Shown piece after piece: positions 1 through 64,000 of a stretch of 64,000 nt of DNA. Numbering within the stretch: position 1 is the first letter of the stretch; each line of letters begins with the position of its first letter. Made by a program: the position numbers and the translations under genes. The stretch is from Sisyra terminalis (Eukaryota; Arthropoda; Insecta; Neuroptera; Sisyridae). The stretch lies in the NCBI GenBank assembly GCA_958496175.1, contig OY292278.1, positions 12,462,001 through 12,526,000 of the forward strand, in the 5' to 3' direction. The notes below the pieces were generated by a model. That model worked only from the letters and a program-made list of their open reading frames with translations. It was not told the origin of the DNA and made no database searches.

Positions 1-181
1 ATTGTTTTGTTCTAATTTTGTTTATAGTAAAATACTTTATAAAAAATATATATATATATATGTATATAAATCGGCCATCAGGATCTAGGTCCTATTATCT
101 CCCTATGCCTCTACTTGATCACTAGGCACCATTGAATTTTATAAAGCATTTTACTATAAACAAGTTTAGAACAAAACAAAT
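1..181. repeat. Inverted repeat, cut by the window start
   Basis: Bases 1-45 are the near reverse complement of about 136-181; both contain the ACTATAAAC/GTTTATAGT core and an AGAACAAAACAAT-like end. The centre holds a TA-rich run (48-70) and a short complex stretch. This looks like one end of a foldback or MITE-like element whose left side lies outside the window. There is no coding capacity. Confidence 0.7.
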
Positions 182-420
182 AAGCTTTAAAGCAAAATAA
201 GTAATTTTTTGTTTCTATAATTACTATTTGTTGTAACATTTTTAAAGCGTTTTCCATATGACGCCTAATCGTTTCTCTTTTTCCTTCTTCAAAAAAATTT
301 AAAGCCAATTATTTGATTTATCGTGTTCATATCCATGATAATAATATGCAGTTGATGTTCATAGGTATTTGGCCTAATAAGACTGTTATTATTTAAACAA
401 TTCTTTACTATCATTGTACA

Positions 421-449
421 ACGTTTCGTCTCTTTTGAGACTTCTTCAG
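421..449 (-). ncRNA. Hammerhead-like ribozyme motif (left arm)
   Basis: On the minus strand: CUGAAGA, one A, stem II GUCUC/GAGAC closed by an AAAA loop, then GAAAC and GUUGUACAA. The core fits the CUGANGA...GAAA pattern of hammerhead ribozymes except for the extra A before stem II. The downstream GUUGUACAAU is self-complementary, as expected for a minimal stem III that works as a dimer. A 3' UH cleavage site is not clearly placed. Confidence 0.55.
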
Positions 450-676
450 GTACTGAAAAACACACAAAAATTATATAATTAATTACTGTCAGATCCAAGA
501 GCTGTGAAAATATAACTGATAGGTTAATTTTAACAACCAATATACAAATATATATCTTATGAAATTGACTTAATGTATTTGCATATTGGTTGTTAAAATT
601 AACCTATCAGTTAAATTTCCAGAGCTCTTGGACCTGACAGTAAATAATTGTATTATTTTTGTGTGTTTTTCAGTAC

Positions 677-703
677 CTGAAGAAGTCTCGAAAGAGATGA
701 AAA
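677..703 (+). ncRNA. Hammerhead-like motif, decayed partner (right arm)
   Basis: Mirror copy of the motif at 421-449: CUGAAGA, A, GUCUC, loop GAAA, GAGAU (a G-U closing pair), then GAAAAG instead of GAAACG. Stem II is kept but the 3' core flank has changed, so this copy is less likely to be active. Confidence 0.45.
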
Positions 704-792
704 GTTGTACAATGATAGTAAAGAATTGTTAAAATAATAACAGTCTTATTAGTCGAAATACCTATGAACATCAACTACATTTTAAAGCCAAT

Positions 793-3352
793 GTCTCTTT
801 AATATTTTATAAGACATTTTTCGTAAATACTTTTACCAAATTAACAAAAGGGGTTTTTATTTCAAGTCAAGAATTCCAACAGTTACCGATATTACTAATT
901 CGAGGTATACGTAACTAGAGGCAGTAGGCACCGTTAAACTTATAGATGGCAAAAAATTATCTTCGTGCACAAATAAATTAAATACATTAGGCGATTTCTA
1001 AAAAAATTAAATAGGAAAAAAAAATATTGGAAAGGTCTATTATAATTTTAATTTAAAGAAGAGAAGATCAAATTTGTTTTTGAGTATTCTCCCCTGGTTT
1101 CTTTTTTTTTTTTTTGAGGGAGGCTTTTCCTTATTTAATTCTTAACCACTACGGAAATCATGGAATTATTCTTCGGAAAATTGAGGTAGATAAAAACAAA
1201 CGTTTTTCTCAAATGACTGAAATTTGAGTTACCAATTTGTAAGTTACAATTTTACTAAGCCTAATAATTGCAACAATAAATATTGATTCATTCTTTCAAA
1301 TATTTGTTTGGTTTACTCTTTTACAGTAATTATTTTTGTAATTCGTGCGAAACGTTTTAAACAACATTTATTTCGGTTTTTTTTTCTGCTTATAAAGTAA
1401 AATATGAAGATGTAATTGCGTAAAATATTCCTTCAGTCAAAAATTATAACACGATCCGCACTCTTTATTCATAGTTGAAGAAAAGAATGAAAATGTCTTG
1501 CAATCTCAATGTTTTACCAATTTGTTTTCGAGGTAATTCATTTTCAATGTTATCGGTAAGTAAAATAATGAAAAAGAAAAAAAATCAACGCATTTATATT
1601 GGTATAAGAGAACGGCGAATTATTTTATTGTTGGCCAAGTGAAAGGTACTATTTTTCGTCTATTAGTGAATTCTCTTTGTTGCCAACCACTTGCGTCTTA
1701 TTCATTTTGTGCATTAGATAAATAAATAGTTTTAAATTACAGAGAAAAAAAAATGCCACCAAAATAAATATTTAAAGAAACTTAATTGAAATCATGTGTA
1801 TGACCATTATTTTATTTCCTTTATTTTATTAAGGGAATAACTAATGAGTAAAGTGTTTAAATGTGCTTTCCATTTTACATATTATTAAGGAAAATATCAA
1901 TTTAAAGGTCCGAAAAAAAATATTTTTGATATTCATAATGCGAAAATGATTCATTGGTGGGTTTTTAATGAATTTCAATTGCAATTAAAATAAACGCGTT
2001 GGAAAGTTGCTAGCGTTCCATGAATCGCACTTTAAATTTTCTGTAGTAATAATTTTTGGAAAATTTAACTTAATTTAATGATATGAGTTCATATTTCTAA
2101 TGTGATAATTACATAAAAATGAAGAAATTTGAATAAAGATAACAATCAATTTGGAATAGTCTACCCGAAGTTCTTAGCGTAGATTTTATTTGTGGCAATT
2201 TAAGTTATGAGTTATGAAAAAGTATTTATAGAGCATTGAGATTGGACAATCTAATGGTTAATTATTTTTAAAGAAATTAATGCATTTTTTTTGGTTGGTA
2301 ATTAAAAGGAAATCCATTTGTAAAGGCCTAGTTGGTGTAACTGTGTCAAGTCACGAAAATTTAAAATGATTTAAACAAGTTTTTGGAGTAAAATTTGCAT
2401 TACTTTATCTAGTATAAATTAAATAGTATTACAAAAAAATATTAAAAGCTTTTTTTTGAATCTATTCATATACTTTATCATTACCGTAGCCGCTTTTATT
2501 AATTTTAAAGTGTTAAATTTGCCATAGACATTTGATAATGGCTTTAAAAGTTGTATGAAAAAAAACTTTTGACAAAATTTTCTTAGAAAAGGAACAATAG
2601 ATTATACATTTTGAGAGTATTTTATCTTAAAAATATTAGTTTAAGTTAGAGAATATAAACTTTAGGTTTATTTCACATGAATGAAGATTTGGCTACAAGC
2701 CAAAGGACTTCTGGTTTGTTCAGAAATCAACAATTTAATTCTATGTAGTGCAATAATTTTCAGCTCTTTCAGAGCTAAAATATTAAATATTATTACCATA
2801 GAGTATAAAATGTTACAATTAAGGCAAAGGTTAAAAATTTAAACGAGAAAGTTTATATCGGTAGATTTTTCAATTCTTTTCTTCTATTGTAGTACTGCAA
2901 CTATTACATCCTCAATGAACTCCAAATCTATGCTTTAATCTTGCTCAGTTTCCTAAAAATCAAAGAACTTTTATTAAATATAATTCAGCTGTAAATAAAG
3001 CCAAAAATGTAAGCCAATAGGCTTCATTTTTACAAATAACTTCCAAAATTAAAACTCTGTAAATGATAAAATTGTAGCTTAATTATTTTACCAGTTATAC
3101 TTTCAAGTTCTAACATTGGTTTCCTTTTTTTGTTTTTAATCCTTTTTTTCCTCATAACATTAAAGGTACGTTCCAAACAATGACGTCATGAACCATACGT
3201 TGGTCACCAAAATTGGTGCAAAAATTGTTTAAAGTTAAACGCACCTTAAGTAGTTTCATGAAAACTATAGTACTTAACTTTCAAAATTCGATCCCATACT
3301 TTAGTTTTATACTACGAAATCCAACCAAAACTAATTCACAAAGGAATTATGC

Positions 3353-3354
<2 letters not shown>
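793..3354. other. AT-rich non-coding stretch
   Basis: No convincing gene, RNA gene or transposon end is seen. A perfect CRE-type palindrome TGACGTCA lies at 3181-3188, but one 8-mer in DNA of this length is weak evidence for a regulatory site. Confidence 0.5.

Positions 3355-3406
<52 letters not shown>
3355..3406. repeat. (TA)n microsatellite
   Basis: About 26 uninterrupted TA units. It is a likely polymorphic, slippage-prone locus. Confidence 0.97.
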
Positions 3407-3408
<2 letters not shown>

Positions 3409-6400
3409 CTTAAACTTGATAGTTGGGTAATTTAATTTTCCTAGACCAATAGTAAAATTACAAATTTTTTGATTTTTACTTTAAGTAATCGAAAATTCAA
3501 TTACAGAGAACAATTAACGTTTTAATTATGTTCGAATTTTGATAAGGTTGGTTGAACAAAGTTATCATTTTATTGGGAAAATTCATTATTGAATAATAAT
3601 AAAATGAATGCCAGGTTTACTTTTACTGTCCCTCCTTAAAATTATATCAATTATCTAATTAAGATCGGTTATCGATTTATTTTTAAAATATACTTGAAAA
3701 AAAGAACTAATTAATATGAACTTTTTAAATTTTTGGTTTCAAACTATAAATGAAATCTGACATTTACGGTGCTCTCCATTTTAGGGTGGGACCCTTAAAT
3801 AAATGACCAAAATGTAGAGTAGTACAATATTTTCAAATTTTGTAAGAAATTTGACTAAAACACTAATCTTTAAAAATCAAAATTAGTTTTAGATTTTTAA
3901 ATATTCTCAACATTTTAAGGGTATTTTTTATACAAAGTTAAGCTTTGATTCTTAAGAAATATTATTAAAATCGATGTTAATCTAGGAGGATACATGTGAT
4001 TATTTACGTTTTTTGTTTCAGAAAAATAAAGATCAATACTCTCAAAAAAATTTTTTATTTTCAAATAAATTGCACAACTTGTATAGGGTTGCAATAAGTG
4101 CAATTCTCAAAATTTTGAAGAAAAAATATTAAATTTGATTTTATGTATGAACATATAAGGGAAAGTTTGAGAAAACCTTACTTTTAGGTTAATTAAAAAA
4201 AGATTTTTAAATAATCTTCAAATAGTTTGTTTAATTATTATTCATAGCTGTTTTAGTAGAAGTATAAGCTTTTAATAAGAGCTTTTCATTTATTCTGAAG
4301 CTTTGTAAGACAAGAATCAGGATATTAACTCAACTTGAGAAAAATCACAAAAAATGGCAACCAATTAATCAAGTTTCTCCACTGCATTTTTTCGCCAATC
4401 CTTAATAACTTGCACGTTGATAAATGGTGGCAAAACCGAAATTCTTTTAATACAAATTAATTGGTTCCATGTTGTGCTGAAATATAACGCTTTAGTACTT
4501 AAGTATAACAAATACGAAAATTACGTTTTTCGCATACTAAAAATAAAACACTAAATAATACTAATTTTTTAAAAAAAAATTCCGATCAACTTTTCATCAA
4601 AGTGGGTGAAAATTTAATATGAAATTTTACCTGGATAATCTCTGAACGTTATATTGAACATGTTGAACATAGTTTTCAATAAATTATGAGCTCTATCGAA
4701 AATTATCGAAGGTATCGAACCGTAACATCACCGGCATAATAAAGGTGAAACCAAAAAGCTTGATCAAGCTGATAGGAGGTAATAATTGGCTGAAACTTTG
4801 ACCACAGTATTTAAAGGGAGAATTCGGGAATTTGAATCAAACGTGAATTAATTAACAAGAATATTATATCACCTAGTAACGATTGCCATAGCAACAATGT
4901 TAACCTCATCGTGTCCCTCAAAAACACCTGTAAATGTCCCTATATATTCGTATAGTCTACGCATTATATACAGCACACATTTCCGCCGAAATTTCTATTA
5001 AAATCTTTCTTCAACTATGAAATAATATAACTCAAATTAATAGAGTTCAGTTTTTTATCATTCTCAATTACAAAAACATTTATACAAAAAATAATTTAAA
5101 TAATTTAATAAAATTTTATAAATAATTTTAACAAAAACATTTATAAAACACATTGAAAAACCTAAAATTATTGCTGATAGTTAGTTGGAACACTTGAAAA
5201 TATTTTTTTTTTAGAGCCACCAAGGTTAATTGCATTATAAACTATGAAAATGGAAACTATATCTCGTAAACATTTTTTATCGCTAATCAAATATGTCTTG
5301 ATACGATATTTTGTCAGTGGACTGTTTGTATTGAATTGTCCTATGTCATTTTCCCACACCAAATTTCGTTTGCAATGTATGTATATTATGGTGTATATAT
5401 ATGAAGCAAGGCCAAAAAATTTTCACTTATCTGGACAAATCTGAACGTGAAAAGTTCAATGAAAAATATTATCAAAAAAATAGAATTTTATTGAAACATC
5501 AAGATATTTGACACTTTTGTACGCAGAAATTAATTTTTTTTAGGTTTTTTTTTTAATATTTTTATGACGCACTTTATCTAATTTTGTGGTTGTTTCGATA
5601 AGAACTAATCAGAGAAAAATATGTTACAAACTAATTGAGTCATTGGTGTTTAGTTGGAAAATTGTCTTGCAATTTTAATTGATATAAATATTTATTTTCA
5701 AGTTGTTTGATTTAAATTTACGGAAAATAAAAATATGCGTAGATTTAATAAGTTTATATACATGACATTGCAAATTTTTCTTTTTTCCGTAAAGAAAAAC
5801 GGTAGAAGATCCTTTGTTCCAAAAGTTCTTTGTAGGAAAAAATAAAAAAGTTATACTTCTTTGGCATAATTAAAAAACACATTTGTGCAGTTCACACGTG
5901 ATAGAAGTGAAACCTCAAAAAATATGAACTTCAAAATATTGAGACGAATATAAGATTTTATGAGTCGGATAATTGTAAGGATTATTTTAAGATTTATTAA
6001 CATATATATTACATAAATTTATCCTGAATCCAAATCGGTATTTTCGATAAATGATACGAGAGTTTATGATAATGGAAGTATGAAATAAATCCTGTGGTGG
6101 TAAAGATGCAGGTATCGTTTAGTATTTGAAACTATTGTATTTGGACATCGTTGGAATTACATTTTTCTCGATTGCTTGAAAATACGTGCAGTACAATAAA
6201 ATATTATCATTTGCATTAGAATTTTTAATTATTATCCATAAAAGATTTTCATGTCCTGAACGTTGTGGGTTTAAAATTTCATTGGAATCACAATCGTTCA
6301 CAAAAGGAGCACATATTATGACCGAATACATTGTTAAAAAAAATTTAACGAAATTCTTCAAAGGGAACTTTATTTCGACGAAATTGTGAGTATCAAAGGA

Positions 6401-8183
6401 ATTGGATGTACATTTATTTGAGTAGCACCGAAAACAGTTCGTAATATCATCTGATATCAGAATTAAATTTAAATTAGCTTTTATTTTATTGAAATTTCGT
6501 GATTAAGGACGAAATGTGCGATTAGAAAATATTTAAGTACCTACTAGCATCATTTTCACTATTTTTCAGTCGAATTATTATTAAACGTATAAGAACTATT
6601 ATTTTTCTTATTGAATAATGCTTTTCGGCGTGCCCGAAATTCACGAACATGTTTGTTGAACCTTTTGACGTCTTTATAGCCTTGTTTTCTTTAACTTTTT
6701 TTTTTTGATAATCATGACAATAATCCGTATTCATTTACGGCAAACTTGAAAATTAATTTTATTGAAATAATGAAATATTTATGCTCATTATTATAAAAAG
6801 CAATTTAACATGGTTGTTATTGGTTGCTATGAAAACCATACTCAAGTAGTGTAATACGCAGGCGCGCACAACCATAAGAAATACTAATTTTTCGTTCCTC
6901 ATTCTCTCTCATGTTAAATCTTATAAATTTATGTATATGTTTCTCTTTTTATTACCGTTTTTCGTTTCCGTTTCATAAAATTACTAGTCATAATGATGTT
7001 AAAGAAGTTTTCACTTCAAAAAGATATTCTCGTTAGAATTTTTTTAAAAGCACAGTAGCTCTTGAAAGCTCAATTAAAAGTCGTATTGTAATAAGCAGGT
7101 TGAATGTTTCATACTCTTGATTCGTTCATATATAAATCAAAACTAGAAAATTTTATTTTCTTAGAAATTGAGAAACTTTTGAAAACTAACAATCAAATTT
7201 ATTTGTTGAAAAATGAATTTTCCGACAGTTGAATCATATTTTCTTTTGGAAATTAAGTTTTTCACCGATTTATACGCAATACTTGAAATGGTTGAAAATG
7301 AAAAACTATTGAAGAAACCGAAAGGAAATAATTCTTTTATTCGCATCATTTATAAAAAGGGACAGATACAATTTATTTCATATTTATAATATTATATTTA
7401 AGTGACGCAATTCGAAAAGAGCGCTAAATTGAGTATAAATTCGAGCACTCATGTATACACATGTGGTTTGCGTAAATTTCGTCAAAACTTTGGTAATAAT
7501 TTACGACAAAAAAAGAACGAATTTGACCTATTTTTGATTGTGTTAATGATCAAGAGTAAAACCGAAACACACAAAGACGCAAAGATGCTGAAGAAAATCG
7601 TACGCAATACACACAAATATACACACATAGTATTTTCAATGTAGCTATACACAAAGGAAATACAATTGTTACATCACACCGCACCGCGATTCTACAATGC
7701 GTTCGGGCCCCCGTTACATTTCCACCATAATAAATCTACCGAAAACTATCACAGTAAAAGTGCATTGTAACATTAGGTACTACTGTGAACAATAGCGAAA
7801 TTAATTCCATTCTTTTAGCAGCCATCGTTTTCTGGCCCACAATTAATATGAGAGTAATTTAAGCATCACGAGATAAAGTACTTTTTAATTGGACAGATTC
7901 GTTTTATATTTATTTAGCCGTTACAAACGAATGTTTTTTACCATAGACAGTAAACTCTTCAAGTGTTAGCTTAAAATAAATCAGTCAAGGTTAAAATTTA
8001 CTACAACTCTACGTATATGTTACACACCAAATACTATGACCACGCATTTGTAAATTATACAATTCTATTTTTCAAACAAAGAAAATTGGAAAATGATTCA
8101 ACACTTTTCCGTATTGAAAATTAGTTCTATTCGATTTTTTTATTCTTAATGTCTGACGATATCAAACAAAAGATATACTTTAG
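3407..8183. other. AT-rich stretch without a supported gene
   Basis: Only short open frames occur, often on both strands at once (for example 6119-6389), with no recognisable domain. Near 5850-5872 there is a block close to GTTATACTTCTTTG..TAATTAA that recurs in the tandem repeat at 11939-12676, suggesting a shared older repeat. A slightly more complex piece at about 7400-7800 is not identified. Confidence 0.45.
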
Positions 8184-9173
8184 ACTGGACCAAAAAAATG
8201 GACTATTTTTTTTTTTTTTGAAAAGTATATCAAAAATATTGTGCAATGTGACAAAAAAAAAATATCGGGAAGGTTAGAGCCCTTAATATAAATATTAAGA
8301 GGTCTATCATATTTAATTTTGATTTTTTATTTGTGCTTTCATTTTTGCCTCAATGCTGTCAAACTATCAAGGTAAAAAAAATCATCTACACATATGATTA
8401 TAGAAAATCAAATTCCCTACAAAAAAAGTCTCCATAAAAAATTTTGCCAGACACGCCGTTTCCGAATAACCAAGCTTTAAACATTGATACAATTTTTAGA
8501 TTTATCTTCTTTATTTTGAAATTTTGTAACTAACGAACAAATAAATATATGGAAATGAACAATATAGATGCTTGAAAGGAATTTAATGTTCTACAAAAAA
8601 GGTCTTTTGACGTTTTTACATAAAATCACTGTTTCAAAATTGGTTCAACAACGAAAAAAACAATAATTTAATTTTACCTTCAACTTTAATTGTGAATAAC
8701 TTTTGAAAAAGTGATTTTATGTAAAAACGTTTAGAAACCTTTTTTGTACAGCATTAAATTCCCTTTCAGAATCTATATTGCTTATTTCTATATATTTATT
8801 TGTTCGTTAGTTACTAAATTCCAAAATAAATAAGATAAATCTCAAAATTATATTAATGTTTAAATGTTTAAAGCTTGATTATTCAGAAACGGCATGTCTG
8901 GCAAAAATGTTCAAAGAGACGTCTTTTGTAGGAAATTTAATTTTCTACAAATATATATATATATATATATATATACAGATGAATTTTTTTACATTGGTAG
9001 TTTGATAGCATTGACGCAAAAATGAAAGCACAAATAAAAAATCGAAATTAAAGATTATAGACCTCGGAATATTAATATTAAGGGCTCAAACCTTCCCGAT
9101 ATTTTTTTTGTCACCATGAACATTATTTTCGATATACTTTTCAAAAAAAAAATAGTTGATATTTTTGCCCAGA
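8184..9173. repeat. Long foldback (inverted-repeat) element, about 990 bp
   Basis: The left arm (about 8184-8640) and right arm (about 8701-9173) are diverged reverse complements over about 450 bp, separated by a 60-bp spacer. Matching landmarks include TATCGGGAAGGTT/AACCTTCCCGATA, TTTTTGCCTCAATGCT/AGCATTGACGCAAAAA and a CTAACGAACAAATAAATATA block. The right arm carries an extra (TA)n run at 8950-8976. There is no open frame. This is a foldback-type or large MITE structure; no clear target duplication was found. Confidence 0.88.
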
Positions 9174-9966
9174 CGATTTGGAAAAACAGAAACTCTTTAA
9201 ATAATTATTGCTTTGTATTTGGTAAAATTAAAAATCGCAAATTTTGGTTCGCAACTAGTCAATACTTGGAAGTTCATCATAAGGTCAATAATTAACGAAA
9301 ACATATAAGGAAAACAAACTAGTTGATTTATTTTCTAGGAGGATATGAATTCATTTGATGTAATCGAAGGAAAACTTAAAGTAAAAAATTGATAAAAATC
9401 GTGAATTTTTAGAAAAGATTAAACGATAATCGTAAAGAAAATACTTCGCTAAAAATTGACGACACTAATACGAAAATTTTACCATAATGGAAACTAAATT
9501 AGTAGCTAGGCAAAAAAATTATACTCAAGGGATTTAACTATAAATTACCTAAGATTCTTCCATAAAAGTTATGTAACTAAAATGAATTGGTACACCTGAT
9601 TTTTTCGAAAGCATATCTTTAAATGAATTTAACTCACGTAAATAATGCGTAAGGCTGGTTGAATTTTTAATTGATTTTTTAGTTCATTGTTGGTGCTTAA
9701 ATTTTAATTTACGATAATTTTGTAGAATGATTTGCTTGTTAATATAAGAGAGAATTGAAAATATTATCGTTTTTTTAATATAAAAATAAAACACAATTTT
9801 TTATCACTTCATTTTAAATCAATGATACAATTGTCTTCAATATTATCAACTTTTTAACATTTAGTGTGCCAATTTTTAATGCCATATCAGAAAAAGTCAA
9901 TTGATTACTAAGAAATAAAAATCAAAAAGTATATCCTTTAAATTTTATAGGGAGTTGAAAAAAAAT
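9174..9966. other. AT-rich stretch between two foldback repeats
   Basis: Nothing beyond simple AT-rich sequence is seen here. Confidence 0.5.
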
Positions 9967-10588
9967 CTTAAGCTAAGAATTGGAACAAAATCTATGCCAG
10001 ATAATTGAAGAACTGTCCAATATTCCTTATTAATCCTACCAATTGACCTACAAGTTGTCCAACCAAATACCCTCAAGTTTCCAAGAATTGTCAAAATGAA
10101 AGCTTTACTCTGCAACACGGTAATGCAAGATTCTTCTACAGAAAAAAAGCCTATGAAAATTAAGGGGAGTAATATTGCCTAAATTACTAAAATCTTCCAA
10201 AGTTACTCCATCTGATATTTATTTATTTTAATCCCTACATTATTTTTTTAGTAGTGAAAAAAATGAAAAATTAAATGATGTAATTTTTCATTTTTGTCAC
10301 TATTAATAAAAAAACTTAGAAATTGAAATGAATAAAGATCAAATAAAACTTTGGATTTTGGTGGTTAAGGCAATTTTACTCCCCTTAATTTTTAAAGGGC
10401 TTTTCTTCTGCAAAAGAGTCTTACATTACCGTGTTGCAGAAAAAAGTTTTCTCTTTTGCCAATTCTTTAAAGTTTGAAGGTATTTGGTTGGTCAACTTGT
10501 AGGCTAATTGTTAGGATTAATCATAAATATTGAACAGTTTTTCAATTATCTGGCATGGATTTGGTACTACTTCCTTCCTTAACATCTT
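9967..10588. repeat. Foldback element, about 620 bp
   Basis: About 9967-10190 pairs with about 10372-10588. Landmarks are TATGCCAGATAATTGAA with TTCAATTATCTGGCAT, TGCAACACGGTAATG with CATTACCGTGTTGCA, and AATTAAGGGGAGTAA with TTACTCCCCTTAATT. The short AT-rich centre is also partly palindromic (AATTTTTCATTTT against AAAATGAAAAATT). No coding sequence. Class unknown. Confidence 0.88.
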
Positions 10589-11938
10589 ATTGTTTAAAGT
10601 TCTTATCATTTTTGGTTGGTAAAAGTTGAAGAATTTAAAGTTATCAAATTTTAACCTTAAAAAAGACTCATTTGACATTAATGCTCAATGCATTTGAATT
10701 AATTTTGTTAATGTTTTGATACCAAGTTTGTATCACTATCCTAAGAAAGTTGAAAAGCTTGCAATATCGAATTTGCACTTCTTCGGGTTCCTTCTTCTTC
10801 GGGTTTTTGGTCTTCCTAATTTATATAGATTTCTGGATAAAAAATATTATTGAGTTTTTTGTAAGTACCATTTTTAAATAACTTATGTACTGATAAATTA
10901 CAATTGAATATGTGTTCAAAAACAACGGTTTTTTTCTAATAAGATTGAACAAAGTTATAAAATATTAAACTTAGAAAGAAGTTGGAGGTTAGGGCTGTAT
11001 TGTTATGACTCTAAATCACTATACTATTGTTCTTCTTAAGAGATTTAAAGTTTATATTAAATGTAAATAGAATCAATAAATTTTTCAATAAATTATTGAA
11101 TAATGTATTTAGGGGTAATGAAGACAAAACTTTAACGTTTTACATTCGGTTATTAAACTTTTCTTTTCATAAAAGGAAAATATTACCGACCAAATAGTAA
11201 TCCACGCCGATGAAGCCACGAGCATCGGCAAGTTAAGTAATAAATTCGTGACTGCATTTTTCTTTATTTCACTGTGAAAAACCCATAAATAAACGCGAGA
11301 AAAAATAACGTGGAGGCGTCTACTCATAGCTTTCTTTTATCAAAGGCTTTTTGGTCGTCTTATGTCAAAAATATAATGCACCATGCGGCACTGTAATCGA
11401 TATTTTGGTTCAATTGGGAAACGTGTCTCGTTCGTTATTGTGAAACGAACGAAAATTTAACTCTATCACGTTTCGTAATAAGAATTCAGACACAAAACGG
11501 AGGTAGGAACACGGCAAATCGATACGATGCAATTGAGTGAAATGAATTTAGAATGCTTTTATTGAAAAAAAAAATACACTTTCGCAAAAGAAAGTCTTTG
11601 ATATTCTATGACTCGGCCGGTTAAAATAAATATTTGTTTTTACTCAGTAATACGTTTTGGGTTCTTTAATCTTAATTATGAAATGCCTAAAGAATGAAAA
11701 TACTAAAAAGATTTCAATGCATTTGTACCAATAAAATAACAAAAGCAATTCATGCAATATTCGATTTGCAATGCTACAGGATACTTGAGGTACTTTGTTT
11801 CTCTTTAGCTTTTGTGTAAAGCTACGATAATAAACCTTTTTTTTTCTTCCATATTCATATCATAATTTTCTTTCCGAAACTTTGAATATTCTTACTAAAC
11901 CTATATTAAATGGTTCTTATGGGATTCTAATGCTTTAT
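10589..11938. other. Non-coding, no feature recognised
   Basis: The stretch contains no supported gene. The minus-strand frame at 11109-11327 has no domain I recognise. Confidence 0.45.
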
Positions 11939-12676
11939 AATCATCAGAAAATTCACCAAAATGGTTTCCATGAACGTTAATTTATAAAAGTTTGATGAAT
12001 TTTCCGAAAGTTTTGGTATGATATTGAGAAAAACAGTAAAAAAATCGTTGTTTGTACTAACGCATGAGAAGTTATACTTCTTTGTCGTAATTAAGAAAAT
12101 ATTTTTAATCTTTTTCTATAACATCTTCCGGTAGTACCTGGAATGGTACATCAGTTATAAGTAGTTTGAAATCATCAGAAAATTCATCAAAATGATTTCC
12201 ATAAACGTTAATTTATAAAAGTTTGAAGAATTTTCCGAAAGTTTTGATTTGGTATTGAGAAAAACAAAATAAAAAAGTCCTTATTTGTACTAATACGAAA
12301 AAAGTAATACTTCTTTGTCGTAATTAAAAAAAATATTTTTAATCTACTACCATAGCATCTTCCGGTAGTACCTGGAATGGTACATCAGTTATTAGTAGTC
12401 TGAAATAATCAGAAAAAAATTCACCAAAATGGTTTCCATAAATGTGAATTTATAATTAATTGATGAATTTGCCGAAAGTTTTGGTATGGTATTGAGAAAA
12501 ACAGTAAAAAAATCTTTGTTTGTACTAAAGTATGACAAGTTATACTTCTTTGTCGTAATTAAGAAAATGTTTTTAATCTACTACCAAAGCATCTTCCGGT
12601 AGTTGAAAATGTTTTTAATTTACAACTATAGCATCTTCCGGTATTACCAGGAATGGTACATCAATTATTACTAGTT
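11939..12676. repeat. Tandem repeat, about 232-bp unit, just over 3 copies
   Basis: Units start near 11940, 12171 and 12405. Each carries, in order, ATCATCAGAAAATTCA, a TTTCCGAAAGTTTTG block, a GTTATACTTCTTTGTCGTAA block and GCATCTTCCGGTAGTACC followed by a GGTACATCAGTTAT block. The third unit is followed by a partial repeat of its last 70 bp (12605-12676). Copies differ at roughly one base in ten, so the array is not recent. The unit is non-coding and of satellite type. Confidence 0.92.
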
Positions 12677-13063
12677 TGTGATAACTTAAACACAACTATA
12701 ATAATTATTTTCTCAATTTTGAAATGACCGATTGTTGTCATTAGTTTCGACCGCCATTTCTTTTTCATTCAATTGCCAATGTTTGCCATTTGTCGGTGTC
12801 GTCAGTGTTGGACTGTGAAAATTTCCCTAGATAGTTATTAGTTTTCAAATAACAGATTAAATTGGTGACTAACGATCTTTTTAGTGACATCAATATTCGG
12901 CAACGATGAATTTTCGACTTTGTTTTTAATTTATTTTGCTATTTGTATGTAAATTCTTTAGTACTACCTATTCTATACTTCTATCTACTAATAATTCATT
13001 ACTACTACCACCAACAAAATATATAAAAATCTTAATTGTAGTATTTTAGATCCTCGATGATAA
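12677..13063. other. Non-coding spacer
   Basis: No feature is recognised in this spacer. Confidence 0.45.
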
Positions 13064-13126
13064 TAGATTAATAAAATATTCAGAGGACTAGGATCAAAAA
13101 TAATCGGTTAAAACTTTATTTATTAC

Positions 13127-13347
13127 AGATGATAAAATTCAGATCTCAGTTTTTATTAAATAAGAAGACAATTCGAGTGTTTTATTATAAAATTTTTTTA
13201 TTAATTGAATTTAAATTGAAAATATTATATTTTTTGTGATTCAAGAAGCCTGATGAAGTTACGATACGTAACGAAACGTAGCTAATTTGAATATTAAAAA
13301 ATATTAAATAAAAAAAGCGATCTTAAACAACCTGAATTGTCTTCTTA
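13127..13347 (+). mobile_element. Nested hammerhead-bearing element, family A, 12-bp TSD
   Basis: TTTATTTATTAC occurs at 13115-13126 and 13348-13359, an exact 12-bp target duplication. Removing the insert restores pairing between the arms of the host palindrome, so the insertion is younger than the host. The 221-bp body starts with AGATGATAAAATTCAGATC and ends with GAATTGTCTTCTTA. Related copies lie at 21949-22314, 36140-36473 and 47515-48821. Confidence 0.88.
13250..13282 (+). ncRNA. Hammerhead-like ribozyme motif, family A
   Basis: CUGAUGA (13250-13256), one A, stem II GUUACG-AUA-CGUAAC (six pairs), GAAA (13273-13276), then CGUAGCUA. The core residues of a hammerhead are all present. The A at 13257 is extra relative to the canonical fold. 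The UAGCUA palindrome after the core could form a dimeric stem III. Confidence 0.6.
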
Positions 13348-13363
13348 TTTATTTATTACATGC

Positions 13364-13396
13364 GAAGTTTCGGCTCCTTTATTGAGCCTTCGTCAG
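13364..13396 (-). ncRNA. Hammerhead-like motif (left arm of host palindrome)
   Basis: Minus strand: CUGACGA, A, stem II GGCUC-AAUAAAG-GAGCC, then GAAACUUCG. The core is complete apart from the shared extra A. Stem II has a sequence unrelated to family A yet pairs perfectly. Confidence 0.58.
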
Positions 13397-13751
13397 GCTT
13401 TCTTAAAAAATTGTTTTTACTTTGTTAATAATTATCGTTGTCATAATTCATTGTTATAGACACGGTACAGTTGGTAAAAACAATAATAAAACTTCCAAGA
13501 CATAAAAATTTTTCAATAAAAAATAAATAATTTTTCGATAAAAATAATAATTAAAAAAATTCAGTTAAAAATTTACATTAGTTTAACACTCAAGTTTAAA
13601 CTCACTAATCGAAAAAATATTTATTTGGTATTGAACAATTTTTATTTCTTGGAAATTTTATTATTGTCTTTACCAATTGTATCGTGCCTACAAAAATGAA
13701 TATGACAACAATAATTATTAACAAAGTAAAAACAATTTTTTTAACGAACGC

Positions 13752-13784
13752 CTGAGGAAGGCCTAATAAAAGAGCCGAAACGCC
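13752..13784 (+). ncRNA. Hammerhead-like motif (right arm of host palindrome)
   Basis: CUGAGGA, A, GGC, a 10-11 nt loop, GCC, GAAACGCC. It is the mirror of the motif at 13364-13396, with a shorter surviving stem II. Confidence 0.52.
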
Positions 13785-13851
13785 ACATGTAATAAATAAA
13801 GTTTTAACCGATTATTGTTGATCCTAGTCCTCTGAATATTTTATTAATCTA

Positions 13852-15844
13852 TATATGATATCTAATAATTTTTTGATATCTTTTCAAATTTACAAAATTT
13901 TGTGAAATTAAACCAAATTGGTCAAATATTAATAGAACAATCACAAAAATATAAGGAAATTTACATTAACTCTAGCAAATTGGAAGACGGAATTGGATAT
14001 TCTTTGCCAGTGGTTTCCAGAACTTCAATAAGATCATTGGTACGTATAACCGAAAAGTTAGAGTTTTCCGTTTTTATTTTCCACAACTTTTGTTGAATTT
14101 ACTCAAAACCATTCAGAAAAGTCGCATTGAAATTTTTCAGTCGGCCTTTGTATTGTAAAACTCCTTGATTTTATCAAAAAAGATTTGAAATATTTACAGG
14201 AAAAGTGAATAGAAATTGATTGATATGTAGTCAAAATTTTAATAAGGTCAAGTTAATTTGTGATAATCTAACCTTTTGAATCGTATTAATTATAGCCGAA
14301 TTTATTTCAGTTGTTTCGTAACAGATATGTGTAGATAAAATGTTGGGAAAATGGGACCGACTGTAATGAAATGCACTAATAGTGCAAGTGGCAAGGACCG
14401 GATTTTTTTCTTATATATTTGTCAAAAGAAAATGTTTATATGTGCGGTCTTTTGTCTAATGGAAAACTCTCTCTTTGTTGCGCCATAAATCAGTGCTGTT
14501 GCCGTTTGATTCAGTTGTTGAAGATTTGGAAAAAATGCAATGGAAAGTATTGGAATCGAATAAATACCTGGCGTCTTGTAAATTAACGGTTTTCGTCGAT
14601 GTTGGTTTGTGTGATTGTATTGAATGTCATAAACGTGCATTCGTTTACGCAATTCGTTTTTATTGATTCGATAAAAGACAATAAAAATTCAGCCATGGCC
14701 TAGTGATTTCTTCAATGCATTTTCGGAGGCGACTTGGAAAATTTGGATGCGTACGGTGTTTATATATGTGTGTATTAGTATGTGTAGTTGAGTGAGTAGA
14801 GGAGGAGGCTCGTTTGTCTAATACTATAAGGTCATTTATTATGTGTAGATGTGATGAAAATCACTTTTAAAAATTGAAAATGCTATGAGAAAAACAACTA
14901 TTGTTGTTCAATTTTTATACATGAAAACGTTGATTGATCCTTGAATTTTGATTTGATATAATATAATGATACAATTGATTAATGATAATTGACCACCAAA
15001 ACTCAAGGAATACTAAGTAGATATCATTTTTGGATAATCATTCTCCAATAGTTGCAAGCAAAGAAAAACATGAATGAGAAATATTTTTAGTGAAAGTTTC
15101 TTTAAGAAATATGCATCAAATGTGTAAAAATTTTTGATGCACTTATCCCAATATGGCTGTTGACTAGAGAAAAAAAATTCGTTAGTGTTTTTAAGTAAAT
15201 AAAAAAAATCTTCCAAAACGCAATTGAGACCATTTCAAGGTTTGTACGATGAAGGTTAATTGCGCGTTCTTGACGATGATATTCTAATCACTAAATTCAT
15301 TTTTATGTAATCTGAAATGGATAAGCATTTTATTTTGGTTTCAATTTATTTAATGTTGAGTGTATGAAGTCTACAAAGTGAAAAACTTTTTCGATCATCA
15401 TCTAATGATATTTTTTGTGTCTTAAGCTTTGCTAGTTGACATTTTCGTGAGTCAAATAACTAATACTTATTTGTTGGCATGGTATAGACGGGAATCGGTC
15501 AAATTTTATTGATAATAAATTCAAATTTTTCGCAGAATTGACAACGTCACGAAAGTTTGTAGGATAGAGAAATCACTGTCATTTCCATTTCAAAAGAAAA
15601 TCAACATTGACGTTACGTTGTATTAGTTTGATGTCAAATTTTACCTCTATAATAACAAGTGGAGTATTTATATTGAAAATGATCAGTTTTTTTTTAAATT
15701 TAAACATTTATTTTGGATATTTTTGAAGGCTAAAGCTTCTTTAAAGTTGCCTTAACAATCAAATGTAGTCAAAACTGAATATTAACCATTTTTTCGCTAG
15801 TTTTGTCTTCGATTGAATAATTAAAATAAAATTGCCTATTTGTC
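13852..15844. other. Non-coding stretch, partly more complex
   Basis: No gene is supported. About 14330-14840 is more complex than its surroundings (overlapping short frames on both strands at 14422-14666, a GAGGAGGAGG-like purine run near 14810) but shows no domain or splice architecture that I trust. Confidence 0.45.
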
Positions 15845-15851
15845 CAACATT

Positions 15852-16257
15852 AATAGACCAATTAGCCTCTTATCAACTATATTTAAACTATTCGAAAGAC
15901 TCCTCTTGCAAAAAACCGAAACCCATTTTAGAAGAGAAGGAAGTTATACCGAGCAGGTCCATCGAGCTGCTGAAACTATAATAAAATTCCTACGATAAAC
16001 TATAATAAACTATAATAACTATAATAAAATTCCTACACCAAAAAAATACTATTCTGCAATATTAATTGACATAAGTCAAGCCTTTGACAGAATTTGGTAC
16101 AAAAAGTTCATTCATAAAATGGAGCAAAAAATCGCGAATCCATTGGTCAAAATAATATCTTCATACCTGGAAAAAAAGCAATTTAACGTTTCCATGAAGG
16201 AGAGTTCTTCGGAACTTTACCCAATTAGAGCGGGAATCTCACAAGATAGCATCTTGA
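15852..16257 (+). pseudogene. Jockey-like non-LTR reverse transcriptase fragment
   Basis: Reading +, the first piece gives NRPISLLSTIFKLFERLLL, then TEQVHRAAETIIKFL. After a small local duplication with a stop (about 15995-16040) comes KKYYSAILIDISQAFDRIW, then KFIHKMEQKIANPLVKIIS and YPIRAGISQDSIL. These match RT motifs of the jockey clade: RPISLL, the catalytic (L)D(I)SQAFD block carrying the first Asp, and the AGVPQGSVL block, here with SQD for PQG. About 10 residues before EQVHR are missing compared with the minus-strand copy. There is no ATG and no FADD block; the fragment ends at the inverted junction. Confidence 0.85.
16242..16256. other. Palindromic junction between two inverted RT copies
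   Basis: CAAGATAGCATCTTG is a perfect palindrome around a 3-base centre. The plus-strand RT (15852-16257) and the minus-strand RT (16245-16760) both run into it, and in both it encodes the PQGSIL region (S-Q-D-S-I-L on plus, P-Q-D-A-I-L on minus). This suggests an inverted junction formed at short self-complementary homology. Confidence 0.75.
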
Positions 16258-16760
16258 GGCTGACCCCGTAATTGATTTTTATATCCATAATACCATTTTT
16301 CCGGTATAAGGCTATTATTCTGACCAATGTATTCGGAATTTTTTGCTCCATTGTATGGATGAACCCTTTGTGCCGAACTCTATCAAAGGCTAGACTAATG
16401 TTAAGAAATAGTACGGAACAGTATTTATTTTGGCTTAGGGATTTTACTCAAGTTCCAGCAATTCGGTAAATCTTTTCGATTATGGTGTACTCCTGCCGAA
16501 ATCCAAACGGATGGCTCGGTATCACCAAGGTTTATAAAATACACTGGTGGCCTCATGCACTTACGTGGCGTATCCAGAAGAAATTCGTACATATCTTCAG
16601 ACTGACTCAAATTTCAAAATTCTTCGTATGACGTCATTTTTTTTTCTAATGGGGCGACCTGTGTAATTTTTAAACCTTGCGGTATCACCCCCTTCTCTTC
16701 TAAAGCAGGCATTAATTTTTGCAAGAGGAGACTATCGAATAGTATAGATAAATTCGGTAG
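16245..16760 (-). pseudogene. Second jockey-like RT fragment, inverted relative to the first
   Basis: On the minus strand the DNA near 16700-16755 aligns with the KLFERLLLQK part of the plus copy. Next come the FGFRQEYTIIEKIYRIAG block (about 16520-16450), NISLAFDRVRHKGFIHTMEQ (about 16390-16330), IPNTLVRIIALYRKN and RGQPQDAIL. Frames shift between blocks and a stop follows VKSLSQNKY. It is interrupted by the MITE at 16526-16679. Its deeper divergence from the plus copy shows that the two were separate or have long been apart. Confidence 0.82.
16526..16679. mobile_element. 154-bp MITE nested in the RT pseudogene
   Basis: CGGTATCAC flanks the insert at 16517-16525 and 16680-16688, and its removal rejoins the RT reading (EKGVIP to PSHPFGFR). 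The ends are inverted repeats: CAAGGTTTATAAAATACAC on the left against CAAGGTTTAAAAATTACAC on the right, extending to about 30 bp. The CAAGG end fits the loose hAT terminal consensus, but a 9-bp duplication is not the usual 8 bp of hAT, so the superfamily is open. Confidence 0.85.
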
Positions 16761-16764
16761 AAAT

Positions 16765-19290
16765 TTGGTAAAAAAATTTGGTCAATTTGATAGAATTGAT
16801 CTATATATTTTGAACAAATTATTGTGTATTGAAAAGTTACCGGTTTGCTTAGACAAAATATAAGTTTTTATCATTTTCTATCGATTATTTTGGACTTAAA
16901 ACTAAAATTATTTTTGTTCTACTATGTTATTAAAACCAAAGTTATCTTTAAATGTTTCAGGTTAACTTATTTATGGATCAATTGATAAATTCCAACGGTT
17001 CGACAGATTTTACGATTTTAAAGAGTTTTAACCCAAAAAAAGCTGATATTTTTAATTTAACTTCTCCAGGTTCCCTGGAACTTCATTTGGGAACAAAAGT
17101 ATAACCTTTGTATTTTTAACTTTGTTAAAATCAAGTACAAAATGTGTTGGAACTTTTCATAATTGGAGTCCATATAAAACCATTTAATTATAGAATTGTG
17201 GGAGTTATTTGTTGACGGTGAAGAAATATCGATGAAACAACCCACAAATTTACAAATTCAAGTTAATTAGTAAATGTAAAAGGAGAAAATATTTTGCGTG
17301 TGTAAATTATGTCATGTCATTAAAAATGAAATTTTATAATAGAAAAACATGATAAAATTTAAGAAACCAATATTTCTTTATTTTTTTTTTTTGGTTTGAA
17401 GTAATACCAGATAGGAATTAAAATATCATCATTGTTGTTGCTCAGATATGAATTAACTTTTCTTTTTGGTCGAAAATTAAACACACTTGTGTGTTCATAG
17501 ACGGAAAAAGCAAGGAAATAATAAAACGAAAACTGTACTTAATAACAATCATTCGTGTGATAATGATATGAATTTTTGGTGAGCACACAAAACCAAAAAG
17601 CATAAAAACAGGCACTGGAAAAATGCATAATGGTTGGTTCCGAAAAATAATGTCTTGAATTTTCAAAAAAAAAAAAATTATCCAAGTGCATAGTGTGGGT
17701 ACAAAGGTTTCTGGGTAATTTTTCTCTCGTCAATTTTCATTTTACCAACTGCTCATTTTCTCACATGCGTTTTGTCGTCATTCTAGCAACCGAATGCTTT
17801 TCCATTCTTCTTTGCTCAACAAAAAAGGTCAATGCACCCACGTATTTAACGCACCGTAGTCAATGCATTTGGAAAAACGTGCGCACTTCTGCAAAGTCAC
17901 GAAATTTCACACAACAAAGACCACAAATTGATATTTACCTTTACCGGTAAACAGTACCGGATTTATTTGTGTAGATTGCAATTGATATATATTATTATAT
18001 GCAAAAAATATCATCAAGACTTATATAACTATCAATTTTTGAATACATTCCAAACTTATAAGACAACCGTTATCAAAAAAAAAATTAACAAAAATCCTTT
18101 GACAAACCCTGGTTCCCATTATTCATTCTTCAAATCCGACACTGGGCGTAAATTTGGTGTCTAACATCAACTTAAATAATATACCTTCCAAAAATGTTCC
18201 ATCTATCTTATGTGCAGCAATTTTATTCGCTCAACCGAATCAATTCGTGTCCATCAATGCTCTATAGAAAAGCATGAACCCGCACTCGGGTCAATTCATC
18301 AAAAAGGCAAAATTGCATACTAGAACTTTTCGAAATTTCCCATTCTCTTCAGTCATTAGACTTTGCATTTTTTGTTCCACCAAAAACTAACAGTTTTCTC
18401 CGTCAATTTTAAGTGGCATCCATTAGATTGAAATTAGCCCAAATTATGCCATGAAACAATTTGAATAAAATGTTATTTTGTTTAATTTTTTTCAACTTAA
18501 CTTCTGGTACCACCGTTTTTTCCTAATAGTATTAAAATTACGAACTTCAATTAGAAAATGTCTTTGTTTCCGACACTTAAACTCATATTCTTTTCTAAGA
18601 ACTATTCTTCATTAATGAATCTTCAAAATCTTAGTATTGGCCGGCGAATTTTTTTAATGATAATAAAAATTATTATTTGTTTATTTAAATCATCTCACAT
18701 TTCATTGATTCTTTTTTGAACTTAAACCGCAAATATAATTATATCAATAGCACATTTTTTTTGACTCCCTAAGCAAATTTCAAGCTTAACGTATTTAAAT
18801 TTTTATAGTTCCAAAAATAATAATTCATTGCTTTAAAGTCAACACAATTTTCAAAGTACCCAAGACCTAATAAAGCGTTTGATCAAATTTGACCGACAAT
18901 GTTATAAATAAAATTTATAAATAAATCTTCTGACATTTTTCCTTTGATTTTTTCGGGATACTACAAATAAATATATTGAATACTTTAATTTTTAATAAAG
19001 ATTCATGACCTGACTTTATTGGTTCAAATTTACCATTGATTTTCAACCGAATATAGTTTGGCTGTCTGGTTAAAATTTCTATAAATATTTTATTGCTATT
19101 GATGATAAAAAATGGATATTTTTAATCATTTCTTATTCATTGTATTCCTGAAGGTAGATTAAGTTTCTTGGTGGTTTAAACTCTTTCATACAGCGTTGTT
19201 TATTCCTGACGAGGCTTTAAATAGAGATAGTCCATTCGGAATTCCATCGCTAAGTGTTCCCTTAGGAAGGATGAACTCTTACCCAGAAAC
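16765..19290. other. Non-coding stretch
   Basis: No gene, RNA or repeat boundary is supported. The plus frame at 17693-17950 (85 codons) lies in a somewhat more complex segment (about 17690-18170) but has no recognisable domain. Confidence 0.45.
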
Positions 19291-19299
19291 GGGAAGATA

Positions 19300-19606
19300 A
19301 AATTACCGTATTTAAAATGTGGGTATATTGCCGAATCCTGAAGATAACTTGTACGGATCACGTACAAAATGAAGAAGTACTAACTAATGAAATTTAATAC
19401 CACAAGAACTCTTAAGGATATCTTTAAAGAAGAGAAATCATTCAGCCTAGCATTCAGGGTCGGATTGAAGGAAAAAAACTCTGGGCAGAAAAAGGACATC
19501 CTGGCTAGCCAACCTTTGTGGGTGGTTCGGAAAAAGCACTTGAAGACTCTTCCGGGCTGTTGTATCAAAAATAAAAATTGCCAAGATGATCGCCAATTTT
19601 CCAACG
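19300..19606 (+). pseudogene. RTE-like non-LTR retrotransposon C-terminal fragment
   Basis: In shifting plus frames one reads FKMWVYCRILKITCTDHVQN then EEVLTNEI, later IQGRIEGKK, then TLGRKRTSWLANLCGWFGKS and LFRAVVSKIKIAKMIANF. This is the pattern seen at the C-terminus of many RTE-like ORF2 proteins: (F)EMW.YRRMLKI.WTD..(N)EEVL, an (I)EGK(R) stretch, then GR.R.SWL.N...W(F)G and a conserved tail. Several frameshifts and stops mark it as dead. The upstream RT core is not visible. The clade assignment rests on recalled family patterns. Confidence 0.72.
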
Positions 19607-20689
19607 TTGACGGGGCACCAAAGAAATTAAAAGAAATTTATTTGGGTTTTTTATGACTTTGGGATTTCAATCCATTCTCTTCATTTTGATTTGGACACTC
19701 CAGTTTTACTTTTACACTATAAAGTATGAAAATTTTCCTCTGAGCAGGTTACTTATTTAAAAGACTATTATTTCGGTCATTTTATCAATGATAATTCTTT
19801 CTTAATTGATTTTTTAAATATTTCCTCGATGGATTTGATAAACTGATTTAATTTTAGCCAATCTTTTTCTGTACCACTTTTAAACCTCTTAAGATACTTG
19901 CTTGGTTTTTATTATGTTTTTTTTAAATATTTTCAAACGAAATTGTGTTTAAAAAATTGCCTTATACAACAGGTTTTTTTTTAACCCAAAAAATAAATAT
20001 TGGCAGTAATGAGATTTATTTTTTTACAATTTTAAAGGTAAATAAATTTGCAGTTTAAATCATTTTTATTTGTTAAAATTGTGGAAAAAACATTAATACA
20101 TAGTTAAGTCTTAGAAGTTCTTACCTCAAGTTATGGATTGTTTAATATTTTAAGAACGATCTTTGAAAAAATCCGAAAATTGCATGAATGCAAAATTAAA
20201 TAAGCAAACAAAAACCTAAAACCAAGAGCAAATAAATATCAAAGTTTCTACTCAAAAACTAGAGATATGCAGAAAATAATTTTGTGTGTTTTTTTCGTTG
20301 ATAACAAATATCTAAAAATATTTTTTTTTCGAATTCTCACTTCCGTGTCAGACTCGTAAAAAAAATGAATTTCAAATGGGGTCTCTGCCAAGCCTCGAAA
20401 ATGATGTCAAGGATTTACCAAGTCTGATGGAAAAAAAACATTTTTCGTTGCCTAAAATTCCCTGTACAATACGCCGGAAATGCTAAAATTTCTACTTGCA
20501 ATTTTTTGCACATAACACTGCGGTTCAAAAACTGCATTTTTCTTGTGGTAATATCAAAACATGAATAGAGGAACTAAACAAATAATTTATTGCTCAACAG
20601 AGACTTATAAATTGGTTTCAAGTTTATCTAAGTTGTAAATTAAATATGTTTAAATTTACATTGAGGGTCAACTCAACCATCATATTGTT
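19607..20689. other. Non-coding stretch
   Basis: No feature is recognised here. Confidence 0.45.
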
Positions 20690-20738
20690 GAGGCATCCCA
20701 TTATCATTCATATTAAATGGAAACTAATTAAATTATTA

Positions 20739-20800
20739 CGAAATACAATATTTCGATGGAGTGTTTTTATTTTCAAGTGTTTTTTTTTTCTCTTCATCAG
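20739..20800 (-). ncRNA. Possible degenerate hammerhead-like motif
   Basis: On the minus strand: GCUGAUGA, A, GAG, a long A-rich loop, CUC, CAU, then CGAAAUAUUGUAUUUCG, whose last part is a perfect hairpin (CGAAAUA-UUG-UAUUUCG). The order of elements matches the other motifs in the window, but stem II is short and has extra bases before GAAA. No element ends or target duplication were found around it. Confidence 0.3.
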
Positions 20801-21564
20801 CTGAAATTAAAAAATTAAAAATAATGATATTGCATCAAACTATTGAACCATATCAATCCAAAACCAAAACTAATTACTTTTCAACCATTGATATTTGGAA
20901 CCGTTTATCGGCTCAATATGAAAAAGTCCTTGTAACATAAGGTCTCATACATTTCGGTGTCTACGATATTTCCTCCGATTTCAAGGATTCGGCGGTGGCC
21001 TATTTAAATACGCAAATCATTTTTCGAAAATGTTGATTAATTGAAAAGGAGTCGTTATTTTTTATTTGTCTAATTGAATTTGGTTGAAAAAAATTTCGAA
21101 TGCCAAATTTCAAGTAGCTGGAAGGCTTTTTTAATTAATTTCATTTCATTTAAGGCCTATGTGAGAAATAAAAAATTAGATAATTTCCATTAGTTAAGTC
21201 ATCGAATATATGGTGCCTTGAAAAAGTTGCCACACTAAACTTAATTAAAAAAATAAATAAAAATACAATTTCAAAACTTATACTCGAAAACTAATGTGTT
21301 CAAAATTTATTGTTTGAAATCTTTTTTGGATATTTCTCAAGTGAAATTATTCGGAAAATGTAAAATAGTAAATAAATGGAAAAAAATTGAATATGCACAT
21401 TGAAAATATAAACCCACACTAAGACCCTCAGGGGTGGCAAAAATGCCTTATAAATTCATCTTGAAAACCAAAACATTTATAATAGACTAATCAACAGAAC
21501 TATCAAGACATACTTGCGGTACTTTTGTCTTATGGCAAAGAGAACTAGAGAAATTAAACTACTA

Positions 21565-22410
21565 TTAGGTGTACCGGAAAGAAATTTCGTTTATAAACCT
21601 ATAATCATTCAATTGCCATTTATCTGCTTATATGTTATTTCAAATAAGTACTATAGACATTTTACGATTAGAGCAATTTAAAAGGAAAACCCTGGAAAAA
21701 CTAATGAATTTAAGGGGGAGGGATTATATTTTTGTACCCATTATAATCGTTCAATGTTATTCCATTGGATTTCTATTTATTTCAATCATTACAATATTTA
21801 CTAAGTGGTAAACAAATTAAAACTTTAGTGATATGCAAAATGTAAATTTTTGATACTTTCCTCAGCAATCAATGGATTTTACTAATAAGGCATTGAAAAT
21901 TTGTCTACTAGATGTCAAAACGTGGATACTATTGAGGTTGATTATATCTTTTTTTTAACAAGAAGACAATTCAGGTTGTTTAAGATCGGTTTTTTTATTT
22001 AATATTTTTACTATTCAATTAGCTACGTTTTGTAACGTATCGTAACTTCATTAGGCTTTTAAAAAAATAAAATAAAATAATTACAAAATATGTCAATCAT
22101 ACATAAATTTCAAAATATGACAAATATTTTAAGAGATATTATTATAAATAATGAAATATATAATAATAAAATACTTTGATTCACAAAGTTACGATACGTA
22201 ATGAAACGTAGCTAATTGAATAGTAAAAATATTAAAAAAAAAAAACGATCTTAAACAACCTGAATTGTCATCTTATTTAATAAAATAAAAGCTGAGATCT
22301 GAATTTTATCATCTGTTGATTATATCATTGATTAAAAGTCGAAAGTTGCAACAAAATTTTATGTTTAAATTGAATTTTAAAAACATGGAATCACTTTCCG
22401 GTATACCTAA
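21565..22410. mobile_element. Mariner-like MITE with TA target duplication
   Basis: The left end TTAGGTGTACCGGAAAG (21565-21581) and right end, read inward, TTAGGTATACCGGAAAG (22410-22394) differ at one base and are each flanked outside by TA. After removing the nested element and its duplication the body is about 470 bp, with no transposase frame. TA insertion and a TTAGG-type terminus suit the mariner group. It is likely a non-autonomous derivative. Confidence 0.75.
21949..22314. mobile_element. Nested hammerhead-bearing element, family A, 12-bp TSD
   Basis: GTTGATTATATC occurs at 21937-21948 and 22315-22326. The 366-bp insert begins near AACAAGAAGACAATTCAGG and ends with GAATTTTATCATCT. 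Its two halves are inverted: AGGTTGTTTAAGATCG on the left against CGATCTTAAACAACCT on the right. The minus-strand motif at 22025-22053 is decayed (CUAAUGA for CUGAUGA, CAAAAC for CGAAAC). The plus-strand partner near 22187 has lost the CUGAUGA part. This copy is probably inactive. Confidence 0.87.
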
Positions 22411-22499
22411 TAATAGTTAAGGGATAAGTGAATGTAGAAGAAGCATAAGATCACCTACACAATAGTCAGTCCGTATATAGGAGTTGATTGGGTCCCTTA

Positions 22500-23310
22500 T
22501 ACCTGTAGCAGGACTTAAACCCCAGGACAGGGAAACTTGGAGTTTACTATCACCAAAGCTTTAGGGATAGAAGGAAAGAACAGATAAATCAATATTTTCT
22601 TATTAAATATTCCTCTTAAATGTTGACGTTCAAGACGTTTTATTCCAATTTTAGAATCTCTTCTCTCATTTTTAATAGCCTTTCGTGTGGATAAGAACAA
22701 AGAAAAATAGCCACTCGTAAAACAGGAATCAAATTTTAATTTTAATCATTCAATTGTAACTTTTTAAGTGGTGAATTTCTTTGTTTTTGATTCTTTATTT
22801 TGCACAAGGAATCGCTGATTTTTTAACCAATTTTTTCATTCCCCTGGTAAACTTCGTTGTTAACTCATCTTTTCTTAAATCAAACCAATTAAACAATTCA
22901 TCTTCTTTTTATTTTAAGCTTAAATCTATTCCCTTGACCACAACCTCAATCCACGATTTTCCACGTATTCCTTCTGCTGTTAATTCCAAACTATGCCAAG
23001 TTTTTCTCCGATTTCTTCTTTGGAATCGTATCTAACCATTTTTTATTTCTGATCCTTGTATTTTCACAGCATCCATCTTAACATTTTCATATCAACTTTA
23101 TCTTTAAATGGTACTTTTAGCTTCGTTTTGCCAATATTGGCCGTTGACTTATTTATAAATTTACTGATTTTCCTATCATGCCGCCCACCTGAATTTCCGG
23201 TTCCTGCATTCCACCTGGTTCCTGTGGTTCATTTCCGCTTCCTGTTCTCTCTCTTCCGATGGATGGAATCCAATATACTAATAAATTGTCGTTTTAAAGG
23301 ATAAGTTCTA
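22500..23310 (-). pseudogene. Unidentified decayed reading frame
   Basis: Reading minus, several consecutive stretches look protein-like in switching frames: GSGNEPQEPGGMQEPEIQVG, then INKSTANIGKTKLKVPFKDK, then RYDSKEEIGEKLGIVWN, LTAEGIRGKSWIEVVVKGID, EDELFNWFDLRKDELTTKF, and the frame at 22515-22700 with RKAIKNERRDSKIGIKRLE. The composition is rich in charged residues and unlike random translation of AT-rich DNA. I do not recognise the family. A retrotransposon ORF1/gag or a transposon accessory protein is possible, as is a dead host gene. No intact start or end can be assigned. Confidence 0.45.
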
Positions 23311-23777
23311 AACTTAATTATTAACTAATATCCTCATCATATAGTGAAGATGATAGAAAAATGTTTATCTATGTACCATATAAAAATGATCGAGATGTAG
23401 TTCATTTCTGATAGGAAACATTTTTTTCTTATGACTATCGGAGAATTTTGTTGATTTATATATTAAGAAGAGGATTCGTTTTAAATGAAATTTAATTTTT
23501 CATATATTTTCTATTAATAAGATTTAAGACTTAAAGATTTTATGATTCATAAGTTTTGATAGGAAATACAAATTTCGAATGAAAAGTTATAGTTCAAAGT
23601 ATTAAATATAGTTTTACACTATAAATTTCCAAGATATTTTTGGAATAAAAAAAATAATTCTTTTTCATTTATTTAATAATTTTTTTAATGAGATAAGTGC
23701 TAAAGCTATAATTTTATACGATAACTAAAATTCAAGTTAAAGGAATTTCATGTGCATACAAAAACAAAAATAAATCA

Positions 23778-23850
23778 GCCTACGGGTGGCCGAGTGACCA
23801 AGGTTCCCACTCCAAAACCGATAGGTGTTGGTTTCGATTATCGATTCAAC
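23778..23850 (+). pseudogene. tRNA-like relic or SINE head
   Basis: GGTGGCCGAGTGACCAAGG matches the D-arm and A-box of serine/leucine-type tRNAs. An anticodon-loop-like CTCCAAA follows, then GGTTTCGATTATC in B-box position. The anticodon stem does not pair well and the acceptor ends do not match, so it is not a working tRNA gene. A tRNA-derived SINE head or tRNA pseudogene is the likely reading. No A-rich tail or duplication was identified. Confidence 0.5.
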
Positions 23851-25689
23851 CAAATTTTCGATATTTTTCGAAAACAGATATTTATTAATCCTAGAGTTGC
23901 TAAAGATCTTAGTAGTTATAAAACGATAATTAAAAGACAATTAAAAGTAGCAAATTTAAACTTCCCTTTTTTATGCCTAAAGGCCTATAAAGGCTTTTCT
24001 AAAGTTAATTGATAGCCAATTGTTAAATTTAGATTTTCTTGAAATTGATAAAGATATAATAGAAACTCTTTCTAAAATCTAAATTTCGGCAAAACAAAAA
24101 AGCAAACCGGTAAAAAAATTTCTCTCGAAAACTGAAAAGTTTCAAGCAATTCGTTTCGAATTAAACCATTCGTACCCACTTGTTTTAATTGCTTGGCTCA
24201 AAGAAAAGGCCACAGTATGGTGCATCAAATAATTGCTAATGAAAAAAAGATGAACACAACCGAACTAAAAACGAGTTTCATCAGAAAAGATAGTGAAAGT
24301 GAATTAATTTTCATTCGTTACATTTCCCAATTAAATGCGTTTTTCGGTTTGTTTTTCTTCCGCCATTTCCCTCTATCCGACGACACTTTTCCTTTTCATT
24401 ATTCTATTACATTTTTTTTCCCAATGCAATATCTTTTTTTTTGTTATAATATTTAAATAGCGGGCCCGACCGATTGCTCAATCCGAACCAGGGCCACGAA
24501 ATGCGTTTTTAAATATGCCAAGGTTTCTACGCATATCCGATACATATTTTTCTATACATTCTCAAAATTACCTATCGGTGTGCATGTTTTGTATGACTAA
24601 TACCGAACAATTTGAATATTCCTCATTTATTTTTTTGTGCGTAAGCCAAATCATAATGAGCATCTTTGTAACATTTGCTCCATTAACATGCATGGCCTTT
24701 AAACTTCATTGATGATATTCAACGATTCTTTACAATCTTTACAAGTCTTTTGTTGCGTTTTCCACTGAAAATTCGATGAGAAGAATTTTTAGAAGAGGAG
24801 TTTTTTTCAAAGACCGCAATATTCGTGCGTTTATATGCATGTATTACCACATACCAAATATTCATAATGAATCGGTAGTAGTCCATCGTTGCACTGACCC
24901 AGTTCTTATTTTAAAAGTAAATTTTGAATGTTTATTAATCAGATTAGCAGATAAATATTGAAGGTTTTTTTTTAAACATAGATATCTATTTTCTGAATGT
25001 GAAGATTTCAACATTTTATGTTCTTTATGATTTATGTGTTAAATAAAGAAAAACGCATAATTTATTCTGCGCATATTAAACTTTAACTTTCTTCTATTTA
25101 AAAATAGGTGGAACATAGCGGCAAAAGAAACACACCTTGCCGGTTTTATTTGCAATTATATCATTTTTTTTTTATGTAAACATAAGCTTTAAAATTTCTA
25201 AATTCGTACAATAGTTGTAAAGGAATAAAATTAAAATCCAAATAAAAAAAAAAATAAATAAAAATAATTTGAATTTTTAGACTCCTGAAAAATAAACGTG
25301 AGGTCAAAATTAACATTAAGTAGTTTATCGCAATATCTTTTTGAACCATCGAAAAAAATTGGCCGAAAATTTTTAGGTCAAGTAACTTGGAATTTTATTA
25401 TAATGTTTTATTGGTTCGATAACATCACGTTAGGCTTGAAACTTGCAAAAATTGGGTGAAATAAAATGCTTAAAAGTTCAACAATTGCTACGTTGGCCAA
25501 TAGGAAGTTGTGTGCCAAAGAAAATAAACTGCAAAAAAAAAACTTTCGATGCCAAAACACTATTTATTAAACTATCATAATCTGTATAATATTAAAATAA
25601 GTTCTTTTGTTCTATTGGCTTAATTGTGGAAGCAATTTTAGTGGACTACTGCAAAATGTTTTAAGGCCTGAAATTTTTCTGGATTTTTT
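23851..25689. other. Non-coding stretch
   Basis: Short open frames at 24193-24961 have no recognisable domain. A small GC-rich inverted motif (GGGCCCGACC...AACCAGGGCC, about 24463-24496) stands out but is unexplained. Confidence 0.45.
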
Positions 25690-26110
25690 TTTTCATAAAG
25701 CTGTCCATATATGCCCATCTAGGAGACAATGTCATTTTTTGGTAGTTTTACACTGATCATTACTATTGGATGGCAAGTGCTTTTATGGGTTATAAAATTA
25801 ATTTAGACGGATTTACTGGCGTTGATTTTTACTTGCGAATTTCTACTTCATAGGACTAATCTATTTAAGCAAATTTGAAGCTTTTCGATTGATTTTTCTA
25901 GAGTTTATGTCGGTATTGCATTTGCAATATCGTCCGAAAATGTAGCTGTTAATAGTTCACCTTTAATCAGGATATTAACCAAGTTTATTATGAACAGCAC
26001 TGGACCCAAAATGTTACCCTGGGTAGTATGATAAAAGTTTAGTAGTAACGCTACCCTGGTGATAGTATTTTTGAATTTGATGTAATAAGCAGGTAAAGTT
26101 AATGCCTTTG
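25690..26110 (-). pseudogene. Jockey-like reverse transcriptase fragment
   Basis: The minus strand reads TQGNILGPVLFIINL (about 26025-25980), then LLTATFSDDIANAIPT (about 25955-25905). Further down come EKSIEKLQICLNRLVL and, after stops, VKINASKSV and INFITHKSTCHPIVMISVKL. These correspond to the PQGS(I/V)LGP motif, the FADD catalytic box (here FSDD) and the IN..KS...F downstream block of jockey-clade RTs. Several in-frame stops and the A-to-S change show decay. The N-terminal part before PQGNILGP is barely readable. Confidence 0.82.
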
Positions 26111-27170
26111 AACTCGGTAGTATTAAGAAAAATATGTAACAAAAATTTGTTATTTAATTTTTAACTAACTTTCAAATAAAAATATTCAAACCATCTGCTC
26201 TTGTGGTTTATGTGCTTCACATTAAAAAATTCAAGTTTTTATATTTTAAGTGGATTGTTGAAAAGTTATAATTTTCAGAAATTGAGAAAAAAATTGGAAA
26301 AGTTCTAGGGGTTCTATAAACATTGAGGATCGATTCCTTAAAGATATTTTAATGAATACTTAAGTAGTTTATAGGTATAAATTATAAACTAATATCCAAA
26401 GATCCTGGAAATTTTACATCTCTACCTCCATTAGCTTTTGTTAGAAGAAAATAATTTAAAGTATATGAAAATTTATTTCATACTATTTTTAAAAAAATTT
26501 AAAAAAAAAATCAATAAAAAAAGTTATGTATTTGATTTTTATTTGACAAATTCAAAGCTTATTATTGCGATACTTTTATTACACAAAAATCTTAGTCAAT
26601 TATTTCATTTAAGTAACCTTTAATTCAATATTTTTTTTAATTTACATAAACTTAATTTTAAATTTTTACTGCCGATTTAAAAGTATTTTATTGATATAAT
26701 CTTTTAATTACAACTCATATATCGATATAATGCGTCGAATGACGTCAGAGCACAAAACATTACATATGTAAGTATACGTCTTCCAATATGCATATCGTAT
26801 CGACTCTAATTCTCATTGATCTCTTAAATGGGAGTGGCTTCACCTAAAATTTCAAATTTCATTAATCAAAACAAATGAACATCTGTAAATCTCGCAAACC
26901 GATTGGACAATAGTCTGTTGTATTGAACTGTGTACTTGCAGTCATCAGATATTATTGCAATGCTTGACTTATTTATACTTCATTTTTTTTTTAATTTATT
27001 AAACGTATTGGATTAAAAGCAAAAATGTGAATATAGTGATAATTAAAATATTAACAAATTAATCAAGATCACAAATGTTTTATTTAAGTAAGTGAAATGT
27101 TATTTAATTTAGGAAATCAGAAATCTTAATGCCAATAGTATTGGTTTGGATTCAATATTCAATTAAGATT
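26111..27170. other. AT-rich non-coding stretch
   Basis: No feature is recognised. Confidence 0.45.
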
Positions 27171-27545
27171 TTTCGGGGTACTACGATTCTTTCAGAATCA
27201 TAATTTGATGACCGATTCTTATAGATCTCAACAATATAAAACGAAATTGAAGAATAAAATTTTTCGATATTTCGCTTAGTTTTTAAGTAAATTCGAAAAT
27301 TTAATATCCGATATTGATGTTGTTAAAAGGGACAAGAGCCAAGAAAGTTTGCTTTTAGGCTGCACTCCTGGACACCTTGTTATAGTTTTATTCGCCAAAA
27401 AAAATAATTTTTAAGTATTGATTTATTTCTTTCACAAATTAAGCGAAATATCGAAAAATTATTCTAAATTTTCCTTTTATTTCTTCGAGATCTATAAGAA
27501 TTCGTAGTCAAATCCTGGCACCGGAAGAATCGTAGTTTTTCTGAG
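27171..27545. repeat. Foldback element, about 375 bp
   Basis: About 27171-27290 pairs with about 27425-27545; ACTACGATTCTTTC faces GGAAGAATCGTAGT, and TTTTTCGATATTTCGCTTA faces TAAGCGAAATATCGAAAAA. The roughly 130-bp centre is more complex (CTGCACTCCTGGACACC). There is no open frame, and the class is unknown. Confidence 0.82.
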
Positions 27546-30500
27546 ATTTAACTGAAAAATTTATTTTTAAATCAAAATAATTGAAAGATCTAGGACTATA
27601 AACATGGAAAGTCGAATCCAGTTAGATACTTATCCAATATCCCTAAAATTTCTCTAACTTTCTTATCATTTTTAAATATTTGTTGTTCTTTATATTTTTT
27701 ATTCATTCTACTCATATAAAAGAGCTTTTCTTTGCATACTTCACACAAATATTAAAATTTGAATAATTAAAAAAAATGCAAGAAAAAATATTATGGAACA
27801 AATATCTTAAAAATTAATTTCCATAGTATTTTTGAAAGTTAATAGTGGTAAATTTTTTTAATTAATCAACACGTTAATTAAAATATTAAAGTTTTAAATC
27901 AATCTTTAATCTAAATTTTTAGGTAGAAATATTTTATATTTTTCACTTATATTTAATTTTTCGCAAAAACCAATTGAGATAGAGATCTGAAACTTTAAAG
28001 AACTTAGTGTTTAATTAGTACCTACCTATAGATCTGAAAAGTATGATAAAAATATTTTCTGGAACTGATTCACAATACTTATAGAGCGTTAAGCTCTTTG
28101 GTGAAAAACATGAACTTCTTTTCAAAACTTAAGATTGTCCATAACTTTGAATGGGAATTTATAATTTAATGATTTATTCTGAAATATAATTCAGCTTTAA
28201 AATTTGTATTTTAGTAAGAGCTTTAATCATTGTTTGAATAAATTTTTTTTAATGATTTTATCACTAGTTCAACATTAATTATTGTTATGCATAGTGTTGC
28301 TGTCGGGTATTTTTAGATTAACTTAATTATTTATTGTATAGTTCTTTATATTTTGTATCATTTTTTTTGAATCAATTTGCAGTAGCAAAAATATCATAAA
28401 TGATTTATTTAATTTCCAAAAAAATATCATCAAATTCATAAGTTTTTATTAAGCTTTATATATTGTTGTGGGTTGTTTTTATAAAAAGCAGTAGGTACTT
28501 TCAAAATTAATACTAAGAATTCTATCATTTTTCAATGTCTAATTTTAGAACATACCTACTTCAAAGTTGATATTTTATTGGATATCATTTGACGCATAAA
28601 TATATAGAAAAATAAATAAATCTTATGTTCCACTTTGCGTATTTTATTCAGCCATAAATCAAATGATGAATAATTTTCAGGAAATTACTTTAAATATTTG
28701 TGTTTATTTACATATTAACATATGTATGTACACGAGTGAAAAATATTACGTTTTTATTTAATATATTTTCGTCGGTTTGTAACTTCTCATATCTATTGCA
28801 TGCACGCATTTTTATAAATGTTGTGTTCATAAAAAATCGTTCTGGACGTTTCCTTTGAATATTAACCATGAAAAAAATTTAATAAATTACTAACGTAAAT
28901 GACAAACGTATAGGTAATACGCGCCCGTTTGGCATAAAATGCAAATGAAGTCTATTCGCCCATTCGCGAAAACCGATTCAATGTGGAAAAAATTTGGTCC
29001 GAAAACAGGTTCACGCATTTTGATATGACAGCTTTTGGATTTTATCTCGATAATAAATTTCATTTTTGGAAATTTCTAATTTAATTGATTTTTGTGGGTA
29101 TACTTAAAGACTTAATGCAAGATAGTACCGTAGTGATCATAAATTTTGAGATTTTTTTTTGAGTCTTTTAATACTTTTGGAGTGAATATAAAAGTTTGGA
29201 ATTTTAATGGATTTGCGTTGCGAAAATGGGGGTGTAAGCTAGGTGTGTAAACATTACGTATTTATGTATATCAATATAAAAAAAAATATAAACATAAAAA
29301 CTCCTGGCATTAGTCTTTCTTTTTATAACTGTGGTGTCAATCTTGATTAAAAATAATTAAGATTTCAAAATGCCAACAAAGCAAATAATGTAAAAAATAA
29401 ATGAAAATACAAATTGAAAAACAGATTTAGAAGTTTCTTCGAAAATTTTTTCTTAATTTTTCTTAGAATTGAGCAATTTTTGAACAATTGGCTCATCAAT
29501 ACATTGAATATTTGAGCTTAATGCATTTTTCCTTAATGCCAGTAGCTGGTATTGCTCATTTTAGCAATACAATGCAGCACAAAATTACATAAATTCAATT
29601 AATATGTAACATGCCACATAATTTTGTTCCAAAATTTATGCCAAAAAATGCCTTTAAACTAAACCAGGGGTGATGGTCTTGCCTGTCCTCTTCCTGTACT
29701 TGTTCAAAACAATTACGATTATACAATGATTATAAACTTGCTAAAAAGAGAAAATTACGTCCCAAAAATTATAAATATTTTTATGCAAAGTGCAAAAATT
29801 CGAATGTAAAACTTGATTAGACAAATGATAAATTAGCAGCTGCGTTTGGGAATGAGGTTAAAAACCGAATTTTTATGAAACTTTTTCTTTTAATTTGCTT
29901 GAATGTGTTTTATGATTATATACTGCCATTAGTCGTGCGTAATAAGTGCCATTAAATGGAAAAGAGTTTTGTTGATGTTATCTACATCATCAATAAAATT
30001 AAATTATTATACCAACATTAAAATTTGGATGAAGAAAGACAAAAAGCCGGTAGGTAACAGCTGTAAATAAATAAATAGAAGTACATTTATACATACCTAC
30101 AAAACGTGTACAAAGCAAATACAACTGTACTTTTTTTGTTGGTATCGGTTCAATGTGTTATTTTCTCTAATAAATAATTAATTTTGCATTATGTCTATTG
30201 TTGCCAAATTTCTCATTGAAAATTCAGTTAATACATTTGAATTATTTTTAGAAAAGAATCGGACAATGTTGTATTTCAATATGAAATGCACAATTTGGTA
30301 GTTGTATTGAGTGGGATTTTGGTGCAATAGTTGCAAAATTAGAAAATTTTTAATCGACCATCTTTTGAAATTTTAAATTCATTTTCAAATGATTTTCTTA
30401 CACTTCTATAGTGGCAATAATCCATCAATTCTTTTGTTTAATTCAAAAAAACAGCTTTTAAAACAATTGGAGACTCAAAAAATCCAAACTTAAATAGTAG

Positions 30501-33224
30501 ATCATTCGAATTATTGGAGAAAACAATATTACATAAAAACCAAATTAAGTTTTGAAATGCCTTTTGGGACCATAATAAGTCAAAAAAAAACCATTGGGAC
30601 GAGAAAAGTGATATAATTAGATGGGGTAGGCACTAGAATATAGGGAGAAAATCTTAGAAAACGAATAATCGTAGGGCTAGAAAAATGGCTTAAAGAATTT
30701 TTAGCAAAATTCTACCAACTTGAAAATTTAAGACAATATTCTTGAAATGTGGCAAAAGTTTATAAGACAATTAAAAGTCGTTTTTTTTTTGAAGCCATGA
30801 ATTCCATAAAACCCCTTAGATAATGAAAGCTTTTAATGGTCATAATCAAAAGCTTTTAAATCTTGGGTAGAATGAAATCAGAATGCATGGAGATCTAAGA
30901 ACAGGATACCAGAATTTCAGAAACATTCCCAAACCATAGGGATCATTAGTGAATCAAATGTAAGCAGGAAATGTGGTAAGGAAGAGAAAATTACCTCTAT
31001 TGCACTATTTGACGGTTCAGCTAAGACTTTAAGTTGTCTCAGCTATTTGGGTCACCTGGGCATGAGCTTAGAAATATAAACAACGACCCAATTGTCTATA
31101 TGTTGAGATTTATCCCAAAAGCAGGCCTGACCAATTGGAACTTGTAACAAAACTACCCAGAGAAACCCTGAAGGCCCCCAAAACAATAAAACTTAGATCT
31201 CCTGGGCTTAGACTAAAATGTTATCCTACAACCTAGAAGTTTTGATGGAAAAACTTATTTTTCCTTTAAATCTCAAATTTGAAGTCCCTGCAGCAAAATT
31301 TTGTGTTTTAATGAAACTCCTTTCAAAATGATCCTTAGAAAGTATAGAATTTTTTTTTGGGATTTCCTCTCTAAGATTTGCCGTTACCAAATGATCAATT
31401 AGATCAACTTTAGGCATTTTTATATTCTGATGATCTAAGAAAACTTACAAAATTGATATTGAAAGAAATACTTTTTTTTTGATGCCTATAGGGATTATTT
31501 GGAATCAAGTTTCCAATAAATAAAAAACCAAATTGAAGAAAGACATATAAGTTGTCATATTAAAATAAACATAGTAACTTTGAATTGATTATATTCAATC
31601 AGTCGAATAACTGCTTTAAAATCTTTAATAATTCAAGTTTTAATTAACATTTATAATCCTGATTTCGATGAGTTTAAAGCCAATTTTCTAGGACTTTAAA
31701 TAGCTAATTTAACGAAAAAAAAAATTCCCATGAAAACTAATGTTTTTGTCATTAATTTTGTCCAAAATACTCAAACGATTTTCTTGATTTTGTCACACTG
31801 ATTATTTCAATTTTCATAATTTATTGATGATTAATTATCAAGGACATTGAAGTTCCCATTTGAATTTTTATCGAAAACCTTGTGAATTCAGGATTTGAAC
31901 GAGGAAATTTACATTAATTAGTGAAGAAAATTTTTTTCGTCAAACTTGTGTTTGACCGGAAACTGTGTTCATGTTTAGGATCGCTTACAATATGTAATTA
32001 ATTCCTTAAGCAGATCGCAAGATTTAGATATTAGTAAAATTCAATTGCCCAAAAGTGGGCATTTGAAATGTGTGTAGTAAAAAAATATATCATCTACGAA
32101 TTAATTAAATCTTTTTTTTTATGACCCACGCAATTTTGGTTTTTTCTCTTTGTCGTGTTTGATGATACGCACCAACGATGTTCATCTTCGAGAGATAATT
32201 AATTGAACCATATATAGAGAGATAGAGAAAGACAAACGGTTGGATATAATAATCATAAAGCCTATTTAAGATTCAAGTTATATTTTTCAACTCACAATAC
32301 GCAACTGACATTTAGAATTTTAATGAAGTACAACATTCTTTCAAGTTATTTTTTTTGCTGTTGCTATACACATACATATATACCCACAAATTGGTATTAG
32401 CTATAAATTGGACATCCTTAATAATTCGCAACAGCCTATACGCATATTTATGAGCCGCTTATGAAGACAAACTCTCACATACGCATCAAATTACGGCCGA
32501 AGCATTTTTCAATTTATCTTCTCTCTTTTCTTGCAGGTGTATTTTCTAATGACTATGTAATAAAGTTTGACAAATTAATTACAATTGCCAATGTGGTTTG
32601 AAGTTTTTATTATACATGTGAAACCTATTAATTTTTAATGTTTTAAGGGAAAACAGGGCATTTTGATTCGACATTAAAATGAATTAAAGTCTCATCCACG
32701 TGTGGGTAACTCCTCAATCTATATCATGACATCATCCTGCGTTTCAAAACCTAAATTTATGACCGAAAACTTGATTTCAACGAAAAATTTTCGCCTGGAA
32801 AACCTTCACCTTAAAATCAAATTGAAAATTTGATTTACTTTATACCTAATAATATCAATAATGAATAAAAAAAATACATACTCTTCTTTGAAAAATGTAT
32901 GTGTGAACATTTTGATTATTTTTACGATCATATTAACACTTTCTAGACACATTTATAGCTTTGCAAACTATAAATATAATGCTTGAAATTACGAAGCACA
33001 ATATTTTGTAAAACGATATTAAAGAAAAATAATAAAAGCGATTTAACGACCACTTTTTGATAGATCAATCAAATAATTAATTTCATAAGTCAACAATGGC
33101 AACAAAAAATTTTTCCAAGACAAAAACATTTTGCAGTAATTTTTGAAAAGAAAACCGATTATTTCGATTTCCATTAACAATAATTCTTTTGTAGCACAAT
33201 TTTTGAAACTAGGAAACTCATGAA
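27546..33224. other. Long AT-rich stretch, no supported gene
   Basis: No gene or clear repeat boundary. A more complex segment at about 30800-31430 contains a plus-strand IALFDGSAKTL...SQLFGSPGHELRNIN reading that weakly recalls a LINE RNase H domain; I do not call it. A strong acceptor-like sequence (TTCTCTCTTTTCTTGCAG|GTGTAT) lies at 32519-32542 without a clear exon behind it. Confidence 0.4.
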
Positions 33225-33780
33225 TAAATTTTGTATAGCCATAATTCATTTATATTCTAAGAATTGCCAATTTTATTAAATAAAATATAAAGAATAAGAA
33301 TATTCTCTGAAGTAAAAATAGTTCGAATGTTTGGTCGAAAGTATATTTTCCGGTATCTCATAAGAAAAAAACCATAGATAAATTCGGATTTAAGCTATCA
33401 AGGAAATTGTTTGCCGGTTGAACTGCATCCAATTATTAAATAATAACAAACAATTCGTGCAGCTAATCGGTGACAAATCGATGCCTTCAAAATATGGGTT
33501 AAATTTTGCATAGCCAAAATTTAATTTTATTTCGAAGAATTGCTAATTTATTTAAATAAAATTTAACGAATAAGAATATCCACTGAAGTCTGAAGTTTAA
33601 CTGCTCGAATATTTTCTAGAAAGTATATTTTCCGGTATCTTATAAGAACAAACCATAGATAAACTCGGATTTAAGTTACCAAGGAAATTATTTGCCTGTT
33701 GTATTGCATCCAATTATTGAGTAATGACAAACTATTCGTACATTTGATCGGCGATGAAATTATTTTTTTAAAATGTGGGT
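33225..33780. repeat. Tandem duplication, two units of about 280 bp
   Basis: About 33225-33505 and 33506-33780 align end to end. Shared blocks are AAATTTTG.ATAGCCA, GAAAGTATATTTTCCGGTATC, ACCATAGATAAA(T/C)TCGG and TGCATCCAATTATT(A/G)A. The copies differ at roughly 10-15 percent of positions. Non-coding. Confidence 0.9.
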
Positions 33781-33879
33781 TTGGAGGAAAACACTGCGGA
33801 TCTCATAGACAACTAAAAAAAAAAAATTCTCTACCAGGAACGAAATAAAGCCAATCTAAAGACTCTCTTCACTAAAGTA

Positions 33880-34135
33880 TGGACAAATCCTCAGATTTTC
33901 TGGGTATATCACACATCACGAATCCATGGAAAAACGGATGGTACATGAGGACCTGAAATGGTGTAAAAGCTCATTGATTTGAGTTTCGCATCCACAATTT
34001 GTCAGGTGGAAGAGCAGAATCGTTGGGGAAAAACCATTCAGTGGGTTCTAAAAAATTCTAGTGCTCCCGGAATGACAGCCATTTTGGTCATATATTGGCA
34101 GCGATGTTTGGATTAAGAAGAAGAAGATTATGTGA
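33880..34135 (+). pseudogene. Possible RTE-like ORF2 C-terminal remnant
   Basis: One plus frame reads ILRFSGYITHHESMEKRMVH then EDLKWCKSS, and later FVRWKSRIVGEKPFSGF. This resembles the end of RTE-type proteins (RYFGH..R....(M)E..(I)(I)QG followed by RW.DRI), with the C-terminal lysine run IKKKKIM at 34116-34135. Stops are frequent. The assignment rests on pattern only. Confidence 0.42.
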
Positions 34136-34801
34136 ATAAATTGAGCTTTTCTGGCTCAGAGAACTGTTACAGACCATAAAAACATATTCATAGCACTATA
34201 GGTAAAACTTTTCTCGAATTTTACACGACTGAAAGGCAATTCTTTGTATGTCTTGAAGACTCTGCAACTGATCTTCGAAACGTAATATAGAAAATTTCCC
34301 AGGAATGAATTTTGGTACCTTTGGTTTTATGGTGTAAACGACGGATCTTCTAGTTGTCAAAAGTATCAGAAGGGCAAAATTCTCAGATAATACTTCGAGT
34401 CACAATTAATAGATTAAAGAATTATCAAATACATATGTCACATGACTAAATTTCTTTATTGAATACAATGCGTTTGTTAAATAAAGAAATTGAGTCAAAT
34501 GACATCTAATTATTTATTAACTCAAAAAGCACTTAAAAGCAGTCTAAGAGCAAATTGGTCAAACAAAACAATCAAGAAATAAAAACATGTTTTTGGTACC
34601 AATTTTTTTCCTGGGTATAGCATTAAAAAATAAAACCCAGAAAAAAACAGCCTTTGGCAAACTATTGTAATTGGTTATAGATAAAACTGTTCGAACAATA
34701 TTTTTTAAATGTTTTCCATGAATTACTTTCTATTGATATCGTTATATATTAAAAACATAATTGTTACTCAATTTTAATACTTTTGTAGTTGAATTAAAAA
34801 G

Positions 34802-35179
34802 ATTACTTTGTTTAATATCAGGATTACAGGTTATTGGAAATACAGTTAAATTAATTTCAACAATTTTTAATTTGTAACGTTTCGTCTTTATTCTTAAGAC
34901 TTTATCAAGGTCTGAAAAATATTATAATAATTAACAACATACATAAACATACTTAACATATAATAATTAGTTTGCAATAATATTATTATATGTAAATTAT
35001 GTTGTTAATTATTATAATATTTTTCAGAGTTTGATAAAGTCTTAAGAATAAAGACGAAACGTTGCAAATCAATAATTGTTTAAATTAATTTTACTGTAAT
35101 TCCAAATACTCGTGATCCTGATATTGTTATTATTTTTATTTATACTGGAATTGAACCTTACATAAAATTACTTTGTTTA
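34802..35179. mobile_element. Palindromic element with hammerhead-like motifs, 13-bp TSD
   Basis: ATTACTTTGTTTA occurs at 34802-34814 and 35167-35179. The 352-bp body is nearly all palindrome: about 34817-34970 pairs with about 34985-35137. Each arm holds a GUCUUAAGAAUAAAGAC hairpin followed by GAAACGUU (minus strand 34876-34910, plus strand 35030-35063). The preceding core reads UUGAUAAAG rather than CUGAUGAAG in both arms, so the motif is either a variant or dead. Non-coding. Confidence 0.85.
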
Positions 35180-36127
35180 TTAGTTCACAATAGTTTTATC
35201 TTGGGTAAATTTAAAAAAAAAAAATTATGGTTAGTATGTGGACAACTTAGTCCTCCATTTCCGATATATCTGAACTATTTTGACTTCAATTATAACGATG
35301 GATCATGATTTATGGTTGTTTAATTCAATCCAGAAATCAAATTTTATCCAAAATATTTCAGAACAAAAGTTGTATAAAAAAATTAATTCTTTGATTTATC
35401 CAAAAAAAAAATCCTCTTTAATAGCAACTGTATAATAGGTTATAGCATGTATATCAGTATAATATTAGTAAAATGCCTTTTCTTCATTTTTAAGTCGTTA
35501 TACCGGTAGTTTTTACTGTAAAAACATCATTCTGGATGACATTTACTGATGTTTTTTTCATAATCAGTAATTAAAAAAATTACTAGGAACCATACTAGGA
35601 AAAAATCAAAAAATGTATATAATAAACTACAGTTCCTTTGAATAAACCAATATAATTACAAACAACGGTCTTACCATTCTAAGTCCCCTTTTTCTTGCCC
35701 AAAATACCAATTACAATAATCGTCTTAAATGTTTAAAACAATAATTTCAAGAAGTCTACAACATTATCCCTTAATTTTTACGATACAGTTAAAGCAAATT
35801 ACGCAATGAACACTAAAAGCCCATCTTCCATTCTGTTGTTCTTTTAAATTTCAAACTTCTCATAAAATATAAAAAAACACCAATCGGACTTTCTTTGTGT
35901 GCCTTCCTAACCGTTTTAATTACTAATTGAATGCGTGTACGTTACGATGTTTTTACGTATTTAATATTCTCTTTTAATTCCAATTTGAATTGATTATTTT
36001 CATCGTTTTCTCAAGGTTTCCCTTAACGCATTATTTTTAAAAGTAAGGAAAATGTTGTTTTATTTGAGTTTTCCAAATGCTTTATGGTACACCCAAGAAA
36101 AATATAATTTTTTTAACTTTTAAAAAG
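35180..36127. other. Non-coding stretch
   Basis: No feature is recognised. Confidence 0.45.
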
Positions 36128-36485
36128 ATTATTTATTTAAATAAGAAGACAATTCTGGTTGTTTACGATCCATTTTTTTTATTTATTATTCAAATTAGTT
36201 ACGTTTCGTTACGTATCGTAACTTCATCAGGCTTCTTGAATCACCAAAAATATAATTTTTTCAATTTAAATTCAATTAAACAAAAAAAAATGAAAAAAAA
36301 TTAAAAGAAAGTAGCTAAATTGAATATTGAAAAAATATTAAATAAAAAAAAATGATTTTTTTTTAAATGTTTTCCTTATGATTATCACCGAATATGTGCC
36401 AATTTTATGAGTATTTTTAAAACTGAGATCTGAGATCACTGAGATAAAAGCTGAGATCTGAATTTTATCATCTATTATTTAATTA
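36128..36485 (-). mobile_element. Hammerhead-bearing element, family A
   Basis: The body (36140-36473) begins with AATAAGAAGACAATTC and ends with GAATTTTATCATCT, the same ends as the copy at 21949-22314. The flanks ATTATTTATTTA (36128-36139) and ATTATTTAATTA (36474-36485) match at 11 of 12 bases, again a 12-bp duplication. The right half is a degraded inverted copy. Confidence 0.78.
36201..36230 (-). ncRNA. Hammerhead-like ribozyme motif, family A
   Basis: Minus strand: CUGAUGA, A, GUUACG-AUA-CGUAAC, GAAAC, GUAACUAA. It is identical to the motif at 13250 through the core and stem II. Confidence 0.6.
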
Positions 36486-36648
36486 GTCTTATAATAGGAA
36501 AAGGATTACTAAGATATACAATATAAAAGATATATTGCAGTCCAATTTATGTAGTATAATTTAATATAATAATATATAAAAATCATACCACAAACATAAA
36601 TTTGAACAGAAGTTCAAACAAAAATATTCGTGACGTATTGCCCAGATA

Positions 36649-36677
36649 CGTATTTCGATTGCCAAGCAATCTTCACA
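36649..36677 (-). ncRNA. Hammerhead-like motif, core lost (left arm)
   Basis: Minus strand: UGUGAAG in place of CUGAUGAAG, then a perfect stem II GAUUGC-UUG-GCAAUC, GAAAU and ACGUAU. The stem is intact but the core is changed. Confidence 0.42.
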
Positions 36678-36749
36678 AATGATTCACACAATGATTCATG
36701 TGAATGATTACAAAGCAGTTACGGAGTGATCCAAACTACTTGATGATCA

Positions 36750-36780
36750 CTGATGAAGCTTGCTTGGCAATCGAAATACG
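36750..36780 (+). ncRNA. Hammerhead-like ribozyme motif (right arm)
   Basis: CUGAUGA, A, GCUUGC-UUG-GCAAUC (one C-U mismatch), GAAA, then UACGUAUC. UACGUA is a perfect palindrome after A15.1 and is followed by UC, which fits a minimal type I hammerhead working as a dimer with cleavage after UC. This is the copy where a plausible cleavage site is easiest to place. Confidence 0.58.
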
Positions 36781-36924
36781 TATCTGGGCATTACGTCACG
36801 AATATTTTTGTTTGAACTTCTGTTCAAATTTATGTTTGTGATATGATTTTTATATATTATAATATTAAATTATACTACATAAATTGGACTGCAATATATC
36901 TTATATTTTGTATACACAATATAA

Positions 36925-37189
36925 CTGTTCAAAGTCAGCGAAAAAATCTTATTTTGATTACTTAGAGGTTTTAAAAGTGCATTATTTGAATTATAATCTG
37001 GATTTCCTTGATCAATAGTTTAATACAAATGAAAGAAAAAACTTAAAACATTAATAAAGAATGAAAAAATAATGATTTTAACATTTATACTTTCGATTGC
37101 TTTGACAATTGAAAATGTTTTTAAAATAAAATTGGTAAATATTTGGTAATAATTATAAGGAATACTTTTCAAAAAAAAAAAAAAGGAAT
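36925..37189. other. AT-rich spacer
   Basis: Nothing is recognised. Confidence 0.45.
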
Positions 37190-37670
37190 ACTTATATCAG
37201 GTGTGCAAACTTTATCCTCTTGTTCCTACCTGGCCTGTGCGTTGTCATGGTTTTTGTACTAGAAACTTTAGTTTGTAAATTTTATGTGTAGTAGTTCCAT
37301 ATGAGTTTTAGAGCTTTCGAGCTTTTGAAGGATGAGAAAATCGTTTGCAAGCTTTCTCCACATACATGTGCATATTATACGTACGTGTATTTTCAAGCAC
37401 CAGGTATCGATCAGGAATAGTGAAAGTGTTTCGTGAGTGTTGCAATTTAGAATGGGGTGCGGGGGTGGATATATGTTTCGATGGGGACTAAAGAGGAAGA
37501 CGTCCTGACATCATATGACGCGACTGACGGTGACGCTGACGATTCTGATGATGATGATGATGAGGGCAATGAGGGGGAGTAGGCAGTGTAAATTATTAGT
37601 TCAGTGTCCTCGACACGCCATCAACAAGGAAAGTTTCCTATGAGAGAGAAGGTGTTTCTGAAATACATTA
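37190..37670. other. Complex, GC-richer island 1
   Basis: This stretch departs sharply from the AT-rich background, with purine-rich GAGG/GGGG runs, a (GAT)6 run at 37546-37563 and few poly-A tracts. It holds the acidic short frame at 37481-37582 and lies just upstream of the ratchet candidate. A conserved regulatory element or an unrecognised exon are both possible. Confidence 0.5.
37481..37582 (+). CDS. Possible acidic 33-aa short ORF
   Basis: ATG at 37481, TAG at 37580. The frame starts MGTKEEDVLTSYDATDGDAD and ends in a run of Asp, then EGNEGE. It stays open upstream to a TAG at about 37448, with CAATTTAG looking like an acceptor. Fifteen of 33 residues are D or E. It may be a chance frame through a GAT repeat, a micropeptide or part of an exon. 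No family is recognised. Confidence 0.2.
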   Translation: MGTKEEDVLTSYDATDGDADDSDDDDDEGNEGE

Positions 37671-37784
37671 TGTCGGTTTCACTTTCACCTAAAATATTGA
37701 TTGTTAAATGACGTTTATGTACTTTCCCAGCCACATTTCAACTGTTTAACTATAAATTAATTGCATTTTCACCCTTAAATAACC

Positions 37785-37862
37785 AAATGTTTTTTCTTTT
37801 TTTGTTACAGGTGAGCTTTTGTCAATTTATTCCTCTCAATCCACCAACGATTTGTAAGTAAC
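37785..37862 (+). other. Candidate recursive-splice (ratchet) site with 43-nt exon
   Basis: A long pyrimidine tract (TTTTTTCTTTTTTTGTTACAG) ends at 37810 and is directly followed by GTGAGC, so one position is both a strong acceptor and a good donor, the definition of a ratchet point. A second donor GTAAGTAA starts at 37854, which would define a 43-nt exon (37811-37853) open in two frames (VSFCQFIPLNPPTI or ELLSIYSSQSTND). Either reading implies that the window lies in an intron transcribed on the plus strand. Neither the gene nor expression can be seen from the sequence. Confidence 0.5.
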
Positions 37863-38831
37863 AATACTTATCATCATTAATAACTTTAAATTCTCCTTGT
37901 CTTTTGCAAATTTGAATCAGCATATGATGAGATTATTTTAAGCTCCCTCGACATTTCTATCTACATCCAAATTTTGAATGGAACAAAGCTATAGGAAACG
38001 GAACTAAAATGATAACTTTTAAATATACATTGGAGCTTATATTATACAGCTGTCAGACTATTTAAATAGTCTCCACCTCAATAACCATCCCCATTCAAAT
38101 TCATCCCTCATATCCTGAATGTGAAACATTTGTTTTATTTATATGACACGTTTCCAGTATTAAAGGATACCTATCTATTTGCTTGTTTGATTAAATGATC
38201 ATTAACATTAAATTCCCACTGAAAATTTTATAGTCAAAAGTTTTTCCTTGGCCTTGATTTGGTTCGGGAAAAGTTTATTTTTATTACTGTAAAATTAAAT
38301 CGGTCATTCACCCAAATCAAGGTGGGGGGGATTTTGTTCTAATTTTGTGATTCATGAATTTCAGTATAGAAATAAAAAAAAGAAAACGAGAGGTGAATGA
38401 ATTAATTTAAAAAGTTTTGGGTAAAGTTCGGATGTTTGTCTTGAGTTGAAAAGGGAATGATGTAATAAATTTTCTTAAAAATGCATTTACCCTATATACA
38501 TATAGTTGGAGCTTTCAAAGTTGAATATGTTACACAATTTGCATGAGCCTATTGTTAGAAATGTCTAAATAGGGTTGAAAACCCGTCACTCGAATAAGAG
38601 CTTAGAGGGCTGTTGGGTGGGTGGTTGGTTTACAGATGAACCACCCCCTTCACCTCGTGTTCTACCACCTATGTATGCAGGCAGGACGCATTATCGATCC
38701 TGCTTTGTATGTGAACCAGGCCTAGTGCGCCGCATCCTGGAATCAACGTCCTCCAGGGTGCATTGTGCCTCGCTGCTGCTCTTGCAGGCAAAAGGGGGTT
38801 AGTGGTGGGCGGCAGTATCTCTTTACCGGTC

Positions 38832-38854
38832 GCTGCTGCTGCTGCTGCTGCTGC
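38832..38854. repeat. (GCT)n trinucleotide repeat
   Basis: Between seven and eight GCT units, followed by GCACG. Confidence 0.95.
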
Positions 38855-38993
38855 ACGTCGATAAAACATCCGCCACCATTGCATTTACCTGATGAATATA
38901 TATGTATAAGTATGGGTGTATGTGTATATGGGGATATGCTTTGGGGGTTGATGAAGAGAGACAGTTTAAAAGAGAAAGTAAGCGCTTGGGGAA

Positions 38994-39050
38994 ATGAAAG
39001 CGAAAGCTACATCGAAAACGAAAGCGAAAGCGAAAGCGAAAGCAAAGCGG
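38994..39050. repeat. (GAAAGC)n hexanucleotide repeat
   Basis: About eight units of GAAAGC or close variants, interrupted once near 39008-39018. On the minus strand it gives alternating FR or FA frames, which explains the repetitive short ORFs there. Confidence 0.93.
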
Positions 39051-39414
39051 GTTAGGGTTGCGTTTTGTATTGCATCCATGTAAAGCACACAATCATTTGG
39101 AGGATTTATATAACGTATATGCCTGGAATATTCGCATTTTACATACAAAAGCAAATTTTGAAACGCACCAAATTTAAAGATTAAAATTTAATAAAAACCG
39201 CACATGCGAGCTTTTCAAATTCATTTAAACAAGGATATTGCATTTCCTTTTTAAAATGGAGGCGTTGGAAAATTTTTCATTGAACTTAACAGAACAAAGA
39301 AAGATCACTTTAAAGTCTAAAGGTATGGAAGGAAAAGCTTGCCAACTTTTGATATTAATGCCAATTGTCACTGCATTAAGTACATTTCTTCTTGGTTCTT
39401 TGCTTTTCCTGTTC

Positions 39415-41225
39415 AGATCTTTAAGTCCTTCAGTTTTTCTTAATATTTTTTTAAATATTTTTCATTTAATCACAATAGAATTTGAATGGTCTTCATTTTA
39501 TTTGCCATTAACAATGGTAATGCATTATTTTACCTCCTACTTGCCTTAATTTAATGAAATTTTGCAGGTATAGTCGAGGCTTCTGGAAAAAGTTCAACGA
39601 CGCGGGAAACTAAATCTGTCACCTGGCAGACAATATCAAAAGATATTTTGATATAGTGCGTTTATTTTAAGAATTGTTTTCGAGATTAGAAGATTGAGGA
39701 CAACTTGTGCAACTACCAAAATGTAATATTTGATAAAAAAATTAACTAAAGTAGCAAAAAAATTAAAAAGTACCAAAATTACCAACAAAACAATCATTCA
39801 AATATGGATTTCGTTGATTTTATAAATGCTTAAGTTGAAAGATATAATACATTTGATCAAATCTGATATGCAAAATGAATTAATCAAATCCTTTCATTAA
39901 AATTGTTTGCACAATCAAAGAAAGATTTTAAATAAATTATATCTTTTCTTAGAGTATTATTAATTTAAAAAGATTTATTTAGAGTATTATTTATTTAAAA
40001 ATTGGTTAATAAATTTAATTTTTTTCGCAACTGCACTAAATATGACAATAGAACTACATTATTTTACCTCCTACTTGCCCCCATTTAAAGAAATTTTCCA
40101 GGTATAGACGAAACTTCTGGAAAAAGTTCAACCATGCAGGAAACTAAATCTGCCACCTGGCAGACAATAACAAATGATATTTTGATATAGTGCGTTTATT
40201 TTACGAACTGTTATCGAGATTAAAAGATTAACTAAAGTAAAAGAAATTTTAGATAGTACCAAAACTACCAACAAAATAGTCATTTAAAAATGGTTTTCGT
40301 TGACTTTATAAATGTTTTAGTTGAAAGATATAATACATTTAATCAAATCTAAAATGGAAAATCAATTAAATTTTTCAACCCTGCAGTTTTGCTTAATATT
40401 TGCTGAATATTTTTCATTTCTGTATATAAAAATTTAAAAGATTTTCATTTTATTTGTCATTGACAATAGTACCACTTAATTTTACCTCCTATTGGCCCCA
40501 ATTTAAAGAAATTTGTCAGGTATATATAACGTGACCATACGTCCCACTTTCGGGCTTTGTGTTCCTCTGTCCCCGAAAAACCTAAAAATGTCCCGCTTTG
40601 AGTAAAAGTGACCTCAGGTATTAAATCAGGTATTCTGTATATCGTATACATATACCTATAGTGTAAAACCCATAGGCTATAAACCTATAATACATTATAA
40701 AAATCATACGTCGTATAGAAAAATCATACGTCGTCCTTTTTTAAATAAAAAATTAATATTTTTTTTCCACAAAAAAGCACTGAGCTTTACGATATTTCTA
40801 GGCTTAACATTTTACGCAAAATTGTAATTTGGTTTTTCAGTATTCGTATTAAAATTTACAGGTGCCCCGCTTTGAAGCAAAAAAATTATGGTCACGCCAC
40901 GCTAGGTATAGACGAAGCTTTAGAAAAAAAAATCAACCACGCGGGAAACTAAACCTGCCATCTGGTCGACAATACTAAAAGATATATTTAAGGAGTGCAT
41001 TTATTTTAAGAACCATTTTCGAGTTTAAATGATTGGTTTTACAGTAACGAAAATGTACAATTTGATTAAAAATTTAACTAAGGTAATAGAAATCTTAAAT
41101 AGGACCTAAACTACCGACAAAACAATTATTTAAATATCAATTTCGATGATTTTATGAATGCTTAGTTTGAATGATATAATACATTTGATCAAATTTAAAT
41201 TAAAAAATGAATTAATCAAATCTGA
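39415..41225. repeat. Three diverged tandem units of about 400-540 bp
   Basis: Units begin near 39415, 39990 and 40378. Shared blocks in order are ATTTTACCTCCTA(C/T)TTG, CAGGTATAG(A/T)CGA, CGGGAAACTAAATCTG, TTTTGATATAGTGCGTTTATT, AACTACC.ACAAAAC and GATATAATACATTTGATCAAA. The third unit is interrupted by the hAT-like MITE at 40526-40903. Non-coding; the 103-codon plus frame at 39238-39549 runs into unit 1 and has no family match I recognise. Confidence 0.88.
40526..40903. mobile_element. hAT-like MITE, 378 bp
   Basis: The insert splits AGGTATA(G), found whole in the sister units. AGGTATA now stands on both sides (40518-40524 and 40904-40910), a 7-8 bp duplication. The ends are inverted: ACGTGACCATACGTCCC on the left, GCGTGACCATAATTTTTT on the right, with GTCCC/GCCCCGCTTTGA subterminal motifs. 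GTGACCATA..TCCC ends with 8-bp duplications are common in hAT-derived elements, by recollection. Confidence 0.78.
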
Positions 41226-41639
41226 GAAAAAATTTTCCCTTTTAATATATATTTTCTCTTATTTTGGAGATTGGCTAGAAAATTTAATTTTTTGAGCAAA
41301 TGCATTAAATATTTTCGTGGAAAAAAAATCGTCAATATCAGTTTGATATTGAACACACGTACAATGCTGGTGATATACATATAAAAAAGCTTTTCTTTGG
41401 TTTCGTTAACGCATATGCTTATCAAGGTTATTCCTTGAAAAGCTGACGTAAATTGTGTCTTTATCCTTGAAACATGATATATATTTATAAAGACTTTTCA
41501 GCCAGATATTGAATATTTTAATTTAATTCTTAATATTGTGTTTAACTTTTTTTGTTGGCAACAACCGAATATAGTCTGAAAATTTGAGCGATAAAAAATA
41601 ATATAGCACCATATCTGCAACATGTGCTGCAGTATTTCG
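41226..41639. other. Non-coding spacer
   Basis: No feature is recognised. Confidence 0.4.
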
Positions 41640-42310
41640 TGAAAATTTTGTTAGATAAACAAAGAGCAGACTCAGCAGCAGCGTGGGAGTGAAATGGAAC
41701 TATGCACGTACATATTCACATATAAAAGACCGTGTGCACCAGATGATCATGCGAAATGAATAGGGGTTGCGAAAGGGATGGAAATGACGACGACGCTGCT
41801 GGAGGTTTGAGGGATGAATGTATTTCGCCTTCATGCATCTGATGTGATGGAAAGAATCGGAAATGAATGGAACGGAGTGAGATAGGGTGCGGGAGACTGA
41901 AAGTGAAAGCACATTTACAACCCCCATGGTTGAGACGCGTCGCCTGCACCGAAAGAGCGTCCTTCCACCACTACTACGACTACAACCATTTTCATGGTGA
42001 AAGTAAGAGGGAGAAAGCGATGCCAACCTTGCCATTTTCCAACCGTGGTTCATTCGTTCATCCAAAACCCCATCCGCCACTTCAACTCGCAACCACCATT
42101 CCACCCTCGCCCCATACGCACTCTCATGTACAATTCTCTATACGCCTTCGTTCTGCAACCTGAAAACCGACTCCTGCTCATCAAGTTCCTATGCCACATA
42201 TAACCAACGAACCAACCATCCATCCCTGTCCCCATATCCACTCATCCCCAATCCAATCCTCCGCTATTCTATCTCTATTCAAAGTGTTGTTTGCAAATGT
42301 GTATAAAGCA
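41640..42310. other. Complex, GC-richer island 3
   Basis: One of the longest high-complexity stretches. It yields the longest open frame of the window (41700-42104, minus, 134 codons), overlapped by frames of 98 and 69 codons on the plus strand (41867-42203) and others. None has a recognisable domain and no splice sites frame them convincingly. It is pyrimidine-rich on the plus strand after 41940 (ACCACC, CCATCC, CATCC). A regulatory or otherwise constrained non-coding element seems more likely than a gene. Confidence 0.5.
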
Positions 42311-43280
42311 CGATATTCTCTTTGTTTCAACTACAACATGATACTGGATTTCTCCAGTTAGTTTGTCTCAATTCCACGAGATATTCGATGTTTTGGTCCT
42401 GTCATTAGGTCAAACCTTTGTCTACTCCATATAATTTAACTAAAAAATAATTATATCTTCATATATTCTCATTAAATAGATAAGCCATAAATCAAACTAT
42501 TAAATTCAATAATAAAGCTTCCAAAGCCTCCAAAGCTTCCAATAAATAAGTTAAAACTGACTTTTACCACTTGAGCAATCTTAACGTAGCTATTTTTCAA
42601 TGAAAAATTAATTTTTCGTTGATTTTTCTGTACAAAATATCAGGTTTTATCTCCCATTGAGACCAAAGTATATTAATTTGGAAATCACAGTTAAACATAC
42701 TAAATTCAAATAGTTTTTACTTAATATTGGTTTCCAACTGAAATTTTCTTCCTCATAAATCAAAAAATGTATTGAGTTTTATTAGAGCCAAATTTTTATT
42801 TAGGATAGTAACTTTGATATTTTTTTAGGGTAAAGTATAAGTAGGAACTGGTAAATTAGCAAAAAATTGTTGATTGAATGTATTGAGGCTCATTTATATG
42901 TTAAAACAAATAAATGTAGATGAAATTCAATGATGATTTCCAAGTTGGATAGAAAAACGGAAAAAATAACCAAGAATTCAATATAAATGTTTCAAATTAT
43001 ATGATAGAAGAACCAGTAATTTTGGATATTTTCATTAAATAGATCAGCCATTAATCAAACTATTAAAATCAATAATAAAGCTTCGAAAGCTTTCAAAGCT
43101 TTCAATAAATAAATTAAAACTGACTTTTACCTTTTAAGCAATCTTAACGTACCTATTTTTCAATGAAAAATCAATTTTGTATACAAAATATCAGATATTA
43201 TCTCCAATTGTGACCGCAGTATATTAATTTGGAAATCACTGTTAAGCCAAATAATTTCAATTAGTTTTAACTAAATTTTG

Positions 43281-43390
43281 GATGTATGAATATGTATTTT
43301 ATATTGTAGTGGGCATAGTTTACACTATGTCCTATAGTCGCTAATGACCTGAGAAGTTGATGCGACTTTAAATAAATAAATAAAAAAAAA
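43281..43390 (+). mobile_element. 5'-truncated LINE 3' end
   Basis: An approximately 110-bp insert relative to the sister unit. It contains ATAGTTTACACTATGTCCTA (itself palindromic), CGCTAATGACC, and ends in TGCGACTTTAAATAAATAAATAAAAAAAAA. An ending in AAATA repeats with a matching (A)ATTTTGG/AAAATTGG flank suits a heavily 5'-truncated non-LTR retrotransposon or SINE. Confidence 0.6.
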
Positions 43391-43449
43391 TTGGTTTCCT
43401 CCTGAAATTTTCTTTCTCCTAATTAAAAAAGTGCAATGATTTATAGATA

Positions 43450-44087
43450 CAGAGCTGTGAAAATTATTAAACTCAAGACAACTCAAAAGAAAAAAAAAAC
43501 ACATTTTTACTTTTAAATGCCATAAATTTAAAAATTACAATAATTTCACTCATCTAATATTTTGTGTGGTACCCTTTATTGTTTATAATTTCTTTTTTTC
43601 ATCCTGGTATGCGCTTTACTATTTTTTCCATTTATATTTTATTATGATGCCAAATCTTAATGAGTTTGGTAATCAGATCCACCCGTATTGTAGTAGTTTA
43701 TTTTTTTTAGTTTTTTCTTCACAATGGCCAAGAAATTTTCTATGGGATTAGCATCAGGACTATTTCCTGGCCAAGAAAGCACATAAATGTTAGAATTTTT
43801 TAAGAAATCCATAACTTTTTTGGCTTTATGGCAAGGATTTCCATCCTGCATAAAGATAAAATTTTCTTCCGGAACCACTCTTTAGTTTGAGGAATTAACC
43901 GCGTTTCCAAGACTTATATTTATTGGTCTTACCTCATAGTACCTTCCACAATGTATATCCAACTGGTACCCTTTGCTGACATGCATCTCCAAACCATAAC
44001 TGATGTTCGGTGTTTTATAATCTGGGCGATACATTGCTGGAAGAAAGTAAAAATCTTCTTGTGAGTCTAATAATTTTCACACTTCTG
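43450..44087 (-). mobile_element. Internally deleted Tc1-like element, TA target duplication
   Basis: The terminal inverted repeats are CAGAGCTGTGAAAATTATTA (43450) and, read inward from 44087, CAGAAGTGTGAAAATTATTA, followed by (A/G)ACTCA. TA stands outside both ends (43448-43449, 44088-44089). At 638 bp it is less than half the usual Tc1-like length; the N-terminal DNA-binding half of the transposase is missing. Confidence 0.9.
43657..44036 (-). pseudogene. Tc1-like transposase, C-terminal fragment
   Basis: On the minus strand the frame from 44036 reads MYRPDYKTPNISYGLEMHVS, passes one TAA after NSSN, then FIFMQDGNPCHKAKKVMDFL and SWPGNSPDANPIENFLAIV. The second catalytic Asp (QDG) and the Glu (PIEN) are 34 residues apart, the DD34E spacing of Tc1 transposases. 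The first Asp region is not clear, the 5' half is gone and the C-terminus ends soon after. It is non-functional. Confidence 0.88.
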
Positions 44088-44365
44088 TATATGAACATAA
44101 ATCTGGAGTACTGGAGCCAAATTTGTATTTAATTTAGTAACTTTGGGATCTTTTTGGCTAAAGTTTAAGTAGTAACTGGTAAATTAGCAAAAAAAAAGTT
44201 AATTGAATGTACTGAGTCTTATGTATATGTTAAAACAATTCAGGTAAAATTCAATGATGATTTCAAAGATGGATAAGAAAAAGGGAAAGAAAGACCAAGA
44301 ATTCAATATCAATGTTTCAAATTATTAGATAGAAGAACCAGTAATCTTGGAAATCTAGTAATGAA

Positions 44366-45230
44366 TCATTCGGTAGTGTTTAGTGTTATATTGGTTATAA
44401 AAAAGAACAATGCACATGAATTAGAACTGCATGATGTAAAAATAGTATAATTTTCAAAGAATAATAAAAATATAATTAGATAATCACGAATTTCCCATGC
44501 AAGGTGTGTATCTCAAGGTGCTAGTTTATAATTTAAAATTCGTGTTTTGAATAAAGAAGTGATTGTCTATTTTATGCAACTGCATTATTGTTATTATAAT
44601 CATAAGTTTATTGCACATTGGTACCAAATTTTAAAAGTTGATTGCACATTTGAGAAAATACATTCTTCTTTTAATGATAAATTTTGTGTATAAAATGTTT
44701 AATTGGATAATATAAATGCATTTACATTAATAAAATTTTATTGATTGACATAACTTCATACGGTTAAAATTGTATAATTCAAAGCTAATGGGTTGCATGC
44801 TTTAATTCTTTTAAGGTGATTAATTAGTTTTATGATGGTTTAGAAATTTTATTGCAATGATACTTAAATCAGAATTGGTGTTGTATGCATTGTATGCATT
44901 TAAATTGAAAGAGAATAAGTTAGGCAATTACTTATGCATTGCATTGATTATGGTTTCGGTTGGTATTCTCTACCGATGTTGCATTCAAATGCTTTAAAAT
45001 ATTAAATAAAAATTATTGATTTTCACTACCCAGGATTTTTTATTTAATTTTTTTCAATAAGAATCATAATTCTTAGATGATTTTCGCTTAATTTTATTAT
45101 AAATACGTAAAATCCTGAATCCAATAGTTTTTGATCAAATTTCCATTGATTTCACCAAAACTTCCAAATCAGATATGCCTACATTTGCAAAAGTATATGA
45201 TGGTTTCTAAGAAAATGTTATGGTCTTTCA
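44366..45230. other. AT-rich non-coding stretch
   Basis: No feature is recognised. Confidence 0.45.
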
Positions 45231-45234
45231 ATAA

Positions 45235-45530
45235 AAATCGAATTAAAGTTATACAGAACAATAATAAAGCCAATTTGGGCATACGGGCTGGAACTTTGGG
45301 GATGTGCTAAGTTATCTAATAATGCTAAATATTAACATCATTCACATATCACAATCGAAAATCATACGATCCATAGCTATGGTACTTTGGTGTATTAGCA
45401 ACCAAATGTTGCACGATAATCTAAATGTGCCTTTTATGAAAGACATAATCAAGAAGTAAATTATAAAACAAAGCACGAAAATAAATTAATTGAGGATCTA
45501 TTAAAACAATTTAATAATTAAATTGTGGGC
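45235..45530 (+). pseudogene. Jockey-like ORF2 C-terminal fragment
   Basis: The plus strand reads LYRTIIKPIWAYGLELWGCA KLSN in one frame, then in the next SKIIRSIAMVLWCISNQMLH and DNLNVPFMKDIIKK. This is the conserved post-RT region of jockey elements (LY..ILKP.W.YG..LWG, QSK.LR.I..APW(Y)VSN..(L)H.DL.(I)P(F)(V)...I.K). The frameshift and stops make it a relic. The RT core is absent. Confidence 0.85.
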
Positions 45531-45575
45531 AATAAGGACGAAGTTTCTTGTGGAATCTTATTTATTTTATCACCA

Positions 45576-45606
45576 ACGTTTCGTCAGTTATTCTTGACTT
45601 CTTCAG
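45576..45606 (-). ncRNA. Hammerhead-like ribozyme motif, single copy
   Basis: Minus strand: CUGAAGA, A, GUCA-AGAAUAAC-UGAC, GAAAC, GUUGGUGAUAAAA. The core is complete except for the shared extra A, and the four-pair stem II differs from all other families here. No inverted partner arm was found, so this may be a truncated element; it directly follows the jockey fragment. Confidence 0.52.
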
Positions 45607-45712
45607 GGCTCTATAATGAAAATACATAACATTTAAAAATAGCCACAACTATTGTCAAAATTATAAATAAATAAATAACAATTCATAAGGCTTAGTAGTC
45701 TATATAAATATT

Positions 45713-45714
<2 letters not shown>

Positions 45715-45784
<70 letters not shown>
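45715..45784. repeat. (TA)n microsatellite, the longest in the window
   Basis: About 34 uninterrupted TA units. Confidence 0.98.
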
Positions 45785-45789
<5 letters not shown>

Positions 45790-47502
45790 CTATCATTGTT
45801 ATAAATAAATATTCGGCAATTATAGTTTAGTTAAATATTTGGTTAAACAAATATCCAAAAACATCATTCAAACTGTTATTTATCTCAACAATATTAACTC
45901 AACTGTTCAATGTTTTATTCAGACAATTTCGTTTGCCAGAGAATCTTAATACAAATAACAAAAACTTTCCTTGATAAAATATTATTTTTCATAATTGATT
46001 TCTCTGTCACCTATTCCCTGGTTCATGAATTGAAAGCTCTTGTGATCAAATTGAAAATTAAGTTTTTGAGCATTTGTGATGCTGTAAAGGTTAACAATGA
46101 AACGTCGAAGACCAATCTTAACTCAATTATTAATTCAAAAACAATTAAATCGATACTGAAATAAAATTTTCTGATCGTCTAAAGACGTAGGTATTAATTG
46201 TTTACCTTGACAAAATTCAATGGCTCGAAAAAGGGAAGTTTAAGTTCAAGGTTGGTACGTTACAATTAGACTGAATAATCAAACAATTAAATATTTGATT
46301 AAAACAAAATGTCTATTTATACAGAAAATTGAACAGTGAGAAAAGGGTGAAAAAATTAAAAGACGACAAATTAAAAGGTGCTGATTTTTTTTTCAAACGT
46401 TGATTAGAGTTGTGGTAGTCTGTAAATTTAAAAAAAAAAATAGTAATTGCTGGTTTTCTTTTGATTTTTTCTAGGAAAATTTTCGAAAAAAAAAACGCTA
46501 TTCAAGCCATTTGAATTTTTGATCGTAAAATTTGCGTATTTTTTACGAATTTATGAGTATTTATAATAAACATGAGAATCGTTGAAACCGTAACAAATTT
46601 CACTCGAATAAACCTTGAACTCTGCTCGTATTTCATAAAACAAAAAAAAATAAATACATTTTACGGAAAAAAGGTTTTTATTACATCTAAATTTAAACAA
46701 TAAAGAAAATATTTTATTTACTTAAAACGACTCTTTTTTTTGCAATGACTTATCAACCTTATGGGTGTGTATATGTGTGCATATAAACTTCATTTTATGT
46801 AATATGATGTATTAAACATATGTATGTCGTTTTATATATACGTAAATTGTATATAGTATATGTGTACTATGGTAAAACGAGTGAAAGGGTGGTTTATTGA
46901 TCCAGATTGAGGAGGGTTGCTTCACTTTCGTTTTGCGCATACATAACGCATAAATATCCATCGCATAAAAGCATTTTACATGTACTTGCGTTTGATATAC
47001 ATTTTTTGAAATGAAATATTGAAAATGAAATTTTCAATAGTCAAATTCCTTGACAAATATTGCAGAAAAACTTAAATTTATAACAATTACATTATAAAAT
47101 GATCCATTTAAGATTCGAATTTAAAAAATCTGGAGTAGAAATATAGTTTTATTTTCACACTGTGGAAAAATAAAAATATAAATAATTTACGCCAAATGGG
47201 TGGAAAATTTTCTCTCAAATCTTTGTAAAATTTAAAGCTTTAACCAATTGTCAAGTGGAGTTAAGGGTTCAGTCATTGTATCAGTGTTAATTAAATTTAG
47301 TTTCAAATTACCGTTAGCAATTTAAAAGTTTTCGTTGTACTACAGCTTTGGTTTACAATACACAAAAACACTAAGTACTTTAACTTGTAGTTAGAAATTA
47401 AACTTATAAACCCGAAATATAATACGTGGTTGTCTTCGTTGTCTTTTCAATTACGCTAAGAAACATACCGAAACATTGTATTTTTGAAATTAAAAATTTA
47501 AC
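45785..47502. other. AT-rich non-coding stretch
   Basis: The 84-codon plus frame at 45910-46164 has no domain I recognise and biased AT-rich codons. Nothing else is seen. Confidence 0.4.
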
Positions 47503-47555
47503 GTAAATTTTAACAGATGATAAAATTCAGTTCTCAGCTTTTATTAAATACTAGT

Positions 47556-48678
47556 AGTTGCCCGTTGCATTCGCAACTATAGGTTTTATCTCAATAAAAT
47601 GTTTAATATGAGATAATGTAGTGTTAATCAACAATTGAAGTTTTAAATTTAATTATCAAAGTGTTGTTAATATAAAAAAAAAATTATCTAAAATTATATT
47701 AAGAAATAAAATATAAGTGTTTTTCTTTTATATCATTTTAATAACAATATTTTAAATAACGTCATTTCACTAAATTAGTATGAAAGTTTAATACTTATGT
47801 AGTACTTATCCCAAATAGGCGATTTTAAATTTTGGTTCGTTTTTCAACAATCAAACTTTTTAAAATCTATTTTATTTTATGAACCAATGGTTGTGATCTG
47901 GAGTAATTATATATTCGGTTGAAAAGCATTAAGGTAGCAATTTTTTGCCATATATTTCACTGTCAACTCAAATATAAAATCTTCGATACAAAATTTTTTT
48001 CGGTATTTAGAACAATTTGAAAACCAATTGTTCTTGAAAATAATTAAAATATTCGAAATTAATTCCAGGCTTTCCACCTATTTCCAACAATTTTGTATGT
48101 ACAACGTCCAAATGTGCGAAATCGAATAGCCTTTTAGTCATGTTAACTAACATAAAGAAGGTCATTATTTTTTTTCGTTTAAAATTGTATTTTCAAATAT
48201 GACTGCGCATTTGTGTCGATGAAATTTGGAAAGTGTTTTCCTTATACGATGCAGATATATAATAAGAAAAGGTTATTGAAAATTCCTCCCCTAAAAAATG
48301 GTAACAAAGTTTGTAAGGGATGACGTTTAATAAACAATCGAAATTTCAAATTTAATAATCAATCAAAGTCCGTTAAAAGCGAAACGTTATTACTGCTTAG
48401 TATAAAACAAAGTTGATTTATTATTAGAAACAAAAACTTAGGGTCTGCTTAAAAATTTAAACTCTGATAAGTAGGTATATCTGAAAAGGTTAAGTTAAGT
48501 TTACAAGTGAGTATTATGTTTTTTAAACCTGAAAATCCGAAATACGTATTCACAAATAAATACATTAGTGAGTGAGTACCCCAACCAAAGTTTCGAATGC
48601 GTAAGTGGGAATAACAGAGCGCATGCGCATTGTCTATTCTGCTCGGACGCACGGCAAGATAGCCAATTTATATATATG
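47556..48678. mobile_element. Unclassified 1.1-kb insertion in a family A element
   Basis: It starts CTAGTAGTTGCCCGTTGCAT and ends GATAGCCAATTTATATATAT. The start recalls the ACTAG.TGTT(G/A)CCCG ends of repeats seen in many arthropod genomes. The body is AT-rich with a complex 3' part (AGCGCATGCGCATTG). There is no clear inverted repeat and no protein. Its boundaries are set by the interruption of family A, not by its own ends. Confidence 0.5.
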
Positions 48679-48747
48679 AAGAAGACAATTCAGGTTGTTT
48701 AAGATAAGTTTTTTTTTTATTTAATCTTTTTAATATTCAAATTAGCT

Positions 48748-48776
48748 ACGTTTCGTTACGTATCGTAACTTCATCA
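48748..48776 (-). ncRNA. Hammerhead-like ribozyme motif, family A
   Basis: Minus strand: CUGAUGA, A, GUUACG-AUA-CGUAAC, GAAAC, GUAGCUAA, identical through core and stem II to 13250 and 36230. Confidence 0.6.
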
Positions 48777-48833
48777 GGCTTCTTGAATTACAAAAAAATA
48801 AATATTTTCAATTAAAATTCAATAGATTTTAAC

Positions 48834-51715
48834 TTGAAATTTTTATCAAAATTTTGTCCAACTTTTAGAAGAAACACATTTGAATTTTTAGTTTAAAATT
48901 TTTTCAATACACTTTTCCCTCTTATCATTGGAAAAAAGGAAAGTCTGCATTTTTTTTCCGATAAAATATTCGATTGAAAATTCGCATCGAATGTGAATAT
49001 AATGTAGAAGATAGATACCAAACCACATATTACAAGTTCGTGTAACATTTTGTCGCATGCTTTATTCAATCAATCAATCAATCATGCAAACTAGAGAAGT
49101 ATTTCATGTCATTTATACTTTCAATCCATTTATCAACGAAAAGCTCGCAAGTGTGATAAAGACAGTGTCAAACTATTGTACGATAAAAGTATAAAAGCTC
49201 TCACCAATCAAAATTATTTTCGTTTTTGTGTGGAAATTTGAAACCAATTTCGTAATGGAATAATTAATTATTAATTGTTTTGCATTAGTTTCAGGCGTAT
49301 TCGTTAAAGCTCGAACTTGTATTGATTTAAACCTTTCTTTTTTCTTCTTGACACACATTACTTTAATGTATACAAAAACGAATATTATAATATTATAATA
49401 CGATTCTTTTGAATTGTAAATGAATGAATTATTTCTCGACACATTTAAGTTACATTTTATCTCAAATATGAAGAGTAATCGTTGAGTTCTTGCAGAAATA
49501 AATTTCTTAACGAATTATGAGGGAAAATAAGGGAAAGTTCAAGGTGAACGGTTTAAAAAGATAATCAGCAACGGCACATATATATTTATGAGTAAGCAAA
49601 AGTTGAAATCAACCGAAAAGTTTTGGCGGAAAGTTTGAAGAAATTGCTGAGTTTCAAAGTCAATTGGCGAAGTTAAAAACTATCGTTTGATGGGAATTTC
49701 AATTATACCTGATAAATGTATTAGAGACAAGTCTAATAATTGTTGTCGTGAGGTGGAACGGGGAAAACCTACGAAATTGGGAATGAGTGAAATAAATGAA
49801 CAATTCAATTCAATTTTCTGACGAAAATTTCGAGCATAATTCGTATTGTTTGATATTTTATTGGTATAAATAGATTTTAATTATATGGTATTTGAAAGTT
49901 TTAGAATTGGTTAGCTGAAAATGGGAAGTTAAATGGTGTATTTAAGAAAGTTTCTTTTGATTTTGTATATTTTATGGTCGGTTTGATTTCAATAAGGGTT
50001 AAGAATTTACTATTCCTTTTATTTAAAAAAAAAATCGACTAAAGTTCGATTCTTTTTTCTAGTGATCGAAAAAGCTTTCAAAATTGAATCTTCGACAATT
50101 TTTTGGAATTGATGCAATTGGATCATTCTTATAAAACACGATAGTAACTTTTTATAATGGATATTTAAAATTTAGTAAGTAGGTTCACAAGCTTTTATAA
50201 GATATTTCCTCCAATAGATATGAGGAAAAAAATAATTCCATTTTCTTACCAATCTCCTACAATGAGAAAAAAAACACCGTCTTTCTTAAAGCTCTCTCTT
50301 GTATAACCGTTGGTAACTATAGTAGTTAGTTATACCTCAGTAATTAGTAACTATACCTCAGGAAAATTTCATCTACAGAAGGGTGGTATAACTCCCATTG
50401 GGAACCACTGAGGAACCATTGGGTAGTAAAAGTCAATGGATTACTAAGGAAAATTTCAAAAAACTTCATTTTGAAGATCACTTAAGCTTTCAATTTTCTT
50501 ATCACTTAGTAAATGTTGTAACGATAGAAATAAATAAAAATTGGATGTAATAACTTTAGATCGTTATAGTGGGTAATGACAATATCCCCCCTCCTTTATT
50601 TATACATTTTTTTCTAGGGAATTTACTCTGTTAAAAGTTTTCATCACTTTTGGGTATTTTGTTGATTGATTAAGATTATTTGAAAGCTCTTCGACTTTCT
50701 GACATACCTTTGGCACCCATATATTCATCCAAACATATATATTCATCCCCATTTGAACATTAAACATGATAAAAATCATATGCTTACAAAATTCATTAAA
50801 CTTTACTTATTCAAAAGTTTTTAGATATCCATAAATATTTTTAAACTCAATTTTATTTTCGACTGTATTCCTTAAAATTGTAGGGTTCTAATGACCAATT
50901 CGCTCCTAAGGCCAGGGATTAGATGCTTATTGAAAAAGTTCCTACTTTCTTTGGTACTACTTTAAATAAAATTTTTGCTTGTTTCTTTACCTTTTGATAC
51001 TTTAGCACAAGTTTAAAATGGCTCACTTTTCTGCAGTAATACAATATGCTTGAATATGCAACAATGCCCCGATCTTAATCTGGTAATTATTTTTATCGTT
51101 TCTGTGCTATATTTTATAGTGAACCATCATTTTTTAACCATCGTAAGACAAGTTGTATGTAAAGAATTTTTAGTAAAATTGATTTCTCTTTTTTTGGAGT
51201 ACTTTAAATTTTTTTGTACATAACTTATTGATGTGTTTTTAAATGTTGAAATGACGAATGATGGATTAATGTTTTTTTAATTAATTTGTCGATCCTCTAG
51301 TTCTCATTTACTACTATGATTAAGATTTTCTTTTATTTGTTTACTTCTGATTTGGATTCTTTACATAATTTATACCCTTTCGCTGCCTTTTGACTCCCTT
51401 TACGTATTTGTTTATTATATAAAAAATATTATTGAAATCCTATCATCATTTTTGTAAGAATTCGATAAATATCAGCGCAAAAAATCGTGAAGAAGATTGG
51501 AATTATTTTATTGACGCTTTGGAATCATTAGATTCTTTAGATCGCGGCATTGTTCACAATTATATTTTCATAATAAGATTTTTTAAGTCATTTTTTTATA
51601 GATTTTTTAAGTCAAAGACAACATGAAAAAGCAAATCAAAGGCATCCATGTTTAGGATCATGGATCAATCAATAGATAGGGGTACACTAGAAGGTATCAC
51701 TTAAAGAAATGAAAT
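48834..51715. other. Non-coding stretch
   Basis: A (CAAT)4 run lies at 49065-49083. Local duplication of (T/A)ACTATACCTCAG near 50325-50362. No gene is supported. Confidence 0.45.
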
Positions 51716-51719
51716 ATAC

Positions 51720-51840
51720 TTTACGACCTTTTCTTATACGTTCGAAATATATTTAAAAAAAACACAAAAATCTCGGTTGAGCCGTTTCAAAGAAGGGCAA
51801 CCACAAACACCACATAGACAATATATACACATTTTATTGC
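51720..51840. repeat. Possible end fragment of a dispersed repeat
   Basis: AATCTCGGTTGAGCCGTTTC followed by AAACAC..CATAGACAATATATAC has the form of the 3' section common in RTE-type and derived repeats of arthropods (ATCGGTTCAGCCGTTTC..GAGAT, then ACAAACA.A, then a TATA tail). This is by recollection of that pattern only. Confidence 0.35.
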
Positions 51841-53189
51841 AACACGATGAATTTCACAAGTAGTTATTAAATTTTCAAGTTGAAACATTGGGCGCTTTTT
51901 GAATTGTGTATATTTTTCAGTCAAATCGGTTTTTGGGAGAATAAACAATTTTAAAACTCTTTATAAGGTTTTAATTCCTTGATACTCCTAAATCTTTGTC
52001 ATCTTTTATAAATAAACAATTAGTTACACTTTGGTATAACTTAGGTTATCAAAATACAATTCCCTAAATGTTGGCTTTTTGTAGAAAAAAAAATTAATCA
52101 TAACGTTTTTCCTTTTAAATTTTTAACATGTTTTGCTTATTTACAACATTACCTCAATTTTTCTGTGAAAGATTTCACCCGAAAAATTAGTCATTATTAG
52201 TCACCCATTCCAGATTTTCGGAATAGAAGTTAAAAAAAAACTTAAACTGATGAATGATTTGCGGTAATTTCCTCTTTAACTAAGACAAATGTGATTCATT
52301 TCGACGCAATTCAAACGCCAGTTCGGAACAAAATCGCTTAAATCTAAGAATGAAAAAAAGAACGATTTTGAAAGACATTTATGGTTTAATTTAAATTTAA
52401 TGACTCTTTCAACTTTAAAATGTGTGAACTGTACCACAGATGGAAATCATCATAACACATTTCACAGAAAAAGGATCAAATTTAAAAGTCTTAGTTGACA
52501 ATTGCTTTGATTTGTATAGTAAGTTTTTCAATAAGTGATTTTTTAATAAAACAAAAATGACAAAAAAAAAACGGAAATGGAAATCTTATTAGAACAAATA
52601 CGATAAACAAAACGGGGAAAGTATATCATCCCCCTTGCAAATATAAAGAAAGAAGTTTCGTTCTCGAAAATATCACGTTAAACTTTTATATTCAAACCAC
52701 TTGTTGCCGGGAATTTTCTCCCTCATATTGTATTATTTTTCTTCATATATCCCCATCTCGGTTACACCGAAATACAAATTTGTTTTTAACATGTTCTGTT
52801 CCAATGTTTTTATCCTTTTTTGTTCCCAAGTTTAAGAGTCAAACCTTGAAATAATCAAATGTTCTCGTACATAAATAATATCATATAAAAAAAGGATGAG
52901 AAACACATATAGAGTAATCAGTATATTCTGCGAATAAATTTTCTACTTATCCAAATCTTTATTTTTTGTAAGAACTTATATATTTGTCATCAATTATTTT
53001 CGAAGAAATTTTATTTTAACTTTTAAAATGTTTTTTTTCTTGAACCACTTGTTGGAGCTTAAATAACAATGCCATCTGGTGTGTAAATTATTAATTGTTA
53101 ATGAAGCTTTTAAGAGAAATTTCATTTTTAAAATTGAAGCCATACGCTTTTCCTTTACATCAAAAATAAAATCAATACTTCGTCATAAA
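51841..53189. other. AT-rich non-coding stretch
   Basis: No feature is recognised. Confidence 0.45.
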
Positions 53190-53720
53190 ATGCAGCGGAG
53201 TTTTTTAAGGGTAAAAACGGATGACGAGTATATTTTGTGCAAGTGGAGATAAAATGTTTGAGGAAAATGAGGGTAGATTTTCATCCATCAAACGATGTTC
53301 AATGTATACACTTGAGCATGAATGTGCATGTATTGCATCCACTCCCAATACCTTTTCTTGGCATCGGCCATCATTAGTGAATCCTTTTAATGTTGGAAAA
53401 TGTTTAAACCACGTCAGCAACACTGCACAAAACCCTCTGCCGTTGACGCTGCTGATGAAACATCCATCCCTTGTTTTTAATGTGTCCTTTGCATTATTAT
53501 GTGTACGCATGTAGAAAGGGATGAAAGGGATGTAGCTCGGGGGAGATATACGCTACATGGAACGGGACCCACTTCCTTTGCGTAGGTATTATTACATACG
53601 ACGTCTTATCCACCTTCATCTCCGGTTCGAAAGCAGTGCCGCATCATGTTCCCGACGTGTTTTAATGCATCAAGGTTGTTCCTCCACCCATCCCGAAAAC
53701 CTTCAGGGTATTTAAGAGAA
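53190..53720. other. Complex, GC-richer island 4
   Basis: Open frames of 101 (53205-53510, minus) and 97 codons (53221-53514, plus) overlap almost fully on opposite strands, which argues that at most one is real. Neither shows a known domain, signal peptide or splice context. Sequence complexity is similar to the islands at 38.6 and 41.7 kb. Confidence 0.45.
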
Positions 53721-54276
53721 GAAGTCATCATTATTGTTTGCGTTGTTACGTTGAAAACCGATTGAATTGCGTTGTAAGAAAATGAGATAAAAATATTTAA
53801 ATTTAATTTCAATATAACCAACTAGCTTTATTTTAAAATATGGATCAATATTTTTGAAGATCTTTTTGTGCCTCCATCAATTAACCCATTTTAGTGTTAC
53901 TTCGCTTTTTCTTTTACGATTATTACAACATTACACAAAGCTCCCGGTTCTATCTTTCAAAAAGCTATAATTTTCTAAGTAGCTTTGTCTAAAGTTGAAA
54001 TTATCCAATCTTCATTACTTCCACTCCTTTATAAGCAAATGAAAATTAGGTCTTCTCGTAAATTTGATAATATATCATAGCTTATTTTTTTTTAAATATT
54101 CACTTACAGTAACTTATAGTGTTAGTATTTATCAAAGTTTTGAAAATCGAAAAGAGCAGAAAATTTCATAGGAATATGTTTTTCATTACATAAGAAATCT
54201 CTATTAAAACTCGGAAAATCAGTAGGGAAAAATTTCATACGACTAGTTCCAGGAAACATGGTAAAAAACTATGTTA
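53721..54276. other. Non-coding spacer
   Basis: No feature is recognised. Confidence 0.4.
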
Positions 54277-55165
54277 CAAAAAGGGCATTTCATGTGAAAT
54301 GGACAACGAAAAAAACTGATATTCTGAAATTTGTCCACATTTCGCATAACTGTATTTCTAGTAAGTATGAATGTGGATACAAAATATTTTTTTCGAATGA
54401 TGATTATTTGCCAAGTTATACGCTTCTAAAGAATTGTCGTTTAAGAAATTCGTATTTTTTGAAAAAAAAAAAATCGAATTAAAAAATGTTTTTTTAAATA
54501 GTAAATATTTAATATATAATATATAATATATAATATATAATATAAATTATATATTATATAATATAATATTGCAAATTAAATTAAAAACAAAGTCAAAAAT
54601 GCAACGTTGCCAGATTGTGGGAGTGCTAAAGTACACTTGAGCCATATTTACTATCCTACTTAAGCGTATTTAATGCTCTAACAATGTTGTTGGGTAATTA
54701 TTATTCAAATTAAAATAGTACTTATTGAAAAAAAATTTAGTAGGAAACAGTAGTTTAAAACAAATTTCGTGATAAGTAAATCGTCTGCTTGCCGAAGAGG
54801 TTAAATTATTAGAGTGAACGTGCTCCATAAACCCCATGTTAAATTCAAACTTTCATTTCTACTCAATTTTCCAAGTGATCGTACCCCTTCCACAGCATAT
54901 TTGCACAAAATTGTTCTAATTGTTTTAACGAAGAGAGAAGAGAATATATTTTGTACAAATATGCTGTGGAAGGGGTACGATCACTTGGAAAATTGAGGGG
55001 AATGAAAGTTTAAGTTTAACATGGGGTTTATGGAACAATTTTTTTTTTAAAAACGACAATTCTTTAGAAGCGTATAACTTGGCAAATAATCATCATTTAA
55101 CATCATTTAACATAATTAAACATCACTTTTTTTTCGTTGTCCGCTTCACGTGAAATGCCCCAAAA
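54277..55165. repeat. Foldback/MITE-like element with an insert in its left arm
   Basis: The right arm (about 54955-55165) is continuous. The left arm is in two parts, 54277-54480 and 54815-54905. Landmarks: GGGCATTTCATGTGAAAT against ACGTGAAATGCCC, CCAAGTTATACGCTTCTAAA against TTTAGAAGCGTATAACTTGG, and TCCAAGTGATCGTACCCC against GGGGTACGATCACTTGGA. The 335-bp interruption (about 54480-54814) contains a TATAATA-type run (54515-54575) and a complex piece (GCAACGTTGCCAGATTGTGG). Non-coding. Confidence 0.85.
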
Positions 55166-56149
55166 GTGAAATATTGTCAAATAAAACTTGAGATTAGTTG
55201 TTATGAAAACTATCGAAAAGTCATTCATTTTGGTAAAAACTACCCTTGAAAGTTTTATAAATTCCACCAAGCCATTTGTTTACACTCATTTTATAGCACT
55301 GCTGAGAATATCGACAACGATTTAATTTACTACATTCCGTTTTATTGGCGATAAGCTAATTAAATTTAACGAAAAAGAAAAAAAACTAAAATTTGATATT
55401 GACTTTTTTTGTCAGGAAATGATGAAATAATTCATGAATAATTCGGCGTTTACAATCAGTATATAATAGAATATCAGAACGTGGACGCCACCGCCACCGA
55501 TGAGACCTTGCAATTTGAATAGGCACATATTTTACCAGATTTATTTTTAATCGTTTCCAAACACTAAAAAAAATTTTTCTATGTCCAAATTATACACGAA
55601 GTCAATCACTTGAATTTGAATATATAATAATAAAATGCCAAACAGGACTTGTATATTATTATTTCCAATTATTTATTGTTAATGTATGCGTACACTATAC
55701 GATGAATGTTGAATAATTTTTACGCATAATTAGGAAATGATATTTTTTTTGTGCTAAAACCACGTGATTCATTTTTGCTTCTCGTCGAAAACATTTAATA
55801 TAATTTTCTTGTTTTTAATATTCAAATTTTCTTACTGGAAAAAGAAAATAATCTAATTAGTTAAAAACGCATTTTTTTGCATCCTTGAACAAAAGTCGAG
55901 GTTATTGGTGAAAAATAATGTTATCGACAAATAATAATTTCGTAAATTGTATTTTGACAATCATAAAAATGTACAATACGGAAGTACAACAAAAGTGAAT
56001 TTTTTTAATTGGGTGTTAAAGCTCAAGTTATTTTTATAAAAACTAATAAAATTTGTTATAAAATTTCTTTCAATGTTAAATTAGCCAAGTCTAATAATTT
56101 GTTATTGTTAAACTCATAAATTATTTTTTTTGACAATCCATTACTCCTT
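55166..56149. other. AT-rich non-coding stretch
   Basis: No feature is recognised. Confidence 0.45.
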
Positions 56150-57080
56150 GCAATTTTGATCCGGAATTTGCTGGCGGTAAAAATGGCTAGTAGGGTCTCC
56201 TAGGGGAGTCCTTTCCTGATTAGATCAGCGTGGAAAATCCAAAAGTTCATCTGGTATCCTCATTTAGAGTTCTCTTTGACTTTTTTTTATTCAGTAGAAT
56301 GTTGGGGTTAGTGTGGTTTCCCAATCTTTCCTAGTTAGCCTTACTCTTTGGTCTAATCTTACTTTAAATGATCCTTATTTTTCAGTCCTGATGAAAAACT
56401 TTGAAAGTTACATACCACATTACATCTGCAATTGCACATAAAGTTTTAGATTGAGCTCTCTAAAGAATCGCGATGAAAGATTTACTGGATCTAGCCCAGA
56501 GTTCTAATCCATAGGACTATTCTGGAATTGTAAGTCTTGTATGAAAGGATTTTGTTTTTCTTTTGAACCTCTACCGATGATCAAATACAATCGTTTGAAT
56601 TTTCGCATTGTTTGGGATCTTTTCTTTGCAATGTGGATTCTCTAGATCAGCCTCTTGTTTAGGTAAAGCCCTAGTTATTTCATTGATTTGGATTTTAGAA
56701 AAGCCTTGTTTTAAAAAAAAAATGTTGGACAATACCCCTTCTATGGGGGAAGTTAACAAGAGCAGTTTTTATTTCAATTAATTAAATCCTCCACTATATA
56801 TCTTTTAAGTTCCTATCAAGTTGAGATAGTGTTATAGATTGGCTACTGTGATTCTGGGATTCATATTTTTATCCATTATGACTATGTCATCTGCAAAGAT
56901 TTATGTTTTAGTATCAGCAGTCGTTGGAAAATTGGTGGCAAACAAAAAATAAGGAATAGGATTCAGAACACTTCCTTATGGGACGCCTGCTCTTATGTAT
57001 ATTGTTTGATATATTGAATCCAGTTCTAATTTTCCGATATTTCTAATTGGATTTTAGTTCTTTAAGTATTTTTTAAACCA
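56150..57080 (-). pseudogene. Jockey-like ORF2 relic, RT core to C-terminus
   Basis: Reading minus from 57080: RAGVP*GSVLNPIPYFLFA (about 57000-56950), IFADDIVIMDKN (about 56900-56865), an unassigned section (56571-56759), SYGLELWARSSKSFIAIL and RAQSKTLCAIADVMWYVTFK (about 56515-56410), then LDQRVRLTRKDWETTLTPTF. This gives the PQGSVLGP block, an intact FADD box and the YG.ELWG...QSKTLRAI post-RT block in the right order. It is shorter than a full-length element, with stops and frameshifts. The middle section does not look like jockey sequence and may be an insertion. Confidence 0.82.
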
Positions 57081-59500
57081 TATTTTTGATGAAAAAACAA
57101 TTACTTTTGCTTTAAATTACAAAAAAAAAAAATATTTTTTATGAAATGTAAATTCAATTCGTAAATTCTTCTAGTAAAGATATTACCGTAAGGGGTGTAT
57201 TTCTTATGTGTTCCTCTGCAAATGGAAAAAATTATCAATCAAATGATCATTTGTATAAATGTATAACAATTTAATGATTAGGTAATTATTAAGCAGGTGT
57301 TAAAGATACTTTTAAATGGACATTTTATTTACCAAAAAGCTTTTATCAACTATAGATAGTGTTTATGATTTTAAAATTTATCTATGGTAAAACGTTTAAA
57401 TAATTTTAAAATTTTGTAGAAAGTTATTTAAAAGTTTTATTTTCGTAAAAGTCTTAAGAATTTTATCAAATATCATTGCTCTTTGTCATCTAAAATCAAA
57501 GTCCTGTGGTTCTCATACATTTCGTTTAGGAGATCGATTTTGAACCAACAACTGTTGATTTTAATTTGATGTTTCAAAAAAGGGTATTCCTTTATTGGAA
57601 ACAGTTGTTCGATGATTACCAATTTGCAAAAAGTTATTTTTTAGAATTTTTTAGATTCACAATATACTACCTAGAAAACATAGAAAGTTCTTTGGATTCT
57701 AGAAAAAAAATTTTGTGCGTTTTTGTATCATTTTCGATACTTCAAAATGTTGATGGTATATCCTATTAAAACTTCATTTTTGAGACTATCTTTGGATTAT
57801 TTTATAAACTACTTTATACCTTGAAGGCAAAAGAAAATTGTATCGATGAATTGTCTCTTTGGCGAATGATTAGTTACATTTTTTATAAATTCCTAATTAC
57901 TTAACATTCGTATTAATATAAATTGGAAGCTAAGAAACTACCAAAATTTCAGTGAAGAAAATACAGTTTTTTAAAAGAGGGATCATATGTCTTCAGAGTT
58001 GTATTTTTTGCATAAAAAATAAATTAAAACTCAGTAAAATTGATCTAATATTGAATGAAAAAATTGCTTCAAAATTTCACTCTTCTGGCCTGGGATTGTG
58101 TGAATTATTTTTAAAGAAATTAGGCTTTGGAAAACAGGTAACTGGCCTCTTCCTCGTGTACACATGTGCAATTAAAAGACAAATTTTTGAAGTCAATAGT
58201 TGAATAAACTGTAATAAATCAAAGATCAATATCTAAAATAAATTTTGACTATCTATCTTTAGCAAGAGAAGTGGATAAAATTATCCATTTCAAAATTTGT
58301 GCTAAAAGTTTACGAATTTTTTATATAAAATAAATCAAAGAGAAGACTAACTAACCATTTTTGGTAAAAATGAGAAAAAAGCGAAAATGAATCCTTGTTT
58401 TCAAGTATTTTTACACACACGTTTCCTTTCATTTCATAAGAGTTCATTAGTCAACCAAATTCATTTTCATGGAATTCATAATACCCTCTTACCACCACTC
58501 ATGTTTTCCGAGCAAAATTAAAACTTTACCATTTTCTTTATAGCGACTATCGTTCATTTGCTACTAGAAATTACATATATGTACTAATAGTAATAAACAA
58601 AAGATTTAACGCAAAATTTTCGTGAAATTGACCTTAAAATGTTACACCTCTTGCTCAGTTTACATAGTGTTGGTGGAAACAATTTTGCGTTGATGAAAAA
58701 TGATTACAATCAGCTGATGGAAAAAAAATTAATGACGAAAGTTGTTTCGCACGTGTAATTTTGACTTTTGAAGGTTTCTTGAATGGAACAAAAACAACTG
58801 GAAAAGATTTGGTGTGTAGCAAAAAAGAAAAAGGAAAAGAAGTAATGTTGCATAATTTTTCGTGGATCAATTGATAGAATGAAAGAAAATATATTGTTTT
58901 AGGGTTTTTTCTTTGAAATCAAGAAGATTAATTAAAAAGTTTGACTTTTAATTAAATTCGAATAAAAAAATAATTGAAAAAATATTTATACTCTATGATT
59001 ATTACAAATAGTGATCTGTTATCAACTTTAATAGTTTAATGATCTTAAAATATAAAAAATAAGTGTGTACCTAAACGACTTGTAAGCATAATAAAGTTTA
59101 AAAGTATTTCTTCTTAGTTTCCGACAGTAATTAATTTTTTAAGCATTTAGAAATTATAAAGTCAATATTTACAAATACATTGCTATTTCTTTAAAATATT
59201 TGCTTTGAAAATTTTTTAGGAGTTTTTAGAATAAATTATTTCGTGATTATTATTTGTTTCAATGAATTAAGATTTAAAAGTAAGAACTATATTACCAAAG
59301 TTGCATTCCGATTGTTTAAGGTCCTTCTAATGATGAGCTTTTTCAAGTGGCGTTTTTTAAAAAGAATCTATCGGCAATATGCTATATTTTTTCATCATTT
59401 AGTTTAACAATTTTGTAACAATATACCTTGATTCTTTCCCTGGCTGATTTGTCATCAATACCAATCAAATCTTGTTTTTTTTTTCTGTTGAACCACTATT
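57081..59500. other. AT-rich non-coding stretch
   Basis: Only short unassignable frames (57566-57769, 57952-58203, 58655-58870). No feature is recognised. Confidence 0.45.
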
Positions 59501-59514
59501 TATAAATGCCAGAA

Positions 59515-59655
59515 TTTCTAAGACCAGAAAATAACTAGCTTTGCCAAAATTGACCTTATCGAGGCCTCTTTAAACCACTTGCAAATGTTAGGCACCAGAT
59601 GATGTGTCATCTGCCCTTCCTGTCCTTGTCTCATCTATTTTTGCCTTTGTTTCAT
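59515..59655 (-). pseudogene. Possible RTE-like C-terminal remnant
   Basis: Minus-strand DNA reads, in shifting frames, ETKAKIDETRTGRADD and VPNICKWFKEASIRS. Alignment by eye to the better copy at 19300-19606 matches its GKIEGKK-LGRKRTSWL(A)N(L)..WFGKAS region. The tail is degraded. Confidence 0.42.
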
Positions 59656-59815
59656 AAATTCTCTCCAGTATTTTTGATCAAAAATTTCCTGCCTCGCCTG
59701 TAATTTTTTTTAGCATTACATACTGAATGATCATATTTGAGGAACGGATCGCATTGGGAAATAGGAAAAATTTTATAGAAATCTCAAGAAAAATCTTGTC
59801 AATCTTGTCAAAATC

Positions 59816-60935
59816 TTGTAGTTTCAGATCCCTATGTATTTCCGTTTTTTTAAAGATCAAAAATAGCTGAAAATCAGAAAAAAAATTTGCTCCGAAACTT
59901 GTTAATCGATTTATTTGAATTTTGTTTATGTCATAGAAACTGATGGTAGCTTCTATAAAAAAATCAAAAGTTTTATCAGTGTATAAGATCCTTGAAAAAC
60001 GAGAGCTTTTTCTTTTAATTTTAATTTTTAACCATGATACAATTTTCGTACAGTTATGAAACTATTTTTTTCGAACTCTCTATCTAATTTCCTTTAATGT
60101 TATGTATTTTTTAAATTTTAAAAAACGATAGGCCATATTGAAAAAAATTAAAAATCGATTTTTTACCCAAAAATCCATTATTGTAATAAACAGAAACAGA
60201 GCTTACTGGATTACTATACGAGTGTAAATAACAGAAAATATTAAAAACAATAATATGAAAACAGTTGTTGTCTATTCAATAAATTCAATTGTTAATATAA
60301 AAATAATTTGGCACTATTATTATTAAGTTTGTATCAAGTGTTATCTTATACAATAAGATTGCTATGCTTTTATGATTGCAAGTTGTAATATCACCGATCA
60401 GCAATCTTAGTCCATAAGATACACTTGATGCTGAGTTAATCATAATAGTACCAAATTATTTTTATATTAACGATTGAATTTATCTGTTTTCATATTATTA
60501 TTTTTAATATTTTCTGTTATTTGCGCTCGTATAGTAATCAAGTAAGCTCTGTTTCTGTTTATTTCATTAATGGATTTTTACGTAAAAAATCGATTTTTAA
60601 TTCTTTTCATATGGCTTATCGTTTTTAAAAATTTAAAAAACACATAACATTAAAGGAAATTGGATAGGGAGTTCGAAAAAAATAGTTTCGTAAATGTACG
60701 AAAATTGTATCATGGTTAAAAATTAAAATTAAAAGAAAAAACTCTCTTTTTTCAAGGATATTATAAACCGATAAAGCTCTTAATTTTTTTTTTCTAGAAG
60801 CTACCATCAGCCCCTATAACATATCCAAAATTTAAATAAATTGATTCACAAGTCACTGAGAAAAAATATTTTTTCTGATTTCCAGCTTTTTTCGATTTTT
60901 GAAGAAACGGTAATACATAAGGATCTGAAATTTGC
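59816..60935. repeat. Long foldback element, about 1.1 kb
   Basis: The left arm (about 59816-60375) and right arm (about 60392-60935) are diverged reverse complements over about 550 bp with almost no spacer. Landmarks: GTTTCAGATCCCTATGTATT against AATACATAAGGATCTGAAA, TGATGGTAGCTTCTA against TAGAAGCTACCATCA, AACAGAAACAGAGCTTACT against AGTAAGCTCTGTTTCTGTT, and TATCAAGTGTTATCTTAT against ATAAGATACACTTGAT. No coding frame. A further inverted match outside (59745-59790 with 61588-61626, around TTTCCTATTTCCCAATG) suggests that it sits inside a larger disrupted repeat. Confidence 0.88.
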
Positions 60936-62329
60936 CGAATTATAGTATCTTAATAGTACCAACATACGCTGAAATTATGAACCAAATACCTATGTCCTTT
61001 AATGGATATTTAATTAACTTATAAGGATAGTTCTCATGAAATATCGAAATTCTTGTTCGTTGTGTTGGTACAAAAATCTATGCGATCTATGACGGTATTT
61101 TTTCCCTTGCAAAGATCAAAACTTAATGGTTAATGGTGTTGGTCATAATTTATGAACTATATTAATATCTTTTTAGAATAATAAATAAATAGTACCCAAA
61201 AAATCATTCCCAGAAAATCAAATTAATCTAAACCTAACAGCGTTTGCTGAGATAAAGAGACCCAGGAAACTTATAAAGTTTTAAATTTACAGTGCTGAAG
61301 CACAATTTATCTCATCTGGTAAATAATAATGAAAAAAATGTCTCCGTCTTACCAAAAATTTCGATTTCTGAAATTATCTTCTCTTTATCAAATTTATTTA
61401 ATTTTGAAAAATACAAGTCAATAATACTAAATTAGATTTTTCAGGCGTTTAGTAAAAAGAACATTAGGAGCTGTAATCATTATAATATGCACAGGCCCCA
61501 GCTCCATCTCTAATTTTTTAGTTCCCAGTTTTCCTTAAACTACATTTCTTTTCAGCTTTGGTTAAATCAAAGTTTACTGGCAAATTTTTTTTTGAGATTT
61601 CTAGAAAAAAATTCCTATTTCCCAATGAAATTCTATGTCCTTTAATGGATAATATATATATATATATATATATATATGTCTTTGAGATTCAATTAAAAAA
61701 TTATTTTATTACAACGCGTTTCGACAGTTTTTTGACGCACACATATATATATTATTATCCATTAATTTATTGTGATTTGAAAGTAATTAAAATACTTATC
61801 AGTGTTAAACTTATGTCCTTTGTGGAATTAATATTTGAAGAAGGAAAAAACCATATATTTACATTTACAAAAAATTAAACTAAATTATAAAATTTAAAAA
61901 AAAATGTTTATAATGAAAAAGGTTAATAGGTAGTTCAAATGCAACAAAAGAAAGACCAAAACATAAAAATGCACTTATTCGTTATGACTTAAATAGGAGC
62001 CAAAGCCAAAGCTAGAGTCAAATATAAGCTCCGGAATCAAAGTCGGAGCTTAATTTCAGCCTCTTTCCTAGCCTTAGATTAGGCAGTTTAAAACTATCAA
62101 GTATAATAATTTTACTTACCAAATTTGCTCTTTACTAGATCTCAAATTTTTCTTTTTTTATCTTTTGAAATATCATTAATTTTAAACGACTGTATTGATG
62201 ATTGTATTGGAAATTCTGAAAATGAAAAAGTGTATTTTCAGCGGGGTTATGGAAGCATATAGGCATGTCGGTTAAACGTGTTCATTTCGTATTAAATAAG
62301 GATTATATAAGACATAAAAAACATCCAAC
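60936..62329. other. AT-rich stretch with small repeats
   Basis: Contains a (TA)n run at 61652-61677, and a possible relic of a hammerhead-type element at 61695-61742 (minus strand CGUCAAAAAACUGUCGAAACG, lacking the CUGANGA part). A degenerate GGAGCCAAAGCC-like minisatellite lies at 61998-62060. CTATGTCCTTTAATGGATA is duplicated at about 60989 and 61633. Confidence 0.45.
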
Positions 62330-62960
62330 TAAGTGTGCAAGGACGCTATTTTTGAAGACAAAGCGGCAAGATGAAAACAAAAATTGGGCCTCTCAATAGG
62401 CAAAACTTGCGTTTCCCGGCGATTGTATGCGTATGAGTGCGATAAACAGAGAAAATCATTGAAATGCTGATGATGATTATGATGCTGATGATGACGATTT
62501 TGTTGGTGTTGACTCTCACGTCACTAAAAACTGAGGCCAAGGCCGCGAATTCAGTTGTGAAGCTTCGCACAAATTTTACATTCTCAACAACACGCACGCA
62601 TAATACCCAATGTATATATATATTCATACATATATTAGCACAATGCTTCTTCTCCATTCCTCTTGATATTCCAGCCACCGACCGACATCTTCTTTTCCTC
62701 CCCAACATTCATTATTTCCTTGGTTTTAAACGCAGGATACTCGCGTAATCGTATCCTTCGTTATTCACCAATCCGCAAATTAATATTGCCAAAAGCGTCG
62801 AATAAAAGCGCATGCTATAAAATAATCATTAATGTAAATAATAATAAATGAGCATTCGAATAAATTCGATCGTTTCATTGATGAAATCGTAAAGCTCGAG
62901 GAAATTTCATAGCTTACACTACAATGAAAATGAACGTATAAAAGCTTTCTTTTTTCATTA
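62330..62960. other. Complex, GC-richer island 5
   Basis: Frames of 120 codons (62346-62708, minus) and 94 codons (62464-62748, plus) overlap on opposite strands and run through a GATGATG-type repeat at 62466-62496. No domain is recognised. It resembles the other islands in composition (ATG/CAT-rich, CACGCACGCAT) and may be a conserved non-coding element. Confidence 0.45.
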
Positions 62961-64000
62961 CACGCATCTAAAATCATTACGATTTTATGATTGGTGGTAA
63001 TCTACTTTCAGATGTGATACCGAAACAACGCCAAATTGAGATATCTTATTATAGTTTTAATTAAAACTTAGTCCTCCATAAATCTTTTGAAGAATTTCCT
63101 CAATTTGATGGCCAAAAACTATACAAATGAAACGACAAGAAAACGAAGAAAATTCAAATCTCAATAAGTGAGTGGATTAGATTTCAAGGTCTACACGAAA
63201 TTTTTTTTTTGGCTTCCACACATGTAGGCTGTTCGGCAATGAACTTGTCCGACCGTTTTATGGCTCTTTGGCGAAAAAAAAAACTTTTTGATCATCATGG
63301 GAACATCATATTATTATAAAATACAGTAATAATGGTAATATTTTATAATTCTAATGGCGTACGCATAATAAAGTTATTGGGTCTAGTTTTATAGATCCGT
63401 ATACGCATACGTTTATACCTACATGAAGCGTTTAAATAAAATAGAGGTCATCGCAGATTATGGAACTATATCATTTACATAAAAGCTTATAAAAGTCTTA
63501 AAAACTATAATAAACTTTGTTGTAATTTTGTTGTGTGTTTTTTTTTCGCCGAAAAAAGACAGAAATGTGCGTTATAAACTAAAGCCGTTTCACAGCCGCA
63601 AGATATCCGATCTTTGAAATTGTAGGAAGATAATCTAAATTTTAAATTTTTTTTTCCCATCTTTTTTTCAGTGGTTTGCAAAGGAGGATTTTGACAATTA
63701 ACCTTTATGTGCGTGCAATAAAATTTAAAGGAAAAATTTATATAAATTACTCATAATTTAAGTCGACATTTATGGCATTCTCGTATTGGTATGAATTTTG
63801 CGTTTTTAACGAAAAAAAATAGAAGTGATTCTGTGAAATTGTTTTCGTTTTGGAATTGAAAAGTTTTATGATTTTGCTCAGGTAAAATGCTAATATTGAA
63901 GACTAAAACGAGGGAAAGAGAGGAGTAGGGAATCTAGTTATGAGGAACAGAAATTCAGGAAATTTTAATTTACAGTTTTACATATTTAAAAAAAATACTT
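62961..64000. other. AT-rich non-coding end of window
   Basis: A good acceptor-like sequence (TTTTCCCATCTTTTTTTCAG) ends at 63671 but the following sequence soon meets stops in the frame tested and has no clear donor. Nothing else is seen. Confidence 0.4.

What the first reader, a model, noticed from the sequence alone, without database searches (positions are those of the whole stretch)
298..48833. Several unrelated palindromic elements share one RNA fold: CUGANGA-A-stem-GAAA
At least ten motifs in about six sequence families keep the same core. Stem II changes sequence while keeping pairing: GUCUC/GAGAC (421), GGCUC/GAGCC (13364), GUUACG/CGUAAC (13250, 36201, 48748), GAUUGC/GCAAUC (36649), GUCA/UGAC (45576), GUCUU/AAGAC (34876, 35046). 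Covariation of this kind points to a selected RNA structure. It matches the hammerhead ribozyme core, known from Penelope-like elements and retrozymes. The sequence itself shows the covariation; the ribozyme identity and the element class are inference.
Basis: partly seen in the sequence, partly recalled or inferred. Interest (0 to 1): 0.88.

Follow-up and report, generated by a model that had tools for sequence, protein, structure and literature searches.

The report
Penelope retroelement scars with hammerhead ribozymes
The repeated RNA fold is very probably a small hammerhead self-cutting RNA of the kind carried by Penelope-like jumping elements, and the palindromes around it look like old insertion scars of those elements, a known kind of thing seen here unusually clearly.

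Summary
The motif is real: a scan finds 9 copies (simulations: mean 0.76, maximum 4 in 50 runs). With two U3-A8 copies and one decayed copy, 12 are accepted in six families, each with one extra A after the core. Stem II, the predicted stem I and the C3-G8 pair covary. Stem III is a self-complementary ACGU or AUACGUAU in 9 of 12, as expected for minimal, dimer-type hammerheads of Penelope-like elements (PLEs). Rfam does not call it (best 10.4 bits, cut-off 52), and computed homodimers did not form the double hammerhead (0 of 4).

Six insertions have an 11-16 bp target duplication, abutting one palindrome end and lying beyond a one-sided tail at the other (five by script; E2 by eye). This is the published inverted-pLTR anatomy of PLEs. 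In family E both kinds of end are fixed, which fits reverse transcription started at two RNA sites, one from each cut strand.

No PLE coding sequence was found in 20 of 148 frames scanned; cleavage is untested; the host genome could not be searched. New members of a known kind.

The parts
298..309 (.). Element A, left target-site duplication TTTAAAGCCAAT
   Evidence: 12/12 match to 781-792; a score of 12 or more occurs in 0.0013 of 1500 random placements
310..341 (-). Element A tail (outside the palindrome, one side only)
342..784 (.). Element A palindrome (arms 342-553 and 573-784, 92% complementary; the last bases overlap the right target duplication)
424..449 (-). A- hammerhead motif; predicted cut after U at 420
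   Evidence: Hammerhead_HH9 alignment with one inserted base, 10.4 bits, below cut-off
677..702 (+). A+ hammerhead motif, ACGU decayed to AAGU
781..792 (.). Element A, right target-site duplication
13063..13852 (.). Element D palindrome, interrupted by E1; no target duplication recognised
13368..13396 (-). D- hammerhead motif
13752..13780 (+). D+ hammerhead motif (decayed, one stem II mismatch)
13115..13127 (.). Element E1, left target-site duplication TTTATTTATTACA
   Evidence: 13/13 match to 13348-13360
13128..13347 (.). Element E1 (tail at left, partial palindrome), inserted in D
13250..13276 (+). E1 hammerhead motif; predicted cut after A at 13280
13348..13360 (.). Element E1, right target-site duplication
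21937..21948 (.). Element E4, left target-site duplication GTTGATTATATC
   Evidence: 12/12 match to 22315-22326
21949..22314 (.). Element E4 palindrome plus tail (tail about 22286-22314)
22028..22054 (-). E4 hammerhead motif, decayed (G5 and G12 changed)
22315..22326 (.). Element E4, right target-site duplication
34799..34814 (.). Element B, left target-site duplication
   Evidence: 15/16 match to 35164-35179
34815..35163 (.). Element B palindrome plus tail (tail 35126-35163)
34880..34908 (-). B- hammerhead motif with U3-A8 core
35031..35059 (+). B+ hammerhead motif with U3-A8 core
35164..35179 (.). Element B, right target-site duplication
36128..36139 (.). Element E2, left target-site duplication (11/12 match to 36474-36485)
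   Evidence: read by eye; the automatic search did not list it among its best three, and E2 was not put through one search's test
36140..36473 (.). Element E2 (untailed left end, rearranged tailed right end)
36204..36230 (-). E2 hammerhead motif
36474..36485 (.). Element E2, right target-site duplication
   Evidence: by eye
36504..36514 (.). Element C, left target-site duplication GATTACTAAGA
   Evidence: 10/11 match to 36956-36966; weak on its own, 7% of random placements score as high
36515..36955 (.). Element C palindrome plus tail (tail 36915-36955)
36649..36690 (-). C- copy: stem II, GAAA and AUACGUAU kept, CUGANGA core lost; not counted among the 12
36750..36776 (+). C+ hammerhead motif (one stem II mismatch); stem III AUACGUAU at 36776-36783; predicted cut after C at 36784
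36956..36966 (.). Element C, right target-site duplication
45579..45606 (-). F hammerhead motif, single copy, element limits not found
47515..47545 (-). E5: tail end of an E-family copy only
   Evidence: 96.8% over 31 nt to the E4 tail; the match to E1 stops 3 nt beyond E1's tail end
48682..48823 (-). E3: single-arm E copy, no target duplication found; limits from similarity to E1 only
48751..48777 (-). E3 hammerhead motif; predicted cut after A at 48747

Best explanation
These are insertions of six sequence families (A and B may be related; not tested) of Penelope-like retroelements reduced to their terminal-repeat (pLTR) region, without recognised coding sequence. Each unit carries a minimal type I hammerhead at what would be the pLTR/ORF junction: CUGANGA, one extra A, stem II, GAAA, then a self-complementary stem III that can only form between two RNAs or two tandem copies. 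Copying most likely runs as follows. An element-encoded reverse transcriptase/endonuclease, supplied in trans, cuts both DNA strands and starts cDNA at two RNA sites about 30-40 nt apart, downstream of the hammerhead, one start on each strand. The two cDNAs, both running 5'-ward through or towards the hammerhead, meet head-to-head. This leaves a palindrome with one tailed and one untailed end inside a target-site duplication. Shown here: motif, covariation, target duplications, one tail per insertion, fixed end points in family E. Inferred: PLE enzymes in trans, two-strand priming (about 0.55), dimer cleavage at the predicted H17. Selection on the ribozyme would act in the source elements; the copies here look like decaying relics.
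For: Motif and chance control. Stem I register (9 of 12 motifs with 2 or more pairs) and self-complementary stem III (9 of 12); unconstrained monomer folds form stems I and II for 3 of the 4 motifs folded. Covariation, including C3-G8 to U3-A8; PMC3088659 (passages) reports U3-A8 covariation in several hammerheads and activity in vitro. Target duplications with one abutting end and one tail: A, B, E1, E4 at control frequencies 0.0007-0.0013 each, C at 0.07. The tail rule was not forced for A, B, E1 and E4: with no tail requirement, ranks the same repeats first. E2 read by eye. In family E, matches to E1 stop within 3 nt of E1's tailed end in E2, E4, E5 and within 8 nt of its untailed end in E2, E3, E4 (sequences). 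PMC3846280 (passages and Discussion) describes PLE inserts with head-to-head inverted pLTRs, a 31-bp tail on one inverted pLTR, and 8-10 bp duplications. PMC11167929 (main text section) reports a PLE hammerhead with the ORF starting at stem II, two RT start sites that define the 30-40 bp tail, a start 111-118 bp into the ORF, and cutting and extension of both strands.
Against: No GIY-YIG match, and no reverse transcriptase match inside the elements, in the 20 open frames scanned of 148 of 60 aa or more; the two weak RVT_1 matches at 16 kb lie outside the elements and I take them for LINE-type from recalled motifs. No Rfam hammerhead above cut-off. Computed homodimers of four motifs do not form the double-hammerhead pairing (0 of 4), and C+ does not fold as a hammerhead even alone. 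E2, D+ and B- have no stem I pair in the predicted register. No target duplication found for D or E3; F has no limits. C is an outlier (tailed end 198 nt past stem II) and its duplication is weak. E2's tail region is rearranged. I read no source on the effect of the extra A. Inside each palindrome the hammerhead is only slightly better kept than the rest of the arms (0.93/0.90, 0.91/0.80, 0.87/0.86, 0.84/0.82 in A-D). In element A's transcript fold the A+ motif region is 44 of 45 positions paired.
Confidence: 0.89

Rival explanations
1. The palindromes arise by self-priming (snap-back) of one strand during copying, not by two target-primed starts, as proposed for rotifer Penelope elements.
For: Proposed in PMC3846280 (Discussion) from palindromes at the inverted junction, on an antisense template.
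Against: Snap-back gives no reason that I can see for a second fixed end about 30-40 nt from the first; here E-family untailed ends agree within 8 nt in 4 of 4 copies and 6 of 6 insertions with a target duplication have one tailed and one untailed end. PMC11167929 shows both strands cut and extended.
Confidence: 0.3
2. The fold is kept as a binding or start site for the reverse transcriptase and is not, or no longer, a self-cleaving ribozyme.
For: PMC11167929: PLE hammerhead mutants do not affect insertion in vitro and the RNA does not cleave without the protein. The extra A, the short stem I and the absence of an internal stem III would be expected to lower activity; homodimer folds did not show the double hammerhead (0 of 4).
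Against: Core conservation and C3-G8 to U3-A8 covariation are what catalysis needs; the title of Lunse 2017 (seen in reference lists only) says such variants cleave as dimers.
Confidence: 0.25
3. Metazoan retrozymes: short non-autonomous elements whose tandem copies make circular RNAs through type I hammerheads.
For: Small, non-coding, hammerhead-bearing, possibly mobilised by PLEs (PMC7761336 and PMC7229834 passages).
Against: Published retrozymes are tandem direct repeats of about 150-400 bp; here copies are inverted or single, with no same-strand pair of one family within 1 kb. Those hammerheads mostly keep a helix III, absent here; loop-loop contacts were not tested.
Confidence: 0.05
4. 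Foldback or MITE-type DNA transposons that happen to carry the motif in long terminal inverted repeats.
For: Long inverted repeats flanked by short duplications.
Against: Inverted repeats reach the duplication on one side only (6 of 6); the tail is fixed in family E; duplication length varies 11-16; families A, B and E place the hammerhead at a similar distance from the end.
Confidence: 0.03

Closest known systems
Penelope-like elements with inverted pLTRs and tail (e.g. Pen2a_Av, PMC3846280, passages and Discussion seen)
   Same: Head-to-head inverted pLTR-like arms, a tail of about 30-40 nt on one inverted repeat, short target duplication, AT-rich targets
   Different: Here no ORF or direct pLTR lies between the inverted arms; duplications are 11-16 bp against the 8-10 bp quoted for the rotifer; the A-D elements match their own inverse at 77-89%
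[quoted passage not shown] 2017, not held; PAc in PMC11167929, section read)
   Same: Stems I and II, helix III reduced or absent, position upstream of the RT start sites by a similar distance
   Different: One extra A between the core and stem II in 12 of 12 motifs; whether published PLE motifs share it I could not check, since the two primary papers are not held
Hammerheads with U3-A8 core (PMC3088659, passages seen)
   Same: Family B carries U3-A8 in both arms
   Different: The passage does not say that its examples are PLE-type
Metazoan non-LTR retrozymes (PMC7229834, passages seen)
   Same: Small non-coding elements with type I hammerheads
   Different: Tandem direct repeats and circular RNAs there; inverted or single copies here

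Membership tests
Hammerhead ribozyme (type I) | Core CUGANGA ... GAA(A15.1) with stem II | tested here: met
   9 strict motifs, each with one extra A; two family B motifs with U3-A8 instead; one decayed E4 motif
Hammerhead ribozyme (type I) | Stem I pairing between the base 5' of C3 and the base 3' of H17 | tested here: met
   9 of 12 motifs have at least 2 consecutive pairs in that register; E2, D+ and B- have none; for C+ I set stem III to 8 nt, for the rest to 4
Hammerhead ribozyme (type I) | Stem III with A15.1-U16.1 | tested here: inconclusive
   No internal stem III; 9 of 12 have a fully self-complementary ACGU or AUACGUAU, fit for a dimer, but computed homodimers did not show it (0 of 4)
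Hammerhead ribozyme (type I) | Score above an Rfam hammerhead cut-off | tested here: not met
   0 hits; none at E up to 10 over the window; HH9 10.4 bits against 52 for A-; none for E1
Hammerhead ribozyme (type I) | Self-cleavage at H17 | not testable with these tools
   needs RNA assay
Penelope-like element insertion | Target-site duplication | tested here: met
   A, B, E1, E4 strongly and C weakly by script, E2 by eye; not found for D or E3; F has no limits
Penelope-like element insertion | One-sided tail at the 3' end of one inverted pLTR | tested here: met
   6 of 6 insertions with a target duplication; 29-41 nt in five, longer and rearranged in E2
Penelope-like element insertion | Two discrete RT start sites downstream of the hammerhead | tested here: met
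   Seen as fixed ends in family E only: 4 of 4 tailed and 4 of 4 untailed ends agree within 3 and 8 nt
Penelope-like element insertion | RT plus GIY-YIG protein | tested here: not met
Metazoan retrozyme | Tandem direct repeats bounded by hammerheads | tested here: not met
   No two same-strand copies of one family lie within 1 kb of each other
TIR or foldback DNA transposon | Inverted repeats reaching the target duplication at both ends | tested here: not met
   One end only in 6 of 6

The most novel reading that the evidence does not exclude
The palindromes are footprints of two-ended target-primed reverse transcription: each PLE insertion starts one cDNA on each cut strand, at two different fixed RNA sites, giving one tailed and one untailed arm that join head-to-head. 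The element can multiply as coding-free pLTR-only palindromes, and the hammerhead, with a one-base core insertion and in one family a U3-A8 core, is kept mainly as part of the RNA recognised by the enzyme.
Probability: 0.4. Interest if true: 0.6.

Novelty: new member of a known kind. Interest (0 to 1): 0.38.

Why it matters
PLE hammerheads and inverted pLTRs are both known, but how PLEs make inverted copies (left open in PMC3846280, Discussion) and why they keep a ribozyme (called a mystery in PMC7761336, passage) are open questions. This window, with six families and one family whose ends fall on two fixed sites, gives a simple genome-wide test of two-strand priming against self-priming. It also shows that Rfam's hammerhead models do not call these motifs.

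Tried and rejected
Rfam at gathering cut-off and at E up to 10 over the window, and at E up to 10 on two 71-base pieces: no significant hammerhead; the MIR5185 matches at 498-628 are below cut-off and lie in palindrome A.

A first whole-region target-duplication search was loose (control 95th percentile equals score 10). It ranked the reported repeats first for A, B, E1 and E4 and second for C; it did not list E2's and gave only a score of 9 for D. It was followed by a test with fixed geometry, which did not include E2. Arm limits came; for E1 the right limit 13351 came from the self-match. One search shows 25 of 40 inverted pairs.

Idea that the inner junctions of E1 and E2 sit at the hammerhead cut, so that cut RNA served as template: BLAST carries the short E1 arm to within about 3 nt of the cut but at 72% identity, by eye it is secure only to about 25 nt away, and the E2 junction lies in A-rich sequence, so no claim is made.

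Homodimer folding to show the double hammerhead: not seen in 4 of 4.

Seven other long palindromes used as controls do not show the tail geometry clearly; scores are 2, 5, 7, 2, 2, 9 and 4, the 9 being a poly-T match at 54396-55097 (2.7% of random placements).

Search of viral contigs for two family-specific motifs: 0 matches each.
Full report
WHAT WAS CHECKED. The window is AT-rich (26-31% GC), has no ORF of 150 aa or more (ATG/GTG/TTG start), and carries fragments matching Pfam reverse transcriptase (two frames, below the curated cut-off, LINE-type by my recollection of the motifs) and a DDE transposase, so I take it for eukaryotic genome. The host is not identified. The whole-genome search was unreachable in seven identical attempts.

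THE MOTIF. A two-strand scan for CUGANGA, 0-2 free bases, a stem of 4 or more and GAA finds nine motifs; 50 first-order Markov resamplings give 0.76 on average and at most 4. All nine have exactly one free base, always A. A relaxed score (which includes a bonus for ACGU) gives 11 places at 23 or above against 1.1 expected from 8 second-order resamplings; 10 of these are family copies and one (58450, minus) is probably chance. D+ scores 22 (15 places at that level, 4.75 expected). A decayed E copy at 22054 (minus) scores 21.5, and I accept it on family homology, not on score. The accepted set is 12 motifs in families A (2), B (2), C (1), D (2), E (4), F (1). The copy at 36649 (minus) has lost its core and is not counted.

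WHY A HAMMERHEAD. (1) Stem I: counting outward from C3 and from the base after H17 (stem III taken as 4 nt, 8 nt for C+), the predicted register gives a mean of 2.25 consecutive pairs over 12 motifs; register -3 gives 1.58 and the other eight registers 0.5 or less. E2, D+ and B- have none. (2) Stem III: 9 of 12 motifs have a fully self-complementary ACGU (AUACGUAU in C), leaving no room for a hairpin, so a full stem III could form only between two copies. (3) The minimum-energy monomer fold of A-, E1 and F, without constraint, forms exactly stems I and II; C+ does not (4 motifs folded). Homodimer folds of the same four do not show the double-hammerhead pairing, which counts against the dimer model as far as such energies go. 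(4) The core pair C3-G8 is U3-A8 in both copies of family B. PMC3088659 (passages seen) says these positions covary to U3-A8 in several natural hammerheads and that such ribozymes had been shown active in vitro. On the 12-row alignment the nine pairs of stem I, 3-8 and stem II form standard pairs in 84.3% of cells (shuffles 65.4%, 0 of 500 as high), with 8 of 9 pairs changed on both sides (2 of 500 as high); slid pairings reach 21-57%; further pair types are not exceptional (59 of 500 shuffles as high). The rows are not independent (four E copies, arm pairs), and C+ is misaligned by two columns in stem II, which lowers the count. In 57 viral-contig sequences matched by sequence alone, 0 have a stem II of 4 or more. 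Against: Rfam calls none of them; the best is HH9 on A- at 10.4 bits (cut-off 52, E 4.1), aligned in the predicted register with one inserted base; the E1 stretch gives no hammerhead line at E up to 10.

WHAT THE ELEMENTS ARE. A, B, C and D are palindromes whose two motifs (one decayed in C) point outward, that is head-to-head. With the requirement that a direct repeat abut one arm end and lie 20-60 nt beyond the other, A (12/12), B (15/16), E1 (13/13) and E4 (12/12) score at levels reached by 0.07-0.13% of 1500 random placements; C (10/11) scores at a level reached by 7%; D gives nothing. One search, which did not require a tail, had already ranked the same repeats first for A, B, E1 and E4 and second for C. 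E2 has 11/12 by eye. The extra stretch on one side is 29-41 nt in A, B, C, E1 and E4. In family E, matches to an E1 query that includes its flanks stop within 3 nt of E1's tailed end (E2, E4 and the fragment E5) and within 8 nt of its untailed end (E2, E3, E4). The sequences end CTGAATTTTATCATC or one base on, and just after GTCTTCTT, with some ambiguous A/T bases beyond in E2 and E4. From the first base of stem II the untailed ends lie at 96 (A), 86 (B), 90 (E1), 83 (E2, recalculated by hand; the script printed 92 from a limit 9 nt off), 88 (E3, limit from similarity only) and 98 (E4); the tailed ends at 132 (A), 125 (B) and 198 (C). I did not compute the others.

COMPARISON. PMC3846280 (passages; [quoted passage not shown] PMC11167929 (main text section read) shows for a lizard PLE that the protein cuts and extends both strands, that reverse transcription starts at two internal RNA sites whose spacing is the 30-40 bp tail, with a main start 111-118 bp into an ORF that begins at hammerhead stem II, that the target is AT-rich, that the hammerhead cleaves only with protein, and that hammerhead mutants still insert. 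PMC7761336 and PMC6155905 (passages) state that PLE hammerheads are minimal motifs lacking helix III; Lunse et al. 2017 and Cervera and de la Pena 2014 were seen only as references. The window elements match this anatomy closely. They lack a recognised coding part, so they are called PLE-derived, non-autonomous insertions.

MECHANISM. Shown: two fixed end points in family E, one tailed and one untailed end per insertion with a duplication (6 of 6), head-to-head arms, and inner limits of the tailed arm that differ between E copies (short of the hammerhead in E1, near its cut in E2, to stem II in E4). Inferred: one cDNA is primed on each cut strand, each starting at one of two RNA sites, and the two join. 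The published alternative is self-priming, which as I read it does not predict a second fixed end. The ribozyme's role is open. In the fold of the full element A transcript the A+ motif region is paired at 44 of 45 positions, so palindromic copies are unlikely to cleave. Arm identity inside the motif is only slightly above the rest of the arm, so there is little sign of selection after insertion; it would have acted in the source elements.

NOVELTY. Hammerheads in PLEs and inverted pLTRs with tails are published. In the search listings and the passages I read I did not find a report tying the one-tailed/one-untailed rule of inverted pLTR palindromes to two-strand priming, or a statement about the extra A. 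The two primary PLE hammerhead papers are not held, so the extra A may well be described there. I rate this a new member of a known kind.

Noticed in passing
54396-55097: A second kind of palindrome with 47-bp perfectly complementary ends, an inner near-perfect palindrome (54857-55002) and a weak 9-bp flanking repeat; no hammerhead motif among the best places.
   Followed up: partly
59822-60930; 8210-9152; 9959-10591; 27180-27536: Large imperfect palindromes; no hammerhead motif above chance level and no target duplication above the control range.
   Followed up: partly
16040-16430: Inverted duplication (80% complementary) of a reverse-transcriptase fragment (Pfam RVT_1 on both strands, E 5e-5 and 0.008, below the curated cut-off), LINE-type by recollection.
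   Followed up: partly
43660-43881 (-): DDE transposase fragment, Tc1/mariner-like (Pfam DDE_3, E 9e-10).
   Followed up: no
47515-47560: Tail end of an E-family element broken off after about 31 nt by sequence that does not match the family.
   Followed up: no
36649-36690 and 22175-22210: In C and E4 one arm keeps stem II and its surroundings but has lost the CUGANGA core, as if the core were deleted from one arm only.
   Followed up: no
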